From Saccharomonospora piscinae (GTDB lineage: Bacteria > Actinomycetota > Actinomycetes > Mycobacteriales > Pseudonocardiaceae), in contig NZ_VCEK01000003.1 in assembly GCF_005862235.1 (NCBI RefSeq), positions 579,501 to 643,500 of the forward strand: DNA of 64,000 nucleotides, written 5' to 3'. This document shows, piece after piece, positions 1 through 64,000 of this stretch. A program made the translations under genes and the position numbers. The stretch's first letter is position 1, and each line of letters begins with the position of its first letter. The notes under the pieces were generated by a model. The model made no database searches. It was not told the origin of the DNA and saw only the letters and a program-made list of their open reading frames with translations.

Positions 1-161
1 TGCGGACACGGCTCCCTAACCTGCGGACACGGCTCCCTAACCTGCGGACACGGCTCCCTAACCTGCGGACACGGCTCCCTAACCTGCGGACACGGCTCCC
101 TAACCTGCGGACACGGCTCCCTAACCTGCGGACACGGCTCCCTAACCTGCGGACACGGCTC
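1..161. repeat. 21-bp tandem repeat, seven identical copies plus a partial eighth
   Basis: Seven consecutive identical 21-bp units run from 1 to 147, each containing TGCGGACACGGCT followed by CCCTAACC, and an eighth diverges after 14 bases. On the minus strand the unit is GCCGTGTCCGCA plus a variable part, the module that recurs at about 8340, 42107 and 58658. The stop codon and last four codons of the acyltransferase gene lie inside the array. The array is cut by the window edge, so its full copy number is unknown. Confidence 0.97.
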
Positions 162-1524
162 GTTCCAGTTCGGTCAGGCCGTCCTCCAGGTACGTCAGGA
201 GGCGTTGCAGGTGGGGGACGCTGCGGCGGCAGCCCGTTATGCCCACGTCGAGGGTGTCGCCGCTGGTGGTGGTCGTGATGTTCAGCGCCAGCCCGTCGAG
301 CAGCACCGACGCGGGATAGATGCCGTCGAGGCCCGCGCCGTTCCAGTACAGGCGGCGACGCGGCCCCGGCACGGTGGAGATCACGATGTTGAACGCGGGC
401 CGGGTGTGCGTGACGAACCCGGGTACGGGTGAGGCCGCGAACGGTGCCACGTTCAGCGCCGACAGCAGCAGCGCCTGGGTCGGTGTGAGGTCGTGGAACA
501 GCCGCTTGCCCTCGGCCATCGAACGCCGGATGACCGCCAGCCGCGCGGCCGGGTCGGCGAGGTGGGTGCCGAGGTCGCACAGCAGGGCGCCGATGCGGTT
601 ACCGGACGACTCGCCCGGGCTCGCCCGCCGCCGCAGCGACACGGGCACCATCGCCACCAGCGGCGTGTTCGGCAGCGCCTGGCGGTCGAGCAGGTAGGTC
701 CGCAGCGCGGCGGAGCACATCGCGAGCAGGACGTCGTTGCGGGAGACTCCTGCCGCCGAGGCGACGGTGCCCAGCCGGTCGTGCTGCCAGGACTGCGCGG
801 CGAACCGGCGTGCTCCGCCGACGGGCACGTTGAACATCGTCTTCGGGGCCCGCATCGGCAGGGTGAGGCGCTGCTCGCGGAACGCCTCGGTGGCCACGCG
901 CGCGGCCAGCGGCGCCATGCCGGCCAGCTCGGTCACGGCGGTGCGGCCGAGGCGCACCAGCCTGCGCGGGTCGAACGGGGCCGCGTCACGCGCGGGCTGG
1001 GGACGGGAACGCCGAGTTCCCCACGGCGCGGGACAGTCGCGGGCGTCGGGGTCGTCGGTGAGCACGCCCTGCAGCTGCCGCAGCGCCGACACGCCGTCCA
1101 TCAGCGAGTGATGGATCTTGCTGTAGAGCGCGAACCGGCCGTCGGCGAGGCCTTCCACGAGGTGGATCTCCCACAGCGGCCGGTGCCGGTCGAGCGGGGT
1201 GCTGTGCCAGCGGGAGGTCAGTTCGAGCAGTTCGCGCACCCGGCCCGGGCGGGGCAGTGCGGAGTGCCGGAAGTGGTAGTGCAGGTCGAGATCCGCGTCG
1301 GCCACCCACGACAGGTACCCGCGGGTGCTCAGCGGGGTGGCCGGGCGCAGCCGGAACACGTCGCGCGCGCTGCTGGTGTCGAGCAGGTCCTGGCGCAGGG
1401 TCCTGAGGTAGTCGGGCCCCGCGCCCGGCGGCGGCGTGAACAACTGGAGCCCGCCGACGTGCATGGGATGTTCGCGGGTCTCGAGGGCGAGGAACATCGA
1501 GTCGGTCACCGGCATCAACGTCAT
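142..1524 (-). CDS. wax ester synthase / diacylglycerol acyltransferase (WS/DGAT)
   Basis: 460 aa. Enzymes of this family join acyl-CoA to diacylglycerol or a fatty alcohol, making storage triacylglycerol or wax ester at the membrane. The catalytic HHxxxDG motif is visible as HHSLMDG at residues 138-144, and the family block RPLWE lies at 115-119; the length fits the usual 450-480 aa. The start at MTLMPVTDSM matches the family's typical beginning and has a purine-rich stretch just upstream. The gene is divergent from the GST-fold reductase. The last four codons and TAG stop are formed by the 21-bp repeat, so the C-terminus may have been changed by repeat growth. Substrate choice (wax ester or triacylglycerol) cannot be told from sequence. 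Confidence 0.93.
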   Translation of the reverse strand: MTLMPVTDSMFLALETREHPMHVGGLQLFTPPPGAGPDYLRTLRQDLLDTSSARDVFRLRPATPLSTRGYLSWVADADLDLHYHFRHSALPRPGRVRELLELTSRWHSTPLDRHRPLWEIHLVEGLADGRFALYSKIHHSLMDGVSALRQLQGVLTDDPDARDCPAPWGTRRSRPQPARDAAPFDPRRLVRLGRTAVTELAGMAPLAARVATEAFREQRLTLPMRAPKTMFNVPVGGARRFAAQSWQHDRLGTVASAAGVSRNDVLLAMCSAALRTYLLDRQALPNTPLVAMVPVSLRRRASPGESSGNRIGALLCDLGTHLADPAARLAVIRRSMAEGKRLFHDLTPTQALLLSALNVAPFAASPVPGFVTHTRPAFNIVISTVPGPRRRLYWNGAGLDGIYPASVLLDGLALNITTTTSGDTLDVGITGCRRSVPHLQRLLTYLEDGLTELERAVSAG

Positions 1525-1610
1525 CAGTGCTTCGCCTTCCGCCGCGTCGCCGACGTCGTGATCACGCCGTTCCGGCGAGTGTACGGGCCTCGCGTACTAC
1601 CGTCGGTGCC

Positions 1611-2612
1611 ATGACGATCCCCACCGACCCGGAGACCGGCGAGTTCCACCGGGCTCCCAGCCACTTCGCCGCCCGCATCACGGCCGACGGCCGGGACGGA
1701 TGGCCGGTCGAGCCGGGCCGGTACCGGCTCGTGGTCAGCCGCGCGTGCCCGTGGGCCAGCCGCGCGCTGATCGTGCGCAGGCTGCTCGGCCTGGAGGCCG
1801 CGCTGCCGGTGGCCGTGGCCGACCCGATCCAGGACGAGCGCAGCTGGCGCTTCACCCTCGATCCGGGCGGTCGCGACCCGGTGCTGGGTATCCGTTTCCT
1901 CGCTGAGGCGTACGCGGAGGCCGACCCGGACTACGACGGCGGCATCAGCGTGCCCGCCATCGTGGACGTACCCAGCGGAAAGCTGGTCACCAACGACTTC
2001 GACCGCATCACACTCGATCTGTCGACGGAGTGGACCGCGCTGCGTCGCGACGGCGCGCCCGAGCTGTACCCGGAGGCGTTGCGCGACGAGATCGACGCCG
2101 TCAACGCGGCCGTGTACCGCGATGTCAACGCCGCCGTGTACGAGGCGGGGTTCGCCACCAGACAGGCGGCCTACGAGGAGGCGTTCGACCGGTTGTTCGC
2201 GAGGCTGGACGCGCTGGCCGACTCGCTGGAATACCGGCGCTACCTGGTGGGGGACACGATCACGGAGGCCGACGTCAGGCTGTTCACGACGCTGGTCCGG
2301 TTCGACGCCGTCTACCACGGCCACTTCAAGTGCAACCGGAACAAGCTCGCCGAGTCGCCGGTGCTGTGGGCCTATGCGCGGGACCTGTTCCAGACGCCCG
2401 GCTTCGGCGACACCGTCGACTTCGACCACATCAAGCGGCACTACTACGAGGTCCACGAGCAGATCAACCCCACCCGGATCGTGCCGAAGGGACCCGATCT
2501 GTCGCGTTGGGCCACGCCGCACGGCAGGCAGGCGCTGGGCGGGCGGCCGTTCGGCGACGGCACCCCGCCGGGCCCACCGCCTCCCGGGGAGACCCTGCCG
2601 CCGCAGTGGTGA
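1611..2612 (+). CDS. glutathionyl/mycothiol-type hydroquinone reductase (GST superfamily, YqjG/ECM4-like)
   Basis: 333 aa. Members of this Xi-class GST family reduce thiol-conjugated hydroquinones. The N-terminal thioredoxin-like half has the catalytic ACPWAS motif with Cys46, and the helical C-terminal half contains the family segment around YLVGDTITEADVRLF. The ATG at 1611 is chosen over the upstream in-frame TTG at 1527 because homologs begin near it and a TACCGT box ends eight bases before it, suggesting an almost leaderless mRNA. Most actinobacteria make mycothiol instead of glutathione, so the physiological thiol is probably mycothiol; that is an inference. Confidence 0.88.
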   Translation: MTIPTDPETGEFHRAPSHFAARITADGRDGWPVEPGRYRLVVSRACPWASRALIVRRLLGLEAALPVAVADPIQDERSWRFTLDPGGRDPVLGIRFLAEAYAEADPDYDGGISVPAIVDVPSGKLVTNDFDRITLDLSTEWTALRRDGAPELYPEALRDEIDAVNAAVYRDVNAAVYEAGFATRQAAYEEAFDRLFARLDALADSLEYRRYLVGDTITEADVRLFTTLVRFDAVYHGHFKCNRNKLAESPVLWAYARDLFQTPGFGDTVDFDHIKRHYYEVHEQINPTRIVPKGPDLSRWATPHGRQALGGRPFGDGTPPGPPPPGETLPPQW

Positions 2613-2621
2613 CGAAGATCG

Positions 2622-2627
2622 TATATT
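2622..2627 (+). promoter_or_regulatory. -10 box (TATATT) of a leaderless promoter
   Basis: TATATT ends seven bases before the GTG at 2634, exactly where a -10 box would sit if transcription began on the start codon. It lies just after the stop codon of the previous gene, so the ThDP enzyme gene can be transcribed separately. Confidence 0.6.
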
Positions 2628-2633
2628 CGCCGC

Positions 2634-4301
2634 GTGTCGGTGACCGGTGCGCACAGCCTCGTCAAGGCCCTGACCGAACTCGGCGTGGAGGTCGCGTTCG
2701 GTCTCCCCGGCGCGCACACGCTCCCGCTGTGGGACGCCCTCATGGGCAGCGGGATCCGGCTGATCGGGGTCCGGCACGAGCAGGCGGCGGCACACGCGGC
2801 CGACGGGTACGCGCGCACCACGGGCTCGCTGGGCGTGGCGCTGGTGGCCACCGGGCCCGGGGCGGTCAACACACTGGGCGCGCTCGGCGAGGCACGCGCC
2901 GCGGCCTCCCCGGTGCTGGTGATCGCCACGGACGTGCCGTCGGCACCGTGCGTGCCCGCGACCGTGCGGATCTCGCCGTACGAGGCCGGTGACCAGCACA
3001 CCCTGTTCGCGCCGCTGTCCAAGGCCACGTTCACCGTGGGACACGCGGACGCCATCGCGGCCGTGGTGCGGGAGTCAGCCGCGGTCGCGACGCGCCCGCA
3101 GAGCGGGCCGGTCTACGTGGGAATCCCGGCGGACTTCCTCGCCGAGCCGGTGGCTGAGCCGGAGCCGGGCGGCTCCGCCCCGGCAGCGACGTCGGCCGCG
3201 CCGGTGTGTCCGGCGCCGGTGGAGGAAGAACTCGACCGGGCGCGGGCGATGCTGCTGGCCGCGCGGCGCCCGCTCGTCTGGGCGGGTGGCGGAGCACTGC
3301 GCTCGGGAGCCGGTGCGGTGCTGGGGGAACTGGCCGAACGACTCGCCGCACCCATCATCACGACGCTGGCCGCGCGCGGCCTCGTCCCGCCCGACCATCC
3401 GTGCCTGGCGTCGAATCCCGTACACACCCCCGAGGTCGGCGGGCTGTGGGACGAGGCGGACGTGGTGCTCGCCGTGGGCACCGACTTCGACGGCCTGATG
3501 ACCCAGAACTGGCGGATGCCGCAGCCGCCGGAACTCATCGCGGTGAACGTCGACGCCGACGACGCGGCGAGGCACTACCCGCCCGACGTGTTACTGCTCG
3601 GCGACGCGACCGACGTCGTCACGCGGCTCTCGGACGGTGTCGAGCCGCAGGCGGGTCTGGACGAGCTGACCCGCAGGCTGGACGACATCGAGGTACGGGT
3701 GCGCCGCCGCGTCCGCCAGGAGGAACCGCACGCGGCCGAGTTCCTTTCGGCGTTGAAGGAGACGCTGCCGGACGGCGCGGTGCTGGTGCCGGACCTGTGT
3801 GTGGCCGGGTACTGGATCGGCGGGTTCCACCGCGTTTCGGGTCCTCGCCAGCTCGCGTGTCCGATGGGTGCCGGGGCGGCCGGGTTCGCGCTTCCCGCCG
3901 CGATCGGCATCGCGGCGGGCGGCACCACGCGCGCCGTCTGCGTGACGGGCGACGGTGGGTTCCTGTCCGGTTGCGCGGAGCTGGCCACCGCCGTCCAGGA
4001 ATCGCTCGCGGTCACCGTGGTGATCGTGGACGACGGCGGCTACGGCATGCTCCGGTACGGCCAGGCACACTCCGGTTTCGAGCCCCACGGCGTCGACCTC
4101 GTCACGCCCGACTTCGTGGGGCTGGCGAGGTCGTTCGGCGTCGACGCCGACCGTGTCGACGGCTTCGGCAGGGCGTTCCGGCGCCGGTTGCGCGAGTTCA
4201 GCCGCTCCACCGAGCCGAACGTGCTCGCGGTCGGCGCCGAGCTGCGCCCGCCGCTCAACACCTCGCCGCGCTGGTACCGCAACCCGGCCGCCCCGTGGTA
4301 G
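2634..4301 (+). CDS. thiamine-diphosphate-dependent enzyme, acetolactate-synthase-like
   Basis: 555 aa with the three-domain layout of ThDP enzymes: an N-terminal PYR domain with the catalytic glutamate (VRHEQ, Glu49), a central Rossmann-like domain at about 190-340, and a C-terminal PP domain with the ThDP/Mg motif beginning GDGGF near residue 439. No FAD-specific acetolactate synthase hallmark or regulatory subunit gene is nearby, so it is probably not the biosynthetic IlvB; a 2-oxo acid decarboxylase or another carboligase is possible. The GTG start has no Shine-Dalgarno sequence but sits seven bases after TATATT. The neighbours do not indicate the substrate. Confidence 0.85.
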   Translation: MSVTGAHSLVKALTELGVEVAFGLPGAHTLPLWDALMGSGIRLIGVRHEQAAAHAADGYARTTGSLGVALVATGPGAVNTLGALGEARAAASPVLVIATDVPSAPCVPATVRISPYEAGDQHTLFAPLSKATFTVGHADAIAAVVRESAAVATRPQSGPVYVGIPADFLAEPVAEPEPGGSAPAATSAAPVCPAPVEEELDRARAMLLAARRPLVWAGGGALRSGAGAVLGELAERLAAPIITTLAARGLVPPDHPCLASNPVHTPEVGGLWDEADVVLAVGTDFDGLMTQNWRMPQPPELIAVNVDADDAARHYPPDVLLLGDATDVVTRLSDGVEPQAGLDELTRRLDDIEVRVRRRVRQEEPHAAEFLSALKETLPDGAVLVPDLCVAGYWIGGFHRVSGPRQLACPMGAGAAGFALPAAIGIAAGGTTRAVCVTGDGGFLSGCAELATAVQESLAVTVVIVDDGGYGMLRYGQAHSGFEPHGVDLVTPDFVGLARSFGVDADRVDGFGRAFRRRLREFSRSTEPNVLAVGAELRPPLNTSPRWYRNPAAPW

Positions 4302-4336
4302 GCAGGAGCTCGCCAGCCACGCTCGAAGGGACACGC

Positions 4337-4771
4337 ATGACCGGAACGGCCGAACGCATCCTGCGGGAGTTCGACACCGTCGCGGTGGTCGGGCTCAGCC
4401 GCGATCCCGCCAAGGCGGCGCACTCGGTGCCCGCCGATCTGCGCCGCGCGGGGTTCCGGATCGTCCCGGTGAACCCGGTGGCCGAGCCGGGCAGCGTGCT
4501 GCTGGGGGAGCGGGTCCACCGCGATCTGGCCGAGGCCGCCGAACACACCCCCGTGCCGATCGAGGTGGTCACCGTGTTCCGGCCGTCGCCCGAGGCGGGC
4601 GGGATCGCCCGCGACGCCGCGCGGGTGGGTGTGCGGGCACTGTGGTTGCAGCAGGACATCGTCTCCGCCGAGGCACGCGCGGTGGCCGAGGAGGCCGGCC
4701 TGCTCTACGTGGAGGACGACTGCATGGCGGTGGTGCGGGCCCGGCTCGGGATCGAGAAACCAGCGGCGTGA
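4337..4771 (+). CDS. CoA-binding domain protein (YccU-like)
   Basis: 144 aa, a single Rossmann-type CoA_binding_2 domain. The beginning, VAVVGLSRDPAKAAH at about 14-28, is the nucleotide-binding loop, and the middle RIVPVNP and the EDDCM near the end are typical of the family. The in-frame reading continues upstream without a stop, but ATG 4337 follows a GAAGGG Shine-Dalgarno at 4325-4330 and matches the usual start. It lies 35 bp after the ThDP enzyme and may be cotranscribed. Function in cells is not known; some members bind CoA. Confidence 0.9.
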   Translation: MTGTAERILREFDTVAVVGLSRDPAKAAHSVPADLRRAGFRIVPVNPVAEPGSVLLGERVHRDLAEAAEHTPVPIEVVTVFRPSPEAGGIARDAARVGVRALWLQQDIVSAEARAVAEEAGLLYVEDDCMAVVRARLGIEKPAA

Positions 4772-4853
4772 GTCCGCTCACGTCGCTACCATGCGAGGTA
4801 TGCGACACCGACATTGACTGAGCTCGCGGCGCGCTGCGGCCCGTTCGGAGCTG

Positions 4854-6020
4854 GTGCTTCTCCGGCGCCTCCGGGTGTGGGCGCTGCTGTCGGACACCGT
4901 GCCGTTCTACCCGCTGTACGCGCTGTTGTTCGCCGACACCGGTCTCTCGGACGCCGGGATCTCGTGGCTGTTCGTCGTCTGGTCGGTGACGAGCGTGCTC
5001 GCGGAGGTGCCCAGCGGGGTACTGGCGGACCGCTTCTCGCGCCGAGGCGCGATGGCCCTGGGCGGGCTGGCCCAGGCCGCCGGGTGCGTGTTGTGGACAG
5101 CGTGGCCGGGCGCCCTCGCGTTCGCACTGGGGTTCGTGTTGTGGGGCTGCGGCGGTGCGCTCGTGTTCGGGTCGCTGGAGGCGCTGCTGCACGACGGCCT
5201 GACGGCGGCGGGGCAGCCCGAGCGCTTCGGCCGGGTCTACGGCCAGCTCGACGCACTGCAACTCGCCGCCAACGTGCCCGCCGCCGTCGCGGCGACCACG
5301 CTGTTCGGCCTCGGCGGATTCGCGCTCGTGGGATGGGCCAGTGTCGGCGTCTGTGTGGCCTCGGCGCTCGTGGCCGCGCGGCTGCCCGAGCGCAGGCTCC
5401 CGCCGGACGGTGACGAGGCCGACGGTCCCGCGACGTATCTGGCCACGTTGCGCTCCGGTGCCGCCGAGGCGCTCCGCAACCCCGCCGTGCGGGGCGCTGT
5501 GGTGGCCGTCGCGCTGCTGTCGTCGCTGGACGCGCTGGAGGAGTACTTCGGCCTGCTCGCCCTCGACTGGGGAGTGCCGACCCAGTGGGTCCCGCTCGCG
5601 GTGGTGGGCATCCCGCTCGCCGGGGCTCTCGGCTCGGTGAGCGCGGGTCGGCTCGCCTCGTGGCGGCTGAGCACGCTGACCGGGCTCTTCGGCGCGGCCG
5701 TCGCGGTGTTCGGAGTGGCGGGACTGCTGGCGACGCCGGTGGGTCTGTTCGGTGTGGCCGTCTTCTACGCCGGGTACCGGGCGGTGCTGGTGGTCGCGAA
5801 CGCCCGGGTGCAGGAGCGGGTGCGCGGCCGAGCCAGGGCCACCGTGACGTCGTTCGTCGGACTCGGCACCGAACTGGCATGCCTGCTGGTCTACGGTGCC
5901 TGGGCGGTCGGGCAGACACCCGCGTTCACCGTGCTCGCGCTGCTGGTGGCGGTGGCGTTGCCCCTCGGCCTGCGTCGGCGGCCCTCGGCCACACCCCGCG
6001 GACTCACGACCGCGGCATGA
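4854..6020 (+). CDS. MFS transporter
   Basis: About 388 aa with roughly 12 hydrophobic segments. The loop after the second helix, GVLADRFSRRGAM, is the MFS motif A (GxLaDrxgrr). The start is uncertain: GTG 4854 has a GGAG close upstream with short spacing, and the only codons before it down to an in-frame TGA at 4815 include a CTG. A five-codon reading frame beginning ATG 4800 ends at that TGA. The substrate cannot be inferred; such small MFS proteins are often exporters. Confidence 0.87.
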   Translation: MLLRRLRVWALLSDTVPFYPLYALLFADTGLSDAGISWLFVVWSVTSVLAEVPSGVLADRFSRRGAMALGGLAQAAGCVLWTAWPGALAFALGFVLWGCGGALVFGSLEALLHDGLTAAGQPERFGRVYGQLDALQLAANVPAAVAATTLFGLGGFALVGWASVGVCVASALVAARLPERRLPPDGDEADGPATYLATLRSGAAEALRNPAVRGAVVAVALLSSLDALEEYFGLLALDWGVPTQWVPLAVVGIPLAGALGSVSAGRLASWRLSTLTGLFGAAVAVFGVAGLLATPVGLFGVAVFYAGYRAVLVVANARVQERVRGRARATVTSFVGLGTELACLLVYGAWAVGQTPAFTVLALLVAVALPLGLRRRPSATPRGLTTAA

Positions 6021-6486
6021 CTCCGGTCACACCACGCAACCTTGTCGATTCCTGCTGTCGCATTCGATCAGTGAATGGCGACGGTGCGCATCCTGCTGGC
6101 TTCGAATCAGTGGCATTGTCCACGGTTTCGGCGGTGATTGATTACGAGCCGTCAGCTATTTCGCCACATGAACGACCCTGTCGTTCCCACTGATGTGATC
6201 GATTTGGAGATCAAATTTTCGCTCAGGGTGAACGACGTCATGGTTCGCCATCGTCGCTGGTGACGGCGCCGTAAGTCCGGGGGCTAAACCGGCGCAAGGG
6301 AAGGCAAACGCTGTTGATCTGTGTTCCTGGCCACCCATTAGTGATTTTGACAGTGACCGTTTCGTAATCTCGCACAGGCTTCGCGTTGACTGCACCTTTC
6401 CCCCGAGGTGATCGCGAGGCAGCACCCGCCGGTCGAGCCCCCCCGACAGGACCGACGGGACGTCCGCGAGAAGGAGATCCACGCAC
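6021..6486 (+). other. 466-bp leader region without a gene, possible structured RNA
   Basis: No reading frame here looks real. The stretch 6050-6400 is visibly less GC-rich than its surroundings. It contains a hairpin whose arms are GCGCCG (6266-6271) and CGGCGC (6290-6295) around a G-rich loop, and two TTGACA/TTGACT hexamers at 6347 and 6386 without a good -10 partner. In many actinobacteria genes for cell-wall lytic enzymes carry a c-di-AMP riboswitch (ydaO type) here; I cannot match the consensus securely by eye. Confidence 0.4.
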
Positions 6487-7335
6487 GTGGCAGACCACAC
6501 GATGTTGGAGCGCGTGAAGAAGATCATCGCTCAACAGGCCCCGACCCGAAACCTCCCGACCCACGTTTCCTCGCTCGGCCGCTCCGTGCGCGACGGCGCC
6601 CGCAGCTACGCCTCGATCGGTGTGCTGGCGCTGTTCGTGGCCGGTGTCGCGAGCCCCGCCGTGATGGCGGGCACGGACGACGAAGCGGCACGGACCGTGT
6701 CGGCGCAGCCCGCCGCGGTCGCCGAGCAGCAGAACGGTTCCGGCGATTCCGCCCAGGACAACGGCAGTGACAAGCCGGCAGGGGGCGGTGCTCCCGCTCC
6801 CAGGAGCGACGACCCCGACGCCCACGAGGACCCCGCCGGCCAGGGCGGTGACTCGGCTCAGTCCGACAAGCAGCCCGAAGAGCAGCCCGCCGAGCAGCCC
6901 GCGCCCCCGCCCGCGGAGCCCGCCGCCCACGACGCCGGAGGCGGGGGCGCCCAGCCCGCCGCGCCGGCCGAGCCCGTGGACCAGCTCGACGGCTGGATCC
7001 GTTCGGCGATCGGTGTCATGCAGGACAACGGCATCCCGGTGTCCGAAGCGGACATCGGCAGCATCAGGACCGTCATCGAGAAGGAGTCCAGCGGTGACCC
7101 GCGGGCCATCAACCTGTGGGACATCAACGCCCAGCGCGGGACGCCGTCCAAGGGTCTGATGCAGACGATCGACTCGACGTTCAACGCCCACAAGCTGCCC
7201 GGCTACGAGGACGTGTACGACCCGGTGTCGAACATCATCGCCGGTACCCGGTACACCCTGAGCCGCTACGGCAGCTTCGCCGAGCACCCTGGGCTCGCCC
7301 AGATGGCGGGCGGCGGCGGCTACCGCGGCTACTGA
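6487..7335 (+). CDS. secreted lytic transglycosylase, SLT-like
   Basis: 282 aa. An N-terminal cytoplasmic patch is followed by a membrane or signal segment (residues about 39-58, ending ASPAVMAG), a Pro/Ala/Gln/Asp-rich linker to about 160, and a C-terminal goose-lysozyme-like domain. The catalytic glutamate is probably in the IEKESSGDP block (about 198-206), followed by GLMQTIDSTF. The protein would cut glycan strands of peptidoglycan outside the membrane. GTG 6487 has AAGGAG ten bases upstream. It is followed by another secreted wall enzyme, the M15 peptidase, which has its own promoter. Confidence 0.9.
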   Translation: MADHTMLERVKKIIAQQAPTRNLPTHVSSLGRSVRDGARSYASIGVLALFVAGVASPAVMAGTDDEAARTVSAQPAAVAEQQNGSGDSAQDNGSDKPAGGGAPAPRSDDPDAHEDPAGQGGDSAQSDKQPEEQPAEQPAPPPAEPAAHDAGGGGAQPAAPAEPVDQLDGWIRSAIGVMQDNGIPVSEADIGSIRTVIEKESSGDPRAINLWDINAQRGTPSKGLMQTIDSTFNAHKLPGYEDVYDPVSNIIAGTRYTLSRYGSFAEHPGLAQMAGGGGYRGY

Positions 7336-7469
7336 TCCCCGTCCGCGCTCGAGCGGTCGTCGCGTGTCGAGACCCGGCCGAACACCGGCCGGGTCTCGCG
7401 CGTCCGGGGGCGGCTCGGTAGCGGCGGGGTAGCTCCTGCGCTGTTTGGTGGAAAATCTCCGATTCAGCA

Positions 7470-7498
7470 TTGACTTTGCGAGATGATCACCGTAACGA
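7470..7498 (+). promoter_or_regulatory. promoter of the M15 peptidase gene
   Basis: TTGACT at 7470-7475 and TAACGA at 7493-7498 are separated by 17 bp, a good match to the housekeeping sigma factor consensus, 54 bp upstream of the ATG. Confidence 0.6.
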
Positions 7499-7551
7499 TG
7501 CCGGGCGTGCGACGAACCCTGCACGACGCACCGACATCTCGCGGAGGCGCA

Positions 7552-8292
7552 ATGCGTAGACGAATCGGATCCCTGCTCGCGGTTCTGGCGCTGTTAGTGG
7601 GCGGAGCCGTGGCGACCAGCGTGGTGGCACCCGCCACGGCCTCGGCCGACGAATGCTACAGCTGGAACCGCACGCTCCAGCGTGGCGCGAGCGGCAGCGA
7701 CGTTCGCGAACTGCAGATTCGCGTGGCCGGCTGGGTCGCGTCGGGAGAGAACCTCGCTCTCGACGGCTCGTACGGTCCCGCGACCGAGGCAGCCGTCAAA
7801 CGATTCCAAAGTGGATACGGTCTCGCCGCCGACGGGGTGGCGGGCCCGAACACCTTCAACAAGATCTACCAGTTGCAGGACCCGGACTGCACGCCCATCC
7901 ACTTCAGTCACTCCGAGTTCAACTACAACTGCGGAGCCCGCAACTACAACGGAGGCAAGGTGGGTGCCGCCACCGCACGGGAGAACACCCGGCGCGTGAT
8001 GTGGCAGCTCGAGGCGTTGCGGCACAAGCTCGGTGACCGGCCGCTGGTCGTGACCTCCGGCTTCCGCAGCGTGTCGTGCAACTCGTCGGTGGGCGGGTCG
8101 TCGACCAGCCTGCACATGTACGGCACGGCGGCGGATCTCGGCCTCGGTAGCTCGCCGACGCAGTGCCAGATGTACCACGGTGCCAAGTCCGCGGGCTTCG
8201 AGGAGATCCTCGGACAGGGCTACCCCAACCACAACGACCACGTCCACGTGGGCAACAAGTCGAGCCGCTTCTGGAGCGCGCCCAACTGCTGA
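7552..8292 (+). CDS. secreted peptidoglycan-binding D-Ala-D-Ala carboxypeptidase (M15A)
   Basis: 246 aa. A signal peptide (RRR then a hydrophobic run, cleavage probably after ATASA near residue 32) is followed by a PG_binding_1 domain (about 42-100; ASGSDVRELQ, DGSYGPATEAAVKRFQ) and an M15A zinc peptidase domain. The metal and catalytic residues are visible in SLHMYGTAADLG (HxxGxAxD) and HNDHVHVG. It would trim peptidoglycan stem peptides outside the cell. ATG 7552 follows GCGGAGG at 7541-7547; an upstream in-frame ATG at 7483 precedes the -10 box and is rejected. Several cysteines suggest disulfides in the exported protein. Confidence 0.93.
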   Translation: MRRRIGSLLAVLALLVGGAVATSVVAPATASADECYSWNRTLQRGASGSDVRELQIRVAGWVASGENLALDGSYGPATEAAVKRFQSGYGLAADGVAGPNTFNKIYQLQDPDCTPIHFSHSEFNYNCGARNYNGGKVGAATARENTRRVMWQLEALRHKLGDRPLVVTSGFRSVSCNSSVGGSSTSLHMYGTAADLGLGSSPTQCQMYHGAKSAGFEEILGQGYPNHNDHVHVGNKSSRFWSAPNC

Positions 8293-8298
8293 CACCCT

Positions 8299-8339
8299 GG
8301 CTGCGGACCGCAGGGCACCGCGCCCTGCGGTCCGCAGCC
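8299..8339. terminator. perfect 18-bp stem hairpin between convergent genes
   Basis: Arms 8299-8316 and 8322-8339 are perfectly complementary with a 5-nt loop ACCGC. It begins seven bases after the stop of the M15 peptidase gene and lies between convergent genes. There is no U-tract, as is common in actinobacterial terminators. Confidence 0.8.
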
Positions 8340-8402
8340 GCCGTGTCCGCAGGCTATGTAGCCGTGTCCGCAGTGTGCGTAGCCGTGTCCGCAGTCTGTG
8401 GA
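8340..8402. repeat. three 21-bp modules of the dispersed GCCGTGTCCGCA repeat
   Basis: Units at 8340-8360, 8361-8381 and 8382-8402 each start with GCCGTGTCCGCA; the following bases differ (GGCTAT, GTGTGC, GTCTGT) and the first two end in GTA. They directly follow the hairpin at 8299-8339 and separate the M15 peptidase gene from the convergent gene at 8423. Confidence 0.93.
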
Positions 8403-8422
8403 CGGTGGTCCCCGGCGCCACG

Positions 8423-9469
8423 TCAGTCACGATCGACGTGGACCAGGAGTTGGGCGGTGAGCGCATCCGGGGTGGCGCGTGGATCGTCCATGACCTCGGG
8501 GCGTCGCAGCGCACCCGCCTCGACCAGCGCCGCCATGACGTCCCAGATCAGCTCGTGCGCCACCACCAGCAGCGCCACGCCAGGCCCGTGTTCCACGACC
8601 AGTCGCGGCGCGATGTCGGACGAACGGCCAACGACCGCGTCCCCGATCGTCTGTGCGATGCGCAGTCCATTGCTGTGTACCGGGTCGCTCGCACTCCGAT
8701 GGATGATCGGGACGGTCGGCGCGCCGTCCTCGTCGACGAGGTGCCATTCGTGACCGTCCTCGGTGACCAGCTGGCCGACGGGCGTGTCGCCTCGGGCGAC
8801 GGCATGGAGAGCGGCGGGCAGGGCCGGTGACCGGCCCAGCGACGTCAGGTTCCGCAGAGTCGCGTCGGTCCACACCATGGTCATTGCGGCACCGGGCTGT
8901 GCGACCTCGTTGGTGCCCGCGACACCCGTGCGGGGCGGATGCATGGCCCAGAAGGCTCCGTTCCAGAACGGGCGCTCGACGCTCAACTCGGTCGAGGGCA
9001 GCGCGCCCGCCTGCCTGAGCCGATCCCACAGGAGGCCGTCGACGACATAGCCGAACACCACACCGTAGGCGCACCGTGCCCACCCCCGGAGACTCAACGC
9101 GGCCGTGATGGCGTCGAGGTCGGTGAGGATTCTCGGCACCAGCGATTCGGCCAGCTCCGCTGTCCGCCCGCGCAGCGTGCCCATGGCTTCAGGGCCGAGT
9201 ATCGGGAACGCCGTGCTGATCCGGTCGCCGTCGACCGTCACGAGACCGTAGGCACGCAGCAGTGCCAGCGCGCTGTCGGTCGGTCGAATGCCGTGCTCAC
9301 AGAGTTCCGCACGGGTGGTGCCGGTCCTCGCGTAGTACAGCACCCTGCCGTTGTCGTCCATGCGGACGACCCGGTGCGGCGTGCTGCGCGCTCCGAGGCA
9401 GAAGCAGTGCAGGCCCCAGTGGGCGAGGTCATCGGGCGGATCGACGGCAACGGGGCGGGGCTGCGGCAC
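8423..9469 (-). CDS. unrecognised protein with a possible winged-helix segment
   Basis: 348 aa, no family recognised. Two cysteines (22 and 24) and a His lie near the N-terminus. Residues about 48-90 (TRAELCEHGI to RISTAFPIL) read like a winged helix in which ISTAFPIL forms the wing. The rest is a mixed alpha/beta region rich in Trp with no transmembrane helix or signal peptide. GTG 9469 has GGAG nine bases upstream. The gene is convergent with the M15 peptidase and has no obvious partner. A regulator or nucleotide-binding protein is possible but not shown. Confidence 0.7.
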   Translation of the reverse strand: MPQPRPVAVDPPDDLAHWGLHCFCLGARSTPHRVVRMDDNGRVLYYARTGTTRAELCEHGIRPTDSALALLRAYGLVTVDGDRISTAFPILGPEAMGTLRGRTAELAESLVPRILTDLDAITAALSLRGWARCAYGVVFGYVVDGLLWDRLRQAGALPSTELSVERPFWNGAFWAMHPPRTGVAGTNEVAQPGAAMTMVWTDATLRNLTSLGRSPALPAALHAVARGDTPVGQLVTEDGHEWHLVDEDGAPTVPIIHRSASDPVHSNGLRIAQTIGDAVVGRSSDIAPRLVVEHGPGVALLVVAHELIWDVMAALVEAGALRRPEVMDDPRATPDALTAQLLVHVDRD

Positions 9470-9519
9470 AGGTCATCGCTCCTATCCGGGCTCGGTGGCC
9501 TGTCAGGTTAGCGACATCC

Positions 9520-9740
9520 GCTGCCCGCCTCGTCGGTTGCGCCGGTCGGGTGTGATTGCCACACCCATACCGCTCGTGCTGCCACACTGCTCGCCTCTCC
9601 CTCGCACGGCCCTGGTGACGTCCGGCGTGGTTGGTGAGGGACCGTGGTGGCCGAGGTGCGGCGGAGCAGCCTACGCGTGCCGCCGAGGACGATTCCCCGC
9701 GAGGACATGCCACGAAAGGGAGCGAGGCAATCAATCCGGC
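9520..9740. other. apparently non-coding stretch
   Basis: Reading frames here overlap each other on both strands and none has a convincing start, family motif or codon pattern. It lies between the unrecognised gene and the phosphotransferase remnant and is probably decayed DNA from the same event. Confidence 0.4.
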
Positions 9741-10030
9741 ATGAGGGCTCGGGGTTCAGCATCTCCGCCGCGGTGGCCACGTCGGTCTCGGCCCCGGTGA
9801 TCAGCGCGTACAGCGCGTACCCGATCGGGTTGGCGTCCCACAGGTGCTTCGCCTGGGCTGCCAGGCCGGAGTGGACGTGCCCGCCCGCCTGCTCGTAGGC
9901 TCTGGCCGGTCGCGTCGGAGGCCATCACGACGCGGTAGTCCAGGCCCGCCTCGTTCACGGTGGCGCCTCGCGCGGACAGGTGCGGGCCGTGGGTGGCGGC
10001 CAGAGCGATGGCGTCCTCGATCGTGCTGAT
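9741..10030 (-). pseudogene. macrolide 2'-phosphotransferase-like gene, internal deletion
   Basis: Reading leftward from 10030, one frame gives an N-terminal piece (STIEDAIALAATHG, then NEAGLDYRVVMASD) that resembles the start of Mph(A)-type phosphotransferases. At about 9899-9905 the frame shifts and the sequence continues with a C-terminal piece (YEQAGGHVH, then NPIGYALYALITGAETD) matching the end of the same family. About 200 codons holding the whole kinase core, including the catalytic HGD and metal-binding Asp, are missing. No start codon is in frame at the expected place. The remnant is next to tRNA-Arg, a common integration site. Confidence 0.8.
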
Positions 10031-10120
10031 GGGACCACGCTCTCACCTGCGCCTGCAGCACTTCCAGGCTATTTTCACCCTGCTGAGAGCGGCGGATTCG
10101 GACCGGCAGCGACCGATGCA

Positions 10121-10165
10121 AAAAACCGCCCCTGACCGAGTTCCTGCTGGTCAGGGGCGGTTTTT
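10121..10165. terminator. bidirectional terminator downstream of tRNA-Arg
   Basis: Arms AAAAACCGCCCCTGACC (10121-10137) and GGTCAGGGGCGGTTTTT (10149-10165) are perfectly complementary with an 11-nt loop, giving a stem with a U-tract in both directions. It lies six bases past the tRNA 3' end in its direction of transcription. Confidence 0.93.
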
Positions 10166-10170
10166 CGGGG

Positions 10171-10243
10171 CGCCCTCGGCAGGATTCGAACCTGCGACAC
10201 CTGCCTCCGGAGGGCAGTGCTCTATCCACTGAGCTACGAGGGC
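10171..10243 (-). tRNA. tRNA-Arg(CCG)
   Basis: 73 nt with a complete cloverleaf: acceptor arms GCCCTCG/CGAGGGC, D-arm AGCTCAGTGGATAGAGC, anticodon stem CTGCC/GGCAG around loop CTCCGGA (anticodon CCG), and T-loop GGTTCGAATCC. CCA is not encoded. It reads CGG codons. On the minus strand TAAGCT at 10264-10269 may be its -10 box. Confidence 0.97.
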
Positions 10244-10446
10244 CCATCGCGTGTGCGACGAGAGAAGCTTAGCGCATACCCCCGGGCGGGTGTGCCGGTG
10301 GGTGCTTTCCGTCGCGGTGGGTTTGGCCCGTCGGGGGCGTGGGGAAGCATCGACGGCGGTCCGTGCCGGGTTAGTTGCGCCTCACCGCTGTTGCAATCAT
10401 GCGCATGTCTTTATATGTTCGGCGTTGAGGTCGAAGGAGGCGAGGG

Positions 10447-11367
10447 ATGGGCCACGGACACGGCCACGGGCACCTGCCGCAGACGGGCAGCGCATCCGGC
10501 CGCTACGTCGCGAGCCTGGCCGCCGCCCTCGCCATCGGCGCCGTCGTCATGGTCGTCCAGTTCGCCGTCGGGTTCGCGACCTCGTCGCTGGCCCTGATCT
10601 CCGACGCGGCCCACATGGTCACCGACGTGCTGGGCATCGGCATGGCGCTGGTCGCGGTCCAGCTCGCCCGGCGCAGCGGACCGACGTTCAGCCGCACGTT
10701 CGGGATGTATCGCGCCGAGGTCCTGGCTCCGCTCGCCAACGCCGTGCTGCTGTTCGGCGTGGCGGGCTACGTCTGTTACGAGGCGATCGGCCGCATCGCC
10801 GATCCGCCCGAGGTGCCCGGGCTGCCCGTGCTGCTGGTGGCGACGGTGGGCCTGGCCGCGAACGTGGTGGCCTTCCTGCTGCTGCGTCGTGGTGCCGACG
10901 AGAGCCTCAACGTGCGGGGCGCCTATCTGGAGGTGCTCGCCGACCTCATCGGATCCGTCGGTGTGCTGCTCAGTGCGGTCATCACGCTGACGACCGGCTG
11001 GCGCTACGCCGACCCGCTGGTCGGTGTCGCCATCGGTCTGTGGGTGCTGCCCCGCACCGTGGTGCTCGCGCGCCGCGCGCTGCGCATCCTGTTCCAGCAC
11101 GCCCCCGCGGGTCTCGACGTCGCCGAGATCGACACTGCCCTGCGGGCACTGCCGGGGGTCGAGGACGTACACGACCTGCACGTGTGGACCCTCACCTCCG
11201 GCATGGAGGTGGCCTCGGCGCACCTCACGGTCGGCGCGGAGGCCGACACGGCCGGGGTGCTGGCCTCGGCGCAACGGCTGCTCTCCACCGACTATGCCAT
11301 CGACCACGCCACACTCCAGGTGGAACCCACCGAGTCCGCCCACCGCTGTGCCCAGCTGACCTGGTGA
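10447..11367 (+). CDS. cation diffusion facilitator (CzcD/ZitB-like metal exporter)
   Basis: 306 aa. The His-rich start MGHGHGHGH, six transmembrane segments and a cytoplasmic C-terminal domain (about 225-295) are typical of CDF proteins, which export Zn, Co or related divalent ions in exchange for protons. The metal site in helix 2 is visible as SDAAHMVTD and in helix 5 as LEVLADLIG. ATG follows GAAGGAGG. Just upstream AT-rich TTTATATG (about 10410) and the palindrome ATGCGCAT (about 10400) could be a promoter and a repressor site, but no regulator gene is adjacent. The substrate metal cannot be settled from sequence. Confidence 0.93.
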   Translation: MGHGHGHGHLPQTGSASGRYVASLAAALAIGAVVMVVQFAVGFATSSLALISDAAHMVTDVLGIGMALVAVQLARRSGPTFSRTFGMYRAEVLAPLANAVLLFGVAGYVCYEAIGRIADPPEVPGLPVLLVATVGLAANVVAFLLLRRGADESLNVRGAYLEVLADLIGSVGVLLSAVITLTTGWRYADPLVGVAIGLWVLPRTVVLARRALRILFQHAPAGLDVAEIDTALRALPGVEDVHDLHVWTLTSGMEVASAHLTVGAEADTAGVLASAQRLLSTDYAIDHATLQVEPTESAHRCAQLTW

Positions 11368-11372
11368 GCCGG

Positions 11373-12089
11373 TCAGGGGAACGGCAGTGGCTGCCCACCG
11401 CGTTCGGCGAGCATGTTCCGCATGAGGTCCATCTCCGCGCCCTGCGACACGAGCATGCTGTTCGCGAGAGTGCGTACCGCGGACACCGATGCGTGATCGT
11501 GGCCGTACTGGGCCATGTCGGTGCCGCCCTGGTGGTGGCGCAACATCAGCTGCAGGAAGTAGACGTCCAGCTCCTCGCCCGACAGTGAGCGCATCCTCGC
11601 GAGTTCCTCGTCGGTGGCCATCCCCGGCATCGCCACGTCGTCGGCCGAGGACTGCGGCGTGCCCGAACCGGAATGGCCGTGGCCTTCCGGCCCCGACATC
11701 CACTCCATCGGTTCACCGAGCTGGTCCTCCGGCTTGCCCCACAGCATGAGCCAGCCCTTCATCCGCCCTACCTGTTCCAGCTGCACGCTCGAGATGTCGA
11801 ACGCGAGCTGCCGGATGGCGGGATCCTCGCTGTGGTCGCGAGCCCAGTTCGCCATGGTGACTGCCTGGAGGTGGTGCCGGGACATGTCCTGGGCGAAGCC
11901 CACGTCGACGGCGTTGAACGTCGGCGCGCTCCGCGGTTCCTCGCCCCGGTGCTGCCCGATCAGCAGGCCGACCGTGGCGCCGAGCAGCAGCACCGCCAGT
12001 GCGGCGGCGCCGAAGATCACCGCGCGGGACCACGTCGGCGTGCCGCGCTCCGTGCCGTCGTTCTCGCGGGTGTCTTCGCGCGCCGCCAT
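11373..12089 (-). CDS. DUF305 membrane-anchored protein
   Basis: 238 aa. A single N-terminal membrane helix (about 25-47) places the rest outside the cell. The DUF305 domain has paired HH motifs in helices, SRHHLQAVTMA and LRHHQGGTDMA, and many Met/His residues, as expected for a ferritin-like metal-binding fold. Family members are often linked to copper, but the function is not established. It is encoded 3 bp downstream of the DUF3105 gene and must share its transcript. It is convergent with the CDF metal exporter, with only 5 bp between the stop codons. Confidence 0.9.
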   Translation of the reverse strand: MAAREDTRENDGTERGTPTWSRAVIFGAAALAVLLLGATVGLLIGQHRGEEPRSAPTFNAVDVGFAQDMSRHHLQAVTMANWARDHSEDPAIRQLAFDISSVQLEQVGRMKGWLMLWGKPEDQLGEPMEWMSGPEGHGHSGSGTPQSSADDVAMPGMATDEELARMRSLSGEELDVYFLQLMLRHHQGGTDMAQYGHDHASVSAVRTLANSMLVSQGAEMDLMRNMLAERGGQPLPFP

Positions 12090-12092
12090 CGC

Positions 12093-12935
12093 TCAGCCTT
12101 CGGCCGGAGAGGACGGAAGACCGCCGGGCTGGCCGCCCATGTTGTCCTGGTTCGTCCCTTCGGTGCCCTGGTAGTCCATGGGCTTGGCGTCGGGGCCGGG
12201 CGGCTCCGGGTTGAACGCGGGCGGGTTGTCCGGGTCGAACTGCCCCGGTCCCAGCGCATCGCACGACGCCCCGACCTCGGGATAGGTGTTCGGGTTACGC
12301 CGCAGCGCCGCGATGAACTGGTCGATGCGCTCGTCCTCGGCGCTGTCGACCGTCAGCTGGTGACCCCAGGACTGCAGGGAGATGGGTGTCTCCAGCCCGG
12401 GGAAGGGCGACATCATCATGAACGGTTCGCCGTCGACCCTGAGCTTGAGCTGTTCCAGCGCCTCACCGGTCACCTGGTCGGGGTTGTAGGCGACCCACAC
12501 GGCGCCGTGTTCGAGCGAGTGGACCATGTTCTCGCTGCGGACGGCCTCGGGGTAGACGATTCCCGTGCATGCCGCCCAGAAGCCGTCGTGCGGTCCCCCG
12601 AACGGTGGATTCTGGTCGTAGGCGACGCGCTCGTTCGGCAACACGTGCGCCCCGGCCTCGTACTCCTCGGTGACGACGCCGTCGATCTTGGTCGAGGGGT
12701 CGGGGTTCTGCTCACTGGGAGCGAAGCTGGCCGCCGCTTCCTCGCGTTCCCGCTGGGCCCGCTGGTCACCGGAGGCCACGTAGTAGTAACCGAACACGCC
12801 GGCCGCCAGGAGGACGATGCCCACGACCGCGGCGATCGTGCCCCACGGAACCTGCTTCTTGGCGACCACCGATCCGCGTGCGGCCGCGACGGCGCTCTGC
12901 TTCCCGGCGCCCTTCTTCTGCTTTCCGTTGGCCAT
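12093..12935 (-). CDS. DUF3105 membrane-anchored protein
   Basis: 280 aa. Lys-rich start, one membrane helix (about 32-54), then an extracellular DUF3105 domain with conserved-looking blocks HDGFWAACTGIVY and VHSLEHGAVWVAYNP; the His pair in the second block and the cysteines may bind metal. The C-terminal 40 residues are Pro/Gly/Gln-rich and disordered. First gene of a two-gene operon with the DUF305 gene. The family's function is unknown. A TTGACA on the minus strand (13007-13002) may be the -35 box, and the inverted repeat GTAGT-GAT-ACTAC at 12979-12991 lies where the -10 would be. Confidence 0.88.
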   Translation of the reverse strand: MANGKQKKGAGKQSAVAAARGSVVAKKQVPWGTIAAVVGIVLLAAGVFGYYYVASGDQRAQREREEAAASFAPSEQNPDPSTKIDGVVTEEYEAGAHVLPNERVAYDQNPPFGGPHDGFWAACTGIVYPEAVRSENMVHSLEHGAVWVAYNPDQVTGEALEQLKLRVDGEPFMMMSPFPGLETPISLQSWGHQLTVDSAEDERIDQFIAALRRNPNTYPEVGASCDALGPGQFDPDNPPAFNPEPPGPDAKPMDYQGTEGTNQDNMGGQPGGLPSSPAEG

Positions 12936-12978
12936 GACTCCTGTCGATTCGTCCGGCGACGGTTACCCGCTCTGAAGT

Positions 12979-12991
12979 GTAGTGATACTAC
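12979..12991. promoter_or_regulatory. inverted repeat, possible operator for the DUF3105-DUF305 operon
   Basis: GTAGT and ACTAC flank GAT. The site lies 17-18 bp from a minus-strand TTGACA at 13007-13002, so a bound protein would cover the -10 region of the leftward promoter. No regulator gene is adjacent. Confidence 0.35.
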
Positions 12992-13026
12992 CGGCGACCG
13001 GTGTCAACCGAAGACCTCGCCGGACT

Positions 13027-13032
13027 TACACT
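13027..13032 (+). promoter_or_regulatory. -10 box (TACACT) of the leaderless argS promoter
   Basis: TACACT ends seven bases before the GTG at 13039, so transcription would start on the first base of the argS start codon. There is no Shine-Dalgarno sequence. Confidence 0.6.
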
Positions 13033-13038
13033 CGCCAC

Positions 13039-14694
13039 GTGACTCCCGCCGCTCTTGCCGATCTTGTTCGCACGTCAGCCGCCAGGGTCTTCGACGACCG
13101 TGGGCTCGACCACGGCATCCTGCCCGAACAGGTCACGGTGGAGCGACCCCGCAACCCGGAACACGGCGACTACGCCACCAATCTCGCACTTCAGGTCGCC
13201 AAGAAGGCCGGACTGGCGCCGCGCGAGTTCGCCCAGGCGCTCGCCGATGTGATCTCTGCCTCACCCGGGGTCGAGTCGGCCGAGATCGCCGGTCCCGGCT
13301 TCCTCAACCTTCGCCTTGCCGCCGACGCGCAGGGCGAGATCGTGCGCCAGGTGCTCGGCGCGGGTGACGGCTACGGTCGTGGCGACACGCTCACGGGCCG
13401 CGCCATCAACCTGGAGTTCGTGTCGGCCAACCCGACCGGCCCCATCCACCTCGGCGGCACGCGCTGGGCCGCGGTGGGTGACGCGCTCGGCAGGCTGCTG
13501 GAGGCGCAGGGCGCCGCGGTGACCCGCGAGTACTACTTCAACGACGCCGGTGCCCAGATCGATCGGTTCGTGCGCTCGCTGATCGCGGCCGCCCAGGGCG
13601 AACCGGCGCCCGAGGACGGGTACGCGGGCACGTACGTGGACGACATCGCCGCGCAGGTGCTGCGTGCCGAACCCACCGCGCTGTCGCTGCCGGAGGCCGA
13701 GCGCGACGAGACCTTCCGCCGGGTCGGTGTGGGGCTGATGTTCGCCGAGATCAAGAAGAGTCTCCACGAGTTCGGCACCGACTTCGACGTCTACTTCCAC
13801 GAGGACTCGCTGCACGGTTCGGGTGCCGTGTCGGAGGTCGTGGCGGAGCTGAAGTCCAACGAGAGCCTGTACTTCGCCGACGAGGCGTGGTGGCTGCGCT
13901 CGACCGAGCACGGCGACGACAAGGACCGGGTCGTCATCAAGTCCGACGGCGCGCCCGCCTACATCGCCGGGGACCTCGCCTACCTCCGAGACAAGATCAA
14001 TCGTGGCTTCGACCTGTGTATCTACATGCTCGGCGCCGATCACCACGGTTACGTCGCCAGGTTGAAGGCCGCCGCGGCGGCGATGGGGCACAGCCCGGAC
14101 GTCGTCGAGGTGCTGATCGGGCAGATGGTGAACCTCGTCAGCGGTGGCAAGCCGGTGCGCATGAGCAAGCGCGCCGGCACGGTCGTCACGCTGGAGGACC
14201 TGGTGGAGGCGGTCGGGGTCGACGCAGCCCGCTACGAGCTCTCGCGCTACTCCGTCGATTCCACACTGGACGTCGATCTCGACCTGCTGCGCAAGCACAC
14301 CAACGAGAACCCGGTGTTCTACGTCCAGTACGCGCACGCCCGGCTGTCGTCCATCCAGCGCAACGCGGCCGAGCTGGGTCTCGTGCTGCGGCCCGACGCG
14401 GACGTCAGCCTGCTGACCCATCCGAGGGAGGGCGACCTGATCAGGACGATCGGGGAGTTCCCCTCGGTACTCACGAAGGCGGCCGAGCTGCGGGAACCGC
14501 ACCGCGTCGCCCGCTACCTGGAATCGCTGGCGTCGGCTTACCACAAGTTCTACGACGTCGCGCGTGTTCTGCCGCAGGGTGACGAGGAGGCGACCCCGCT
14601 CACGTACGCCCGGCTGGCGCTCTGCGAGGCCGCCCGGCAGGTCCTCGCCAACGGGCTGTCCCTGCTCGGAGTGTCCGCACCGGAGCGGATGTGA
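13039..14694 (+). CDS. argS: arginyl-tRNA synthetase
   Basis: 551 aa, class I synthetase that charges tRNA-Arg. An N-terminal Arg-tRNA-synt_N domain (about 5-90) precedes the catalytic core with the HIGH-type motif in [10 protein letters not shown] (near 140), the KMSKS-type motif RMSKRAG, and a C-terminal DALR anticodon-binding domain ending at the last residues ([11 protein letters not shown]). GTG 13039 fits the family start and the -10 spacing; the frame is open further upstream. It opens the conserved argS-lysA-hom-thrC-thrB block. Confidence 0.97.
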
Positions 14695-14804
14695 CGGCGG
14701 GGCCTCCCGGCGCCTCGTCGGCGTAGCGTCGAGGGCGTGGCCAACCGCAAAGCCCCGGGCGGCGCGCAGGCGCCGCACGGGTTCGCCGCAGGAGGAACGT
14801 AGTC

Positions 14805-16244
14805 ATGTGCGCACACCCCGCGGGGCCCCGTCATGCGGAGGTTTACCCGCACGTGGACCAGGCGGGCTTTCCACCGTCCACTTCGGATGAGCTGGATCGG
14901 CTCTACCCGAAGGTCTGGCCACGCAACACCTACCGCGCCCCCGACGGCGTCGTCCGGATCGCGGGTGTGGACGTGCGGGAACTCGCCCGGACCTACGGCA
15001 CACCGCTGTTCGTCATCGACGAGGTCGACTTCAAGGCCCGGTGCGCCGAGTACGCCGAGGCGTTCGAGGACCCGGCACTGGTCCACTACGCGGGCAAGGC
15101 GTTTCTCAGCACCGAGGTCGCGCGGTGGGTCGCGGCCCAGGGGCTCAGCCTGGACGTGTGCAGCGGCGGCGAGCTGGCCGTGGCGCAGCGCGCGCAGTTC
15201 CCCCCGGAGCGCATCACGTTCCACGGCAACAACAAGTCGCTGCCCGAGCTGGAGGAGGCCGTCGAGGCGGGAGTCGGCACGGTGGTGCTCGACTCGTTCC
15301 ACGAGATCGCCCGGCTGGCCGAGATCGCCGAGCGGCACGGCGTCGTCCAGGCCGTGCTCGTCAGGGTGACGGTGGGGGTGGAGGCGCACACCCACGAGTT
15401 CATCGCTACCGCGCACGAGGACCAGAAGTTCGGGTTCTCGCTGGCCGCGGGCGATGCGGCGGAGGCCGTGCGCCGCGTGCTGAACAGCCCGTCGCTGCGG
15501 CTCGTCGGGCTGCACAGCCACATCGGCTCCCAGATCTTCGACACCGACGGGTTCGAGGTCGCCGCGCGCCGGGTGATCGGCCTGCTCGCCGACCTCCGTA
15601 AGGAGCACGGTCCCGAGCTGCTCGATCAGCTGTCCGTCGTGGATCTCGGTGGTGGCTTCGGTATCTCGTACACCGACCGGGACAACCCGCCGCCGCCCGC
15701 GCAGATGGTCACCCAGATCAGGGAGATCGTGCGGAAGGAGTGTTCGTTCGCCGACCTGCCGGTGCCCCGCATCGCGGGTGAGCCGGGCCGGGCCATCGCG
15801 GGCCCCGGCACGGTGACGCTCTACGAGGTGGGCACCACGAAGGACGTCGCGCTGGGCGAGGACACGGCGCGACGCTACGTGAGCGTGGACGGCGGGATGA
15901 GCGACAACCTCCGCACCGCGCTGTACGACGCGGCCTACGACTGCCGCCTGGTGTCGCGCGCCAGTGACGACGGTCAGCCTGGCGAGGTGAGTGCGGTGCT
16001 GTCCCGCGTCGTGGGAAAGCACTGTGAGTCAGGTGACATCGTGGTCCGCGACTGCTGGTTGCCCGACACCCTGGCGCCGGGGGACCTGCTCGCCGTCGCG
16101 GCGACAGGTGCCTACTGCTATTCCATGGCGAGCAACTACAACAGGCAGCCGAGGCCCGCGGTGGTCGCGGTGCGCAACGGGAACCACCGGCTGCTGCTGA
16201 GGCGGGAGACGAACGAGGACATGTTCCGACTGGAGGTGTCGTGA
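14805..16244 (+). CDS. lysA: diaminopimelate decarboxylase
   Basis: 479 aa, PLP enzyme of fold type III that makes lysine from meso-diaminopimelate. The PLP lysine is Lys98 in VHYAGKAFL; the phosphate-binding region DLGGGFG, GEPGRAI and the C-terminal [12 protein letters not shown] are visible. ATG 14805 has GGAGGA at 14791-14796. The N-terminal extension of about 50 residues is normal in actinobacteria. The stop codon overlaps the first of three hom GTG starts, and the end of lysA is the source sequence of the repeat found there. Confidence 0.97.
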
Positions 16245-16364
16245 GCGACGATCGTGGGAGCGCTCGCGGGCACCGACCGGGTGCGGGTGTCCCGCAGGAT
16301 GCTGGAGGTGTCGTGAGCGACGATCGTGTCCCGCAAGATGCTGGAGGTGTCGTGAGCGAGGATC
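16230..16364 (+). repeat. triplicated ribosome-binding site and start codon of hom
   Basis: CTGGAGGTGTCGTGAGCGA with its following GATC occurs three times, starting at 16230, 16302 and 16341. The last two copies are part of a 39-bp direct repeat (16287-16325 and 16326-16364) with two mismatches. Each copy has GGAGG and an in-frame GTG (16241, 16313, 16352); the first is the end of lysA. Confidence 0.95.
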
Positions 16365-17659
16365 GCCAGGCTCCTGTCCGCGTCGCGCTGCTGGGCTGCG
16401 GCACGGTCGGGAGCGAGGTCGTCCGCATGCTGCTGGCCGACGCCGACGAGCTGGCGGCCAGGGTCGGGGCTCCGGTCGAGATCGCGGGGATCGCGGTGCG
16501 CAGGCCGGACAAGCATCCCGAGCTGCCGCAGGAACTGCTGACGGCCGACGCGGGCGAGCTCGTCGAGTCGGATGTGGACGTCGTGGTGGAGCTGATCGGC
16601 GGCATCGACCCGGTGCGCGGCTGGCTGCTGACGGCGCTGCGCAGGGGCACGTCCGTGGTGACGGGGAACAAGGCGTTGCTCGCCGAATGCGGCGCCGAAC
16701 TCGCGGAGGCCGCGAGCGCGTCGGGTGCCGACCTGTACTACGAGGCCGCCGTGGCCGGGGCGATCCCGCTGGTGCGGCCCCTGCGGGAGTCGCTGGCCGG
16801 TGACCGCATCACGCGCGTGATGGGCATCGTCAACGGCACCACGAACTTCATCCTCTCCGCGATGGACTCCACCGGTGCGAGCTATGCCGAGACACTGGAC
16901 GAGGCGACCCGGCTGGGCTACGCGGAGGCCGATCCGAGTGCGGACGTGGACGGCTACGACGCGGCGTCGAAGGCCGCGATCCTCGCGTCGCTGGCGTTCC
17001 ACACGAGGGTGACGGCGGGGGACGTGTACCGCGAGGGCATCGCGGGCATCAACTCCTCGGACATCGCCGCGGCCCGGCGGCTGGACCGCACGGTGAAGCT
17101 GCTGGCGATCTGCGAGCGGGTGGCCGCCGAGGACGGCACCGAGTCGGTGTCGGCGCGTGTGCATCCGGTGATGATCCCCAAGTCGCACCAGCTGGCCGGT
17201 GTGGGCGGCGCGTTCAACGCGGTGTACGTGGAGGCGGAGGCCGCGGGTGAGCTGATGTTCTACGGCCAGGGCGCCGGGGGCGCGCCGACGGCGAGCGCGG
17301 TCCTGGGCGACCTGGTCGCCGCGTCTCGCAACCGGGTGGCCGGCGGACGGGGCCCGCGCGAATCGGCGCACGCGGACCTGCCGGTGCGGCCGATGGGGCA
17401 GACCCCGACGCGCTACCACATCAGCCTCGACGTGGCCGACGAGCCGGGCGTGCTGGCGCAGATCGCGCAGGTGTTCTCGGTTCACGGCGTGAGCATCGCG
17501 GCCGTGCGGCAGCGCGACAAGCATTCGACCGCCAGCCTGGTGGTGGTGACCCACCTCGCGGCGGACGCGGCGCTGGAGGCCACCGTCAGCGAGATCAGCA
17601 AGCTCGACGTGGTGCGCGAAGTGGTGAGTGTGATGCGGGTGGAAGGCGAGGACTCGTGA
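16352..17659 (+). CDS. hom: homoserine dehydrogenase
   Basis: 435 aa from GTG 16352. It reduces aspartate semialdehyde to homoserine, the branch point to threonine and methionine. The NAD(P)-binding start [11 protein letters not shown], the catalytic-domain blocks [11 protein letters not shown] and [13 protein letters not shown], and a C-terminal ACT domain (from about 350, [16 protein letters not shown]) that usually mediates threonine feedback are present. GTG 16352 is preferred because homologs begin about ten residues before the Rossmann motif; GTG 16241 and 16313 are in frame with equal ribosome sites and would add 37 or 13 residues. The stop overlaps the thrC start. Confidence 0.95.
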
Positions 17660-18726
17660 GCACGGGCGTGCGGCCGGGCTGGCCGGGGATCATCAAGGCG
17701 TATCCGTCGCGCATTCCCGTTCCGGAGGGCGCCGAGATCGTCACGCTCGGGGAGGGCAACACGCCGCTGCTGCCCGCTCCGCACCTGTCGGAGCTCACGG
17801 GGTGCGACGTCTACCTGAAGGTGGAGGGCGCCAATCCGACGGGCTCGTTCAAGGACCGCGGCATGACGGTGGCGATCACGCACGCGAAGGCGAGCGGGCT
17901 GAAGGCCGTCATCTGCGCGTCCACCGGCAACACGTCGGCGTCGGCCTCGGCCTACGCGGCGCGCGCCGGCCTGACCACGGCCGTGCTGGTGCCCCAGGGC
18001 AAGATCGCGCTGGGCAAGATGGCGCAGGCCGTGTTGCACGGTGCGCGCATCCTGCAGATCGACGGCAACTTCGACGACTGCCTCGAACTCGCGCGCAAGA
18101 CGGCAGCCGACTACCCGGTGACGCTGGTCAACTCGGTGAATCCCGTCCGGTTGGTGGGGCAGAAGAGCGCGGCGTGGGAGATCTGCGACGTGCTCGGTGG
18201 CGCCCCGGACGTGCACTGCCTGCCGGTGGGCAACGCGGGCAACATCACCGCCTACTGGGCGGGCTACACGGAGTACGCCGCCGACCGGGTCGTCGACACC
18301 GTGCCCCGCATGTTCGGCTTCCAGGCTTCGGGGGCCGCGCCGCTGGTGAGCGGCGAACCCGTGGCCGATCCGGAGACGGTGGCGACCGCGATCCGGGTGG
18401 GCAGCCCGGCCTCGTGGGAGCCCGCCGTGAAGGCGCGGACGGCGAGCGGTGGCCTGTTCGAGGCGGTGACCGACGAGCGCATTCTCGACGCCTACCGGCT
18501 GTTGGCCCGGCGTGAGGGGGTGTTCGTGGAACCGGCCTCGGCGACGAGCGTGGCGGGGCTGCTGCTGACGGCGGCCGACGGCAGGCTGCCGAGGTCGTCG
18601 ACCGTGGTGTGCACCGTCACCGGGCACGGGCTCAAGGACCCCGCCACGGCGCTGGAGGGCAATGTCGAGGTCGAACCGCTGACCGTCGATCCCCGTGCCG
18701 TGGCGTCGGCGCTGGACCTATCGTAG
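17656..18726 (+). CDS. thrC: threonine synthase
   Basis: 356 aa, PLP enzyme of fold type II converting O-phosphohomoserine to threonine. The PLP lysine is Lys66 in [16 protein letters not shown] and [12 protein letters not shown] bind substrate and cofactor phosphate. The GTG start overlaps the hom stop by four bases (GTGA), so translation is coupled. Length and order are as in other actinobacteria. Confidence 0.97.
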
Positions 18727-18737
18727 GTGGTGGCCGG

Positions 18738-19664
18738 ATGAGCACGGGCGCGCGGTACACGATCACCGTCCCCGCCTCGACGGCGAACCTCGGGCCGGGG
18801 TTCGACGCTTTCGGCATGGCGCTGGGGCGCCACGACGTCGTCGAGGTGACCGTGACCGGGTCCGGGCTGCGGGTCGAGGCGCTGGACGCGGGCGCGGGTG
18901 ACATGTCGGCGGTGCCCACCGACGAGTCGCACCTGGTGGTGCGCGCGTTGCGGCGCACCTGCGCCGACCTCGGCGTTGCGGTGCCGGGGGTCGCGCTGCG
19001 CTGCCACAACGCGATCCCGCACGCGCGGGGGCTGGGGTCCTCGGCGGCGGCGGTGGTGGCCGGTGTCGCGGCGGGCTATGCCCTGGCAGGCAAGGAGATC
19101 GACGATCGCGCGCTGCAACTCGCGGCGGAGTTCGAGGGGCACGCCGACAACGCCGCCGCGAGCCTGTACGGCGGGTTCGTGGTGGCGTGGTGTGCGGGCG
19201 GCACCTTCCACGCGGAGCGGGTGAGCCCGCATCCGGGCCTGCGGCCGGTCGTGGCGGTGCCGAGCGAGCAGTCGGCGACGCAGCGGACGCGGGGACTGCT
19301 GCCGGAACTGGTCCCGCACGCCGATGCGGCGTTCGCGGTCGGCCGCGCCGCGCTGGCGGTCCGGGCGATCACCGAGCGGCCGGAGTTGCTGTTCGCCGCG
19401 ACGGAGGACCGGTTGCACCAGGACTACCGCGAGCCCGCGTTTCCCGCGTCCGTACGGCTACTGCGGTCGTTGCGGTCGTGCGGGGTGGCCGCCGTGATCT
19501 CGGGTGCCGGGCCCACGGTGCTGGCGTTGACCACCACGGGAATACTCCCGCCCGAGGTGGACGTTACGGGATTCGAGGTCATCGAACTGCCCGTCGATCC
19601 GGCGGGTGTCCGGGTCCGCCCCACGGGCCCACCCGACGACGCCGGGGACCGCGCACTCTCATGA
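18738..19664 (+). CDS. thrB: homoserine kinase
   Basis: 308 aa, GHMP kinase that phosphorylates homoserine. Motif 1 is VPASTANLGPGFDAFG near the N-terminus, motif 2 the glycine-rich ATP loop ARGLGSSAAA, and motif 3 is near the C-terminus (VISGAGPTVLAL). ATG 18738 follows thrC by 11 bp with a GGTGG upstream; the frame is open earlier but without a family match. Confidence 0.97.
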   Translation: MSTGARYTITVPASTANLGPGFDAFGMALGRHDVVEVTVTGSGLRVEALDAGAGDMSAVPTDESHLVVRALRRTCADLGVAVPGVALRCHNAIPHARGLGSSAAAVVAGVAAGYALAGKEIDDRALQLAAEFEGHADNAAASLYGGFVVAWCAGGTFHAERVSPHPGLRPVVAVPSEQSATQRTRGLLPELVPHADAAFAVGRAALAVRAITERPELLFAATEDRLHQDYREPAFPASVRLLRSLRSCGVAAVISGAGPTVLALTTTGILPPEVDVTGFEVIELPVDPAGVRVRPTGPPDDAGDRALS

Positions 19665-19987
19665 TCGAGAACGGGCGCGCGGGGCGGGGGTGGTTGTTGC
19701 ACCGCGTGCCCCGGCCGTCTACCCTCGGAGGCGTTCGGTCACCGTGCGGTTTCCGCACCCGGTGCCGGTTCCGGAGTTGTTTCGGATCGGATCTCTTCCG
19801 TTCGTTCCAGACGGGGTTCGGGTAAATACGGTGATCGACTGATCCCGTGACGGCGGTTCTCGCTGTTTCTTCATCTTCGGCGACGAACCGGGCCGCACAG
19901 GGGCCCCAGTACGCCGTCTCGCAATTCGGAGCGGGCGGTGGTCCGCTGGTCCATGCGTGGAGCGTGGGCCGGTCAGGAAGGACATGT
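19665..19987 (+). promoter_or_regulatory. 323-bp rho leader, no gene seen
   Basis: No convincing reading frame. TAAATA at 19823-19828 is the best -10 candidate, which would leave a leader of about 150 nt. G/C-rich inverted sequences around 19940-19975 could form a hairpin near the start. rho is often autoregulated through its leader in other bacteria; whether that holds here cannot be read from sequence. Confidence 0.4.
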
Positions 19988-21985
19988 GTGAGCAACACCG
20001 ATCTGTTGAGCGGCGACGCGGAAACCCAGGCTGCTTCGTCCGACCAGGGGGAGCAGGCGCCGCCATCGAACGGCGCGGCCGCGGCCCCCAAGCGTAAGCC
20101 CGGAGGACTCTCGGGCATGGTGATCGCCGAACTGCGTGCGCTCGCCACCGAGCTGGGCATCGGCGACACCACGGGAATGCGTAAGGGCGATCTCATCGCT
20201 GCGATTCGTGAACGCCAGGGCAAGACCAAGCGCGGCAAGCCGTCCGCCGAGGAAGCGAAGGCCGAAGGCCACGACTCCCCGGCTGCGGCGGAGCCGACCC
20301 TGCCCGGAGTGGGCGGTGGTGACGCGACGACGTCCGCGCGCCCGTCCGAGGCCGGACAGCCTGGGGGCACGTCCGAGCAGCCCGGCCAGCAGGCCAGGGA
20401 ATCCCGCGAGGCGAACCGGGAAGGCAAGCCCGCCGACGCCCAGCAGGGCGAGGGCGGCAACCGGCCCAGCAGGCGCCGCCGTGGTTCCGGCCGGGGCGGT
20501 TCGGGTGCCGACCAGGGCGCGGCGCAGCGGTCCGACGACGAGTCGAACCAGCGCGACGGCGGCCGTGACGGCAACCGCGACGGCGGCAGGGACACCGGTC
20601 GCGACGACGCCAAGGACGGCAAGCCGGACCGGCAGGGCAACCAGCAACGCGGTCAGGGCAACGCGGGCGGTGGCCAGAGCAACCAGGGTGGCCGCGGCGG
20701 CCAGGGCAACCAGGGAAACCAGGGTGGCCAGGACGGTCAGGACGATGACGAGCGTGGTGGCCGCAGGAGCCGCCGGTTCCGGGACCGCAGGCGCCGGGGA
20801 CGCGGTGAGGGCGGCGGCGGTACCGAGACCGAGATCCGCGAGGACGACGTTCTCCTTCCGGTCGCGGGCATCCTCGACGTGCTGGAGAACTACGCGTTCG
20901 TCCGGACCTCGGGTTACCTGTCGGGTCCGAACGACGTGTACGTGTCGCTGTCGCTGGTGCGCAAGTACGGCCTGCGGCGTGGCGACGCCATCACCGGCGT
21001 GGTGAAGCAGCCGCGTGAGGGCGAGCAGCAGCGGCAGAAGTTCAACCCGCTCGTGCGCGTGGACTCGGTCAACGGCCTGGAGGCCGAGGTCGCCAAGAAG
21101 CGCCCCGAGTTCCACAAGCTGACGCCGCTCTACCCCAACGAGCGGTTGCGGTTGGAGACGGCGCCGAACAAGCTCACCACCCGGGTCATCGACCTGGTGA
21201 TGCCGGTGGGCAAGGGACAGCGCGCGTTGATCGTGTCGCCGCCGAAGGCGGGTAAGACGACGATCATGCAGGACATCGCGAACGCGATCACCACCAACAA
21301 CCCGGAGTGCCACCTGATGGTGGTGCTGGTGGACGAGCGGCCCGAAGAGGTCACCGACATGCAGCGATCGGTGAAGGGCGAGGTCATCGCCTCGACCTTC
21401 GACCGTCCGCCGTCGGACCACACCTCGGTGGCGGAGCTGTCCATCGAGCGGGCCAAGCGGCTCGTCGAGATGGGCCACGACGTCGTGGTGCTGCTGGACT
21501 CGATCACCCGGCTGGGCCGGGCCTACAACCTGGCCGCCCCGGCGTCGGGACGCATCCTGTCCGGTGGTGTCGACTCGACCGCGCTGTTCCCGCCGAAGCG
21601 GTTCCTCGGCGCCGCCCGCAACATCGAGGGCGGCGGCTCGCTCACCATCTTCGCCACGGCGATGGTGGAGACGGGCTCCACGGGTGACACCGTGATCTTC
21701 GAGGAGTTCAAGGGCACGGGCAACGCGGAGCTCAAGCTCGACCGCAAGATCGCGGAACGGCGCGTGTTCCCCGCCGTGGACGTCAACCCGTCGGGCACCC
21801 GCAAGGAGGAGCTGCTGCTCTCGCCCGACGAGCTGTCGGTGACCCACAAGCTGCACCGGGTCCTGCACGCGCTGGACTCGCAGCAGGCCATCGACCTGTT
21901 GCTCGACCGGCTGCGCAAGACGAAGACCAACATCGAGTTCCTGATGCAGGTCTCCAAGACCGCACCGGGCTCGGACGACGACTGA
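19988..21985 (+). CDS. rho: transcription termination factor Rho
   Basis: 665 aa, RNA-dependent ATPase hexamer. A Rho_N domain (about 35-75) is followed by a long insertion (about 80-280) rich in Gly, Asp, Asn, Gln and Arg with RGG-like runs, then the RNA-binding cold-shock-like domain (from about 285, LLPVAGILDVLENYAFVRTS) and the ATPase core with Walker A PPKAGKTT near 418 and VVVLLDSITRLGRAYN. GTG 19988 has AGGAAGGA just upstream; the frame is open before it. The insertion is characteristic of high-GC actinobacterial Rho and in Micrococcus luteus helps bind structured RNA. Confidence 0.97.
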   Translation: MSNTDLLSGDAETQAASSDQGEQAPPSNGAAAAPKRKPGGLSGMVIAELRALATELGIGDTTGMRKGDLIAAIRERQGKTKRGKPSAEEAKAEGHDSPAAAEPTLPGVGGGDATTSARPSEAGQPGGTSEQPGQQARESREANREGKPADAQQGEGGNRPSRRRRGSGRGGSGADQGAAQRSDDESNQRDGGRDGNRDGGRDTGRDDAKDGKPDRQGNQQRGQGNAGGGQSNQGGRGGQGNQGNQGGQDGQDDDERGGRRSRRFRDRRRRGRGEGGGGTETEIREDDVLLPVAGILDVLENYAFVRTSGYLSGPNDVYVSLSLVRKYGLRRGDAITGVVKQPREGEQQRQKFNPLVRVDSVNGLEAEVAKKRPEFHKLTPLYPNERLRLETAPNKLTTRVIDLVMPVGKGQRALIVSPPKAGKTTIMQDIANAITTNNPECHLMVVLVDERPEEVTDMQRSVKGEVIASTFDRPPSDHTSVAELSIERAKRLVEMGHDVVVLLDSITRLGRAYNLAAPASGRILSGGVDSTALFPPKRFLGAARNIEGGGSLTIFATAMVETGSTGDTVIFEEFKGTGNAELKLDRKIAERRVFPAVDVNPSGTRKEELLLSPDELSVTHKLHRVLHALDSQQAIDLLLDRLRKTKTNIEFLMQVSKTAPGSDDD

Positions 21986-21998
21986 CCGCCGTTCCGGA

Positions 21999-22044
21999 AC
22001 GGGGCCCGTCCCTGGGCGCGCTGCGCCTTGTGGGCGGGCCCCGT
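21999..22044. terminator. hairpin after rho
   Basis: Arms ACGGGGCCCG (21999-22008) and CGGGCCCCGT (22035-22044) are perfectly complementary, with further partial pairing inside. The hairpin lies 14 bases after the rho stop and has no U-tract. Confidence 0.7.
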
Positions 22045-22250
22045 GCCGCGTGACCGGGGTCGCCAGGTCGCTCGGGCTGAGCACGGTCGGCGGCATCGGG
22101 GGCACAGCGCTCGCGAAGCAGGCGGGAATACGCGCTCTGCCGGGTGCGTTGCGAGTGACGCCGGGGATTCTGGCACACTTGTTCCGCTGACGTCCGGCTC
22201 CGGTTCACCTCGCTGTTCGCGGGGACCCGGCGCTACGAGGAGAGGACACC

Positions 22251-22469
22251 ATGAAGAGCGGTATTCACCCCGACTACCACGTCACCACGGTGACCTGCGG
22301 CTGTGGCAACACGTTCACCACGCGCAGCACCGCCGCGTCGGACACGATCCAGGTCGAGATCTGCTCGAACTGCCACCCGTTCTACACGGGCAAGCAGAAG
22401 ATCCTGGACACCGGTGGCCGCGTGGCTCGGTTCGAGGCTCGCTACGGCAGGCGCAACACCAAGAAGTAG
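22251..22469 (+). CDS. rpmE: 50S ribosomal protein L31, zinc-binding form
   Basis: 72 aa. The CGCG and CSNC pairs are the zinc-binding cysteines of the C+ form of L31, so this is the version used when zinc is plentiful. HPFYTGKQK is the family signature. ATG 22251 follows GAGGAGAGG. The 200 bp upstream may hold the L31 leader described for actinobacteria. Confidence 0.97.
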
Positions 22470-22555
22470 CGTCGCCGACGGCGCCCGTTTCTGCCGCCAG
22501 GGCAGGGGCGGGCGCCGTTTCGCGTTCAGCCCGGTGTTCGAGGAAGGGGCGGCCG

Positions 22556-23623
22556 GTGGAATCGGAATCGCTGCGAGTACTGCTCGACGAGTACGCCGAG
22601 CTGGAGGAACAGCTCGCGGACCCCGCGGTGCACGCGGACCAGGGCCGGGCCCGCAAACTGGGGCGCCGCTACGCGGAGCTCGCGCCCGTGGTCCGGGTGG
22701 TCAACGAGCTGGCTGCCACGCGCTCGGATCTGACGACGGCACGAGAGCTGGGCTCGGAGGACGAGTCGTTCGCCGAGGAGGCTGAGGCGCTCGCCGCGCG
22801 GCTGCCCGTGCTGGAGGCGCGGCTGACCGAACTGCTGCTGCCTCGGGACCCGTACGACGGCTCCGACGTGGTCATGGAGATCAAGTCGGGGGAGGGCGGC
22901 GAGGAGTCGGCGCTGTTCGCGGGCGATCTGCTGCGCATGTACCTGCGCTTCGCCGAACGGCAGGGCTGGACCGTCACGGTGCTCGACGCGACGCCGTCGG
23001 ATCTGGGCGGCTACAAGGACGTCACAGTCTCGGTGCGCGGCAAGGGCACCGACGCGGACGGCGTGTGGGCACGGCTGAAGTTCGAGGGCGGGGTACACCG
23101 GGTGCAGCGGGTGCCTGCCACCGAGTCGCAGGGGCGTATCCACACCTCCGCGGCCGGGGTCCTGATCTATCCCGAGCCGGAGGAGATCGAGGTCGAGGTC
23201 GATCCCAACGACCTGCGGATCGACGTTTTCCGCTCGTCGGGCCCGGGTGGCCAGAGCGTGAACACCACCGACTCGGCCGTGCGGGTCACGCACCTGCCGA
23301 CCGGGATCGTCGTGTCCTGCCAGAACGAGAAGTCGCAGATCCAGAACCGGGCCCGGGCCATCCAGGTCCTCCAGGCCAGGTTGCAGGCGCTGGCCGAGGA
23401 GGAGGCCGAGGCGAAGGCCGCCGACGCGCGCCGCTCCCAGGTCCGCACGGTGGACCGCTCGGAGCGGGTGCGCACCTACAACTTCCCGGAGAACCGGATC
23501 TCCGACCACCGGGTGAACTACAAGGCGTACAACCTCGACCAGGTGCTCGACGGTGAGCTGACGGGCGTGCTGGACGCGCTCTCGGCCGCCGACCGGGAGG
23601 AACGGCTCAGCGAGTCGCGGTAG
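22556..23623 (+). CDS. prfA: peptide chain release factor 1
   Basis: 355 aa, reads UAA and UAG. The stop-codon-reading PAT tripeptide lies in [15 protein letters not shown] and the catalytic GGQ in [20 protein letters not shown] 22556 has AGGAAGG upstream, 86 bp after rpmE; the frame is open further upstream without a family match. The GGQ glutamine is probably methylated by PrmC encoded two genes downstream. Confidence 0.98.
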
Positions 23624-23668
23624 CCGGGTGCGGGCGTACCGCGCGGAATACCCGGAACCGGGGCGGCG

Positions 23669-24022
23669 TTGATCGGCGACGTGTTGATCGGCGAACTGGC
23701 CGCGCGCACGGGCGTCGGAGCGCGGCTGCTGCGGTACTACGAGTCCCAGGAGCTGCTGCACGCGCGACGCGGCCCGAACGGCTACCGGACCTACGAACAG
23801 GACGCGGTGCTGCGCGTCCGCCAGATCAGGGCGTTGCTCGCGGCGGGCCTGACCACGGAGATGATCCGCGAGGTCCTGCCGTGCGCCGAGGGGGAAACCC
23901 CCGATCTGGTGATGTGCGAGGGGCTGCGGACTCTGCTGGACAGCAGGCTGGCCGTACTCGACGACCGGATCGAGGGATTGCGCCGGACGCGGGCGGCGCT
24001 GGCCGGGCTCGTCACACCGTGA
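23669..24022 (+). CDS. MerR-family transcriptional regulator
   Basis: 117 aa. A winged-helix MerR domain (IGELAARTGVGARLLRYYE, about 6-24) is followed by a short dimerisation helix; there is no large ligand-binding domain. Two cysteines lie in LPCAEGE and VMCEG. The start is uncertain between TTG 23669 and GTG 23681, because a 12-bp sequence (GTTGATCGGCGA) is tandemly duplicated at the start. It sits between prfA and prmC, a place where M. tuberculosis has no regulator, and may be an insertion in this lineage. Target genes are not evident. Confidence 0.88.
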   Translation: MIGDVLIGELAARTGVGARLLRYYESQELLHARRGPNGYRTYEQDAVLRVRQIRALLAAGLTTEMIREVLPCAEGETPDLVMCEGLRTLLDSRLAVLDDRIEGLRRTRAALAGLVTP

Positions 24023-24086
24023 CCGACGTCCTTCGCGGGGTGGCGCTGCGCCTGTCGTGTCCGGGACGTGTGCCAGTCTTGTCCGT

Positions 24087-24950
24087 GTGAAGCGATTGCC
24101 CCTGCGACTAGCGCTGCTGGAGGCGACCCGACAGCTCGACGACGCCGGTGTGGCGTCGCCGCGCACCGACGCCGAGCTGATCGCCGCGCACGTCCTCGGC
24201 GTGGATCGCGGCAGGCTGCCGCTGGTGCCCCTCGTCGACCCGCCGGTGGTGGAGGCCATCGGCAGGATCGTCGCGGAGCGTGCCAAGCGGGTGCCGTTGC
24301 AGTACCTCACCGGGTACGCCGTGCTCGGCGACATCGCCGTGGAAGTCGGCAACGGCGTGTTCGTGCCGAGGCCCGAGACCGAGCTCCTGCTGGACTGGGG
24401 GCTGCGCCAGATCAAGGGCCGCGAGTATCCCGTGGTGGTCGACCTGTGTACCGGCTCGGGCGCGCTCGCGCTCGCGGTGGCGCACGCCAGACCGGACGCG
24501 GTCGTGTACGCGGTGGACAACGACCCGCACGCGCTGGCCTGGGCGCGGCACAACGCGGACCGCAGGGCCGAGGCCGGGGACACACCCATCCGGCTCTACA
24601 CCGGTGATGTGACCGACGACACCGTGTTCGCCGAACTGGACGGGCTCGTGGACGTGGTGCTGTGCAACCCGCCGTACGTGCCGGAGGGCACGGAGGTACC
24701 GCCCGAGGTCGCCGACTTCGACCCGCCCCAGGCCGTGTTCGCCGCACGGGGAGGGCTTGCCGTGATCCGGCACGTGGTCACGATGGCCGCCCGGCTGCTG
24801 CGTCGCGGTGGGGGAGTCGCCATCGAACACGACGACACCCACGCCCGTGCCGTGCCCCCGCTGCTGCAGGCGCGGCGCGTGCTCACCGACGTGGCCGACC
24901 ATCCCGACCTGGCCGGTCGTCCCCGGTTCGTCACCGCGAGGCGGGCATGA
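24087..24950 (+). CDS. prmC: release factor N5-glutamine methyltransferase
   Basis: 287 aa. Methylates the glutamine of the GGQ motif of release factors with S-adenosylmethionine. An N-terminal helical domain precedes the Rossmann methyltransferase with VVDLCTGSGALAL (SAM loop) and the catalytic NPPY at 194-197. GTG 24087 matches the family start; CAGTCT about eight bases before it may be a -10 box of a nearly leaderless transcript. Confidence 0.96.
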   Translation: MKRLPLRLALLEATRQLDDAGVASPRTDAELIAAHVLGVDRGRLPLVPLVDPPVVEAIGRIVAERAKRVPLQYLTGYAVLGDIAVEVGNGVFVPRPETELLLDWGLRQIKGREYPVVVDLCTGSGALALAVAHARPDAVVYAVDNDPHALAWARHNADRRAEAGDTPIRLYTGDVTDDTVFAELDGLVDVVLCNPPYVPEGTEVPPEVADFDPPQAVFAARGGLAVIRHVVTMAARLLRRGGGVAIEHDDTHARAVPPLLQARRVLTDVADHPDLAGRPRFVTARRA

Positions 24951-24999
24951 CCCCGTGGGGCACCGACCGCCGTGCCGGGCGTCGCTAAGCTTGGCCCGC

Positions 25000-25650
25000 A
25001 TGAGCGCGGTGTACGACTGCGGTGAGCCGCACACGAGGTCCGACGGACTGAAGGCAGCCGCCTCGGCGGTGCGATCGGGCAGGCTCGTGGTCCTGCCGAC
25101 GGACACCGTCTACGGCATCGGCGCGGACGCGTTCGACGCCTCGGCGGTGCGGGCGCTGCTGGAGGCGAAGAACCGGGGCCCCGACATGCCGGTGGGGGTG
25201 CTGGTCGGCTCGTGGTCCACAGTGGATGGGCTGGTGCTGGGGATGCCCAGGCAGGCACGGGCGCTCATCGAGGCGTTCTGGCCCGGTGACCTCTCGATCG
25301 TCGTGGCGCACGCACCCAGCCTCCAGTGGAACCTCGGCACCACCCGGGGCACGGTCATGCTGCGGATGCCGCTGCACCCCGTGGCTCTCGAACTGCTGCG
25401 CGAGGTCGGCCCGATGGCCGTCTCCAGCGCCAACGTCTCGGGACAGCCCCCGGCCGGCACCGCGCAGGAGGCCGTCGACCAGCTCGGCGAATCGGTGGCC
25501 GTGTACCTCGACGGCGGCCCCAGCGGGGAACCCGTGCCCTCGACGATCGTGGATCTCACCGGAGAGGAACCCGAGCTGCTCCGGGAGGGAGCCGTGAGCG
25601 CGGAGGCGGTGGCGGAGGTGCTGGGCGAGGAGATCGGCCCGGCGCAGTGA
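25000..25650 (+). CDS. L-threonylcarbamoyladenylate synthase (TsaC/Sua5 family)
   Basis: 216 aa. Makes threonylcarbamoyl-AMP from threonine, bicarbonate and ATP for the t6A modification of ANN-decoding tRNAs. The YrdC fold is clear from LVVLPTDTVYGIGADAF, the KNRG motif, and SSANVSGQPP. It lacks the extra C-terminal Sua5 domain, so it is the short TsaC-type form. ATG 25000 is nine bases after TAAGCT (24986-24991), so the leader is two bases or so. Confidence 0.95.
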   Translation: MSAVYDCGEPHTRSDGLKAAASAVRSGRLVVLPTDTVYGIGADAFDASAVRALLEAKNRGPDMPVGVLVGSWSTVDGLVLGMPRQARALIEAFWPGDLSIVVAHAPSLQWNLGTTRGTVMLRMPLHPVALELLREVGPMAVSSANVSGQPPAGTAQEAVDQLGESVAVYLDGGPSGEPVPSTIVDLTGEEPELLREGAVSAEAVAEVLGEEIGPAQ

Positions 25651-25729
25651 CCATGATCGGTGACGGTACCGTTGCGCGCTGTGAAACACGCGCGTGCCGT
25701 CCGTGTCCCTGTTGGAGGGTGACGCGGAC

Positions 25730-26890
25730 GTGAATCCCGCCCCCGCCGGTCTGCCGATCCGGGAGTACCTGCTCGTCGGTCTCGTCTCGGCCGCCCTGAC
25801 CTTCCTGCTGACCGCACTCGTCCGCCGCTTCGCCATCCGGGTGAAGGCGGTCGCGATCCCGCGCAAGCGCGACGTCCACGTCCTCCCGATCCCGAGGATG
25901 GGCGGCCTCGCCATGTACCTCGGCGTGGTCGGGGGCATGGCGATGGCCCACCAGCTGCCCGTGCTGAGGCGGGCCTTCGAGTACTCGTTCGACCCGGTCG
26001 CCGTCCTCATCGGAGGCGGCGTCATCGTGCTGATCGGCGCGCTGGACGACCGGTTCGAGCTGGACGCCTGGACCAAACTCGCCGGCCAGGTGATGTGTGC
26101 GGGCATCCTCGTGCTCTTCGGCGTGCAGTGGGTGTCGCTGTGGGTGCCCTGGGGCGGCGACACCGACTCGCTCGGCAACCTGCTGATCTTCGACCGCAAC
26201 CAGGGCGGGTTGCTGGTCGTGCTGCTGGTGGTCGTCATGGTCAACGCCATGAACTTCGTGGACGGGCTCGACGGCCTCGCGGGCGGCCTCGGCCTCATCG
26301 CGGCGGCGGCGGTCTGCACGTTCTCGCTGTGGCTGCTGCACTCCTCGGGCGGCGACGTGGGCACCTACCCGCCCGCGCTCATCGCCGCCACGCTCGCCGG
26401 AGCCTGTCTGGGCTTCCTGCCGCACAACTTCCAGCCCGCGAAGATCTTCATGGGCGACTCGGGATCGATGATGATCGGCCTGATGCTGGCCGCCGCCAGC
26501 ACCTCGGCCTCGGGGCGCATCACCTACATCTCGTTCGACGCCACCGACGTCGTCGCGCTGCTGTCTCCCCTGTTCGTCGTGGCCGCCGTGCTGTTTCTGC
26601 CCCTGCTCGACCTGGTGCTCGCGGTGGTGCGGCGCACCCGTCGCGGCGAGAGCCCGTTCGCGGCGGACAAGATGCACCTGCACCACCGGCTGCTGGAGAT
26701 CGGGCACTCGCAGCGCAGGGCCGTTCTGCTGATCTACCTGTGGGCCGGCCTGCTCGCGTTCGGCGCGGTGGCGGTGGCGATGTTCGACACGACCGCCGTG
26801 TTCTGGGGAACCCTCGGCGGCCTGCTGCTCGCGGGTCTCGTGTCCTTCGTCCCCCGGCTGAAGCGGCAGCGGGCGAAGGAACCCGTATAG
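25730..26890 (+). CDS. UDP-GlcNAc:polyprenyl-phosphate GlcNAc-1-phosphate transferase (WecA/Rfe-like)
   Basis: 386 aa, about 11 transmembrane helices. Transfers GlcNAc-1-phosphate to decaprenyl phosphate, the first step of the arabinogalactan linker in mycolate relatives and of wall polymers elsewhere. The Mg-binding AMNFVDGLDGLAGG and the cytoplasmic loop with FMGDSGSMMIG are the signatures, and HLHHRL near the end is the PNPT-family His motif. GTG 25730 has GGAGGG upstream and is preferred to the ATG-equivalent 12 codons earlier. M. tuberculosis has rfe in the same place. Confidence 0.94.
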   Translation: MNPAPAGLPIREYLLVGLVSAALTFLLTALVRRFAIRVKAVAIPRKRDVHVLPIPRMGGLAMYLGVVGGMAMAHQLPVLRRAFEYSFDPVAVLIGGGVIVLIGALDDRFELDAWTKLAGQVMCAGILVLFGVQWVSLWVPWGGDTDSLGNLLIFDRNQGGLLVVLLVVVMVNAMNFVDGLDGLAGGLGLIAAAAVCTFSLWLLHSSGGDVGTYPPALIAATLAGACLGFLPHNFQPAKIFMGDSGSMMIGLMLAAASTSASGRITYISFDATDVVALLSPLFVVAAVLFLPLLDLVLAVVRRTRRGESPFAADKMHLHHRLLEIGHSQRRAVLLIYLWAGLLAFGAVAVAMFDTTAVFWGTLGGLLLAGLVSFVPRLKRQRAKEPV

Positions 26891-26933
26891 CCTGTCCCGG
26901 TTGGCCGGGTACGGGACGAGCAGGGAGCGACGG

Positions 26934-27461
26934 ATGAACGCAGTGGACGGCGAGGCGGGACCCGCCACGGCGGCCGGCGGCGACACCCGCGAGGCCGACG
27001 ACGCCGACGACGCGGTGCGTGCGGCCCACACCCGCTCGGTGCATGCTCTCGCCGAGGCCATGCTGCGCTGGGGGCTGCGGCTGGCGCTGCCCGCCGCGCT
27101 GGTGACGATCGGGGTGGCCACCGTGGCGGCCGGGGCCGAGGGCCTGGTGGGTGCCGGATTCGGCGTGGTGCTGGGCTTCGGCTCGTCGCTGGTGACGATC
27201 ACGATGATGCGGATCGCCGCCACGCGCCCGCCGAACACGCTGATGGGGCTCGCGCTCGGCGGCTACGCGATCAAGATGACGGGCCTTCTGGTGGTCATGC
27301 TGCTGCTGCGGGACGTGGCCGGGTTCAGCAGACCCGCGCTGGCGTTCGGCATGCTCGTGGTCGTCGTCGCGTGGGCGGTCGCCGAGGTGGCGGCGTTCCA
27401 GACGACGAAGACGCCCACGCTCGTCGTCCCCCGAACGGCCCAGCGGCCTCCGGAGGACTGA
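26934..27461 (+). CDS. atpI: ATP synthase protein I-like membrane protein
   Basis: 175 aa with four hydrophobic segments between about 40 and 155. It lies directly upstream of atpB in the position of atpI (Rv1303 in M. tuberculosis), a family thought to help assemble the c-ring or handle magnesium. ATG 26934 follows AGGGAG. The N-terminal 35 residues are acidic and polar. Confidence 0.85.
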   Translation: MNAVDGEAGPATAAGGDTREADDADDAVRAAHTRSVHALAEAMLRWGLRLALPAALVTIGVATVAAGAEGLVGAGFGVVLGFGSSLVTITMMRIAATRPPNTLMGLALGGYAIKMTGLLVVMLLLRDVAGFSRPALAFGMLVVVVAWAVAEVAAFQTTKTPTLVVPRTAQRPPED

Positions 27462-27652
27462 GCCCGCGGCCCCGTAGAAGTACGCCCGTACGGCTAGTAC
27501 GACCGCCCCTGGTAGGGTCCGCGACAAGGTCCCATCCCCGTGCGGGGGATGCCCTGCACGGTGCCGGAGCTGTATCCGGTACGTTAAGTCCAGGTTTGTG
27601 ACGATTCCCCCGGCGGAGTGAACGCCGGCCGGGAGAACCGGAAGGAGCCCAG
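27462..27652 (+). promoter_or_regulatory. atp operon leader: promoter candidate and hairpin
   Basis: TAGGGT at 27513-27518 is a possible -10 box. Downstream, CATCCCC (27533-27539) and GGGGATG (27545-27551) form a perfect hairpin with loop GTGCG about 100 bp before atpB. The region contains no gene. Confidence 0.45.
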
Positions 27653-28435
27653 TTGGGCGCGCTGGTACTAGCCGCAGGTGACGAATTCACACCGCCGACG
27701 GCAGAGGCCTTCAACCTGCCCCCGATCTTCGGCTGGGTCACCAAACCCATGCTGCTCGCCGTGCTCTCCGTGGTCATCATCGTGGCATTCTTCGTGCTCA
27801 CAACCCGGAAGATGAGCGTCGTTCCCGGCAAGGGGCAGTTCCTCGTCGAGTCGCTGTACGACTTCGGCCGCAACAACATCGCGCGTGAGCAGATCGGCGC
27901 GGCCGACTTCCTGCGTTTCGTCCCGCTGGTGCTGAGCCTGTTCACCTTCATCCTGGTGAACAACCTGTTCGGTCTCGTACCGATCCTGCAGTTCCCGACG
28001 ATGTCGCACATCGGTTTCCCGCTGGCACTGTCGGTGCTGGTGGTCTACCCCGTCTACCACTACGCGGGCATTCGCAAGCACGGCCTCGGCACCTACCTGC
28101 GTAACCAGCTGGTTCCGCCCGGTGCGCCGAAGTTCGTCTACATCCTGCTCACGCCGATCGAGTTCTTCACCAAGTTCGTGATGAACCCGATCACGCTGGC
28201 GATCCGGGTGTTCGCCGCCATGTTCGCGGGCCACCTGCTCATCATGTTGTTCGGCATCTCGGCCGAATACCTGCTGCTGCACGGTGAGGGCCTGGTGAAG
28301 GCGGTTTCCGCGTTCTCGTTCGCGGGTGCCTTGGCGATCACGTTCATCGAGGCGCTCATCATGGTGATCCAGGCGTTCATCTTCGCGTTGCTGTCCGCCA
28401 ACTACATCGGGGCCGCTTTGGCCGACGAACACTGA
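27653..28435 (+). CDS. atpB: F1Fo ATP synthase subunit a
   Basis: 260 aa membrane subunit forming the proton half-channels. The essential arginine is in ITLAIRVFAAMFAGH, in the family's fourth conserved helix, and the last helix carries FIEALIMVIQAFIFALL. The start is a TTG with a strong GGAAGGAG seven bases upstream, unusual for so highly expressed a gene. Confidence 0.97.
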   Translation: MGALVLAAGDEFTPPTAEAFNLPPIFGWVTKPMLLAVLSVVIIVAFFVLTTRKMSVVPGKGQFLVESLYDFGRNNIAREQIGAADFLRFVPLVLSLFTFILVNNLFGLVPILQFPTMSHIGFPLALSVLVVYPVYHYAGIRKHGLGTYLRNQLVPPGAPKFVYILLTPIEFFTKFVMNPITLAIRVFAAMFAGHLLIMLFGISAEYLLLHGEGLVKAVSAFSFAGALAITFIEALIMVIQAFIFALLSANYIGAALADEH

Positions 28436-28541
28436 GCCAACCTCCCGACCCGCGGACGGCCGACGCGACGGTGACGTCCGTTCGACCCCAAGGCAAAACC
28501 TCCGTAAACCGAACACGGACGAAGTTGGAAAGGGAATACAC

Positions 28542-28790
28542 GTGAGCTCCATGCTTCTTGCCCAGCAGGCCGCCGAAACCAGCATCAACTCGGGTCTGGC
28601 CGTCATTGGCTACGGACTCGGTGCCATCGGTGGTGGTATCGGCGTGGGCATGATCTTCTCGTCGGTCATCAGCGGAACCGCCCGTCAGCCCGAGGCCCAG
28701 GGCAAGCTGATGAACATCGGCTTCACCACCTTCGCCCTGGTCGAGGTGCTGGCGCTGCTCGGGTTCGTTCTCTTCTTCCTCGCAGGCTGA
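28542..28790 (+). CDS. atpE: F1Fo ATP synthase subunit c
   Basis: 82 aa hairpin of two membrane helices. The cytoplasmic loop is ARQPEAQG and the proton-binding carboxylate is Glu68 in ALVEVLALL. Compared with M. tuberculosis AtpE, position Asp28 corresponds to Val36 (GIGVGM) and Ala63 to Leu70. The GTG start follows GGAAAGG at some distance. Confidence 0.97.
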   Translation: MSSMLLAQQAAETSINSGLAVIGYGLGAIGGGIGVGMIFSSVISGTARQPEAQGKLMNIGFTTFALVEVLALLGFVLFFLAG

Positions 28791-28836
28791 CGTCGGTTCC
28801 ACCGACCGTGAGTAACCAGACGAAGTGGAGACGGCG

Positions 28837-29382
28837 ATGATTCTGGCGCAGGAAGAAGAGTACAACCCGGTTCTTCCGCACTTCTCCGAGATCATCATCG
28901 GTCTTATCGCTTTCCTCCTGCTGCTGTACGTCATCACGAAGTTCGTCAAGCCGCGCTTCGAGAAGTTGTACGAGGAGCGGGCAGCCAAGATCGAGGGCGG
29001 CATCGAGAAGGCCGAACAGGCTCAGGCCGAGGCGGAGCAGGCGCTGGCGCAGTACAAGGCGCAGCTCGCCGAGGCCAGGACCGAGGCGGCCAAGATCCGC
29101 GATGACGCGCGGGCCGAGGCCGAGCAGATCAAGGAGGAGTTGCGGGCACAGGCCGAGGAGGAGTCCCGGCGCATCGTGACTCAGGGTGAGGCACAGCTGC
29201 AGGCGCAGCGGGCTCAGCTGGTGGCCGAGCTCCGGGAGGAACTCGGACGCAACGCCGTCCTGCTCGCGGGGCGGATCGTCGGCGAGTCGCTCGAGGACGA
29301 GGCACGCCGCCGCGGCACCGTCGACCGGTTCCTCGACGAGCTCGAAGCCAGTGGGAACGGCGCGGCCGGAGCAAGGAAGTAG
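28837..29382 (+). CDS. atpF: F1Fo ATP synthase subunit b
   Basis: 181 aa. One N-terminal membrane helix (about 18-37, IIIGLIAFLLLLYVITKFV) followed by a long charged coiled coil with repeating Glu/Ala/Gln that forms the peripheral stalk. ATG 28837 has GTGGAG nine bases upstream; GTG 28825 is in frame but lies in that ribosome site. Unlike M. tuberculosis, delta is not fused to a second b segment. Confidence 0.96.
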   Translation: MILAQEEEYNPVLPHFSEIIIGLIAFLLLLYVITKFVKPRFEKLYEERAAKIEGGIEKAEQAQAEAEQALAQYKAQLAEARTEAAKIRDDARAEAEQIKEELRAQAEEESRRIVTQGEAQLQAQRAQLVAELREELGRNAVLLAGRIVGESLEDEARRRGTVDRFLDELEASGNGAAGARK

Positions 29383-29389
29383 GGCCTAG

Positions 29390-30211
29390 ATGACGCTGCA
29401 TGCTGCGAGCCGCGAGGCTCTGAGCTTCGCCGAGACCCGTCTCGACGGAGTACTCGGCGACGCGGGCGCCGATCCGTCCGCCGTCGGGGAAGAGCTGCTC
29501 TCCGTGGTGGACCTGTTCACCAGGGAGATCGGGCTGCGGCGAGCCGTGTCGGACGGCTCGTCGGACCCCGAGGCCCGCAAGCGGCTGGTCGCGACCCTGC
29601 TGCGGGACAAGCTCTCGGGCCCCGCGTTGTCGGTGCTGGAAGCCGTGGCGGGTGGCCGCTGGTCGAACCCGCGCGAGCTGGTCGACGGCCTCGAACACCT
29701 CGGGTTCACCGCGCTGCTCGTCGGCGCGGAGAACGCGGGCAAGCTGGACTCCGTCGAGGACGAGTTGTTCCAGTTCGCTCGTATCCTGGATGGCAGGCCC
29801 GAGCTGGAGCGGGCGTTGTCCGACCGGACCACGCCCACCGAGGCCAAGCGCGGGCTCGTCCGCCAGGTCGTCGCCGACAAGGTCGACCCGATCACCCAGG
29901 TGCTGGTCGAGCAGGTCGTCGTCCGGCCGCGCGGTCGCAGCGTGGCATACGGCGTCGACCGGCTCGTGGAGCTGGCGGCCGGGCGCAGTGAGCGCGTGGT
30001 CGCCCGCGTCACCAGCGCGACCGAGCTGACGGCCGGGCAGCGCGAGCGGCTGACCGCTCAGCTCGGCAGGGTCTACGACCGCCCGATCGCCCTGCACGTG
30101 GCCCTCGACCGCTCACTGGGGTCGGGGCTCGTCATCCGGGTCGGCGACGAGGTGATCGACGGCAGCGCCGCCGGCAGGCTGGACGCCCTGCGCAGGCAAC
30201 TGGCCGGGTGA
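29390..30211 (+). CDS. atpH: F1Fo ATP synthase subunit delta
   Basis: 273 aa. The C-terminal 180 residues are the OSCP/delta fold (the end block SGLVIRVGDEVIDGS is the family signature). The N-terminal 90 residues are longer than in most bacteria, where delta has about 180 aa, as is usual in actinobacteria. It starts seven bases after atpF. Confidence 0.95.
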   Translation: MTLHAASREALSFAETRLDGVLGDAGADPSAVGEELLSVVDLFTREIGLRRAVSDGSSDPEARKRLVATLLRDKLSGPALSVLEAVAGGRWSNPRELVDGLEHLGFTALLVGAENAGKLDSVEDELFQFARILDGRPELERALSDRTTPTEAKRGLVRQVVADKVDPITQVLVEQVVVRPRGRSVAYGVDRLVELAAGRSERVVARVTSATELTAGQRERLTAQLGRVYDRPIALHVALDRSLGSGLVIRVGDEVIDGSAAGRLDALRRQLAG

Positions 30212-30274
30212 GGTGGCCGACGACATGACACATACTTTGCAGACTGGCACGAACGAAGTGAGAGCGGGAACGAC

Positions 30275-31921
30275 ATGGCCGAGCTGACGATCTCCTCGGA
30301 TGAGATCGCCAACGCGATCGAGAACTACGTCTCGAGTTACTCCCCGGACGTGAGCCGGGAAGAGGTCGGCGCCGTCGTCGACACCGGCGACGGTGTGGCC
30401 CACGTCGAGGGCCTGCCGGGCACCATGGCGAACGAGCTGCTGGAGTTCCCCGGCGGCATCCTCGGCGTCGCGCAGAACCTCGACCCGCGCCAGATCGGTG
30501 TCGTCATCCTCGGCGACTTCGATTCCATCGAAGAAGGCCAGGAAGTCAAGCGCACCGGCCGGATCCTCTCGATCCCGGTCGGCGAGAACTTCCTCGGCCG
30601 TGTCATCGACCCGCTCGGCAAGCCGATCGACGGCCTCGGTGACATCGAGTCCAGCGAGCGCCGCGCCCTGGAGCTCCAGGCTGCCTCCGTGGTGGAGCGG
30701 CAGCCGGTGGGTGAGCCGTTGCAGACCGGTATCACGGCCATCGACTCGATGACCCCGATCGGTCGCGGTCAGCGCCAGCTCATCATCGGCGACCGCAAGA
30801 CCGGCAAGACGGCGGTCTGCGTCGACACGATCATCAACCAGAAGGCCAACTGGGAGAGCGGCGACCCGAAGCAGCAGGTGCGCTGCATCTACGTCGCCGT
30901 CGGCCAGAAGGGCTCCACGATCGCGTCGGTCCGCAAGTCGCTGGAGGACGCGGGCGCGATGGAGTACACGACCATCGTCGCCGCCCCGGCCTCCGACGCC
31001 GCCGGGTTCAAGTGGCTGGCCCCGTACTCGGGCTCCGCGCTCGGGCAGCACTGGATGTACGAGGGCAAGCACGTCCTGATCGTGTTCGACGACCTGACCA
31101 AGCAGGCCGAGGCGTACCGCGCGATCTCGCTGCTGCTCCGTCGTCCGCCGGGTCGCGAGGCGTTCCCCGGCGACGTCTTCTACTTGCACTCCCGCCTGCT
31201 GGAGCGCTGCGCCAAGCTGTCGGACGAGCTGGGCGCGGGCTCGCTCACCGGGCTGCCGGTCATCGAGACCAAGGCCAACGACATCTCGGCCTACGTGCCG
31301 ACGAACGTCATCTCGATCACCGACGGGCAGTGCTTCTTCCAGTCGGACCTGTTCAACTCCGGCCAGCGCCCCGCCGTCGACGTCACCACCTCGGTGTCCC
31401 GAGTCGGTGGTGACGCGCAGATCAAGGCCATGAAGACGGTCTCGGGCTCGCTGCGGATCGACCTGTCGCAGTACGAGGAACTGAAGGCGTTCGCGGCCTT
31501 CGCCTCGGACCTCGACGCCACGTCGAAGGCCCAGCTCGACCGCGGTGCCCGCCTGTACGAGCTGCTCAAGCAGCCGCAGTACTCGCCGGTGCCGGTCGAG
31601 CAGCAGGTTCTCACGGTCTTCCTCGGATCCGGCGGTCACTACGACGACGTGCCGATCGAGGACACGGCCCGGTTCAACAGCGAACTGCTCGAGCACATCC
31701 GGCACAAGCACGCGGAGGTGCTCACCGAGATCCGCGAGAAGGGCAAGTGGAGCGAGGAACTCGCCGAGCGCGCCATCTCCGTGACGCAGGAGTTCAAGAA
31801 GGGCTTCACCACCTCGGAGGGCACCTCGCTGGTGGGTGACGAGTCCGTCGAGCCGATGGCCGCCGACCAGGTGGGACAGGAGTCCGTGAAGGTCCACCGT
31901 CCCTCGGCCGCGAAGAAGTAG
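30275..31921 (+). CDS. atpA: F1Fo ATP synthase subunit alpha
   Basis: 548 aa, the non-catalytic nucleotide-binding subunit. Walker A is GDRKTGKT, and the arginine finger region is in the ATP_synt signature around [14 protein letters not shown]. The C-terminal 35 residues extend beyond most homologs, as in mycobacteria, where this extension suppresses ATP hydrolysis. ATG 30275 has a purine-rich AGAGCGGGA upstream. Confidence 0.98.
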
Positions 31922-31930
31922 GGCTGCGCC

Positions 31931-32854
31931 ATGGCCGCTCAGCTTCGTGAGCTCCGGCAGAAGGTCCGGGCAACCAAGTCGATCGGGAAGATCACCAAGG
32001 CGATGGAACTCATCGCCACCTCCCGCATCAGCAAGGCACAGGCACGGGTCGGGGCCTCCCGGCCGTACAGCGCGGAGATCACCAACGTGCTCTCCGCGCT
32101 GGCCTCGGCCAGCACGAACCTCGACCACCCGCTGCTGGTGGAGCGCCCCAACCCCTCGCGGGTCGCCGTGCTCGTGATCACCAGTGACAAGGGGCTCTGC
32201 GGTGGCTACAACGCCAACGTGCTCCGGGCGACCGAGGAACTGCTGGCGCTCCTCCGGGAGCAGGGCAAGGAACCGCAGCTGAACGTGATCGGCGGGAAGG
32301 GCGTGAACTACTACCGGTTCCGCCAGCGCGAGATCGCGAACAGCTGGACCGGGTTCTCGCAACAGCCGCACTACGAGAACGCCGCCGAGGTGGGCGAGAC
32401 GCTGGTGAACTCGTTCCTCGCCGGTGCGGACGACGAGGGCGCGAGCGCGGGAGCCGACGGCCTGCTGGGCGTGGACGAGCTCCACCTCGTCTACACCGAG
32501 TTCCGCTCGATGCTGACGCAGACGCCGGTCGCGCGCCGGATCGCTCCGCTCGAGGTCGAATACTCGGAGGGCATCGAGCCGGCGTACGAGTTCGAGCCGA
32601 ACGCCGAGCAGTTGCTGGGTGCGCTCCTGCCGAAGTACATCAACACGCGGATCTACGCGGCGTTGCTGGAGTCGGCGGCGTCCGAGTTGGCGGCGCAGCG
32701 CAACGCCATGAAGTCGGCGTCCGACAACGCCAGCGAGCTGGTCGAGACGTACACCCGGCTGGCGAACCAGGCGCGCCAGGCCCAGATCACCCAGGAGATC
32801 AGCGAAATCGTCGGTGGGGCTGACGCGCTCGCCGCCACAGGAAGTGATGTGTAA
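31931..32854 (+). CDS. atpG: F1Fo ATP synthase subunit gamma
   Basis: 307 aa rotor shaft. The N-terminal helix ([20 protein letters not shown]) and C-terminal helix ([20 protein letters not shown]) form the coiled coil. Residues about 165-180 include the acidic/Gly insertion [11 protein letters not shown], comparable to the loop found in mycobacterial gamma. It starts nine bases after atpA. Confidence 0.97.
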
Positions 32855-34291
<1,437 letters not shown>

Positions 34292-34379
34292 GTTCCGCGA
34301 GCGGCGGGGTGGCGTCCACTGTGGATGTGGCCCCGTCGTTCGTGTATCGCCGGTGTGCTCGCACGCCGGCGGGCCCGGC

Positions 34380-34385
34380 TACACT
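34380..34385 (+). promoter_or_regulatory. possible internal promoter before atpC
   Basis: TACACT lies 36 bp upstream of the atpC start in a 129-bp gap. A near-perfect hairpin, CCGGTGTG/CACGCCGG around 34350-34370, precedes it. No convincing -35 box is visible. Confidence 0.35.
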
Positions 34386-34420
34386 GGGCGGAACGCGTGT
34401 GAGGCATGAAGGAGAGCTAC

Positions 34421-34786
34421 GTGGCTGAGATGTCCGTCGAGGTGGTGGCCGTCGAACGCCGCCTGTGGTCGGGAACGGCCCAGTTCGTCGTCGCGCAGAC
34501 CACCGAAGGCGAGATCGGCATCCTGCCCGGTCACGAGCCCGTGCTGGGTCAGCTCGTCGAGGGTGGTGTCGTGAAGGTGACGACCACGGACGGCGAGACC
34601 GTGACGGCGGCCGTACACGGTGGGTTCCTGTCCGCCACCGGCGGCGCCGTCAGCGTGCTCGCCGAGTCGGCCGAGCTCGGCGAGGAGATCGACGTCGAGC
34701 AGGCCCGGCGGGCGGTGGCCGACGAGGACGCCGCGGAGCGTGCCAGGGCCTCGGCGAGGCTCCGGGCGGCTGGTCAATCGGCCTGA
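34421..34786 (+). CDS. atpC: F1Fo ATP synthase subunit epsilon
   Basis: 121 aa. The N-terminal beta-sandwich ([16 protein letters not shown]) and a short C-terminal helical part match short actinobacterial epsilon. GTG 34421 with AAGGAG at 34409-34414 is preferred to ATG 34406, which overlaps that ribosome site. It is separated from atpD by 129 bp, unlike the close spacing in the rest of the operon. Confidence 0.95.
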
Positions 34787-34810
34787 CCGGGCGACGAGCG
34801 GGAGCCGACG

Positions 34811-35245
34811 ATGGACATCGACACGCTGGTCCTGACGCTCCTGCTCGTGCTGTTCGTCGTCGCGCTGTGCTACGCGCTGCGGTGGGTGCTGATGCGCAGG
34901 CACGGCGGTGTCAGCGTGGCGCTGCGCTGGCAGCCCGACCGCGCCCGCTCCGGCTGGCACCTGGGTGTCGGCCGTTACCGGGGCGAGGAGTTCGTCTGGT
35001 ACCGCGTGTGGAGCCTGCGAGTGGGCCCCAGCCGGGTCCTCCGGCGCGACACGCTCCAGATCGTCGGCAGGCGTGATCCGGTGGGAACCGAGTCGTACGC
35101 CGTTCCGGCGGGCTCACGGGTGTTGCGGTGCCAGTCCGGGGACGGTGAGCCGGTCGAGGTGGCGATGGGGCCCGGCGCGTTGACGGGGTTCCTGTCGTGG
35201 CTGGAGTCCGCTCCTCCCGGGCGCAGGCTTCCCCGGGCGAGCTGA
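34811..35245 (+). CDS. DUF2550 membrane protein
   Basis: 144 aa with one N-terminal membrane helix (about 5-27) and a small basic domain that has the GxxxGVGRYxG and GPSRVLRRDTL blocks typical of DUF2550. It follows atpC by 24 bp in the position of Rv1312 in M. tuberculosis and is probably transcribed with the atp operon. Function unknown. Confidence 0.9.
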   Translation: MDIDTLVLTLLLVLFVVALCYALRWVLMRRHGGVSVALRWQPDRARSGWHLGVGRYRGEEFVWYRVWSLRVGPSRVLRRDTLQIVGRRDPVGTESYAVPAGSRVLRCQSGDGEPVEVAMGPGALTGFLSWLESAPPGRRLPRAS

Positions 35246-35260
35246 CTCCAGCCCTGTCAG

Positions 35261-35833
35261 TCACCGGTCGCCGCCGGGCCTCCAGAGCACGTCACCGTCG
35301 GGGTTGGCGACGCGGGCCAGGATGAACAGCAGGTCGGACAACCGGTTCAGGTAGGTGACGGCGAGCGTGTTGGTGCCGTCCGGTTCCGCCTCGGCCAGCG
35401 TCCACGCCGACCGCTCGGCCCTGCGGGCCACCGTGCGCGCCTGGTGCAGCAGCGCGGCCCCGGGGGTGCCGCCGGGGAGGATGAACGACGTCAGCTTGCC
35501 CACGCGCTCGTTGTACTCGTCGCACCAGCCTTCGAGCCGGTCGACGTAGTCCTGGGTGACACGCAGCGGCGGGTACGGCGGGTCCTCCGACACCGGCGTG
35601 CTGAGGTCGGCCCCCACGTCGAAGAGGTCGTTCTGCACGGTGCGCAGCACCTGCGCGAGGTCGTCGGGCAGCGAACCCAGGGCGATCGCGACCCCGACGA
35701 CGGAGTTGGTCTCGTCCACGTCCGCGTAGGCGCCGAGCCTCGGGTCGGTCTTGCGCACGCGGCTGCCGTCGCCGAGCGCGGTGGTGCCGCTGTCGCCGAC
35801 TCGGGTGTAGACGCGGTTGATCCGTACGGGCAT
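35261..35833 (-). CDS. cob(I)alamin adenosyltransferase, PduO type
   Basis: 190 aa. Transfers the adenosyl group of ATP to reduced cobalamin to make coenzyme B12. The N-terminal ATP-binding block TRVGDSGTTALGDGSR, the DETNS block and the C-terminal RRAERSAW...NRLSDLLF region are clear. It is leaderless by position: TAGACT (35845-35840 on the minus strand) ends seven bases before the ATG. M. tuberculosis has the same gene here (Rv1314c). Confidence 0.95.
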   Translation of the reverse strand: MPVRINRVYTRVGDSGTTALGDGSRVRKTDPRLGAYADVDETNSVVGVAIALGSLPDDLAQVLRTVQNDLFDVGADLSTPVSEDPPYPPLRVTQDYVDRLEGWCDEYNERVGKLTSFILPGGTPGAALLHQARTVARRAERSAWTLAEAEPDGTNTLAVTYLNRLSDLLFILARVANPDGDVLWRPGGDR

Positions 35834-35839
35834 GGCCGC

Positions 35840-35845
35840 AGTCTA
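35840..35845 (-). promoter_or_regulatory. -10 box (TAGACT) of the leaderless adenosyltransferase gene
   Basis: On the minus strand TAGACT ends seven bases before the ATG at 35833. Confidence 0.55.
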
Positions 35846-36016
35846 GGTGCAGCGTGCCGGGAGAGGTACCGGCCACATCGGGGTGCGCGGCCCTGAGGGG
35901 CACACCTATCGTCCTCTGGTGGCCGAACGTTTCAATCTTTGCGATCTTGTGACCCGGTCGGTACGTGGCGTGCCCCATCGCACACGCTCCGGGGCCGCCG
36001 GGCAAGATGGGCGACC

Positions 36017-37300
36017 ATGAGCGAGCACTTCGACGTGTACGGCGGTGCGCGTCTGGTCGGCGAGGTCGAGGTCGTGGGCGCCAAGAACAGCGTGTTGAAG
36101 CTGATGGCGGCCGCCCTGCTCGCCGAGGGAACCACGACGATCAGCAACTGCCCCCGGATCCTCGACGTGCCGCTGATGGCGGACGTGCTGCGCAGTGTCG
36201 GCTGCGAGGTCGAGATGGCGGACGACGTCACGCGGATCACCACGCCAGCCGAGCTGTCGCACCGGGCCGACTCGGCCGCGATGGGCAAGCTGCGCGCGTC
36301 GGTGTGCGTGCTCGGCCCGCTCGTCGGGCGGTTGAAGCGCGCCGTGGTGGCGCTTCCCGGGGGCGACGCGATCGGCTCGCGGCCGCTGGACATGCACCAG
36401 AACGGCCTGCGCAAGCTGGGGGCCACGAGCACGATCGAGCACGGGTGTGTCGTGGCCGAGGCCGACGGGCTGCACGGCGCGCAGATCTGGCTGGACTTCC
36501 CCAGCGTGGGAGCTACCGAGAACATCCTCATGGCCGCCGTGCTCGCCCAGGGCACCACAGTGATCGACAACGCGGCGCGGGAGCCGGAGATCATCGACCT
36601 GTGCACGATGCTCACCGAGATGGGCGCCCGCATTGAAGGTGCTGGCACGTCGACGCTCACCGTGGAGGGCGTGGACGCGCTGCATCCCACCGAGCACGTG
36701 GTGATCGGCGACCGCATCGTGGGCGCGACGTGGGCTTTCGCCGCGGCTATGACACAGGGCGACGTCACGGTGACGGGCGTCGACGCCCACCACCTCGACC
36801 TCGTGCTGGAGAAGCTGCGGCTCGGTGGCGCCGACGTCACGACCTTCGACGGCAAAGGCTTCCGCGTGGTGCAGAGTGAGCGCCCGCGTTCGGTGGACTT
36901 CGTGACGCTGCCGTACCCGGGTTTCGCCACGGACCTCCAGCCCTTCGCCGTGGCACTGTCGTCGGTCTGCGACGGCACCTCCATGATCACGGAGAACGTC
37001 TACGAGGCGCGCTTCCGGTTCATCGAGGAGATGGTGCGCCTCGGCGCGGACGCCAGGACCGACGGCCACCACGCCGTCGTGCGGGGCGTGGAGCGGCTGT
37101 CGAGCGCGCCGGTATGGGCCTCCGACATCCGGGCGGGAGCGGGGCTGGTGCTCGCGGGGCTGTGCGCCGAGGGCGTCACCGAGGTGTGGGACGTCTTCCA
37201 CATCGACCGCGGCTACCCGGCCTTCGTCGAGAACCTCAACCGCCTCGGCGCGCGAGTGGAGCGGGTCACGGCCGAACCCGACCGCGTGGTGGCCGGTTAG
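36017..37300 (+). CDS. murA: UDP-N-acetylglucosamine 1-carboxyvinyltransferase, Asp117 form
   Basis: 427 aa. First committed step of peptidoglycan synthesis: transfers enolpyruvate from PEP to UDP-GlcNAc. Lys23 and Asn24 in [10 protein letters not shown] are the substrate residues. The loop residue that is Cys115 in E. coli is Asp117 here ([11 protein letters not shown]), as in mycobacteria (Asp117), which makes the enzyme insensitive to fosfomycin because the drug alkylates that cysteine. ATG 36017 is chosen over the upstream open frame by family length. It is divergent from the adenosyltransferase gene. Confidence 0.97.
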
Positions 37301-37306
37301 GGGCTC

Positions 37307-37930
37307 TTAGCCATCCACGGCGAGAGCCGCGCCGAAGCCGATCAGAGTCGTGCCGGTGGCCACGTCCAGCCCCCTGCGTACGCGCCTGCGTCCCAGCCAG
37401 GCGCGTACGGAGTGGACGAACCCGACCAGGAGCAGCAACCACACCGCGCCCAGCACGGCGACGGTGTAGGCCAGCAGCAGGGTGTCGGTGAGCGAGTTGT
37501 GCGCGGGGTCGATGAACTGCGGCAGCACGGACAGGTAGAGCGCGAGCACCTTCGGGTTCGTGACGTTCGAGAGGAACCCCTCGCGGAACCGCCGGAAACC
37601 CATGACCTGCGTTCCGGTGTGGTCGAGGCTCGCGTAGTCGCCCCGACGGGCCGACCGGAGTGCCTGCACGCCGAGGTAGCACAGGTAGACCACACCGAGC
37701 CAGCGCAGCGTGTGGAACACCGGCTGCGACCCGACGATCACCGTGCCCAGCCCGAACGCGACCGCGGTGCCCTGCACGACGTTGCCCGCCGCGATTCCCG
37801 CCGTCGCCAGGAGACCGCCGCGGACACCGCCCGCGAACGAGTTCTTGAGCGTCACGACGGTGTCGGGTCCGGGAGCGAGGACCACCAACACCACCAGAAC
37901 GAGGTAACTGCCGTACGTACTCCAGGTCAC
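37307..37930 (-). CDS. LysE/RhtB-family amino acid exporter
   Basis: 207 aa, about six membrane helices. The family signature APGPDTVVTLKNSFAGG follows the first helix and FLSNVTNPKVLALYLSVLPQF is in the middle. It would export an amino acid or related compound; the substrate is not evident. GTG 37930 is close behind TACGCT on the minus strand. It is convergent with murA with 6 bp between stops. Confidence 0.93.
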   Translation of the reverse strand: MTWSTYGSYLVLVVLVVLAPGPDTVVTLKNSFAGGVRGGLLATAGIAAGNVVQGTAVAFGLGTVIVGSQPVFHTLRWLGVVYLCYLGVQALRSARRGDYASLDHTGTQVMGFRRFREGFLSNVTNPKVLALYLSVLPQFIDPAHNSLTDTLLLAYTVAVLGAVWLLLLVGFVHSVRAWLGRRRVRRGLDVATGTTLIGFGAALAVDG

Positions 37931-37965
37931 GGAACGCCAGCGTAACCCGTGGTCCGCCGGGTCGG

Positions 37966-38024
37966 GGTGTCGCGAAGGCCACCCTCGCCGCGTGCGATGC
38001 AGTCAGGGTGGCCTTCGCGACACC
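37966..38024. repeat. perfect 20-bp palindromic element
   Basis: Arms GGTGTCGCGAAGGCCACCCT (37966-37985) and AGGGTGGCCTTCGCGACACC (38005-38024) are perfectly complementary with a 19-nt spacer. It lies in the divergent region between the LysE-type gene and ehuB. Its size resembles REP-type palindromes; no second copy was seen in this window. Confidence 0.9.
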
Positions 38025-38177
38025 GTTACCGCGACGGAGACCATCCCGTCGGGCGACGGGTTTCCGCTGCGCGATCGGCGGGCCCTCCTTACCGTCGGAA
38101 CTGGAATGCACCGGAAATCCGGTGCGCACGCGCGGTCGCGCGGCTCCGACCGGCCCACATCGACAAGGGGTGCGACC

Positions 38178-39089
38178 ATGGTTCACACCGAATGGACGCG
38201 GCGGGTCCTGTCGCGGCGATCGGCCGTCAAAGGCGCGATCGCGCTCGGCGTCACGGCGTCGCTGGCGGCCTGTACGGAAGCACCGCAGACCGGCGGCCAG
38301 GGCGGCGGCAACACGTTGCAGCGACTGCGCGACGCCGGCACGGTCAACATCGGGATCGCGGGCGAGATCCCCTACGGCTTCACCAGGGACGGCGAGGTGA
38401 CCGGCGAGTCGCCCGAGGTCGCCAAGGCCGTGTTCCGGGCCATCGGGGTGCCGAACGTGAGTGCCACGCAGGTGGAGTTCGGTCAGCTGATCCCCGCGCT
38501 CAACGCGGGCCAGTACGACATGGTCGCCGCGGGAATGGCGATCCTGCCGGAGCGGTGCAGGCAGGCGCAGTTCTCCGCGGTCGACTACGTCACCAACACG
38601 GCGTTTCTGGTGCCCGAGGGCAACCCGGAAGGCGTCGCCAACTTCGAGGACGTCCGGGCCAGTGGCGTGAACCTCGCGGTGCTGTCGGGCACCATCGAGC
38701 AGCAGGTCGCCCAGGACCTCGGTGTGCCGGGCGGGCAGCTCCAGACCTACGGCGGCCAGGCCGAGCTGCTGCAGGCGGTACAGGCGGGCCGCGCCTACGC
38801 CGGCGCACTGACCGACATCTCCCTGCGGGCGCTGCTGGACCAGAACCCGGGTGCGCAGCTGGAGGTCACCGAGGGCTTCGTGCCCGTCGTGGACGGCCAG
38901 GAGGCGTTGCAGGCCGGTGGCTTCGTCTTCCGGCAGGGCGAGACCGAGCTGGTCGACGCGTTCAACCGGGAGCTGACCACGTTGCACGACAACGGCCGGT
39001 GGCTGGAGATCGTGCGGCCCTTCGGGTTCACGGAGGACAACCTGCCGCCGGAGAACGTCACCACCGAGCAGTTGTGTGCGGGCGAGTGA
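38178..39089 (+). CDS. ehuB: ectoine/hydroxyectoine ABC transporter substrate-binding lipoprotein
   Basis: 303 aa. The signal has RR pairs and a lipobox LAAC with lipidated Cys32 (VTASLAAC), with a possible Tat character (LSRRSAVKG). The rest is a family-3 solute-binding fold (GTVNIGIAGEIPYGFT, GTIEQQVAQDLG). The following two permeases and ATPase in the order B-C-D-A identify an ehu-type cassette for uptake of the compatible solutes ectoine and hydroxyectoine, or a close relative. ATG 38178 is the first start that gives a normal signal peptide. Confidence 0.9.
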   Translation: MVHTEWTRRVLSRRSAVKGAIALGVTASLAACTEAPQTGGQGGGNTLQRLRDAGTVNIGIAGEIPYGFTRDGEVTGESPEVAKAVFRAIGVPNVSATQVEFGQLIPALNAGQYDMVAAGMAILPERCRQAQFSAVDYVTNTAFLVPEGNPEGVANFEDVRASGVNLAVLSGTIEQQVAQDLGVPGGQLQTYGGQAELLQAVQAGRAYAGALTDISLRALLDQNPGAQLEVTEGFVPVVDGQEALQAGGFVFRQGETELVDAFNRELTTLHDNGRWLEIVRPFGFTEDNLPPENVTTEQLCAGE

Positions 39090-39115
39090 TGCTGGGGCGG
39101 CGCCGGTAGCCGACG

Positions 39116-39826
39116 ATGTTCGACAACACCGCCCACTTCGTCTCCGTCATCGCGGGCGGCCTGGTGGTGACGCTGCAGGCGACCGTGGGCGGCATCCTCC
39201 TCGCCACGGTCCTGTCCGTGGTCGCGGGTCTCGCCATGCTCTCGCGGATCACCGTGGTGCGCGTGATCACCCGCACCTACGTCGAGATCTGGCGTGGCAC
39301 CTCGGAGGTCGTGCAGCTCTTCTGGATCTACTTCGTCCTTCCCGTGCTCACGGGGTTCCAGCTCCTGCCACTGTGGGCGGGGATCGTGGTGCTCGGCCTC
39401 AACTTCGGTGCCTACGGGGCGGAGATCGTGCGCGGCGCCGTGCAGTCGGTGCCCCGGGAGCAGTACGAGGGCTGCGTGGCCCTGAACTTCACGCCGTGGC
39501 AGCGCATGCGACGAGTGATCCTTCCGCAGGCGCTGGTGGAGATGGTCCCGCCGTTCAACAACCTGTTCATCCAGCTGCTCAAGGGCACCGCGCTGCTGAC
39601 CTTCATCACCGTGCCCGAGATGACGCACCAGGCTTCGGTCATCCTCGTGCCGTCCTTCACCGGTGAGGTGGCGCAGATCTTCACGATCACGCTGCTGTTC
39701 TACCTCGTGCTGTCCATTGTGATCACTCTGGTCATGCGCGCGGTCGAACGGTGGGCCGCGGCGAAGGTCGGCCGGACACCGCGCAAGCGTGACGTGGCGC
39801 TGGGCAAGGGCGGTGGCGTGGCGTGA
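39116..39826 (+). CDS. ehuC: ectoine/hydroxyectoine ABC transporter permease
   Basis: 236 aa with five or so helices and the His/Glu/Gln-type polar amino acid permease layout. The EAA loop that contacts the ATPase is recognisable at YEGCVALNFTPWQRMRRVIL. The ATG is 26 bp after ehuB. Its end overlaps the ehuD start by four bases. Confidence 0.92.
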   Translation: MFDNTAHFVSVIAGGLVVTLQATVGGILLATVLSVVAGLAMLSRITVVRVITRTYVEIWRGTSEVVQLFWIYFVLPVLTGFQLLPLWAGIVVLGLNFGAYGAEIVRGAVQSVPREQYEGCVALNFTPWQRMRRVILPQALVEMVPPFNNLFIQLLKGTALLTFITVPEMTHQASVILVPSFTGEVAQIFTITLLFYLVLSIVITLVMRAVERWAAAKVGRTPRKRDVALGKGGGVA

Positions 39827-40485
39827 ACTGGGACTGGGACTGGGACTACGCCTTCGAGGTGCTGCCCGCGATCCTCGACGGCCTGCTGGTCACCCTCCAG
39901 GCCACGGTGCTCGGGTCGATCCTCGCCTATGTGCTCGGCCTGGTGCTGGCGCTGCTGCGCCGTTCCCGCCTGCGGGTGGTCAGCGGCGTCACGTGGTTGT
40001 TCGTCGAGTTCGTGCGCAGCACCCCGTTGCTGGTGCAGCTGTTCTTCCTGTTCTTCGTCTTCCCGCAGTTCGGTGTCACGCTGTCGCCGATGGTCGCCGG
40101 TGTGCTCGGGCTGGGCGTTCACTACGCGACCTACACCTCGGAGGTGTATCGCGCCGGGATCGAGGCGGTGCCGACAGGGCAGTGGGAGGCCGCGACCGCG
40201 CTCAGCCTGCCACCGGCACGCACGTGGACCGCCGTGATCCTGCCGCAGGCCGTCCCGCGCGTGTTGCCTGCCCTGGGCAACTACACGATCTCGATGTTCA
40301 AGGAGACGCCGCTGTTGCTGGCCATCGGGGTCCTGGACATCGTCGGCGCGGCCGAGGAGGAGGCGGCGCTGAACTTCGACTACGTGGAACCGATCACCAT
40401 CGCGGGTGTGCTCTTCCTGCTGCTGAGCTATCCGTCGTCACTACTCGTCCGATACCTGGAGCGTCGTTTTGGACTCGCACGGTGA
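39823..40485 (+). CDS. ehuD: ectoine/hydroxyectoine ABC transporter permease
   Basis: 220 aa, paralog of EhuC with the EAA loop WEAATALSLPPARTWTAVIL. The GTG start overlaps the ehuC stop (GTGA). The first codons contain a 6-bp tandem repeat giving NWDWDWDY. The two permeases should form a heterodimer. Confidence 0.92.
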   Translation: MNWDWDWDYAFEVLPAILDGLLVTLQATVLGSILAYVLGLVLALLRRSRLRVVSGVTWLFVEFVRSTPLLVQLFFLFFVFPQFGVTLSPMVAGVLGLGVHYATYTSEVYRAGIEAVPTGQWEAATALSLPPARTWTAVILPQAVPRVLPALGNYTISMFKETPLLLAIGVLDIVGAAEEEAALNFDYVEPITIAGVLFLLLSYPSSLLVRYLERRFGLAR

Positions 40486-41278
40486 ACTGCCGGACCGCCC
40501 CGCGGCCGACGTGATGATCCGGTTCGACCGGGTGCTCAAGAAGTTCGGCGACAACGTGGTGCTGCACGACCTGAGCTTCGACGTGAAGCCAGGAGAGTTC
40601 GTCACGCTCATCGGTCCCAGCGGGTCGGGCAAGACCACCATCCTGCGGCTGTTGATGACGCTGGAACGGGTCAACGGCGGCACCATCCAGGTCGGGGACG
40701 AATACCTCACCCACGTCGAGCGCGGGGGCAGGCTCGTCCCCGCCGACGAGAAGCACCTGCGCCTCATCCGTCGCCGGATCGGGATGGTGTTCCAGCAGTT
40801 CAACCTGTTCCCGAACATGAAGGTGCTGCAGAACGTCACCGAGGCGCCGACCCGCGTGCTGGGCCTGTCCCGGGACGAGGCCGAGACGAAGGCCAGGTCG
40901 TGGCTGGAGATGGTGGGGCTCAGCGACAAGGTCGACGCCCATCCCTCGCAGCTGTCCGGCGGGCAACAGCAGCGCGTCGCCATCGCGCGTGCGCTGGCGA
41001 TGGAACCCGACGTGCTCCTGCTCGACGAGGTGACCTCGGCGCTCGACCCCGAGCTGATCGCCGGTGTGCTGGCGGTGCTGCGCGAGATCGCCCGGACCAC
41101 CGACATCACGTTCCTCTGCGTGACCCACGAGATGCAGTTCGCCCGCGACGTGTCGGATCGGGTGATGATGTTCGACCAGGGCCAGGTGATCGAGGACGCG
41201 CCCCCGGGCGTGCTGTTCACGGAACCCACGCACGCCCGGACGCGGGAGTTCCTGCACGCCGTGCTCGACCGGACGTGA
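40469..41278 (+). CDS. ehuA: ectoine/hydroxyectoine ABC transporter ATP-binding protein
   Basis: 269 aa ABC ATPase: Walker A GPSGSGKTT, signature LSGGQQQRVAIARAL, Walker B VLLLDEVTSALDPE and switch His in VTHEM. The TTG start at 40469, with GGAG upstream, overlaps the end of ehuD by 17 bp; ATG 40514 is a later alternative. Confidence 0.93.
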   Translation: MDSHGELPDRPAADVMIRFDRVLKKFGDNVVLHDLSFDVKPGEFVTLIGPSGSGKTTILRLLMTLERVNGGTIQVGDEYLTHVERGGRLVPADEKHLRLIRRRIGMVFQQFNLFPNMKVLQNVTEAPTRVLGLSRDEAETKARSWLEMVGLSDKVDAHPSQLSGGQQQRVAIARALAMEPDVLLLDEVTSALDPELIAGVLAVLREIARTTDITFLCVTHEMQFARDVSDRVMMFDQGQVIEDAPPGVLFTEPTHARTREFLHAVLDRT

Positions 41279-41322
41279 GGCCGCGCTCCGAGCACCGCCT
41301 TTTCCATCCGCGCGTCCCGGGC

Positions 41323-41328
41323 TACCGT
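41323..41328 (+). promoter_or_regulatory. -10 box (TACCGT) of a leaderless promoter
   Basis: TACCGT ends seven bases before the ATG at 41335, with no Shine-Dalgarno sequence between. Confidence 0.55.
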
Positions 41329-41334
41329 CGCACG

Positions 41335-42108
41335 ATGGGTGACTACGAACACGTCCTCTCCAAGCGCGAGGACGACACCGTCACGATCACCATGAACCGG
41401 CCGGGGCGGCGCAACTCGCTGTCCGAGCCGCACCTGCGCGAGTTGCTGGAGGCGTTCACCGAGGCAGGTGAGTCGGACGCCACCGGGATCGTGCTCGCGG
41501 GTGCCGGGCCGGTGTTCTCGGCGGGACACGACTTCGCCGACGTCGCCGAGCGGGACCTGATGGACGTACGGGCGCTGCTGCGGTTGTGTACCGACCTGAT
41601 GGGCACGATGCAGTCGGTTCCGCAGGTCGTGCTGGCCCGGGTCCACGGCCTCGCGACGGCGGCCGGGTGCCAGCTCGTGGCGTCCTGCGACCTCGCGGTG
41701 GCCGCGGAGTCGGCCGGGTTCGCGCTTCCGGGCGGCAAGGGTGGCTGGTTCTGCCACACGCCCGCCGTGCCGGTGGCGCGGGCGGTGGGCCGCAAGCGGC
41801 TGATGGAGCTCGCGCTCACCGGCGACGCCGTCGACGCCGCCACCGCGCTCGACTGGGGGCTGGTCAACCGGGTCGTGCCTGACGACGAGCTCGACGACGC
41901 GGTTGCCGCGCTCCTGGCCCGCGCCACCAGGGGTAGCCGGGCGTCCAAGGCACTCGGCAAGCAGACCCTGTACGCCCAGCTCGACCGCCCCGAACAGGAC
42001 GCCTACGCGATCGCGTTGGAGGTGATGGCGTCGGCGGCCCAGCTCCCGGGAGCGAGGGAGGGCATGGCGGCGTTTCTGGAGAAGCGCGCCCCCGACTGGC
42101 CGGACTGA
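41335..42108 (+). CDS. enoyl-CoA hydratase/isomerase family protein
   Basis: 257 aa crotonase fold. The oxyanion-hole regions are GPVFSAGHDFADV and VHGLATAAGCQLVASCDLAV. The second catalytic glutamate of true hydratases is not obvious: the region after it reads ESAGFALPGGKGGWF, as in the ECHDC3-like branch, so hydratase activity is uncertain. The ATG is placed by the -10 spacing and family start. The TGA stop is part of the inverted repeat that follows. Confidence 0.9.
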   Translation: MGDYEHVLSKREDDTVTITMNRPGRRNSLSEPHLRELLEAFTEAGESDATGIVLAGAGPVFSAGHDFADVAERDLMDVRALLRLCTDLMGTMQSVPQVVLARVHGLATAAGCQLVASCDLAVAAESAGFALPGGKGGWFCHTPAVPVARAVGRKRLMELALTGDAVDAATALDWGLVNRVVPDDELDDAVAALLARATRGSRASKALGKQTLYAQLDRPEQDAYAIALEVMASAAQLPGAREGMAAFLEKRAPDWPD

Positions 42109-42208
42109 CACCGTGTCCGCAAGTTACGTAGCCGTGTCCGCACCGCGCGATGCGGACACGGCTACGCAGGCTGCGGACACGGCTACGCAGGCTGCGGACA
42201 CGGTGTCA
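42106..42208. repeat. inverted array of 21-bp modules filling a convergent intergenic space
   Basis: Two rightward modules (from 42110) and three leftward modules (to 42205) of the GCCGTGTCCGCA family face each other around CCGCGCGA. The outer arms TGACACCGTGTCCGCA (42106-42121) and TGCGGACACGGTGTCA (42193-42208) are perfect complements and include the stop codons of both flanking genes. The transcript from either side can fold into a long hairpin. Confidence 0.95.
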
Positions 42209-42748
42209 GGGGGTGCGGTTGGCGCGTTCCCGGAGCAGGAGCAGCGTGTACGCGGCGATGGACTGGGCATCGGTCACCTCGCCGGTGGCGATCATCGACT
42301 CCAGCTCGGCGCGGTCGAACCACGCCGAGCGCATGTCCTGCTCCTCGGGCTCCCGGTCCGGCTCGCCCTCGGTGAGACCTGTGGCGAGAAAGACCCGGCC
42401 ACGCTGGCTCGACAGGCCAGGGGCGACGTCGAGCAGCCCCAACTCCACCAGCGAGGCCGCCACGAGCCCCGTCTCCTCCCGCAGCTCCCGCGCCGCCAGC
42501 CGGTCGGCGGGCAGTTCGGCGCGCTCCGGCGCGGTGCCCTGCGGGAACTCCCACCGGCGCAGTCCCAGCGGGTAGCGGTACTGCTCGACGAGCCGGACCC
42601 GGCCCGCCTCGAGCGGGATGACGAGCGCGTAGTCCGGCTTGTCGACCACGCCGTAGACGCCGTCGGAGCCGTCGGCGCGGCGGATGTCGTCCTCGCGCAC
42701 GGTCATCCAGTTGTTCGCGTACACCTCGCGGGAACCGAGTCGCTGCAT
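42206..42748 (-). CDS. NUDIX hydrolase, ADP-ribose pyrophosphatase-like
   Basis: 180 aa. The Nudix helix is AARELREETGLVA, preceded by GTAPERAELPADRLA; the preceding WEFPQG is typical of ADP-ribose pyrophosphatases. It would hydrolyse a nucleoside diphosphate linked to another group. CACAAT on the minus strand lies eight bases before the ATG. The stop codon lies in the inverted repeat shared with the convergent enoyl-CoA hydratase gene. Confidence 0.92.
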   Translation of the reverse strand: MQRLGSREVYANNWMTVREDDIRRADGSDGVYGVVDKPDYALVIPLEAGRVRLVEQYRYPLGLRRWEFPQGTAPERAELPADRLAARELREETGLVAASLVELGLLDVAPGLSSQRGRVFLATGLTEGEPDREPEEQDMRSAWFDRAELESMIATGEVTDAQSIAAYTLLLLRERANRTP

Positions 42749-42839
42749 GCCCCGGATTGTGCCCGACCCGGAAGGCCCGGCGAGGTGACACCAACGAGGG
42801 ATGATCGCGGGTACCGCGTCCGGGTTCGGCGGGGTCGCC

Positions 42840-42845
42840 TACCCT
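42840..42845 (+). promoter_or_regulatory. -10 box (TACCCT) of the leaderless nucS promoter
   Basis: TACCCT ends seven bases before the GTG at 42852. Confidence 0.6.
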
Positions 42846-42851
42846 CGCGTC

Positions 42852-43511
42852 GTGCGCTTAGTAATCGCTCGGTGTCAGGTGGACTACGCGGGCCGCCTGA
42901 CGGCTCACCTGCCCATGGCCACGCGGCTGTTGCTCGTCAAGGCCGACGGTTCGGTATCGGTACACTCCGACGACCGCGCCTACAAGCCGCTGAACTGGAT
43001 GAGCCCGCCGTGCTGGCTGATCGAGGACGGCAATCTGTGGATCGTGGAGAACAAGGCGGGCGAGAAACTCGTCGTCACGATCGAGCAGGTGATCGACGAG
43101 ATCGAGCACGATCTCGGCGCCGAGCCCGGACTGGTCAAGGACGGGGTCGAGTCGCACCTGCAGGAGTTGCTCGCCGAGCACATCACCACGCTGGGGCAGG
43201 GCTACACGCTCGTGCGGCGGGAGTACCCGACGGCCATCGGGCCGGTCGACATCCTCGCGCGCGACGCCGAGGGCGCCTCCGTGGCGGTGGAGATCAAGCG
43301 CCGCGGCGAGATCGACGGGGTCGAGCAGCTCACGCGGTATCTAGAGTTGCTGAATCGTGATCCGTTGCTGACCCCGGTGCAGGGGGTGTTCGCGGCCCAG
43401 CAGATCAAGCCGCAGGCCCGCACACTGGCCGAGGACCGGGGCATCCGGTGCGTCACGCTGGACTACGACAGCCTCCGGGGCATCGAGAGCACGGACCTCC
43501 GGTTGTTCTGA
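42852..43511 (+). CDS. nucS: mismatch-specific endonuclease NucS/EndoMS
   Basis: 219 aa. N-terminal dimerisation/DNA-binding domain (about 1-110) and C-terminal RecB-like nuclease domain with PD-(D/E)xK residues in VDILARD and VAVEIKRRG. In actinobacteria without MutS-MutL this enzyme carries out non-canonical mismatch repair by cutting both strands at mismatches, working with the sliding clamp. The last residues DLRLF resemble the C-terminal clamp-binding peptide. Confidence 0.96.
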
Positions 43512-43566
43512 GGCCCCGCCGGATCACGATCCCGAAGACCGTGCGACGGCCGACGATGCGGGCGGC

Positions 43567-43572
43567 TACCGT
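43567..43572 (+). promoter_or_regulatory. -10 box (TACCGT) of a leaderless promoter
   Basis: TACCGT ends seven bases before the GTG at 43579. Confidence 0.55.
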
Positions 43573-43578
43573 GCATGC

Positions 43579-44574
43579 GTGCTGAGTCGTGCTGTAACGC
43601 GTCCGACGCCCCTCGTGCTGAGCGGAGTCGTCCTGCTGGCGCTGCTCGCGGGTTGCGCGGGCGAGGATCTGGGCCGGAAGAACTTCGAGCGCACCACCGT
43701 GCAGGCCGAGCCGGGAACGGGCCAGGGACAGGTCCCGACCGGGCCGATCGACGACCCCGCGGTGGCGCTGCCCACGCTGCGCACGCTGGACGCGTGCGGG
43801 CTGCTCGGCGACGGGATCGACGGAAGGTTCACTCCGCAGGACGAACCGCGAAGTACCGAGTGGGGTACGTGCCGCCGTGACTACGTCGACGCGGGGGGCA
43901 AGCCGATCAGCATCATGGTCGAGCTGGGCGAGGGCAGTGTGTTCGCCGACCAGGCCACCGGTGGGGTGGCGGGGCTGCCGGTCGTGGAGACGAGTGTCGA
44001 CGAGACGTCCTGCTACTCGGTGGCGGTGACCCAGCGCGATCCGGACATGGGTGTGAGCGTGTTCGCCCAGCACGAGCAGGCCGGTGGGCAGCCGTGCGAG
44101 AGCAGCTACGTGGTGCTCGGCAACGTGGTGGCCCAGCTGCGCGACTCGCCGCCCACGCTGACGCCGGAGGGCGGGTCGTTGCTGGAGTTCGACCTGTGCG
44201 AGTCGCTTGACGAGCAGACACTCACGTCGGTGCTGGGTGAGGACGAGGTCGGGGTGCGGCCCGGTGGCCTGCACGCCTGCGAGTTCTCCCAGGACGACGT
44301 CGTCGTCTACACCTCCGCGCGGCTCGGGTACCCGATCGCGCCGACGGAGGGCGCGGAGGAGGTGCGGCTCGCCGGGGAGGTTCCCGCGGTGCGGCGGCCC
44401 GGGACCACGGACACGGCCGAGTGCGACATTTCCTGGAACCATCTGCCACTGTCCGACAGCGAGGCCGAGCTGGTGTCGCTGAACTACTACGACTACTCCG
44501 ACGACGCCGAGGTGGCCACCGCCTGCGAGCGGGTGACGGCGCTGGCGGAGGCGATGGTGGCGACACTGCCGTAG
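43579..44574 (+). CDS. DUF3558-type lipoprotein
   Basis: 331 aa. Signal peptide with lipobox LAGC and lipidated Cys26. The rest appears to be two tandem DUF3558-like halves, each beginning with a 'Cys in LDACGLL / FDLCESL' motif and containing further Cys that probably form disulfides. DUF3558 lipoproteins are common in Pseudonocardiaceae and mycobacteria, but their function is not known. First of three such genes in 5.4 kb, flanking dhaKLM. Confidence 0.82.
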   Translation: MLSRAVTRPTPLVLSGVVLLALLAGCAGEDLGRKNFERTTVQAEPGTGQGQVPTGPIDDPAVALPTLRTLDACGLLGDGIDGRFTPQDEPRSTEWGTCRRDYVDAGGKPISIMVELGEGSVFADQATGGVAGLPVVETSVDETSCYSVAVTQRDPDMGVSVFAQHEQAGGQPCESSYVVLGNVVAQLRDSPPTLTPEGGSLLEFDLCESLDEQTLTSVLGEDEVGVRPGGLHACEFSQDDVVVYTSARLGYPIAPTEGAEEVRLAGEVPAVRRPGTTDTAECDISWNHLPLSDSEAELVSLNYYDYSDDAEVATACERVTALAEAMVATLP

Positions 44575-44640
44575 CGGCCGAAGTTCGTTACGTTGAAATC
44601 GACGTCTGCCACCCACACACCGTCGTGCTCGGAGGTAGCA

Positions 44641-45639
44641 GTGAAGAAGATCATCAATGATCCGGCGACCGTGGTCGCCGACTCGCTCGCGGGGCTCGCC
44701 GCCGCACACGCCGACCTCGTTCGCGTGGAATACGACCCGGACATCGTGGTGCGAGCCGACTCCCCGGCGCGGGGAGTGTCCGTCATCTCGGGTGGCGGTT
44801 CCGGGCACGAGCCCCTGCACGTCGGGTTCGTGGGCCCCGGGATGCTGCACGGTGCCGTGCCGGGCCCGGTGTTCACGTCGCCGACCCCGGACGCCGTGCA
44901 GGCGGCGATCTCGGCCACCACCGGCGACGCGGGTGCGCTGCTGCTGGTGAAGAACTACACGGGCGACGTGCTCAACTTCGAGACCGCCGCGGAACTCGCC
45001 TCGGCGGACGGGCTGGACGTGCGCAACGTGGTCATCGACGACGACGTGGCCGTGGCCGACTCCACGTTCACGGCGGGGCGCCGGGGCGTGGGCGGCACCG
45101 TGCTGCTGGAGAAGATCGTGGGTGCGGCGGCCGAACGCGGCGACGACCTCGACGCGGTGGAGGCCGTGGCCAGGTCCGTGGTGGAGCGGGTGCGCTCCAT
45201 CGGCGTCGCGCTCACCGCGCCCACCGTGCCGCACGTGGGGGAGCCGAGCTTCGATCTCGGGCCGAACGAGATCGAGTTCGGTATCGGCATCCACGGTGAA
45301 CCGGGACGCGAACGGCTCGGGGCCGAGCCGGCCCAGGCGCTCGTGGAACGCATGCTCGCGGCGCTGACCGACGACATGCCGCTGGAGCGCGGCGACGAGG
45401 TGGTGCTGTTCACCAACTCGATGGGAGGTACTCCGCTGCTGGAGGTCTACCTCGCCCACGGCATCGCCGAACGGCTGCTGGCCGAACGTGGCGTCAGGGT
45501 CGTGCGCAGGTTGGTCGGCCCGTACATCACCAGCCTGGAGATGCAGGGCATCAGCCTGACCGTGATGCGCACCGACGACCGGCTCACGGAACTGTGGGAC
45601 GCTCCCGTCAACACGCCCGCCCTGCGGTGGGGGGTGTGA
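44641..45639 (+). CDS. dhaK: dihydroxyacetone kinase subunit DhaK
   Basis: 332 aa, binds dihydroxyacetone covalently through a histidine. The SGGGSGHEPLHVGFVG loop and the histidine in GIGIHGEPG are clear, as is NSMGGTPLLEVYL. GTG 44641 has GGAGG at 44633. The gene is followed by dhaL with a TGATG overlap. With DhaL and DhaM it makes dihydroxyacetone phosphate using phosphate from PEP. Confidence 0.96.
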   Translation: MKKIINDPATVVADSLAGLAAAHADLVRVEYDPDIVVRADSPARGVSVISGGGSGHEPLHVGFVGPGMLHGAVPGPVFTSPTPDAVQAAISATTGDAGALLLVKNYTGDVLNFETAAELASADGLDVRNVVIDDDVAVADSTFTAGRRGVGGTVLLEKIVGAAAERGDDLDAVEAVARSVVERVRSIGVALTAPTVPHVGEPSFDLGPNEIEFGIGIHGEPGRERLGAEPAQALVERMLAALTDDMPLERGDEVVLFTNSMGGTPLLEVYLAHGIAERLLAERGVRVVRRLVGPYITSLEMQGISLTVMRTDDRLTELWDAPVNTPALRWGV

Positions 45640-46271
45640 TGGGCTGCGGGGCGCAGGACGTCGTGGCCGCGTTGCGGGCCGCCGCCGACACGGTCGCCGA
45701 GCACCGGGTCGAGTTGACCGACCTCGACCGCCCGATCGGAGACGCCGACCACGGCGAGAACATGAACCGGGGCTTCACCGCACTCGTGGCGAGCCTCGAC
45801 GGCGGGGCACCGGAGACACCGGGTGCCGTGCTCAAGCTCGCGGCCACCACGCTGATCTCCAAGGTCGGCGGTGCGGCGGGCCCGCTCTACGGGACGGCGT
45901 TCCTCCGGGCGGCCACCGCCGTGGGACAGGCTTCGGAGCTGAACTCGGCGGCGGTCGTGACGGCGCTGCGTGCCGGGCTCGACGGGGTGGTCGCGCGGGG
46001 CAAGGCCGAGGTGGGAGACGCCACGATGGTGGACGCTCTCGCCCCGGCCGTCGAGGCCGCACAAGCCGCCACGTCCGACGGGATCGCGGCCGTGCTGGCC
46101 GCCGCAGCCGACGCAGCCGACGCCGGAGCCGATTCCACGATCCCGCTGGTGGCCCGCAAGGGCCGCGCCTCCTACCTCGGCCAGCGCAGCGCGGGTCACC
46201 TCGATCCGGGCGCGCGCTCGACGGCCCTGTTGCTGCGGACCTTCGCGGCGTCGGCGGGGGTGGCCCGATGA
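45639..46271 (+). CDS. dhaL: dihydroxyacetone kinase subunit DhaL
   Basis: 210 aa, ADP-binding subunit that passes phosphate to dihydroxyacetone. The Mg-binding aspartates are in IGDADHGENMNRG and the phosphate loop in SKVGGAAGPLYGTAF. The ATG overlaps the dhaK stop by one base and its end overlaps dhaM by four. Confidence 0.96.
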   Translation: MGCGAQDVVAALRAAADTVAEHRVELTDLDRPIGDADHGENMNRGFTALVASLDGGAPETPGAVLKLAATTLISKVGGAAGPLYGTAFLRAATAVGQASELNSAAVVTALRAGLDGVVARGKAEVGDATMVDALAPAVEAAQAATSDGIAAVLAAAADAADAGADSTIPLVARKGRASYLGQRSAGHLDPGARSTALLLRTFAASAGVAR

Positions 46272-46960
46272 GAGTCGGTGTCGTGCTCGTCGCCCACAGC
46301 GGAGCGCTCGCGGAGGGGCTCGCGGAGGTCGCGGCGCAGATGGCGCCCGACGTCGACGTGGTCCCCGCCGGTGGGCTTCCCGACGGCACAATCGGGACCG
46401 ACTACGACACCGTGTCGGCTGCGGTCGACCGCGCCAACGCCGGGTCGGGTGTCGTGGTGCTCTACGACCTCGGCAGCGCGCAGATGACCGCCGAACTCGT
46501 GGTGGAGTCGCTGACCGATCCCGGCGCCGCGGTGGTCGTGGACGCGCCGCTGGTGGAGGGCGCCGTCGCGGCGGCGGTGGCCGCGCAGGGCGGCGCGGAC
46601 CGGGCGGGCGTCGCGCAGGCCGCGGCGGACGCGGGCAGCACCGGAGCCGAAAGCCGGCCCGAGGGCGAGGCCGGAGCCGCACCGCCGGCGGACGCCGTGC
46701 GCACGGAGCTGACGCTGGCCAACGAGGTCGGCCTGCACGCGCGGCCCGCCGCGTTGCTCGTGCGCGCCATCGCTGGAGTGGAGGCCGACGTGCGGCTGCG
46801 CTTCGGCTCCGACGAGGCCGACGCGCACAGCGTTCTCGCCATCATGTCGCTGGGCGCCCGCAAGGGCGACCGCATCGGTGTGGTGGCCACGGGCCCGCAG
46901 GCGCGGGAAGCGATCAGCCGCATCGAGACACTGGCGGAACGGAACTTCGACGAGGACTGA
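46268..46960 (+). CDS. dhaM: dihydroxyacetone kinase phosphotransferase subunit DhaM (EIIA-HPr)
   Basis: 230 aa. An EIIA-Man domain with its active His in VLVAHSGALAEG (residue 10) is joined by an Ala/Glu-rich linker (about 118-142) to an HPr domain with active His in NEVGLHARPAALLV. The EI domain of the E. coli protein is absent, so phosphate must come from the general PTS enzyme I encoded elsewhere. Its stop overlaps the start of a lipoprotein gene. Confidence 0.95.
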   Translation: MRVGVVLVAHSGALAEGLAEVAAQMAPDVDVVPAGGLPDGTIGTDYDTVSAAVDRANAGSGVVVLYDLGSAQMTAELVVESLTDPGAAVVVDAPLVEGAVAAAVAAQGGADRAGVAQAAADAGSTGAESRPEGEAGAAPPADAVRTELTLANEVGLHARPAALLVRAIAGVEADVRLRFGSDEADAHSVLAIMSLGARKGDRIGVVATGPQAREAISRIETLAERNFDED

Positions 46961-47925
46961 TGAGACGACACTGGGGGTTCGCCGCGGCGCTGCTCGCCGT
47001 GGTGGTCGCGGGGTGCGGCGGCAGTGCGGTCGAGGGCTCGCCGGTGCCGGACGGCGAGCGGCCCGAGCCGATCACCGTCGCCGCTCTCGGCGATCCGCGC
47101 ACGCTGGATCCGTGCTCGCTGGCGGGACTCGCGGCTTTCGCCGAGCACGGTGACGCGCGTCCGCTGGCGCGCGTGTCACTGGATCACTGCCGCATGGCCG
47201 TCACCGTCGGTTCCGAGAACGTCGTGGTCGACTTCGGGATGCTGTCTCCGCCGCGACAGCGGGCTGAGCGCGGCCTCGCCACGCTGCCGGGCGAGGTGCG
47301 GCTGGTGGCCACCTCCGCGCAGGGGCGGCTGCCCTGCTCGCTCGACGTCGTGCTGGCCGACGACGTGCGGGTGGAGGTGTCGGCGGACGCGCAGCGTTCG
47401 GACAGCACGCTCGACAGCGAGACGGTGTGCGGTGTGGCGCGCTCGGCGGCCGACGGCATCCACGCGACGTTGGCCTCGGGGCAGGCCGGGCACTGGGAAC
47501 CGCCCACGCATTCGCTGGCTCGCCTGTCGGCGTGCGGCCTGCTGCCCACCGACGAGGTGGCGGCGATCGTGGGAACCTCGTCGCGGGTGACGCTGTATCC
47601 GGCCGAACACCAGTGCACCTGGGGCACGCCGGGTGGCGAGCGGCCCAACGCGCAACTCGACTTCACCGTGGGGCCGGAGCTCGGCTCCCGCGACGGTGAC
47701 GAGGAGTCACTGGCCGGGCGGGACACGGTCGTTCACCTGGCGCGCACGGATTCGGTGTCCGTCTGCACCCTGTCCACGGAGCAGGGGCCGTTCGCGGAGG
47801 CGATCGACGGGGAACGCGAGATCGCGGTGGTGCGGGTGCTGCTGCCCGGCGGCGAGGCGGAGCCCTGCGAGGCGGGGCGCGCGCTCGCGGAGGCCGCGTG
47901 GAAGAAGCTGCCCGCCGCGAGCTGA
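46960..47925 (+). CDS. DUF3558-type lipoprotein translationally coupled to dhaM
   Basis: 321 aa. Lipobox VAGC with Cys19; two repeated halves with LDPCSLAGL and LSACGLL, as in the two neighbouring lipoproteins, and four or more cysteines. The ATG shares one base with the dhaM stop (TGATG), so it belongs to the dha operon. Its role there is unknown; it might sense or bind an extracellular compound, but nothing shows this. Confidence 0.82.
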   Translation: MRRHWGFAAALLAVVVAGCGGSAVEGSPVPDGERPEPITVAALGDPRTLDPCSLAGLAAFAEHGDARPLARVSLDHCRMAVTVGSENVVVDFGMLSPPRQRAERGLATLPGEVRLVATSAQGRLPCSLDVVLADDVRVEVSADAQRSDSTLDSETVCGVARSAADGIHATLASGQAGHWEPPTHSLARLSACGLLPTDEVAAIVGTSSRVTLYPAEHQCTWGTPGGERPNAQLDFTVGPELGSRDGDEESLAGRDTVVHLARTDSVSVCTLSTEQGPFAEAIDGEREIAVVRVLLPGGEAEPCEAGRALAEAAWKKLPAAS

Positions 47926-48007
47926 GGCGAGGCTACGATCGGCTCGCGTGATCATCACGGCTTCGCAAAGGGTGTGACGTAACGGGGCGCCGATGAGATA
48001 GTCCACC

Positions 48008-48961
48008 GTGTCGTTCAGACTTCTCGGATCTCTCGCTCTGGCCGTGGTGCTTCTGACAGCCGGGTGTACCTCCAGCGTGCGCGGCACCGCCGACGCTGGT
48101 GACGTTCCTGCGCTGACCGCACAGGCGGCGTTCGGCGATTTCGCGACGGTCGATTTCTGCAGCCTGGTGAACGACCACGTCCTGCGCGACTCGCCGGTCA
48201 CGGTGCGGTCGTCGCTGTCGGGGCTCGTGCGCTGCTACGCCGAGGTGGAGATCGCGGAGGCGATGGTGCAGGTCACGGTGGGCGACCTCTACACGACCGT
48301 TCCGTTCGGCTCGACCGACGAGAACCGCACGCTCGCGCGGTCGGTGCACCGGTTGCACTTCGACGACGACGACGGAACGTGCTGGCGTGAACTCGTCTTC
48401 GCCGACGACGTCGGATTGCAGATCATGGCGCTGCCGGTCTACGGGCACGACGACATGGACGACCTGTGCCGTGCTGCGGATTCCGTCACCGACGCCGTTG
48501 CGGCGTCGGCCTTCGCCGGGTCGGCCGAGTCGAGGAAGCCCGCGGCTGACTCCCTCACCGGGGAGGACGCGTGCGAGGTACTGGACGTGGCAGAGGTGGC
48601 TGACGTCATGGGCAGGGAGCTCGCGACCACACCGGGACTCGGTGGCCACGCCTGCTACCGGGCGTTGCCGGAAGAACCGGCGATCCGCGCCGACGTGGAG
48701 TTCGACGTCATGGACTTCGGCGCCGACCTCACCGGCGTCTACCCCGACGATGTCGCGGGCAGGCCGTCCCGCTTGTGGGACTATTCCGACGGCTGCTGGA
48801 TCGAGACCCCCCACATGGCGGTGCCCGCCGAGGCGACGACCGAGTGGGAGGTGGTGACCATCTGGGCGGAAGGCGGCGACGGCGACCACTGCGAAACCGC
48901 GATGGAGCTGGCGGAGATCGCGTGGCCGCGGTTGCCGGAGTTCGAGGGGGACGGCGGCTGA
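48008..48961 (+). CDS. DUF3558-type lipoprotein
   Basis: 317 aa. Lipobox TAGC with Cys20 and two halves, each starting near VDFCSLV or EDACEVL, acidic overall. It resembles the two preceding lipoproteins in layout. GTG 48008 lies six bases after GATAGT, suggesting a leaderless transcript separate from the dha operon. Function unknown. Confidence 0.8.
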   Translation: MSFRLLGSLALAVVLLTAGCTSSVRGTADAGDVPALTAQAAFGDFATVDFCSLVNDHVLRDSPVTVRSSLSGLVRCYAEVEIAEAMVQVTVGDLYTTVPFGSTDENRTLARSVHRLHFDDDDGTCWRELVFADDVGLQIMALPVYGHDDMDDLCRAADSVTDAVAASAFAGSAESRKPAADSLTGEDACEVLDVAEVADVMGRELATTPGLGGHACYRALPEEPAIRADVEFDVMDFGADLTGVYPDDVAGRPSRLWDYSDGCWIETPHMAVPAEATTEWEVVTIWAEGGDGDHCETAMELAEIAWPRLPEFEGDGG

Positions 48962-48967
48962 GTGGCA

Positions 48968-49174
48968 TCAGCCGCCGCAGCAACCTCCGCCGCAGCAGCC
49001 CCCGCCCGCCGGGGCCGGCGACGGCGCCGCGCCGGTGAGCGCCACCGTGGTCAGCAGCTTCACCGTGTCGTCGTGGCCCGAGGGGCAGGGCGCGGGTGCG
49101 CCGGACTCGCGCATCGGCCGGGTCAGTTCGAAGGACTCCGCGCAGACGCGGCAGCGGTAGGCGTAGGTCGGCAT
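48968..49174 (-). CDS. FmdB-type zinc-ribbon protein with Cys-rich tail
   Basis: 68 aa. The N-terminal zinc ribbon begins MPTYAYRCRVCAESF; only CxxC and a later C/H pair (CPSGHD) are available. The C-terminus ends in GGGCCGGGCCGG, a tail rich in adjacent cysteines. FmdB proteins are small putative regulators. GATAAT (49186-49181 on the minus strand) ends seven bases before the ATG. Confidence 0.88.
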   Translation of the reverse strand: MPTYAYRCRVCAESFELTRPMRESGAPAPCPSGHDDTVKLLTTVALTGAAPSPAPAGGGCCGGGCCGG

Positions 49175-49180
49175 ACTCCG

Positions 49181-49186
49181 ATTATC
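49181..49186 (-). promoter_or_regulatory. -10 box (GATAAT) of the leaderless fmdB-like gene
   Basis: On the minus strand GATAAT ends seven bases before the ATG at 49174. Confidence 0.55.
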
Positions 49187-49220
49187 GCCACGGCGGCGCG
49201 GTTCTGGGAGGGTGGCAGAG

Positions 49221-50354
49221 ATGGACGTGCCCGTGCTCGATGCCGAGACACCCGCGCTGAGCGATCTCACCCCGTCGGCGCTGGCGGCGCTGGGCGTGCG
49301 CGGTCACACCGACCTGCTGGGATTCGGAGCCCGGTCGGGCGTCTGCGTGCTGCTGGTGGACGGGCTCGGCTGGGAGCTGCTGGAGACCTACTCCGCCGAC
49401 GCTCCGGTGCTGGCCGGGCTGCGGCGACGGCCGCTGCGGGCGGGCTATCCCGCTACGACGGTGGCGGGGCTGGCCGCCGTCGGCACCGGAGTGCCCTCCG
49501 GTCAGCACGGCCTGGTGGGGTACTCCTTCGAACTGCCGGGCACCGGAGTGATCAATGCCCTGCGCTGGTGCCGTCACCCGGACGGAGCCGCGCTGCGGGA
49601 TCTCGCGCCCGAGAGTGTGCAGCCGCGGCCCACGACGTTCTCCCTCGCGGCCGAGGCGGGTATGGCGGCCACGGTCGTGTCCTCGGCGCAGTTCACGGAC
49701 ACTCCACTCACCCGTGCGGTGCTCTCCGGCGGTGACTACGTCGGCGTCCACGCGTTCGGTGACCTGGCCGCGGCGGTGCGGCGAACCCTGTGTACGCGCG
49801 GTGGCCTCTGCTACGCCTACCACGGCGACCTCGACTTCATGGGCCACGGCCACGGTCCGGGTTCGGCGCCGTGGCGACTCCAGCTGCGCATGATCGACCG
49901 GCTGGTGGAACTGCTGGTCGAGGACCTGCCCCCGGGCTCGGCGCTCGCCGTGGTCGCCGATCACGGCATGGTGACCCTCGACGACACCGCGATCAACGCC
50001 GACGCGATACCGGCACTGCACGAGGGCGTGCGGGCGGTGGCGGGAGAGGTACGGGCCCGCCACGTGTACACGCGGCCGGGTGCGGCCGACGACGTGCTCG
50101 CGGCGTGGCGCGAGGTGCTGGGCGAGCGCGCGTGGGTCCTGCGCCGCGAGGAAGCGGTGGCGCACGGCTTGTTCGGGCCCGCCGTGGCCGACTACGTGCT
50201 GCCCCGGATCGGCGATGTCGTGGTGGCCGCCCGTGGCCGCTCCGGGGTGCTGCGGCGGCGAGCCGAGCCCCGGGAGTCAGCCCTGGTGGGCCAGCACGGT
50301 TCCCTCTCCAGCGCCGAACAGCTGGTGCCCTTCGCCTTGGCCGTGCGCGACTGA
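49221..50354 (+). CDS. alkaline phosphatase superfamily nucleotide pyrophosphatase/phosphodiesterase
   Basis: 377 aa. Metal-binding and nucleophile residues of the superfamily are visible: the first Asp in LLVDGLGW, the nucleophile Thr in YPATTVAG, Asp/His in GDLDFMGHGHG, ADHGM and GQHGSLS. No signal peptide, so it probably acts in the cytoplasm. ATG 49221 with GGGAGG at 49207 is preferred to GTG 49212, which would overlap that site. Divergent from the fmdB-like gene. Confidence 0.9.
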   Translation: MDVPVLDAETPALSDLTPSALAALGVRGHTDLLGFGARSGVCVLLVDGLGWELLETYSADAPVLAGLRRRPLRAGYPATTVAGLAAVGTGVPSGQHGLVGYSFELPGTGVINALRWCRHPDGAALRDLAPESVQPRPTTFSLAAEAGMAATVVSSAQFTDTPLTRAVLSGGDYVGVHAFGDLAAAVRRTLCTRGGLCYAYHGDLDFMGHGHGPGSAPWRLQLRMIDRLVELLVEDLPPGSALAVVADHGMVTLDDTAINADAIPALHEGVRAVAGEVRARHVYTRPGAADDVLAAWREVLGERAWVLRREEAVAHGLFGPAVADYVLPRIGDVVVAARGRSGVLRRRAEPRESALVGQHGSLSSAEQLVPFALAVRD

Positions 50355-50398
50355 TCCACGCGCGGTCGGCGCGGGGCCCGGCCGCTACCGTGGAGGGC

Positions 50399-50689
50399 AT
50401 GCCCCGCCGCAACCGTGCCCGCCGGGACGCGCCGCGCCTCGGCTCGTCGGCGGGCTGGGCACGCCCCGAGTCCGGCCCGGACGGCGACTGGGTGGTGCGC
50501 ACCGTTCCCGGAGCGCAGGCCACGAAGTTCTACCGCTGCCCCGGCTGCGACCACGAGATCCGGCCGGGCGTCGCCCACGTGGTCGCGTGGCCCGCGGACG
50601 ACTACGGCTCCGTGACCGACCGCAGGCACTGGCACCGGGGTTGCTGGACCGCGCGCACGCGCAGGGCGCCCACCCGCCGCCGGTGGTGA
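50399..50689 (+). CDS. small conserved actinobacterial zinc-binding protein
   Basis: 96 aa, basic ends. YRCPGCDHEI followed by HWHRGCW gives a likely Cys2-His-Cys zinc site. Closely similar small proteins in streptomycetes carry the old label ATP/GTP-binding protein, which the sequence does not support: no nucleotide-binding loop is visible. TACCGT lies eight bases before the ATG and GGAGGG also precedes it. Function unknown. Confidence 0.8.
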   Translation: MPRRNRARRDAPRLGSSAGWARPESGPDGDWVVRTVPGAQATKFYRCPGCDHEIRPGVAHVVAWPADDYGSVTDRRHWHRGCWTARTRRAPTRRRW

Positions 50690-50696
50690 GCCCGCC

Positions 50697-51251
50697 TCAG
50701 CGCGTGCCGTCCTCGCCGGTGCCGCCGACGGCACCGTGCGCGGGGTCCCTGCGGTAGTACACCGCCGGGGCCCCCGCGTAGAGGGCCCTGCGGTACTCGC
50801 GGAACGCGAGTTTGGCCGCCACGCGCCGGGCGGGGGCGTTCGTGACGTTCGTGACGATCACCACGGGCCGCTCGGGAAGCTCGCGCTGCGCCCAGCGCAG
50901 TACCTCCGCCGCCATCTCCGGCGCGTAGCCGCGACCCCACACCTCCGGCCGGAAGCGGTAGTACAGGTTCAGCACCCGCTCACCGCCCAGTTCGGTGGCC
51001 TGCACCCCACCGACTCCGATGACGCCGGGGATGCCCGTGCGCTCCACCGCGAGGTAGCCGTAGCCGTGCTCGGCCCAGTGCTGCCGCCAGGAGTCGAACT
51101 GGGCCCTGGCCTCCTGCGGTGTCCTCGGCGCGCTCTCGTGCGGATGGGTGTCGCGCGCACTCTGGATGCCGACGACGACGGCGAGATCGGCGTCGGTGAA
51201 CGGCCGCAGCAGCAGGCGCCGGGTGCGCAGGGGTTCCAGCCGCCGTGTCAT
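50697..51251 (-). CDS. GNAT-family N-acetyltransferase
   Basis: 184 aa. Acetyl-CoA-dependent transferase of the RimJ/RimL-like branch (starting LEPLRTRRLLLRPFTDAD). The CoA-binding region is the segment RPEVWGRGYAPEMA. The substrate is unknown. ATG 51251 has TAGATT upstream on the minus strand; an earlier in-frame start lacks family support. Confidence 0.9.
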   Translation of the reverse strand: MTRRLEPLRTRRLLLRPFTDADLAVVVGIQSARDTHPHESAPRTPQEARAQFDSWRQHWAEHGYGYLAVERTGIPGVIGVGGVQATELGGERVLNLYYRFRPEVWGRGYAPEMAAEVLRWAQRELPERPVVIVTNVTNAPARRVAAKLAFREYRRALYAGAPAVYYRRDPAHGAVGGTGEDGTR

Positions 51252-51277
51252 GTCCGTCGAATCTAGAGCCTCTGCCC

Positions 51278-51283
51278 GACAAT
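51278..51283 (+). promoter_or_regulatory. -10 box (GACAAT) of a leaderless promoter
   Basis: GACAAT ends seven bases before the ATG at 51290. Confidence 0.55.
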
Positions 51284-51289
51284 GGGGGG

Positions 51290-52036
51290 ATGTCTGAGCT
51301 GCCACTCGTGTTGCTGCACGCCTATCCGGTCGACGCGCGGATGTGGGACACCGTGCGCGCGCCGCTTGCGGAACGTACCCGGCTCATCACACCGGACCTG
51401 CGCGGTATGGGGCGCTCGCCGCTGCCGGAGTCCGGCGGCGAACCGAGCCTGGACGACGCCGCCCGTGACGTGCTCGCCCTGCTGGACCGCCTGGAACTCG
51501 ACCGGGTCGTGCTCGGCGGCTGTTCGATGGGCGGCTACGTGACCCTCGCCCTGCTGCGGCTGGCACCGGAGCGGGTCGGCGGGCTCGTGCTCGTCGACAC
51601 CAGGTCCGGTGCCGACACCGACGAGGCGAGGCGGAACCGGCTCGCGGTCGCCCACAGGGCGGACAGCGAGGGAACGGCGGGGTGGCTCGCCGAGTCGATG
51701 GTGCCTGCGCTGCTGGGCGAAACCACCCGCGAGCGGCGTCCTGAGGTGGTCGACCGGGTACGGGGCCTGATCGAGCAGCAGTCACCGGCCGGGGTCGCCT
51801 GGGCGCAGCGGGCGATGGCGGCGCGCGCGGACTCCACCCAACTGCTCCGGTCGGTGTCGGTGCCGTCGGTCGTGGTCGTCGGTGAGGAGGACGCGGTCAC
51901 CCCGCCGGAGGCCGCGCGTGCCCTCGCGGGCGCCATCCCGGACGCCGAACTCGTGGTACTGCCGGAAGCCGGGCACCTGACCCCGCTGGAGGAACCGGAG
52001 GGCGTGGTCGAGGCCGTCTCGCGAGTGCTGCGGTGA
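51290..52036 (+). CDS. alpha/beta hydrolase
   Basis: 248 aa. Nucleophile elbow GGCSMGGY gives the catalytic Ser; the Asp is in VVGEEDAVTPP and the His in PEAGHLTPLEEP. The layout resembles 3-oxoadipate enol-lactonase and esterase-type hydrolases, but no pathway partners are nearby. Divergent from the acetyltransferase gene. Confidence 0.9.
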   Translation: MSELPLVLLHAYPVDARMWDTVRAPLAERTRLITPDLRGMGRSPLPESGGEPSLDDAARDVLALLDRLELDRVVLGGCSMGGYVTLALLRLAPERVGGLVLVDTRSGADTDEARRNRLAVAHRADSEGTAGWLAESMVPALLGETTRERRPEVVDRVRGLIEQQSPAGVAWAQRAMAARADSTQLLRSVSVPSVVVVGEEDAVTPPEAARALAGAIPDAELVVLPEAGHLTPLEEPEGVVEAVSRVLR

Positions 52037-52245
52037 GCCGCCCGCGGGCGCTGCCTCCGACACGGTGTCGTAGGACGTGACCTAGGTAACGCCGCCGGTC
52101 GCGGGCGGTGGACTCGCCCCTGGCAACGCCACCACCTGCGGCTTTCCGTCGCCCGCGCCGCCGCAGGTCGGAGCGGGTGGCGGTGCGCTCGCCCGTCGGG
52201 ACGTGATCTGTGCTCCCGGTGCGCGAGCGGCGGAGGGCACCGGGA

Positions 52246-52251
52246 TACGAT
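52246..52251 (+). promoter_or_regulatory. -10 box (TACGAT) of ctaD
   Basis: TACGAT lies 72 bp upstream of the ctaD start at the end of a 286-bp gap that otherwise contains only G/C-rich inverted sequence and no gene. Confidence 0.45.
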
Positions 52252-52322
52252 CCCTCATGCCAACGTGGGTCCCCGCCCGTGGCGCAGCAAGATTCGCGGG
52301 GTAGCGAGTGCAGGAGGCTTCA

Positions 52323-56169
<3,847 letters not shown>

Positions 56170-56178
56170 GCGGGCGGC

Positions 56179-56547
56179 TCAGTTCGCCTTCCACACCACG
56201 TACGCCTTGTCGGCGTCGGTGGTCATGGCCTCGACGAACGTGTCGTGATCGAACCCGGGCAGCATCTGCAACCGCTCGATCAGCGCGTCGGCGGCCGGAT
56301 CTCCGCTGGGTACGGCCGTGCCGGTGCCGTCGGCGGCGGCCAGCATGAGGAAGACGTCCTCTTTCCAGGGCCCCTCGGGGATCACCCGTACCACCACGGC
56401 GGCCAGGTCGGACCAGGTGACGGATTCCTCGCTGCCGTCGGCCAGCAGGCGACGAACGCCCGTGTCGTCGACGCTGACGGAACGGGAACGGGCGCTGGAC
56501 GAGTCGGGGGGCAACGAGATCTCCCTCGGGGTCGGGTTGGCGTCCAC
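56179..56547 (-). CDS. conserved hypothetical protein
   Basis: 122 aa, no family recognised. Starts polar and acidic, then a beta-rich region (SVSVDDTGVRRLLADG, ESVTWSDLAAVVVRVIPEG, DVFLMLAAADGTGTAVP) reminiscent of small PH-like folds, then a helix ending in VVWKAN. GTG 56547 has GGAAG close upstream. Convergent with the pth2-like gene. Confidence 0.65.
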   Translation of the reverse strand: MDANPTPREISLPPDSSSARSRSVSVDDTGVRRLLADGSEESVTWSDLAAVVVRVIPEGPWKEDVFLMLAAADGTGTAVPSGDPAADALIERLQMLPGFDHDTFVEAMTTDADKAYVVWKAN

Positions 56548-56570
56548 CGTACTTCCTGCTCTCGGCGAGC

Positions 56571-58625
56571 TCAGGCGGGGGCGGCGGCGTCGAGTCGGCG
56601 CAGCGCCTCGCGAACGACCTCGGTCTTCTGCGTAGGCCACAGCGGCGGCAGCGACGCACGCAGGAACCCGCCGTAGCGGGCGGTCGCCAGGCGGGAGTCG
56701 AGGACGGCCACCACCCCGCGGTCGCTCGTCGCGCGGTGCAACCGGCCCACGCCCTGCGCCAGCAGCAGCGCGGCGTGGGTGGCGGCCACGGTGAGGAAGC
56801 CGTTGCCGCCGCGCGCTTCCACCGCCCGCTGGCGGGCCGACGCCACCGGGTCGTCCGGCCGGGGGAAGGGGAGCCGGTCCACGATCACCAGTTGCAGTGC
56901 CGCGCCGGGGACGTCGACGCCCTGCCACAGCGACAGCGTGCCGAACAGGCAGGTGCGCGGGTCCTCGGCGAACTTGTTCACCAGCAGCGACGTGGCGTCG
57001 TCGCCCTGGCACAGGATCGGGTGTGTCACGCGGTCGCGCAGTTCCTCGGTGGCCTGCTTGGCCGCGCGCATGGAGGAGAACAGTCCGAGCGTGCGCCCGC
57101 CCGCCGCGTCGATCAGTTCGGCGATCTCGTCGAGCGTGGGCGCCGCGAGGCCGTCGCGGCCGGGCGGTGGCAGGTGCCTGGCGAGGTAGAGGATGCCGTT
57201 GCGCCGGTAGTCGAACGGCGAACCCACGTCGAGCCCGCTCCAGTGCGGTTCCGTGTCGGCATCCGACGGAGGTGCTTTCTCCGTGGCCGTCCCCTCGGCG
57301 CGGTCGGTCGGGCGCGGCTCCGGCGGGAGTCCCCACTGGCGGGCGAGCGTGTCGAAGGTGCCGCCGAGGGCCAGTGTCGCGGACGTGAGCACCGTGGTGC
57401 TGCTGCCGAACACACGCTCACGCAGCAGTCCGCCGACCCCGAGCGGGGCGACGTGCAGCGCGGGCGGTCGCGGGTTGGCCGACTGCCGATCGCCCGAGCG
57501 CCACACGACGTCCTTGCGCTCGCCGGGGTCGTCCTCGAACGCCTCCAGCAGTCGCACCGCCGTGTCGTGGACGTCGTCGAGCGCGGAGCGGGCGAGCTTG
57601 CGTTTGGTGGCCTCCTCCGCGTCCTCCCGCCGGTCGGACCCGAGCGCGGCCAGGCACGCGTGCGCGGCGTCGCGCACCGCCGCCACCGCGCCGCCCAGCG
57701 CGTCGGGCAACGTGTCGAGCCTGCCCTGCGGTGCGTCCTCCAGCATCAGCGACAGGCCCTCGCCCGTCTCCAGCAACCGGTCGGCGATGTCGGCGTCGAT
57801 CAGCCGCCCGCACCGTCGCGCCGCGGCGGACACCATCGCGGACGACAGGTCCGCCGTGGCCGCCGACGTGACCCGGTCGACCAGCTCGTGTGCCTCGTCG
57901 ATGATCGTCACGTCGTGCTCGGGCAGCACCTGGTAGTCCTGCAGCGCGTTGATGGCCAGCAGCGCGTGGTTGGTGACCACGATGCTCGCCCTGCCCGCGT
58001 CGGCGCGCGCGTGCTCGGCGAAGCAGTCGTCGCCCACCGGGCAGCGAGCCGCGCCCAGGCACTCCTTCGCGGTCACCGACACCTGACGCCACGCCTGTTC
58101 GGACACGCCGGGCACCAGCTCGTCCCGGTCGCCCGTCTCGGTGTCCGACGACCACTCGTGCAGCCGCTTCACCTCGCGGCCGACGCGGGAGATCGCGTAC
58201 TGGTCGAACAGACCGGTGTCCTCCGGCTCGTCCTCGATCCCGCCGTGGACGCGGTGCAGGCACAGATAGTTGCGCCTGCCCTTGAGGATCGCGAACGTCG
58301 GTTCCTCGCCGAGTGGCTGTTTCAGCGCCCTGGCGAGGCGCGGCAGGTCCCGGTCGACGAGCTGGCGTTGCAGCGCGATCGTCGCCGTGGAGACCACGAC
58401 GGTGGTGCCCGACTCGACGGCGTGCCGGAGGGCGGGCACGAGGTAGGCCAGCGACTTCCCGGTTCCGGTGCCCGCCTGGACAGCGAGGTGCTCGCCGGTG
58501 CGGATCGCGCGGTCGACGGCGTCGGCCATGGCCACCTGACCGTCGCGCTCGGTACCGCCGACGGCCTCGACGGCGTGGGAGAGGAGTTCGCGGACGCTGG
58601 GCAGATCCGTGCGGGCACCGGTCAC
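56571..58625 (-). CDS. ATP-dependent DNA helicase, DinG/XPD-like
   Basis: 684 aa. Walker A AGTGTGKSLAYLVPA (about 52-66) and DEAH in IIDEAHELVDR; C-terminal helicase block GVGRLHRATSDRGVVAVLD. Cysteines around CLHRVHGG and ECLGAARCPVGDDC are placed to bind an iron-sulfur cluster as in XPD. It would unwind 5'-tailed or repair-related DNA. GTG 58625 is chosen; the open frame continues 28 codons upstream into the 21-bp repeat, giving a false Arg/Thr/Leu-rich extension. Confidence 0.93.
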   Translation of the reverse strand: MTGARTDLPSVRELLSHAVEAVGGTERDGQVAMADAVDRAIRTGEHLAVQAGTGTGKSLAYLVPALRHAVESGTTVVVSTATIALQRQLVDRDLPRLARALKQPLGEEPTFAILKGRRNYLCLHRVHGGIEDEPEDTGLFDQYAISRVGREVKRLHEWSSDTETGDRDELVPGVSEQAWRQVSVTAKECLGAARCPVGDDCFAEHARADAGRASIVVTNHALLAINALQDYQVLPEHDVTIIDEAHELVDRVTSAATADLSSAMVSAAARRCGRLIDADIADRLLETGEGLSLMLEDAPQGRLDTLPDALGGAVAAVRDAAHACLAALGSDRREDAEEATKRKLARSALDDVHDTAVRLLEAFEDDPGERKDVVWRSGDRQSANPRPPALHVAPLGVGGLLRERVFGSSTTVLTSATLALGGTFDTLARQWGLPPEPRPTDRAEGTATEKAPPSDADTEPHWSGLDVGSPFDYRRNGILYLARHLPPPGRDGLAAPTLDEIAELIDAAGGRTLGLFSSMRAAKQATEELRDRVTHPILCQGDDATSLLVNKFAEDPRTCLFGTLSLWQGVDVPGAALQLVIVDRLPFPRPDDPVASARQRAVEARGGNGFLTVAATHAALLLAQGVGRLHRATSDRGVVAVLDSRLATARYGGFLRASLPPLWPTQKTEVVREALRRLDAAAPA

Positions 58626-58657
58626 GCTCCGACGGTACCGCGCGTCCCCATCCCGTC

Positions 58658-58770
58658 GTGTCCGCAGGTTAGGTAGCCGTGTCCGCACTTCCCGTAGCCG
58701 TGTCCGCACCGCACGCTGAGAACACGGCTACGCGGGCTGCGGACACGGCTACGCGGGCTGCGGACACGGT
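58658..58770. repeat. inverted array of 21-bp modules between pfkB-like and helicase genes
   Basis: Three rightward modules (from 58658, spaced 21 bp) and two to three leftward modules (to 58769) face each other; one leftward copy has AGAACACGG instead of GCGGACACGG. The array ends four bases before the stop of the leftward kinase gene, and its other end is 33 bp before the helicase start. Confidence 0.93.
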
Positions 58771-58773
58771 GGT

Positions 58774-59709
58774 TCAGCGGGGGCGGGCGAGGAGTTCGAG
58801 CGCCGCACGGTCCGGCAGGCCCGGGGTTTCACCCGGGACGGTGAGCGAGAACGCGCGGCACGCCGCGGCCGTGCGCAGGCGGCGATCCGGCGACGTTCCC
58901 GCCAGGAACTCGCTGAGGTAGCCCGCCACGAACGCGTCGTCGGCGCCGTCGGTGTCCACGGACCGCACGGGGTAGCTCGGCACGTCGTAGCGGGATCCGT
59001 GCAGTTCCGCCACCGCTCCGCGCGGGCCGCGCTTGACGATCACCTGCTCCGCTCCCAGCTCGCCCACGGCGGCGGCGAGGTCCTCCGGCTCGCCGTCGAA
59101 GCCGAGCAGCCTCGCCGCGTCTTCACCGGTGAACACGATGTCGCACAAGGAGACGAGGTCGTAGAGGATGTCGGCGGCGTCCTCCGGATACCACAGCGCG
59201 TGGCTGTACTCGATGTCGATCGAGACGGTGACGCCGTCGCCGCGCGCGGCCTCGGCGGCGGCGAACGCGGCCTTCGTGGCCGAGTCGGACAGACCGGGGG
59301 TGAGGCCGCTGAGGTGCAGGACTCCGGCCGTCCTGATGTGTTCCTCGGGAACGTCCTCGGGGGACAGCCGGGTGCCCGCGCTGCCGTTGCGGTAGTAGGC
59401 GGCGCGGGTGACGTCGGTGTTGCGGAAGTCCTTGATCATCAGACCGGTCGGCGCCTGCCGGTCGGTGCGCACGGCGGAGGTGTCCACGTCCTCGTCCCGC
59501 AGGCGGGTCAGCACCAGCGCGCCGGGTTCGTCGGCGCCGAGCCTGCCCGCCCAGGCCGAGGGGACGCCGAGGCGGGCCACGCCGATCGCGACCATGGCCT
59601 CGGAGCCCGCGATGCCGACGTCGACCGACGTGGCGTGCCGGAGTTTGCCCGCCGGGGTGCTGAACACCGCCAGCGCCTCGCCGAAGGTCACCAGGCCCGT
59701 GCCGGTCAC
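58774..59709 (-). CDS. PfkB-family carbohydrate kinase
   Basis: 311 aa. The N-terminal GxG region (TFGEALAVFST), a GG-like SEAMVAIGVARLG and the C-terminal PfkB signature DTDGADDAFVAGYLS are present; the catalytic base is the second Asp of ADDAF, where the more common form is AGDAF. It looks most like 2-keto-3-deoxygluconate kinase or ribokinase-type sugar kinases. The GTG start overlaps the pncA stop by four bases, so it is in an operon with NAD salvage genes. Confidence 0.9.
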   Translation of the reverse strand: MTGTGLVTFGEALAVFSTPAGKLRHATSVDVGIAGSEAMVAIGVARLGVPSAWAGRLGADEPGALVLTRLRDEDVDTSAVRTDRQAPTGLMIKDFRNTDVTRAAYYRNGSAGTRLSPEDVPEEHIRTAGVLHLSGLTPGLSDSATKAAFAAAEAARGDGVTVSIDIEYSHALWYPEDAADILYDLVSLCDIVFTGEDAARLLGFDGEPEDLAAAVGELGAEQVIVKRGPRGAVAELHGSRYDVPSYPVRSVDTDGADDAFVAGYLSEFLAGTSPDRRLRTAAACRAFSLTVPGETPGLPDRAALELLARPR

Positions 59710-60287
59710 GGACCCACCTTCGGGGTGCCCGCCACGGTCGCGCCCGCCTCGCGCAGCTCCGCCAGCGCGGAATCCACAGTGGACCGCGAAACCCCCGCGG
59801 TGAGATCGGCGAGGACGCGGACCGTGAAGCCCGCTCGTGCCGCGTCGAGCGCGGTGGCGCGCACGCAGTGGTCGGTGGCGATCCCGACGACGTCCACCGC
59901 CGTGACGCCACGGGCGGTGAGCCACTCGGCGAGGCCCTGTCCCGAGTCGGTCTCGCCCTCGAACCCGGAGTAGCCGTCGCTGTACTGCCCCTTGGAGAAC
60001 ACCGCCGTGATCGGGCCGACGTCCAACCGGGGGTGGAAGGCCGCGCCGGGGGTGTCGGCGACGCAGTGCCGGGGCCACGACCGGACGAAATCGGGCTCGT
60101 CGCTGAAGTGGGCGCCGGGGTCGATGTGGTAGTCGCGGGTCGCGACGACGTGGTCGTAGGCCGGGCCGTCCGCGTCCCGCAGGCGGGCGGAGATCGCGTC
60201 GGCCACGGCGGCCCCTCCGGCCACGGCCAGCGAGCCGCCTTCGCAGAAGTCGTTCTGCACGTCCACCACGATCAGTGCGGTAGCCAT
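59706..60287 (-). CDS. pncA: nicotinamidase
   Basis: 193 aa. Converts nicotinamide to nicotinate. Catalytic Asp is in VDVQNDFCEGG, the catalytic Cys in GIATDHCVRA, and metal ligands in RDYHIDPGAHFS and the later PRHC. ATG 60287 with GGAGG is preferred to GTG 60293. It lies 27 bp after pncB and overlaps the kinase start. This is also the enzyme type that activates pyrazinamide. Confidence 0.95.
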   Translation of the reverse strand: MATALIVVDVQNDFCEGGSLAVAGGAAVADAISARLRDADGPAYDHVVATRDYHIDPGAHFSDEPDFVRSWPRHCVADTPGAAFHPRLDVGPITAVFSKGQYSDGYSGFEGETDSGQGLAEWLTARGVTAVDVVGIATDHCVRATALDAARAGFTVRVLADLTAGVSRSTVDSALAELREAGATVAGTPKVGP

Positions 60288-60314
60288 GTTCACCTCCAGG
60301 ATCGACGCGGGCGG

Positions 60315-61610
60315 CTACAGGAACGTCGTGGGAACGGCCGCTTCGCCGCTCGACAGCTTCAGTCCCTCCCACGGCAGACTGACCAGTCCGCGGCGCAGCC
60401 GTTGCCGTGCGTCTTCCAGGGTGGGCAGGTCCGCCACCGGTTGTCCAGCGCGCACCAGGGGGATCTGTAGTTGCCGATCGGTCTCGCCGGCCTCGGGCGG
60501 TGCCGAGCACGGGTAGACGACCTCCTCCAGCGCGGTTCCGGTCGGCTTGTGCCGCCGGAGCGCGGCCTTGCGCCCGCCGCGGGAGGCCTTGTGCTCGCTG
60601 CGCTTCGCCACGGGGCGACCGTCCACCTCGACCAGTTTGTAGACCATGCCCGCGGTGGGGGCGCCGGAACCCGTGACCACGGCGGTGCCGACTCCGTAGG
60701 CGTCCACGGGTTCGGCGCGCAGGGCCGCGATCGCGTGCTCGTCGAGGTCTCCCGACACGACGATGCGCGTGTCCTTCGCACCCAGCCTGTCGAGCTGTTC
60801 CCTGGCCTGGCGTGCGAGGACGCCGACGTCACCGGAGTCGATGCGGATGGCGCCGAGCTCGGGACCGGCCACGCGGACGGCGGTGTCGATGCCCTTCGTG
60901 ATGTCGTAGGTGTCGACGAGCAACGTGGTGTCGGTGCCCATCTTGTCGATCTGGGACCGGAAGGCGGCTTCCTCGCTGTCGTGGAGCAGCATGAAGGCGT
61001 GGGCCACGGTGCCCCTGGTGGGGATGCCGTGGCGGCGGCCGGCTTCGAGGTTCGAGGTCGTGGCGAACCCGGCGAGGTAGGCGGCTCGGGCCGCGGCGAC
61101 GGCGGCGTGTTCGTGGGTGCGCCTGCCGCCCATCTCGATGATCGGCCTGCCGTTGGCGGCACCGGACATGCGCGCGGCGGCCGACGCGATGGCGCTGTCG
61201 TGGTTGAGGATCGACAGCACCACCGTCTCCAGCACCACGCCCTCGGCGAACGTGCCGCGCACGGTCAGCAGGGGCGAGCCGGGGAAGTACAGCTCCCCTT
61301 CGGGATAGCCGTCGATGTCACCGGTGAAGCGGTAGTTCGCGAGCCAGTCCAGCGTCGCGGAGTCGACGACGGCGGTGGAATCCAGCTGGGCGAGTTCGGC
61401 GTCGGTGAACCGGAACTCGGCGAGGGCGTCGAGCACGCGCTGGGTTCCGGCGACGACGCCGTAGCGGCGCCCCGACGGCAGCCTGCGGGCGAACACCTCG
61501 AACACGCAGTCGCGGTCGGCCGTGCCGTCGCGCAGCGCGCTGGCCAGCATGGTGAGCTCGTAGTGGTCGGTGAACAGCGCCGTGCTGTTCCCGCTCGCCG
61601 AGGAGGACAT
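60315..61610 (-). CDS. pncB: nicotinate phosphoribosyltransferase
   Basis: 431 aa. Joins nicotinate to PRPP in the Preiss-Handler pathway. The N-terminal ALFTDHYELTMLASALRDG, the catalytic His region GGRRTHEHAAV and the PRPP/phosphate-binding IRIDSGDVG and VVSGDLDE blocks are clear. On the minus strand GATAAT ends eight bases before ATG 61610; the frame is open upstream but non-homologous. First gene of pncB-pncA-pfkB and divergent from clpS, as in M. tuberculosis. Confidence 0.96.
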   Translation of the reverse strand: MSSSASGNSTALFTDHYELTMLASALRDGTADRDCVFEVFARRLPSGRRYGVVAGTQRVLDALAEFRFTDAELAQLDSTAVVDSATLDWLANYRFTGDIDGYPEGELYFPGSPLLTVRGTFAEGVVLETVVLSILNHDSAIASAAARMSGAANGRPIIEMGGRRTHEHAAVAAARAAYLAGFATTSNLEAGRRHGIPTRGTVAHAFMLLHDSEEAAFRSQIDKMGTDTTLLVDTYDITKGIDTAVRVAGPELGAIRIDSGDVGVLARQAREQLDRLGAKDTRIVVSGDLDEHAIAALRAEPVDAYGVGTAVVTGSGAPTAGMVYKLVEVDGRPVAKRSEHKASRGGRKAALRRHKPTGTALEEVVYPCSAPPEAGETDRQLQIPLVRAGQPVADLPTLEDARQRLRRGLVSLPWEGLKLSSGEAAVPTTFL

Positions 61611-61729
61611 GCCCAAGATTATCTCCGGCGACCGCGCCGAATGGGGAGTGCCTCCGGGCGACGCGCCCCTCACCCGCGTGGCCGACCTCGTGACACGGCG
61701 TCGCGGCTGTCCGTGACACCATGGGAGGC

Positions 61730-62014
61730 ATGAGCACGCCCGTCGAGGCCGAAGAGACGCTCGGTGCGGACACCGGCGCCACGGATCGCCCGTGGCAGAC
61801 GATCGTGTGGAACGACCCGGTGAACCTGATGTCCTACGTGACCTACGTGTTGCAGCGGATCTTCGGGTACAGCAGGGATCACGCGACGAAGCTGATGCTC
61901 GACGTGCACCACAAGGGCAGGGCGGTCGTGTCGTCGGGATCGAAGGAGAAGGTGGAGGGCGACGTCGCGAAGCTTCACGCGGCGGGCCTGTGGGCGACGA
62001 TGGAACAACCGTGA
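61730..62014 (+). CDS. clpS: ATP-dependent Clp protease adaptor ClpS
   Basis: 94 aa. Delivers proteins with N-degrons to ClpC-ClpP. The degron-binding Asn-Asp in [14 protein letters not shown] and the His in MLDVHHKG are kept, as is the block [16 protein letters not shown] 61730 follows GGGAGG; ATG 61721 is in frame but overlaps that site. The stop overlaps the next gene by four bases. Confidence 0.95.
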
Positions 62015-62568
62015 AGGAATGGCGCCGCAGGGGCGGCTCGGTGGTGGCCACGTTCGAGCAGCAGGAGGCTGCCGTGGTGCGCGGCCTGGTGAGCCAGGTC
62101 GAGGACATGCTGACGGCTCGCGCGGAGGACGCGCCGCAGGACGAGCTGGCTGAGCTGACGGGCATCCGGACGGGGCCGTCGGAGGGGCCGGACGATCCCG
62201 TGCTCGGCCGGTTGCTGCCCGACTTCCACAGGCTCGATCCGGACAACCCGTCGAAGGAGGACCTCGACTCGGCCGCGGCCCTGCGCTCGCTGCACGAGCC
62301 GGAGTTGCTGGACGCGAAGGTCGGTGTCGCGCGGCAGGTGCTGGGGACGCTGCCGCCGGACGGCGGCGATATCCGGCTGACGTTCGAGGAGGCCGACGCG
62401 TGGCTGTCGGCCCTCAACGACGTCAGGCTGGCGCTCGGGACGGCGCTCGACGTGACCGACGATCTGCCCGACGAACTGCCGGAGAGTGATCCGCGCGCCC
62501 CGCACCTCGGGGTCTACCACTGGCTGACCTGGGTGCAGGACACCCTGGTCCGGGCTCTGACCGAGTGA
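62011..62568 (+). CDS. DUF2017 protein
   Basis: 185 aa, acidic, mainly helical. The family always lies downstream of clpS in many actinobacteria, and the four-base GTGA overlap with clpS supports a linked function, but no activity is known. Recognisable blocks: [14 protein letters not shown] near the start and [12 protein letters not shown] near the end. Confidence 0.9.
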
Positions 62569-62582
62569 TCCGGGGAGCGTAG

Positions 62583-63614
62583 GTGACGACTGGGGAGCAC
62601 AACGCGATCACCGACGTGCGTGGCGTGCGGGTGGGGCAGTACCAGCGCCTCGGCGACGGCTGGCTGACCGGGACGACGGTGGTGCTGCCGCCGGAGGGCA
62701 CCGTGGGCGCCGTGGACCAGCGTGGCGGTGGGCCTGGCACGCGCGAGACCGATCTGCTGGAACCGGAGAACCTGGTGAGCACGGTGGACGCCGTGTGCCT
62801 CTCGGGTGGCAGCGCGTACGGGCTGTCGGCCGCGGACGGGGTGATGCGGTGGCTGGCGCAGCGGCATCGCGGTTTCCGGGTGGGCCCGGACCCCGCCCAT
62901 GTGGTGCCCATCGTGCCGTCGGCGGTGATCTTCGATCTGCCCCGGGGCGAGTGGGGCAACCGGCCGGACGCGGAGTTCGGTTACGCCGCCTGCGAGGCCG
63001 CCTCGGACGGACCCGTGGAGCAGGGCGTGGTGGGCGCGGGCGCCGGAGCGGTGGCGGGCTCGCTCAAGGGCGGTGTCGGCAGTGCCAGCGAGGTGGTCGA
63101 CGGAGTGGTCGTGGGCGCGCTGGCGGTGCTCAACGCCGCTGGTGAGGCGGTGCGTGCCGCGACCGGTGAGCCGTACGCCGCCGAGTACGAGCACGAGGGC
63201 GAGTTCGGGGTGGCCCGCTGGCCGGAGCGCCCCGCTGGCCCGGCGCCGGGCGAGGTGGCACCCACCCCGCTGAACACGACGATCGGTGTGGTGGCCGTGG
63301 ACGCCGCGTTGTCCAAGGCGCAGTGCCGCAGGCTCGCGGTGGCCGCGCAGGACGGTATCGCCGTGGCGGTGCGGCCCTCGCACACGATGTTCGACGGCGA
63401 CACCGTGTTCGCGCTGGCCACGGGCGCGACCGAGTTGCCCGTGACCGCCGGGGGCCCGGTGGGGGACGTGGGCACGGCCGCGTCGCTGGACCGGCTCTGC
63501 GCCGCGGCGGCGCGGACCTTCGCCCGCGCGATGGTGCACGGCCTGCTCGCCGCGCGGTCGGTGGCCGGGTTGACGGCGTACTCGCAGCGGTGGCCCGAGG
63601 TGCTCAGGCCGTGA
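62583..63614 (+). CDS. P1-family peptidase (DmpA/L-aminopeptidase type)
   Basis: 343 aa. N-terminal-nucleophile hydrolases of this family cleave themselves and then act as aminopeptidases. The start ITDVRGVRVGQ and SGGSAYGL block are typical. The expected self-cleavage site is before Thr232 or Thr233 in PLNTTIGVVAVDAAL. GTG 62583 is 14 bp after the DUF2017 gene, and its stop overlaps the next start. Confidence 0.93.
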   Translation: MTTGEHNAITDVRGVRVGQYQRLGDGWLTGTTVVLPPEGTVGAVDQRGGGPGTRETDLLEPENLVSTVDAVCLSGGSAYGLSAADGVMRWLAQRHRGFRVGPDPAHVVPIVPSAVIFDLPRGEWGNRPDAEFGYAACEAASDGPVEQGVVGAGAGAVAGSLKGGVGSASEVVDGVVVGALAVLNAAGEAVRAATGEPYAAEYEHEGEFGVARWPERPAGPAPGEVAPTPLNTTIGVVAVDAALSKAQCRRLAVAAQDGIAVAVRPSHTMFDGDTVFALATGATELPVTAGGPVGDVGTAASLDRLCAAAARTFARAMVHGLLAARSVAGLTAYSQRWPEVLRP

Positions 63615-63895
63615 CTGACGAGACCGCGACGGACGAGACCGTGACCGACGACGGCACGTGGGGCATCGACCTGCACGCCGACGACGTGACCCGCTTTCCC
63701 GGCGTGGCCTTCGTGCTGTGGCGCGTGTGCGGCGTGTCTCCTGAGGCGGGGGTCGCGCTGGCGGACGAGGCGCAGCGGCACGGCACGGTCCGGGTGCTCG
63801 ACTGCCGGACCCGCGAGGAGGCCGAGCGGGTGGTGGCCGAGATCCAGGTACTGGGAGTGCGGGCCACCGCTGCCACAGCGACGACGCGACGGTAG
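63611..63895 (+). CDS. ClpS-like protein lacking degron-binding residues
   Basis: 94 aa. After an acidic Thr/Asp-rich start of about 18 residues, the sequence lines up by eye without gaps for some 37 residues with ClpS encoded at 61730: ADDVTRFPGVAFVLWRVCGV here against [20 protein letters not shown] there, then the common S.(D/E), L and G positions, and both end in the block LGVRAT or AGLWAT. The degron-binding Asn is Ala and the His is Gln. GTG overlaps the peptidase stop (GTGA). A divergent, probably non-canonical ClpS paralog is the best reading. Confidence 0.7.
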   Translation: MTDETATDETVTDDGTWGIDLHADDVTRFPGVAFVLWRVCGVSPEAGVALADEAQRHGTVRVLDCRTREEAERVVAEIQVLGVRATAATATTRR

Positions 63896-63914
63896 CGGAC
63901 GAGGAGACGACCGG

Positions 63915-64000
63915 ATGGCTGGGGAGTTCGTGCGTGCCTGGCAGGCGGAGCAGGCCGAGCAGGCCGTGTGCCTGGCGGTGTCGCGCGCCGTATCCGAGGG
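63915..64000 (+). CDS. partial gene, unrecognised, cut by the window edge
   Basis: Only the first 28 codons are present (starting MAGEFVRAWQAEQAEQAV). ATG 63915 follows GAGGAGA at 63900. The visible part predicts a helix; the family cannot be named. It is 19 bp after the ClpS-like gene and probably in the same operon. Confidence 0.5.
   Translation, partial: MAGEFVRAWQAEQAEQAVCLAVSRAVSE

Follow-up and report, generated by a model that had tools for sequence, protein, structure and literature searches.

A lineage-specific class of 21-bp repeat arrays at gene ends in Saccharomonospora piscinae and its congeners

Repeat arrays in the window

The window, a 64-kb stretch of the Saccharomonospora piscinae genome, contains four arrays of a 21-bp unit composed of the core CGTGTCCGCA, six variable bases (N6), and mostly GTA. 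The arrays and the features discussed with them are as follows:

1..159, minus strand: array 1, eight head-to-tail units, linker always GGTTAGGGA
142..1524, minus strand: gene for a wax ester synthase/DGAT-like (WS/DGAT-like) protein (PF03007, PF06974; de novo gene call)
8299..8339: palindrome beside array 2 and separate from it, with an 18-bp stem, a conventional terminator-like hairpin in the fold of 8293-8422
8340..8393, plus strand: array 2, three one-way units in a convergent gap
42110..42204: array 3, two plus and three minus units around the 8-nt loop CCGCGCGA, filling a convergent gap
58655..58770: array 4, three plus and three minus units (one minus unit degenerate), 3' of a PfkB-type kinase gene
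58774..59709, minus strand: gene for a PfkB-type carbohydrate kinase (PF00294; de novo gene call, start approximate)

The sequence-only reading of this DNA had described four loci of a modular repeat, which is borne out: all 21 matches to GCCGTGTCCGCA with at most one mismatch fall inside the four arrays and none elsewhere in the window, against 1.87 expected, a count equaled by 0 of 100 shuffles. The spacing of the units is 21 bp, and the linker is as described, except that GGA replaces the usual GTA throughout array 1 (7 of 7 linkers). Contact with a stop codon, claimed for every locus, is seen in three: the TAG stop of the WS/DGAT-like gene sits within a linker of array 1, which thus overlaps the 3' end of the gene, array 3 fills its gap, and array 4 follows the kinase gene as reported, beginning 5 nt past its stop. 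Array 2 is more loosely placed, with 49 and 29 nt between it and the two flanking stops; the assignment of two arrays (2 and 3) to convergent gaps is correct. As the first unit of array 1 begins at base 1, this array may continue outside the window. In a search of the window with Rfam at gathering scores, a tRNA and an L31 leader were the sole matches.

Abundance and placement in the genome

Genome-wide, 198 pairs of exact 12-mers occur at a distance of 21 bp, against 0 for the reversed control. Gene context was surveyed in 1.264 Mb sampled from the 4.9-Mb genome, where 45 arrays were found (16 in convergent gaps, 23 in tandem gaps, 2 in divergent gaps, and 4 touching sequence ends), 27 of them one-way only. 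Of 148 pairs of neighboring direct units, 142 show a spacing of exactly 21 bp, while the centers of opposed units lie 20 bp apart, not 21 (e.g., 12-mer starts 42131 and 42151). The N6 segments recur, with 46 kinds among 132 linkers. Few or no single copies exist beyond chance: the sample holds 7 single exact core 10-mers outside arrays vs 3 for the reversed core, and 153 vs 122 when one mismatch is allowed. A repeat class with a 30-bp unit is also placed at gene ends.

Random placement relative to gene ends had been named as an outcome that would refute the sequence-only reading; in the sample, placement is not random. Arrays occupy 16 of 212 convergent pairs vs 2 of 214 divergent ones (Fisher p 0.0005), and of the 41 arrays with gene calls on both sides, 39 are in tandem or convergent gaps and two in divergent ones. 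In 21 of the 23 tandem gaps the array is closer to the upstream stop than to the following start. Three of 23 arrays leave at most 20 bp of other gap sequence (40% of all tandem gaps are that short), and some arrays extend about 20-70 bp into a gene end.

The arrays are also polar. The core points away from the neighboring stop in 31 of 39 arrays of this genome (p 0.0003), and the same polarity is seen in 27 of 29 arrays (including 20 of 22 one-way ones) from ten genomes of the genus, about 80 kb having been taken from each; shared gaps recur in this congener sample, so its arrays are not independent. Inverted arrays in the focal sample are correspondingly ordered plus-minus in 15 cases, minus-plus in 1, and mixed in 2. 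At 18 of 41 ends, 3-5 nt separate the stop from the start of the core. Counted by sides, 19 of 35 have their first core no more than 5 nt from the stop, where free sliding within the gap predicts 8.6 +/- 1.8. In one other genus (g16) the strand rule runs in reverse.

Predicted folding

The hairpins that the sequence-only reading expected where both orientations occur are predicted with great stability. The fold of array 3 (42106-42208) reaches -76.6 kcal/mol (z -11.3), its outer stem taking in both stop codons, and that of array 4 (58650-58775, minus strand) has a z score of -9.4. In 110 nt downstream of the stop, z is below -2 at 23 of 23 gene ends with inverted arrays (means -6.3 and -7.3), against means of -3.2 for array-free convergent ends (80 of 104 folded) and -0.9 for tandem ones (80 of 291 folded). 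Such folding is not general, however. One-way arrays, 27 of the 45, have mean z scores of -1.1 and -0.5 in tandem gaps and -2.6 and -1.6 in convergent gaps; their folding does not surpass that of other gene ends, and hairpins cannot account for them. Array 1 by itself gives z +0.48, and the strong stem in the gap of array 2 belongs to the adjacent palindrome, not to the array. No T run was seen by eye after the hairpins in 42001-42300 and 58561-58860. The N6 segments of the two hairpin arms are not complementary in array 3 (AGTTAC vs GCCTGC); in the orthologous gap of congener G144 they are nearly so.

Congeners and other genera

At one junction most congeners likewise carry 21-bp arrays, and one clade has a different unit there. 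Across the gaps at 42109-42205 and 58626-58773 together, 14 of 16 ortholog cells contain an array, with the sequence replaced in one clade. Two congeners hold just 11 and 16 bp in the 42109-42205 gap, without an array, which is therefore dispensable there. For four further arrays of the focal genome, only 1 of 5 usable ortholog cells has an array, so positional conservation is partial. Four ortholog gaps lack an array, and the three that were folded each contain an ordinary hairpin in its place (z -5.2, -1.9, and -3.2). Each genome has its own units, and at shared places they have been replaced, which fits the spread or conversion of modules proposed in the sequence-only reading. That reading, whose interpretation is partly supported, mentioned neither the strand rule nor the 3-5 nt between stop and array nor the replacement of sequence in orthologous gaps.

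Some other species are of the CGCGAGTCGAC type. Arrays of the CGCGAGTYG type are also found in other genera of the family, though most weak positives of the family pattern search were at control level. De novo periodicity was assessed in other genera on 15 of 20 stretches, 5 under 15 kb being dropped; lag 21 occurred in 1 of 32 convergent gaps, the same as lags 14, 18, and 27, so any family-wide generality does not rest on that sample.

Interpretation and alternatives

The arrays form a class of gene-end repeats that is specific to its lineage and changes in concert; most likely they end or insulate transcription, as hairpins when inverted. The explanation we prefer, at a little less than even confidence, treats them as gene-end modules with homogenized units, the inverted forms being bidirectional terminating hairpins. 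Tandem 21-bp units would start a few bases past a stop, oriented along the gene; a second, opposite arm would belong to the end of the facing gene or, in tandem gaps, serve as a return arm, and one-way arrays would be gene ends carrying one arm. With two opposed arms the transcript could fold into a long, bulged hairpin, which most likely would stop transcription both ways and shield the 3' end of the mRNA. Within a genome, the units might be homogenized by exchange among gene ends, through gene conversion or template switching; such homogenization would make the sequence lineage-specific but leave the 21-bp period and, partly, the position intact. Arrays of one unit length, sometimes with different sequence, at some shared places in related species suggest a form of punctuation at gene ends that changes fast.

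Purifying selection on a selfish repeat would likewise keep arrays out of promoters and operon-internal gaps. Selfish or neutral repeats, copied between gene ends via stop-codon microhomology (outer edge CTGACRC-CGTGTCC), are the strongest competitor, albeit a doubtful one. Such copying would yield the polarity and the 3-nt distance at no cost, with only harmless copies surviving. Indeed, near edges with exactly 3 nt after the stop (10 of 32) always read CTGA followed by CAC, CGC, or AGC, and at one edge (C4:8890) CTGACAC precedes the core, yet the stop of the gene lies 13 nt upstream. Local slippage would account for the eight identical units of array 1, tolerance predicts placement away from promoters, and the turnover between species is expected as well. 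On the other hand, the 14 of 16 ortholog cells represent long persistence for a neutral insert, and a genus-wide search confined to Y1_Tnp found no mobile gene associated with the arrays.

Two further readings invoke a factor that recognizes the repeat. A putative family-wide, polar 21-bp punctuation 3-5 nt behind stops, read by a sequence-specific factor and drifting together with its reader into dialects that differ between related species at the same gene ends, while the two-turn spacing and the within-lineage strand rule stay fixed, appears unlikely. Slightly less credible still are sites for a sequence-specific DNA-binding protein, where the bound array would block RNA polymerase or organize DNA at gene ends in one direction, two-turn spacing would set the sites on one helix face, and protein and repeat would drift together. 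The strict spacing of direct neighbors agrees with this, as does the near absence of lags 19, 20, 22, and 23, each class having 0-1 gap, in the focal genome and the two larger congener groups, where lag 21 is prominent; the period was kept when the sequence changed, and polarity extends to poorly folding one-way arrays. Nevertheless, tandem duplication preserves a period without any protein, the 20-bp distance between opposed centers departs from it, and the 30-bp class is found at gene ends too.

Among known systems, REPs and BIMEs consist of foldable inverted modules of species-specific sequence. They are extragenic and frequent between convergent genes, with reported attenuation and gyrase-binding roles (PMC1525189); the arrays resemble them in this placement, in the inverted modules, and in the lineage-specific sequence. 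However, the arrays consist of a non-palindromic 21-mer repeated head to tail at a fixed period, follow a strand rule, and keep a near-fixed distance from the stop; only inverted arrays fold strongly. A Y1_Tnp domain (PF01797) occurs in 4 of 12 genomes of the genus, including the focal one (RAYT type only putative); it was not found in array-bearing G024, G154, G090, G062, and G144, one of which is a 91%-complete draft. Conventional RAYT-driven REP/BIME elements are hence rejected as very improbable. DNA uptake sequences of Neisseriaceae, which share with the arrays a short core, lineage dialects, and inverted pairs, there associated with terminators (PMC3630211), are the least probable candidate, as the arrays are tandem and lack abundant single copies.

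Like intrinsic terminators, the arrays follow stops, and the inverted ones form very stable predicted hairpins; they differ in being built of genome-wide modules, in showing no T run in two stretches, and in their weak one-way forms. Iterons and VNTR-type repeats are head-to-tail, with a period of about 21 bp and local copy-number change, whereas the arrays occur at many places per genome, tied to stops and gene strand. CRISPR is rejected on repeat architecture, since 9 nt separate the 12-mers instead of unique spacers of ~30 nt and the N6 segments recur, and phage carriage likewise, the exact pattern CGTGTCCGCAN6GTANNCGTGTCCGCA being present in 0 stretches of viral_contigs. A mostly narrow search of open-license literature found no published description of the arrays seen here, which does not imply absence from print.

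How high-GC actinomycetes, reputedly poor in T-run terminators, end transcription is poorly settled; the arrays make this question testable gene by gene. Linked to stop codons by their strand and distance, they come in hairpin and non-hairpin forms, with lineage dialects at orthologous places, and offer a case of concerted change over many dispersed bacterial loci. Contigs C3, C4, and C5 begin inside arrays, and assemblies may be broken by them.

Repeat arrays and unit structure

In the window, GCCGTGTCCGCA with at most one mismatch has 21 matches (1.87 expected; reached by none of 100 shuffles), and all of them lie within the four loci that the sequence-only reading had named, spaced at the 21-bp period it had described:

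1-159, array 1, tandem 21-bp units at a gene end
8340-8393, array 2, the same
42110-42204, array 3, the same
58655-58770, array 4, the same

The window, bases 579501-643500 of contig C5, belongs to a genome of 4.9 Mb in 11 contigs. Across that genome, exact 12-mer pairs 21 bp apart total 198 (91 forward and 107 reverse), against 0 for the reversed control pattern. Arrays were tabulated in 1.264 Mb (the first 400 kb each of contigs C3, C4, and C5, plus the window) using the 10-mer core CGTGTCCGCA at up to two mismatches and requiring at least two copies with 0-1 mismatch, one of them exact. The sample yields 45 arrays, each with 2 to 9 units, and 142 of 148 adjacent direct units lie exactly 21 bp apart. 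Exact 10-mers lying outside arrays total 7, against 3 for the reversed core, and those with one mismatch 153, against 122; since single cores occur at about the control number, the core is found almost only in arrays.

The 132 direct linkers carry 46 kinds of the six variable bases (N6), most commonly GCCTGC (26), with a pyrimidine at position 3 in 130 and at position 4 in 131. N6 is followed by GTA 113 times and by GGA 12 times, array 1 accounting for 7 of the latter. Plus-minus junctions leave a loop of 8 nt, reading TCGYGCGG or its reverse complement in 6 of the 11 counted. Each of the three sampled contigs begins within an array, and two arrays (C5 near 107 and 328390) have N runs beside them, so assemblies probably break at these repeats.

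Placement and polarity at gene ends

Gene calls come from a purpose-written caller based on codon usage; its starts are approximate and some calls are possibly wrong. Without four arrays at sequence ends, 41 arrays occupy 16 of 212 convergent, 23 of 740 tandem, and 2 of 214 divergent gaps, which bears out the earlier claim of non-random placement relative to gene ends. In tandem gaps, the stop is closer to the array than the next start in 21 of 23 cases. The core points away from the neighbouring stop in 17/23 tandem and, scored against the nearer stop, 14/16 convergent gaps (31/39 in total, binomial p 0.0003). The layouts of the 45 arrays are plus-then-minus (15), minus-then-plus (1), mixed (2), and one-way (27).

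At 18 of the 41 ends, the stop and the beginning of the first co-directional core are 3, 4, or 5 nt apart; the median distance is 4 nt. A core lies within 5 nt of the stop on 19 of 35 sides, compared with 8.6 +/- 1.8 (highest of 5000 simulations, 16) when each of 28 arrays was slid freely within its own gap, arrays overlapping a called gene being dropped. CTGA-CAC, CTGA-CGC, or CTGA-AGC stands directly ahead of the core at 10 of 32 near edges, and the base after the stop is C at 22. TGA stops are found at 30 of these edges vs 961/1169 overall, a difference that is not strong.

Folding of array-bearing gene ends

Segments of 110 nt 3' of the stop were folded and scored by z (more negative, more stable). 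Inverted arrays give a mean z of -6.3 at convergent (15) and -7.3 at tandem (8) ends, below -2 in 23/23. Means for one-way arrays are -2.6 (co-directional, n=6) and -1.6 (opposed, n=5) at convergent ends, and -1.1 (co-directional, n=10) and -0.5 (opposed, n=4) at tandem ends; array-free ends average -3.2 (convergent, 80 of 104 folded) and -0.9 (tandem, 80 of 291 folded). In the window, the hairpins proposed for arrays with both orientations are supported by the predicted folds of arrays 3 (z -11.3) and 4 (z -9.4); array 1, a one-way array, has z +0.5 on its own. A separate 18-bp palindrome accounts for the strong fold of the array 2 gap.

Arrays in congeners

Of 150 family genomes, two, both from genus g1, have exact unit pairs; pairs with up to three mismatches occur in 8 of 12 genomes of the window's genus (controls 0). 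In a named collection, which may omit near relatives of the window's genome, the unit pair was seen in a single MAG, DX1.bin91, in 11 of its stretches.

At the 42109-42205 gap, the CGTGTCCGCA type is present in the window's genome (G000) and in congeners G024, G154, G090, and G144, and in worn form in G062. G150, G151, and G152 carry a different 21-bp array of CCCGCGAGTCGACACCCGGTG type (lag-21 scores 26, 26, and 29 of 30), G153 yet another (CCGCGAGTTGCCCTGCCCCGT), and G111 and G128 none. At the 58626-58773 gap, arrays are present in all seven genomes that could be compared: G152 has the CGACTCGCGG (CGCGAGTCG) type and the other six the first type. Unit joints are mostly GTAGC in G000 and G024 (in the latter also GCAGC), and mostly GTACG, GCACG, or similar in G090, G062, G144, G111, and G128. 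As CGTGTCCGCGAGTTGAGTACG is found in a genome of another genus (L201, g21) and the units of G128 (L203) combine CGTGTCCGCG and CGCGAGTTG parts, the two array types look, from their sequences, like a single unit with a shifted constant half.

Across the window region in ten congeners, where G000 has an array in the gap, 7/9 convergent and 7/7 tandem ortholog cells are positive, although these 16 cells derive from just two gaps, 8293-8422 having no usable ortholog. Orthologs of gaps lacking a G000 array are positive in 4/34 convergent, 2/319 tandem, and 0/37 divergent cells; control lags give 3/406 in all. Four further G000 arrays provided 5 usable cells, 1 of them positive. Three negative ortholog gaps, picked for a visible stem, hold ordinary hairpins (z -5.2, -1.9, and -3.2), and a fourth is 40 bp long.

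Ten genomes of the genus were sampled at 77-80 kb each, and 27 of 29 arrays (one-way, 20 of 22) are co-directional with the neighbouring gene. This count drops arrays mostly within called genes, scores a gap with two facing arrays as two, and includes gaps shared by several species. Scanning gaps for periodicity at lags 12-33 gave, at lag 21, 9/55 convergent, 16/261 tandem, and 2/133 divergent gaps in G000; 5/29, 5/145, and 0/48 in CGTGTCCGCA-type congeners except G024; and 6/37, 5/122, and 0/47 in the CGCGAGTCG-type clade.

Arrays in other genera

CGCGAGTYG at 21 bp turns up in 20 genomes from 10 genera, out of 150 and 46 in the family, the reversed control matching once in each of 18 genomes; pairs are clearly over control in 7 genomes (30 to 327 pairs) from genera g4, g15, and g16. 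At class level, 1 of 148 genomes has a single pair vs control matches in 4. Among 30 loci read (L211 and L213 duplicating L195 and L197), arrays of at least three units follow stops in g4, g15, g16, g21 (L200, L201), g26 (L190), and g44 (L204). Orientation in g4 and g15 is that of the window's genome (e.g., L191, L196, L208, L209, and L212); g16 has the opposite orientation and a minus-then-plus order (L186-L189, L205, L207; L206 mixed). L185, L194, L199, and L214 are seemingly chance pairs, and L192 has no chain of units.

Possible function

Position, polarity, and hairpins together point to a function at gene ends, which for inverted arrays would in its simplest form be bidirectional termination with 3'-end protection. 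Because one-way arrays fold weakly, their polarity needs something besides hairpins: either the repeat is recognised by a factor, or it is copied by a route tied to the stop codon, with polarity as a by-product. Among known systems, REP/BIME elements occupy the same places (PMC1525189), but the unit described here is not palindromic, and five of the genomes with arrays lack a Y1 transposase. DUS dialects are likewise lineage-specific words paired at terminators (PMC3630211), but single cores number about as many as in the control here. A term search of RepRanger (PMC12306157) gave no mention of Saccharomonospora, tandem, or RAYT.

Other repeats and features

Lag 30 is the sole other marked lag (3 and 7 in G000, 4 and 3 in the CGCGAGTCG-type clade). 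A further class of gene-end repeat, of 30-bp period, is built of palindromic units such as GCAGTGAAGGTGGCCTTCGCGGC, for the most part adjoining stop codons, and may be a parallel terminator-like class:

G000 C4, near 38, 39, 158, 177, 217, 357, and 380 kb
G000 C3, near 268 kb
G150-G152, regions examined

Two congeners have tandem arrays with a period of 17 bp (TGGGTCAGTGTTCGCCG type) at gene ends, at 37868-37942 of the G151 region and 43086-43148 of the G152 region. Within the window, 16215-16364 holds three copies of CTGGAGGTGTCGTGAGCG, a ribosome-binding-site-like GGAGG with GTG, two forming a 39-bp tandem; as copy spacings are multiples of three, these are possibly duplicated translation starts. 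An RNA leader was also located:

22194-22234, L31-Actinobacteria ribosomal protein leader (RF03158), directly ahead of a short called gene at 22250
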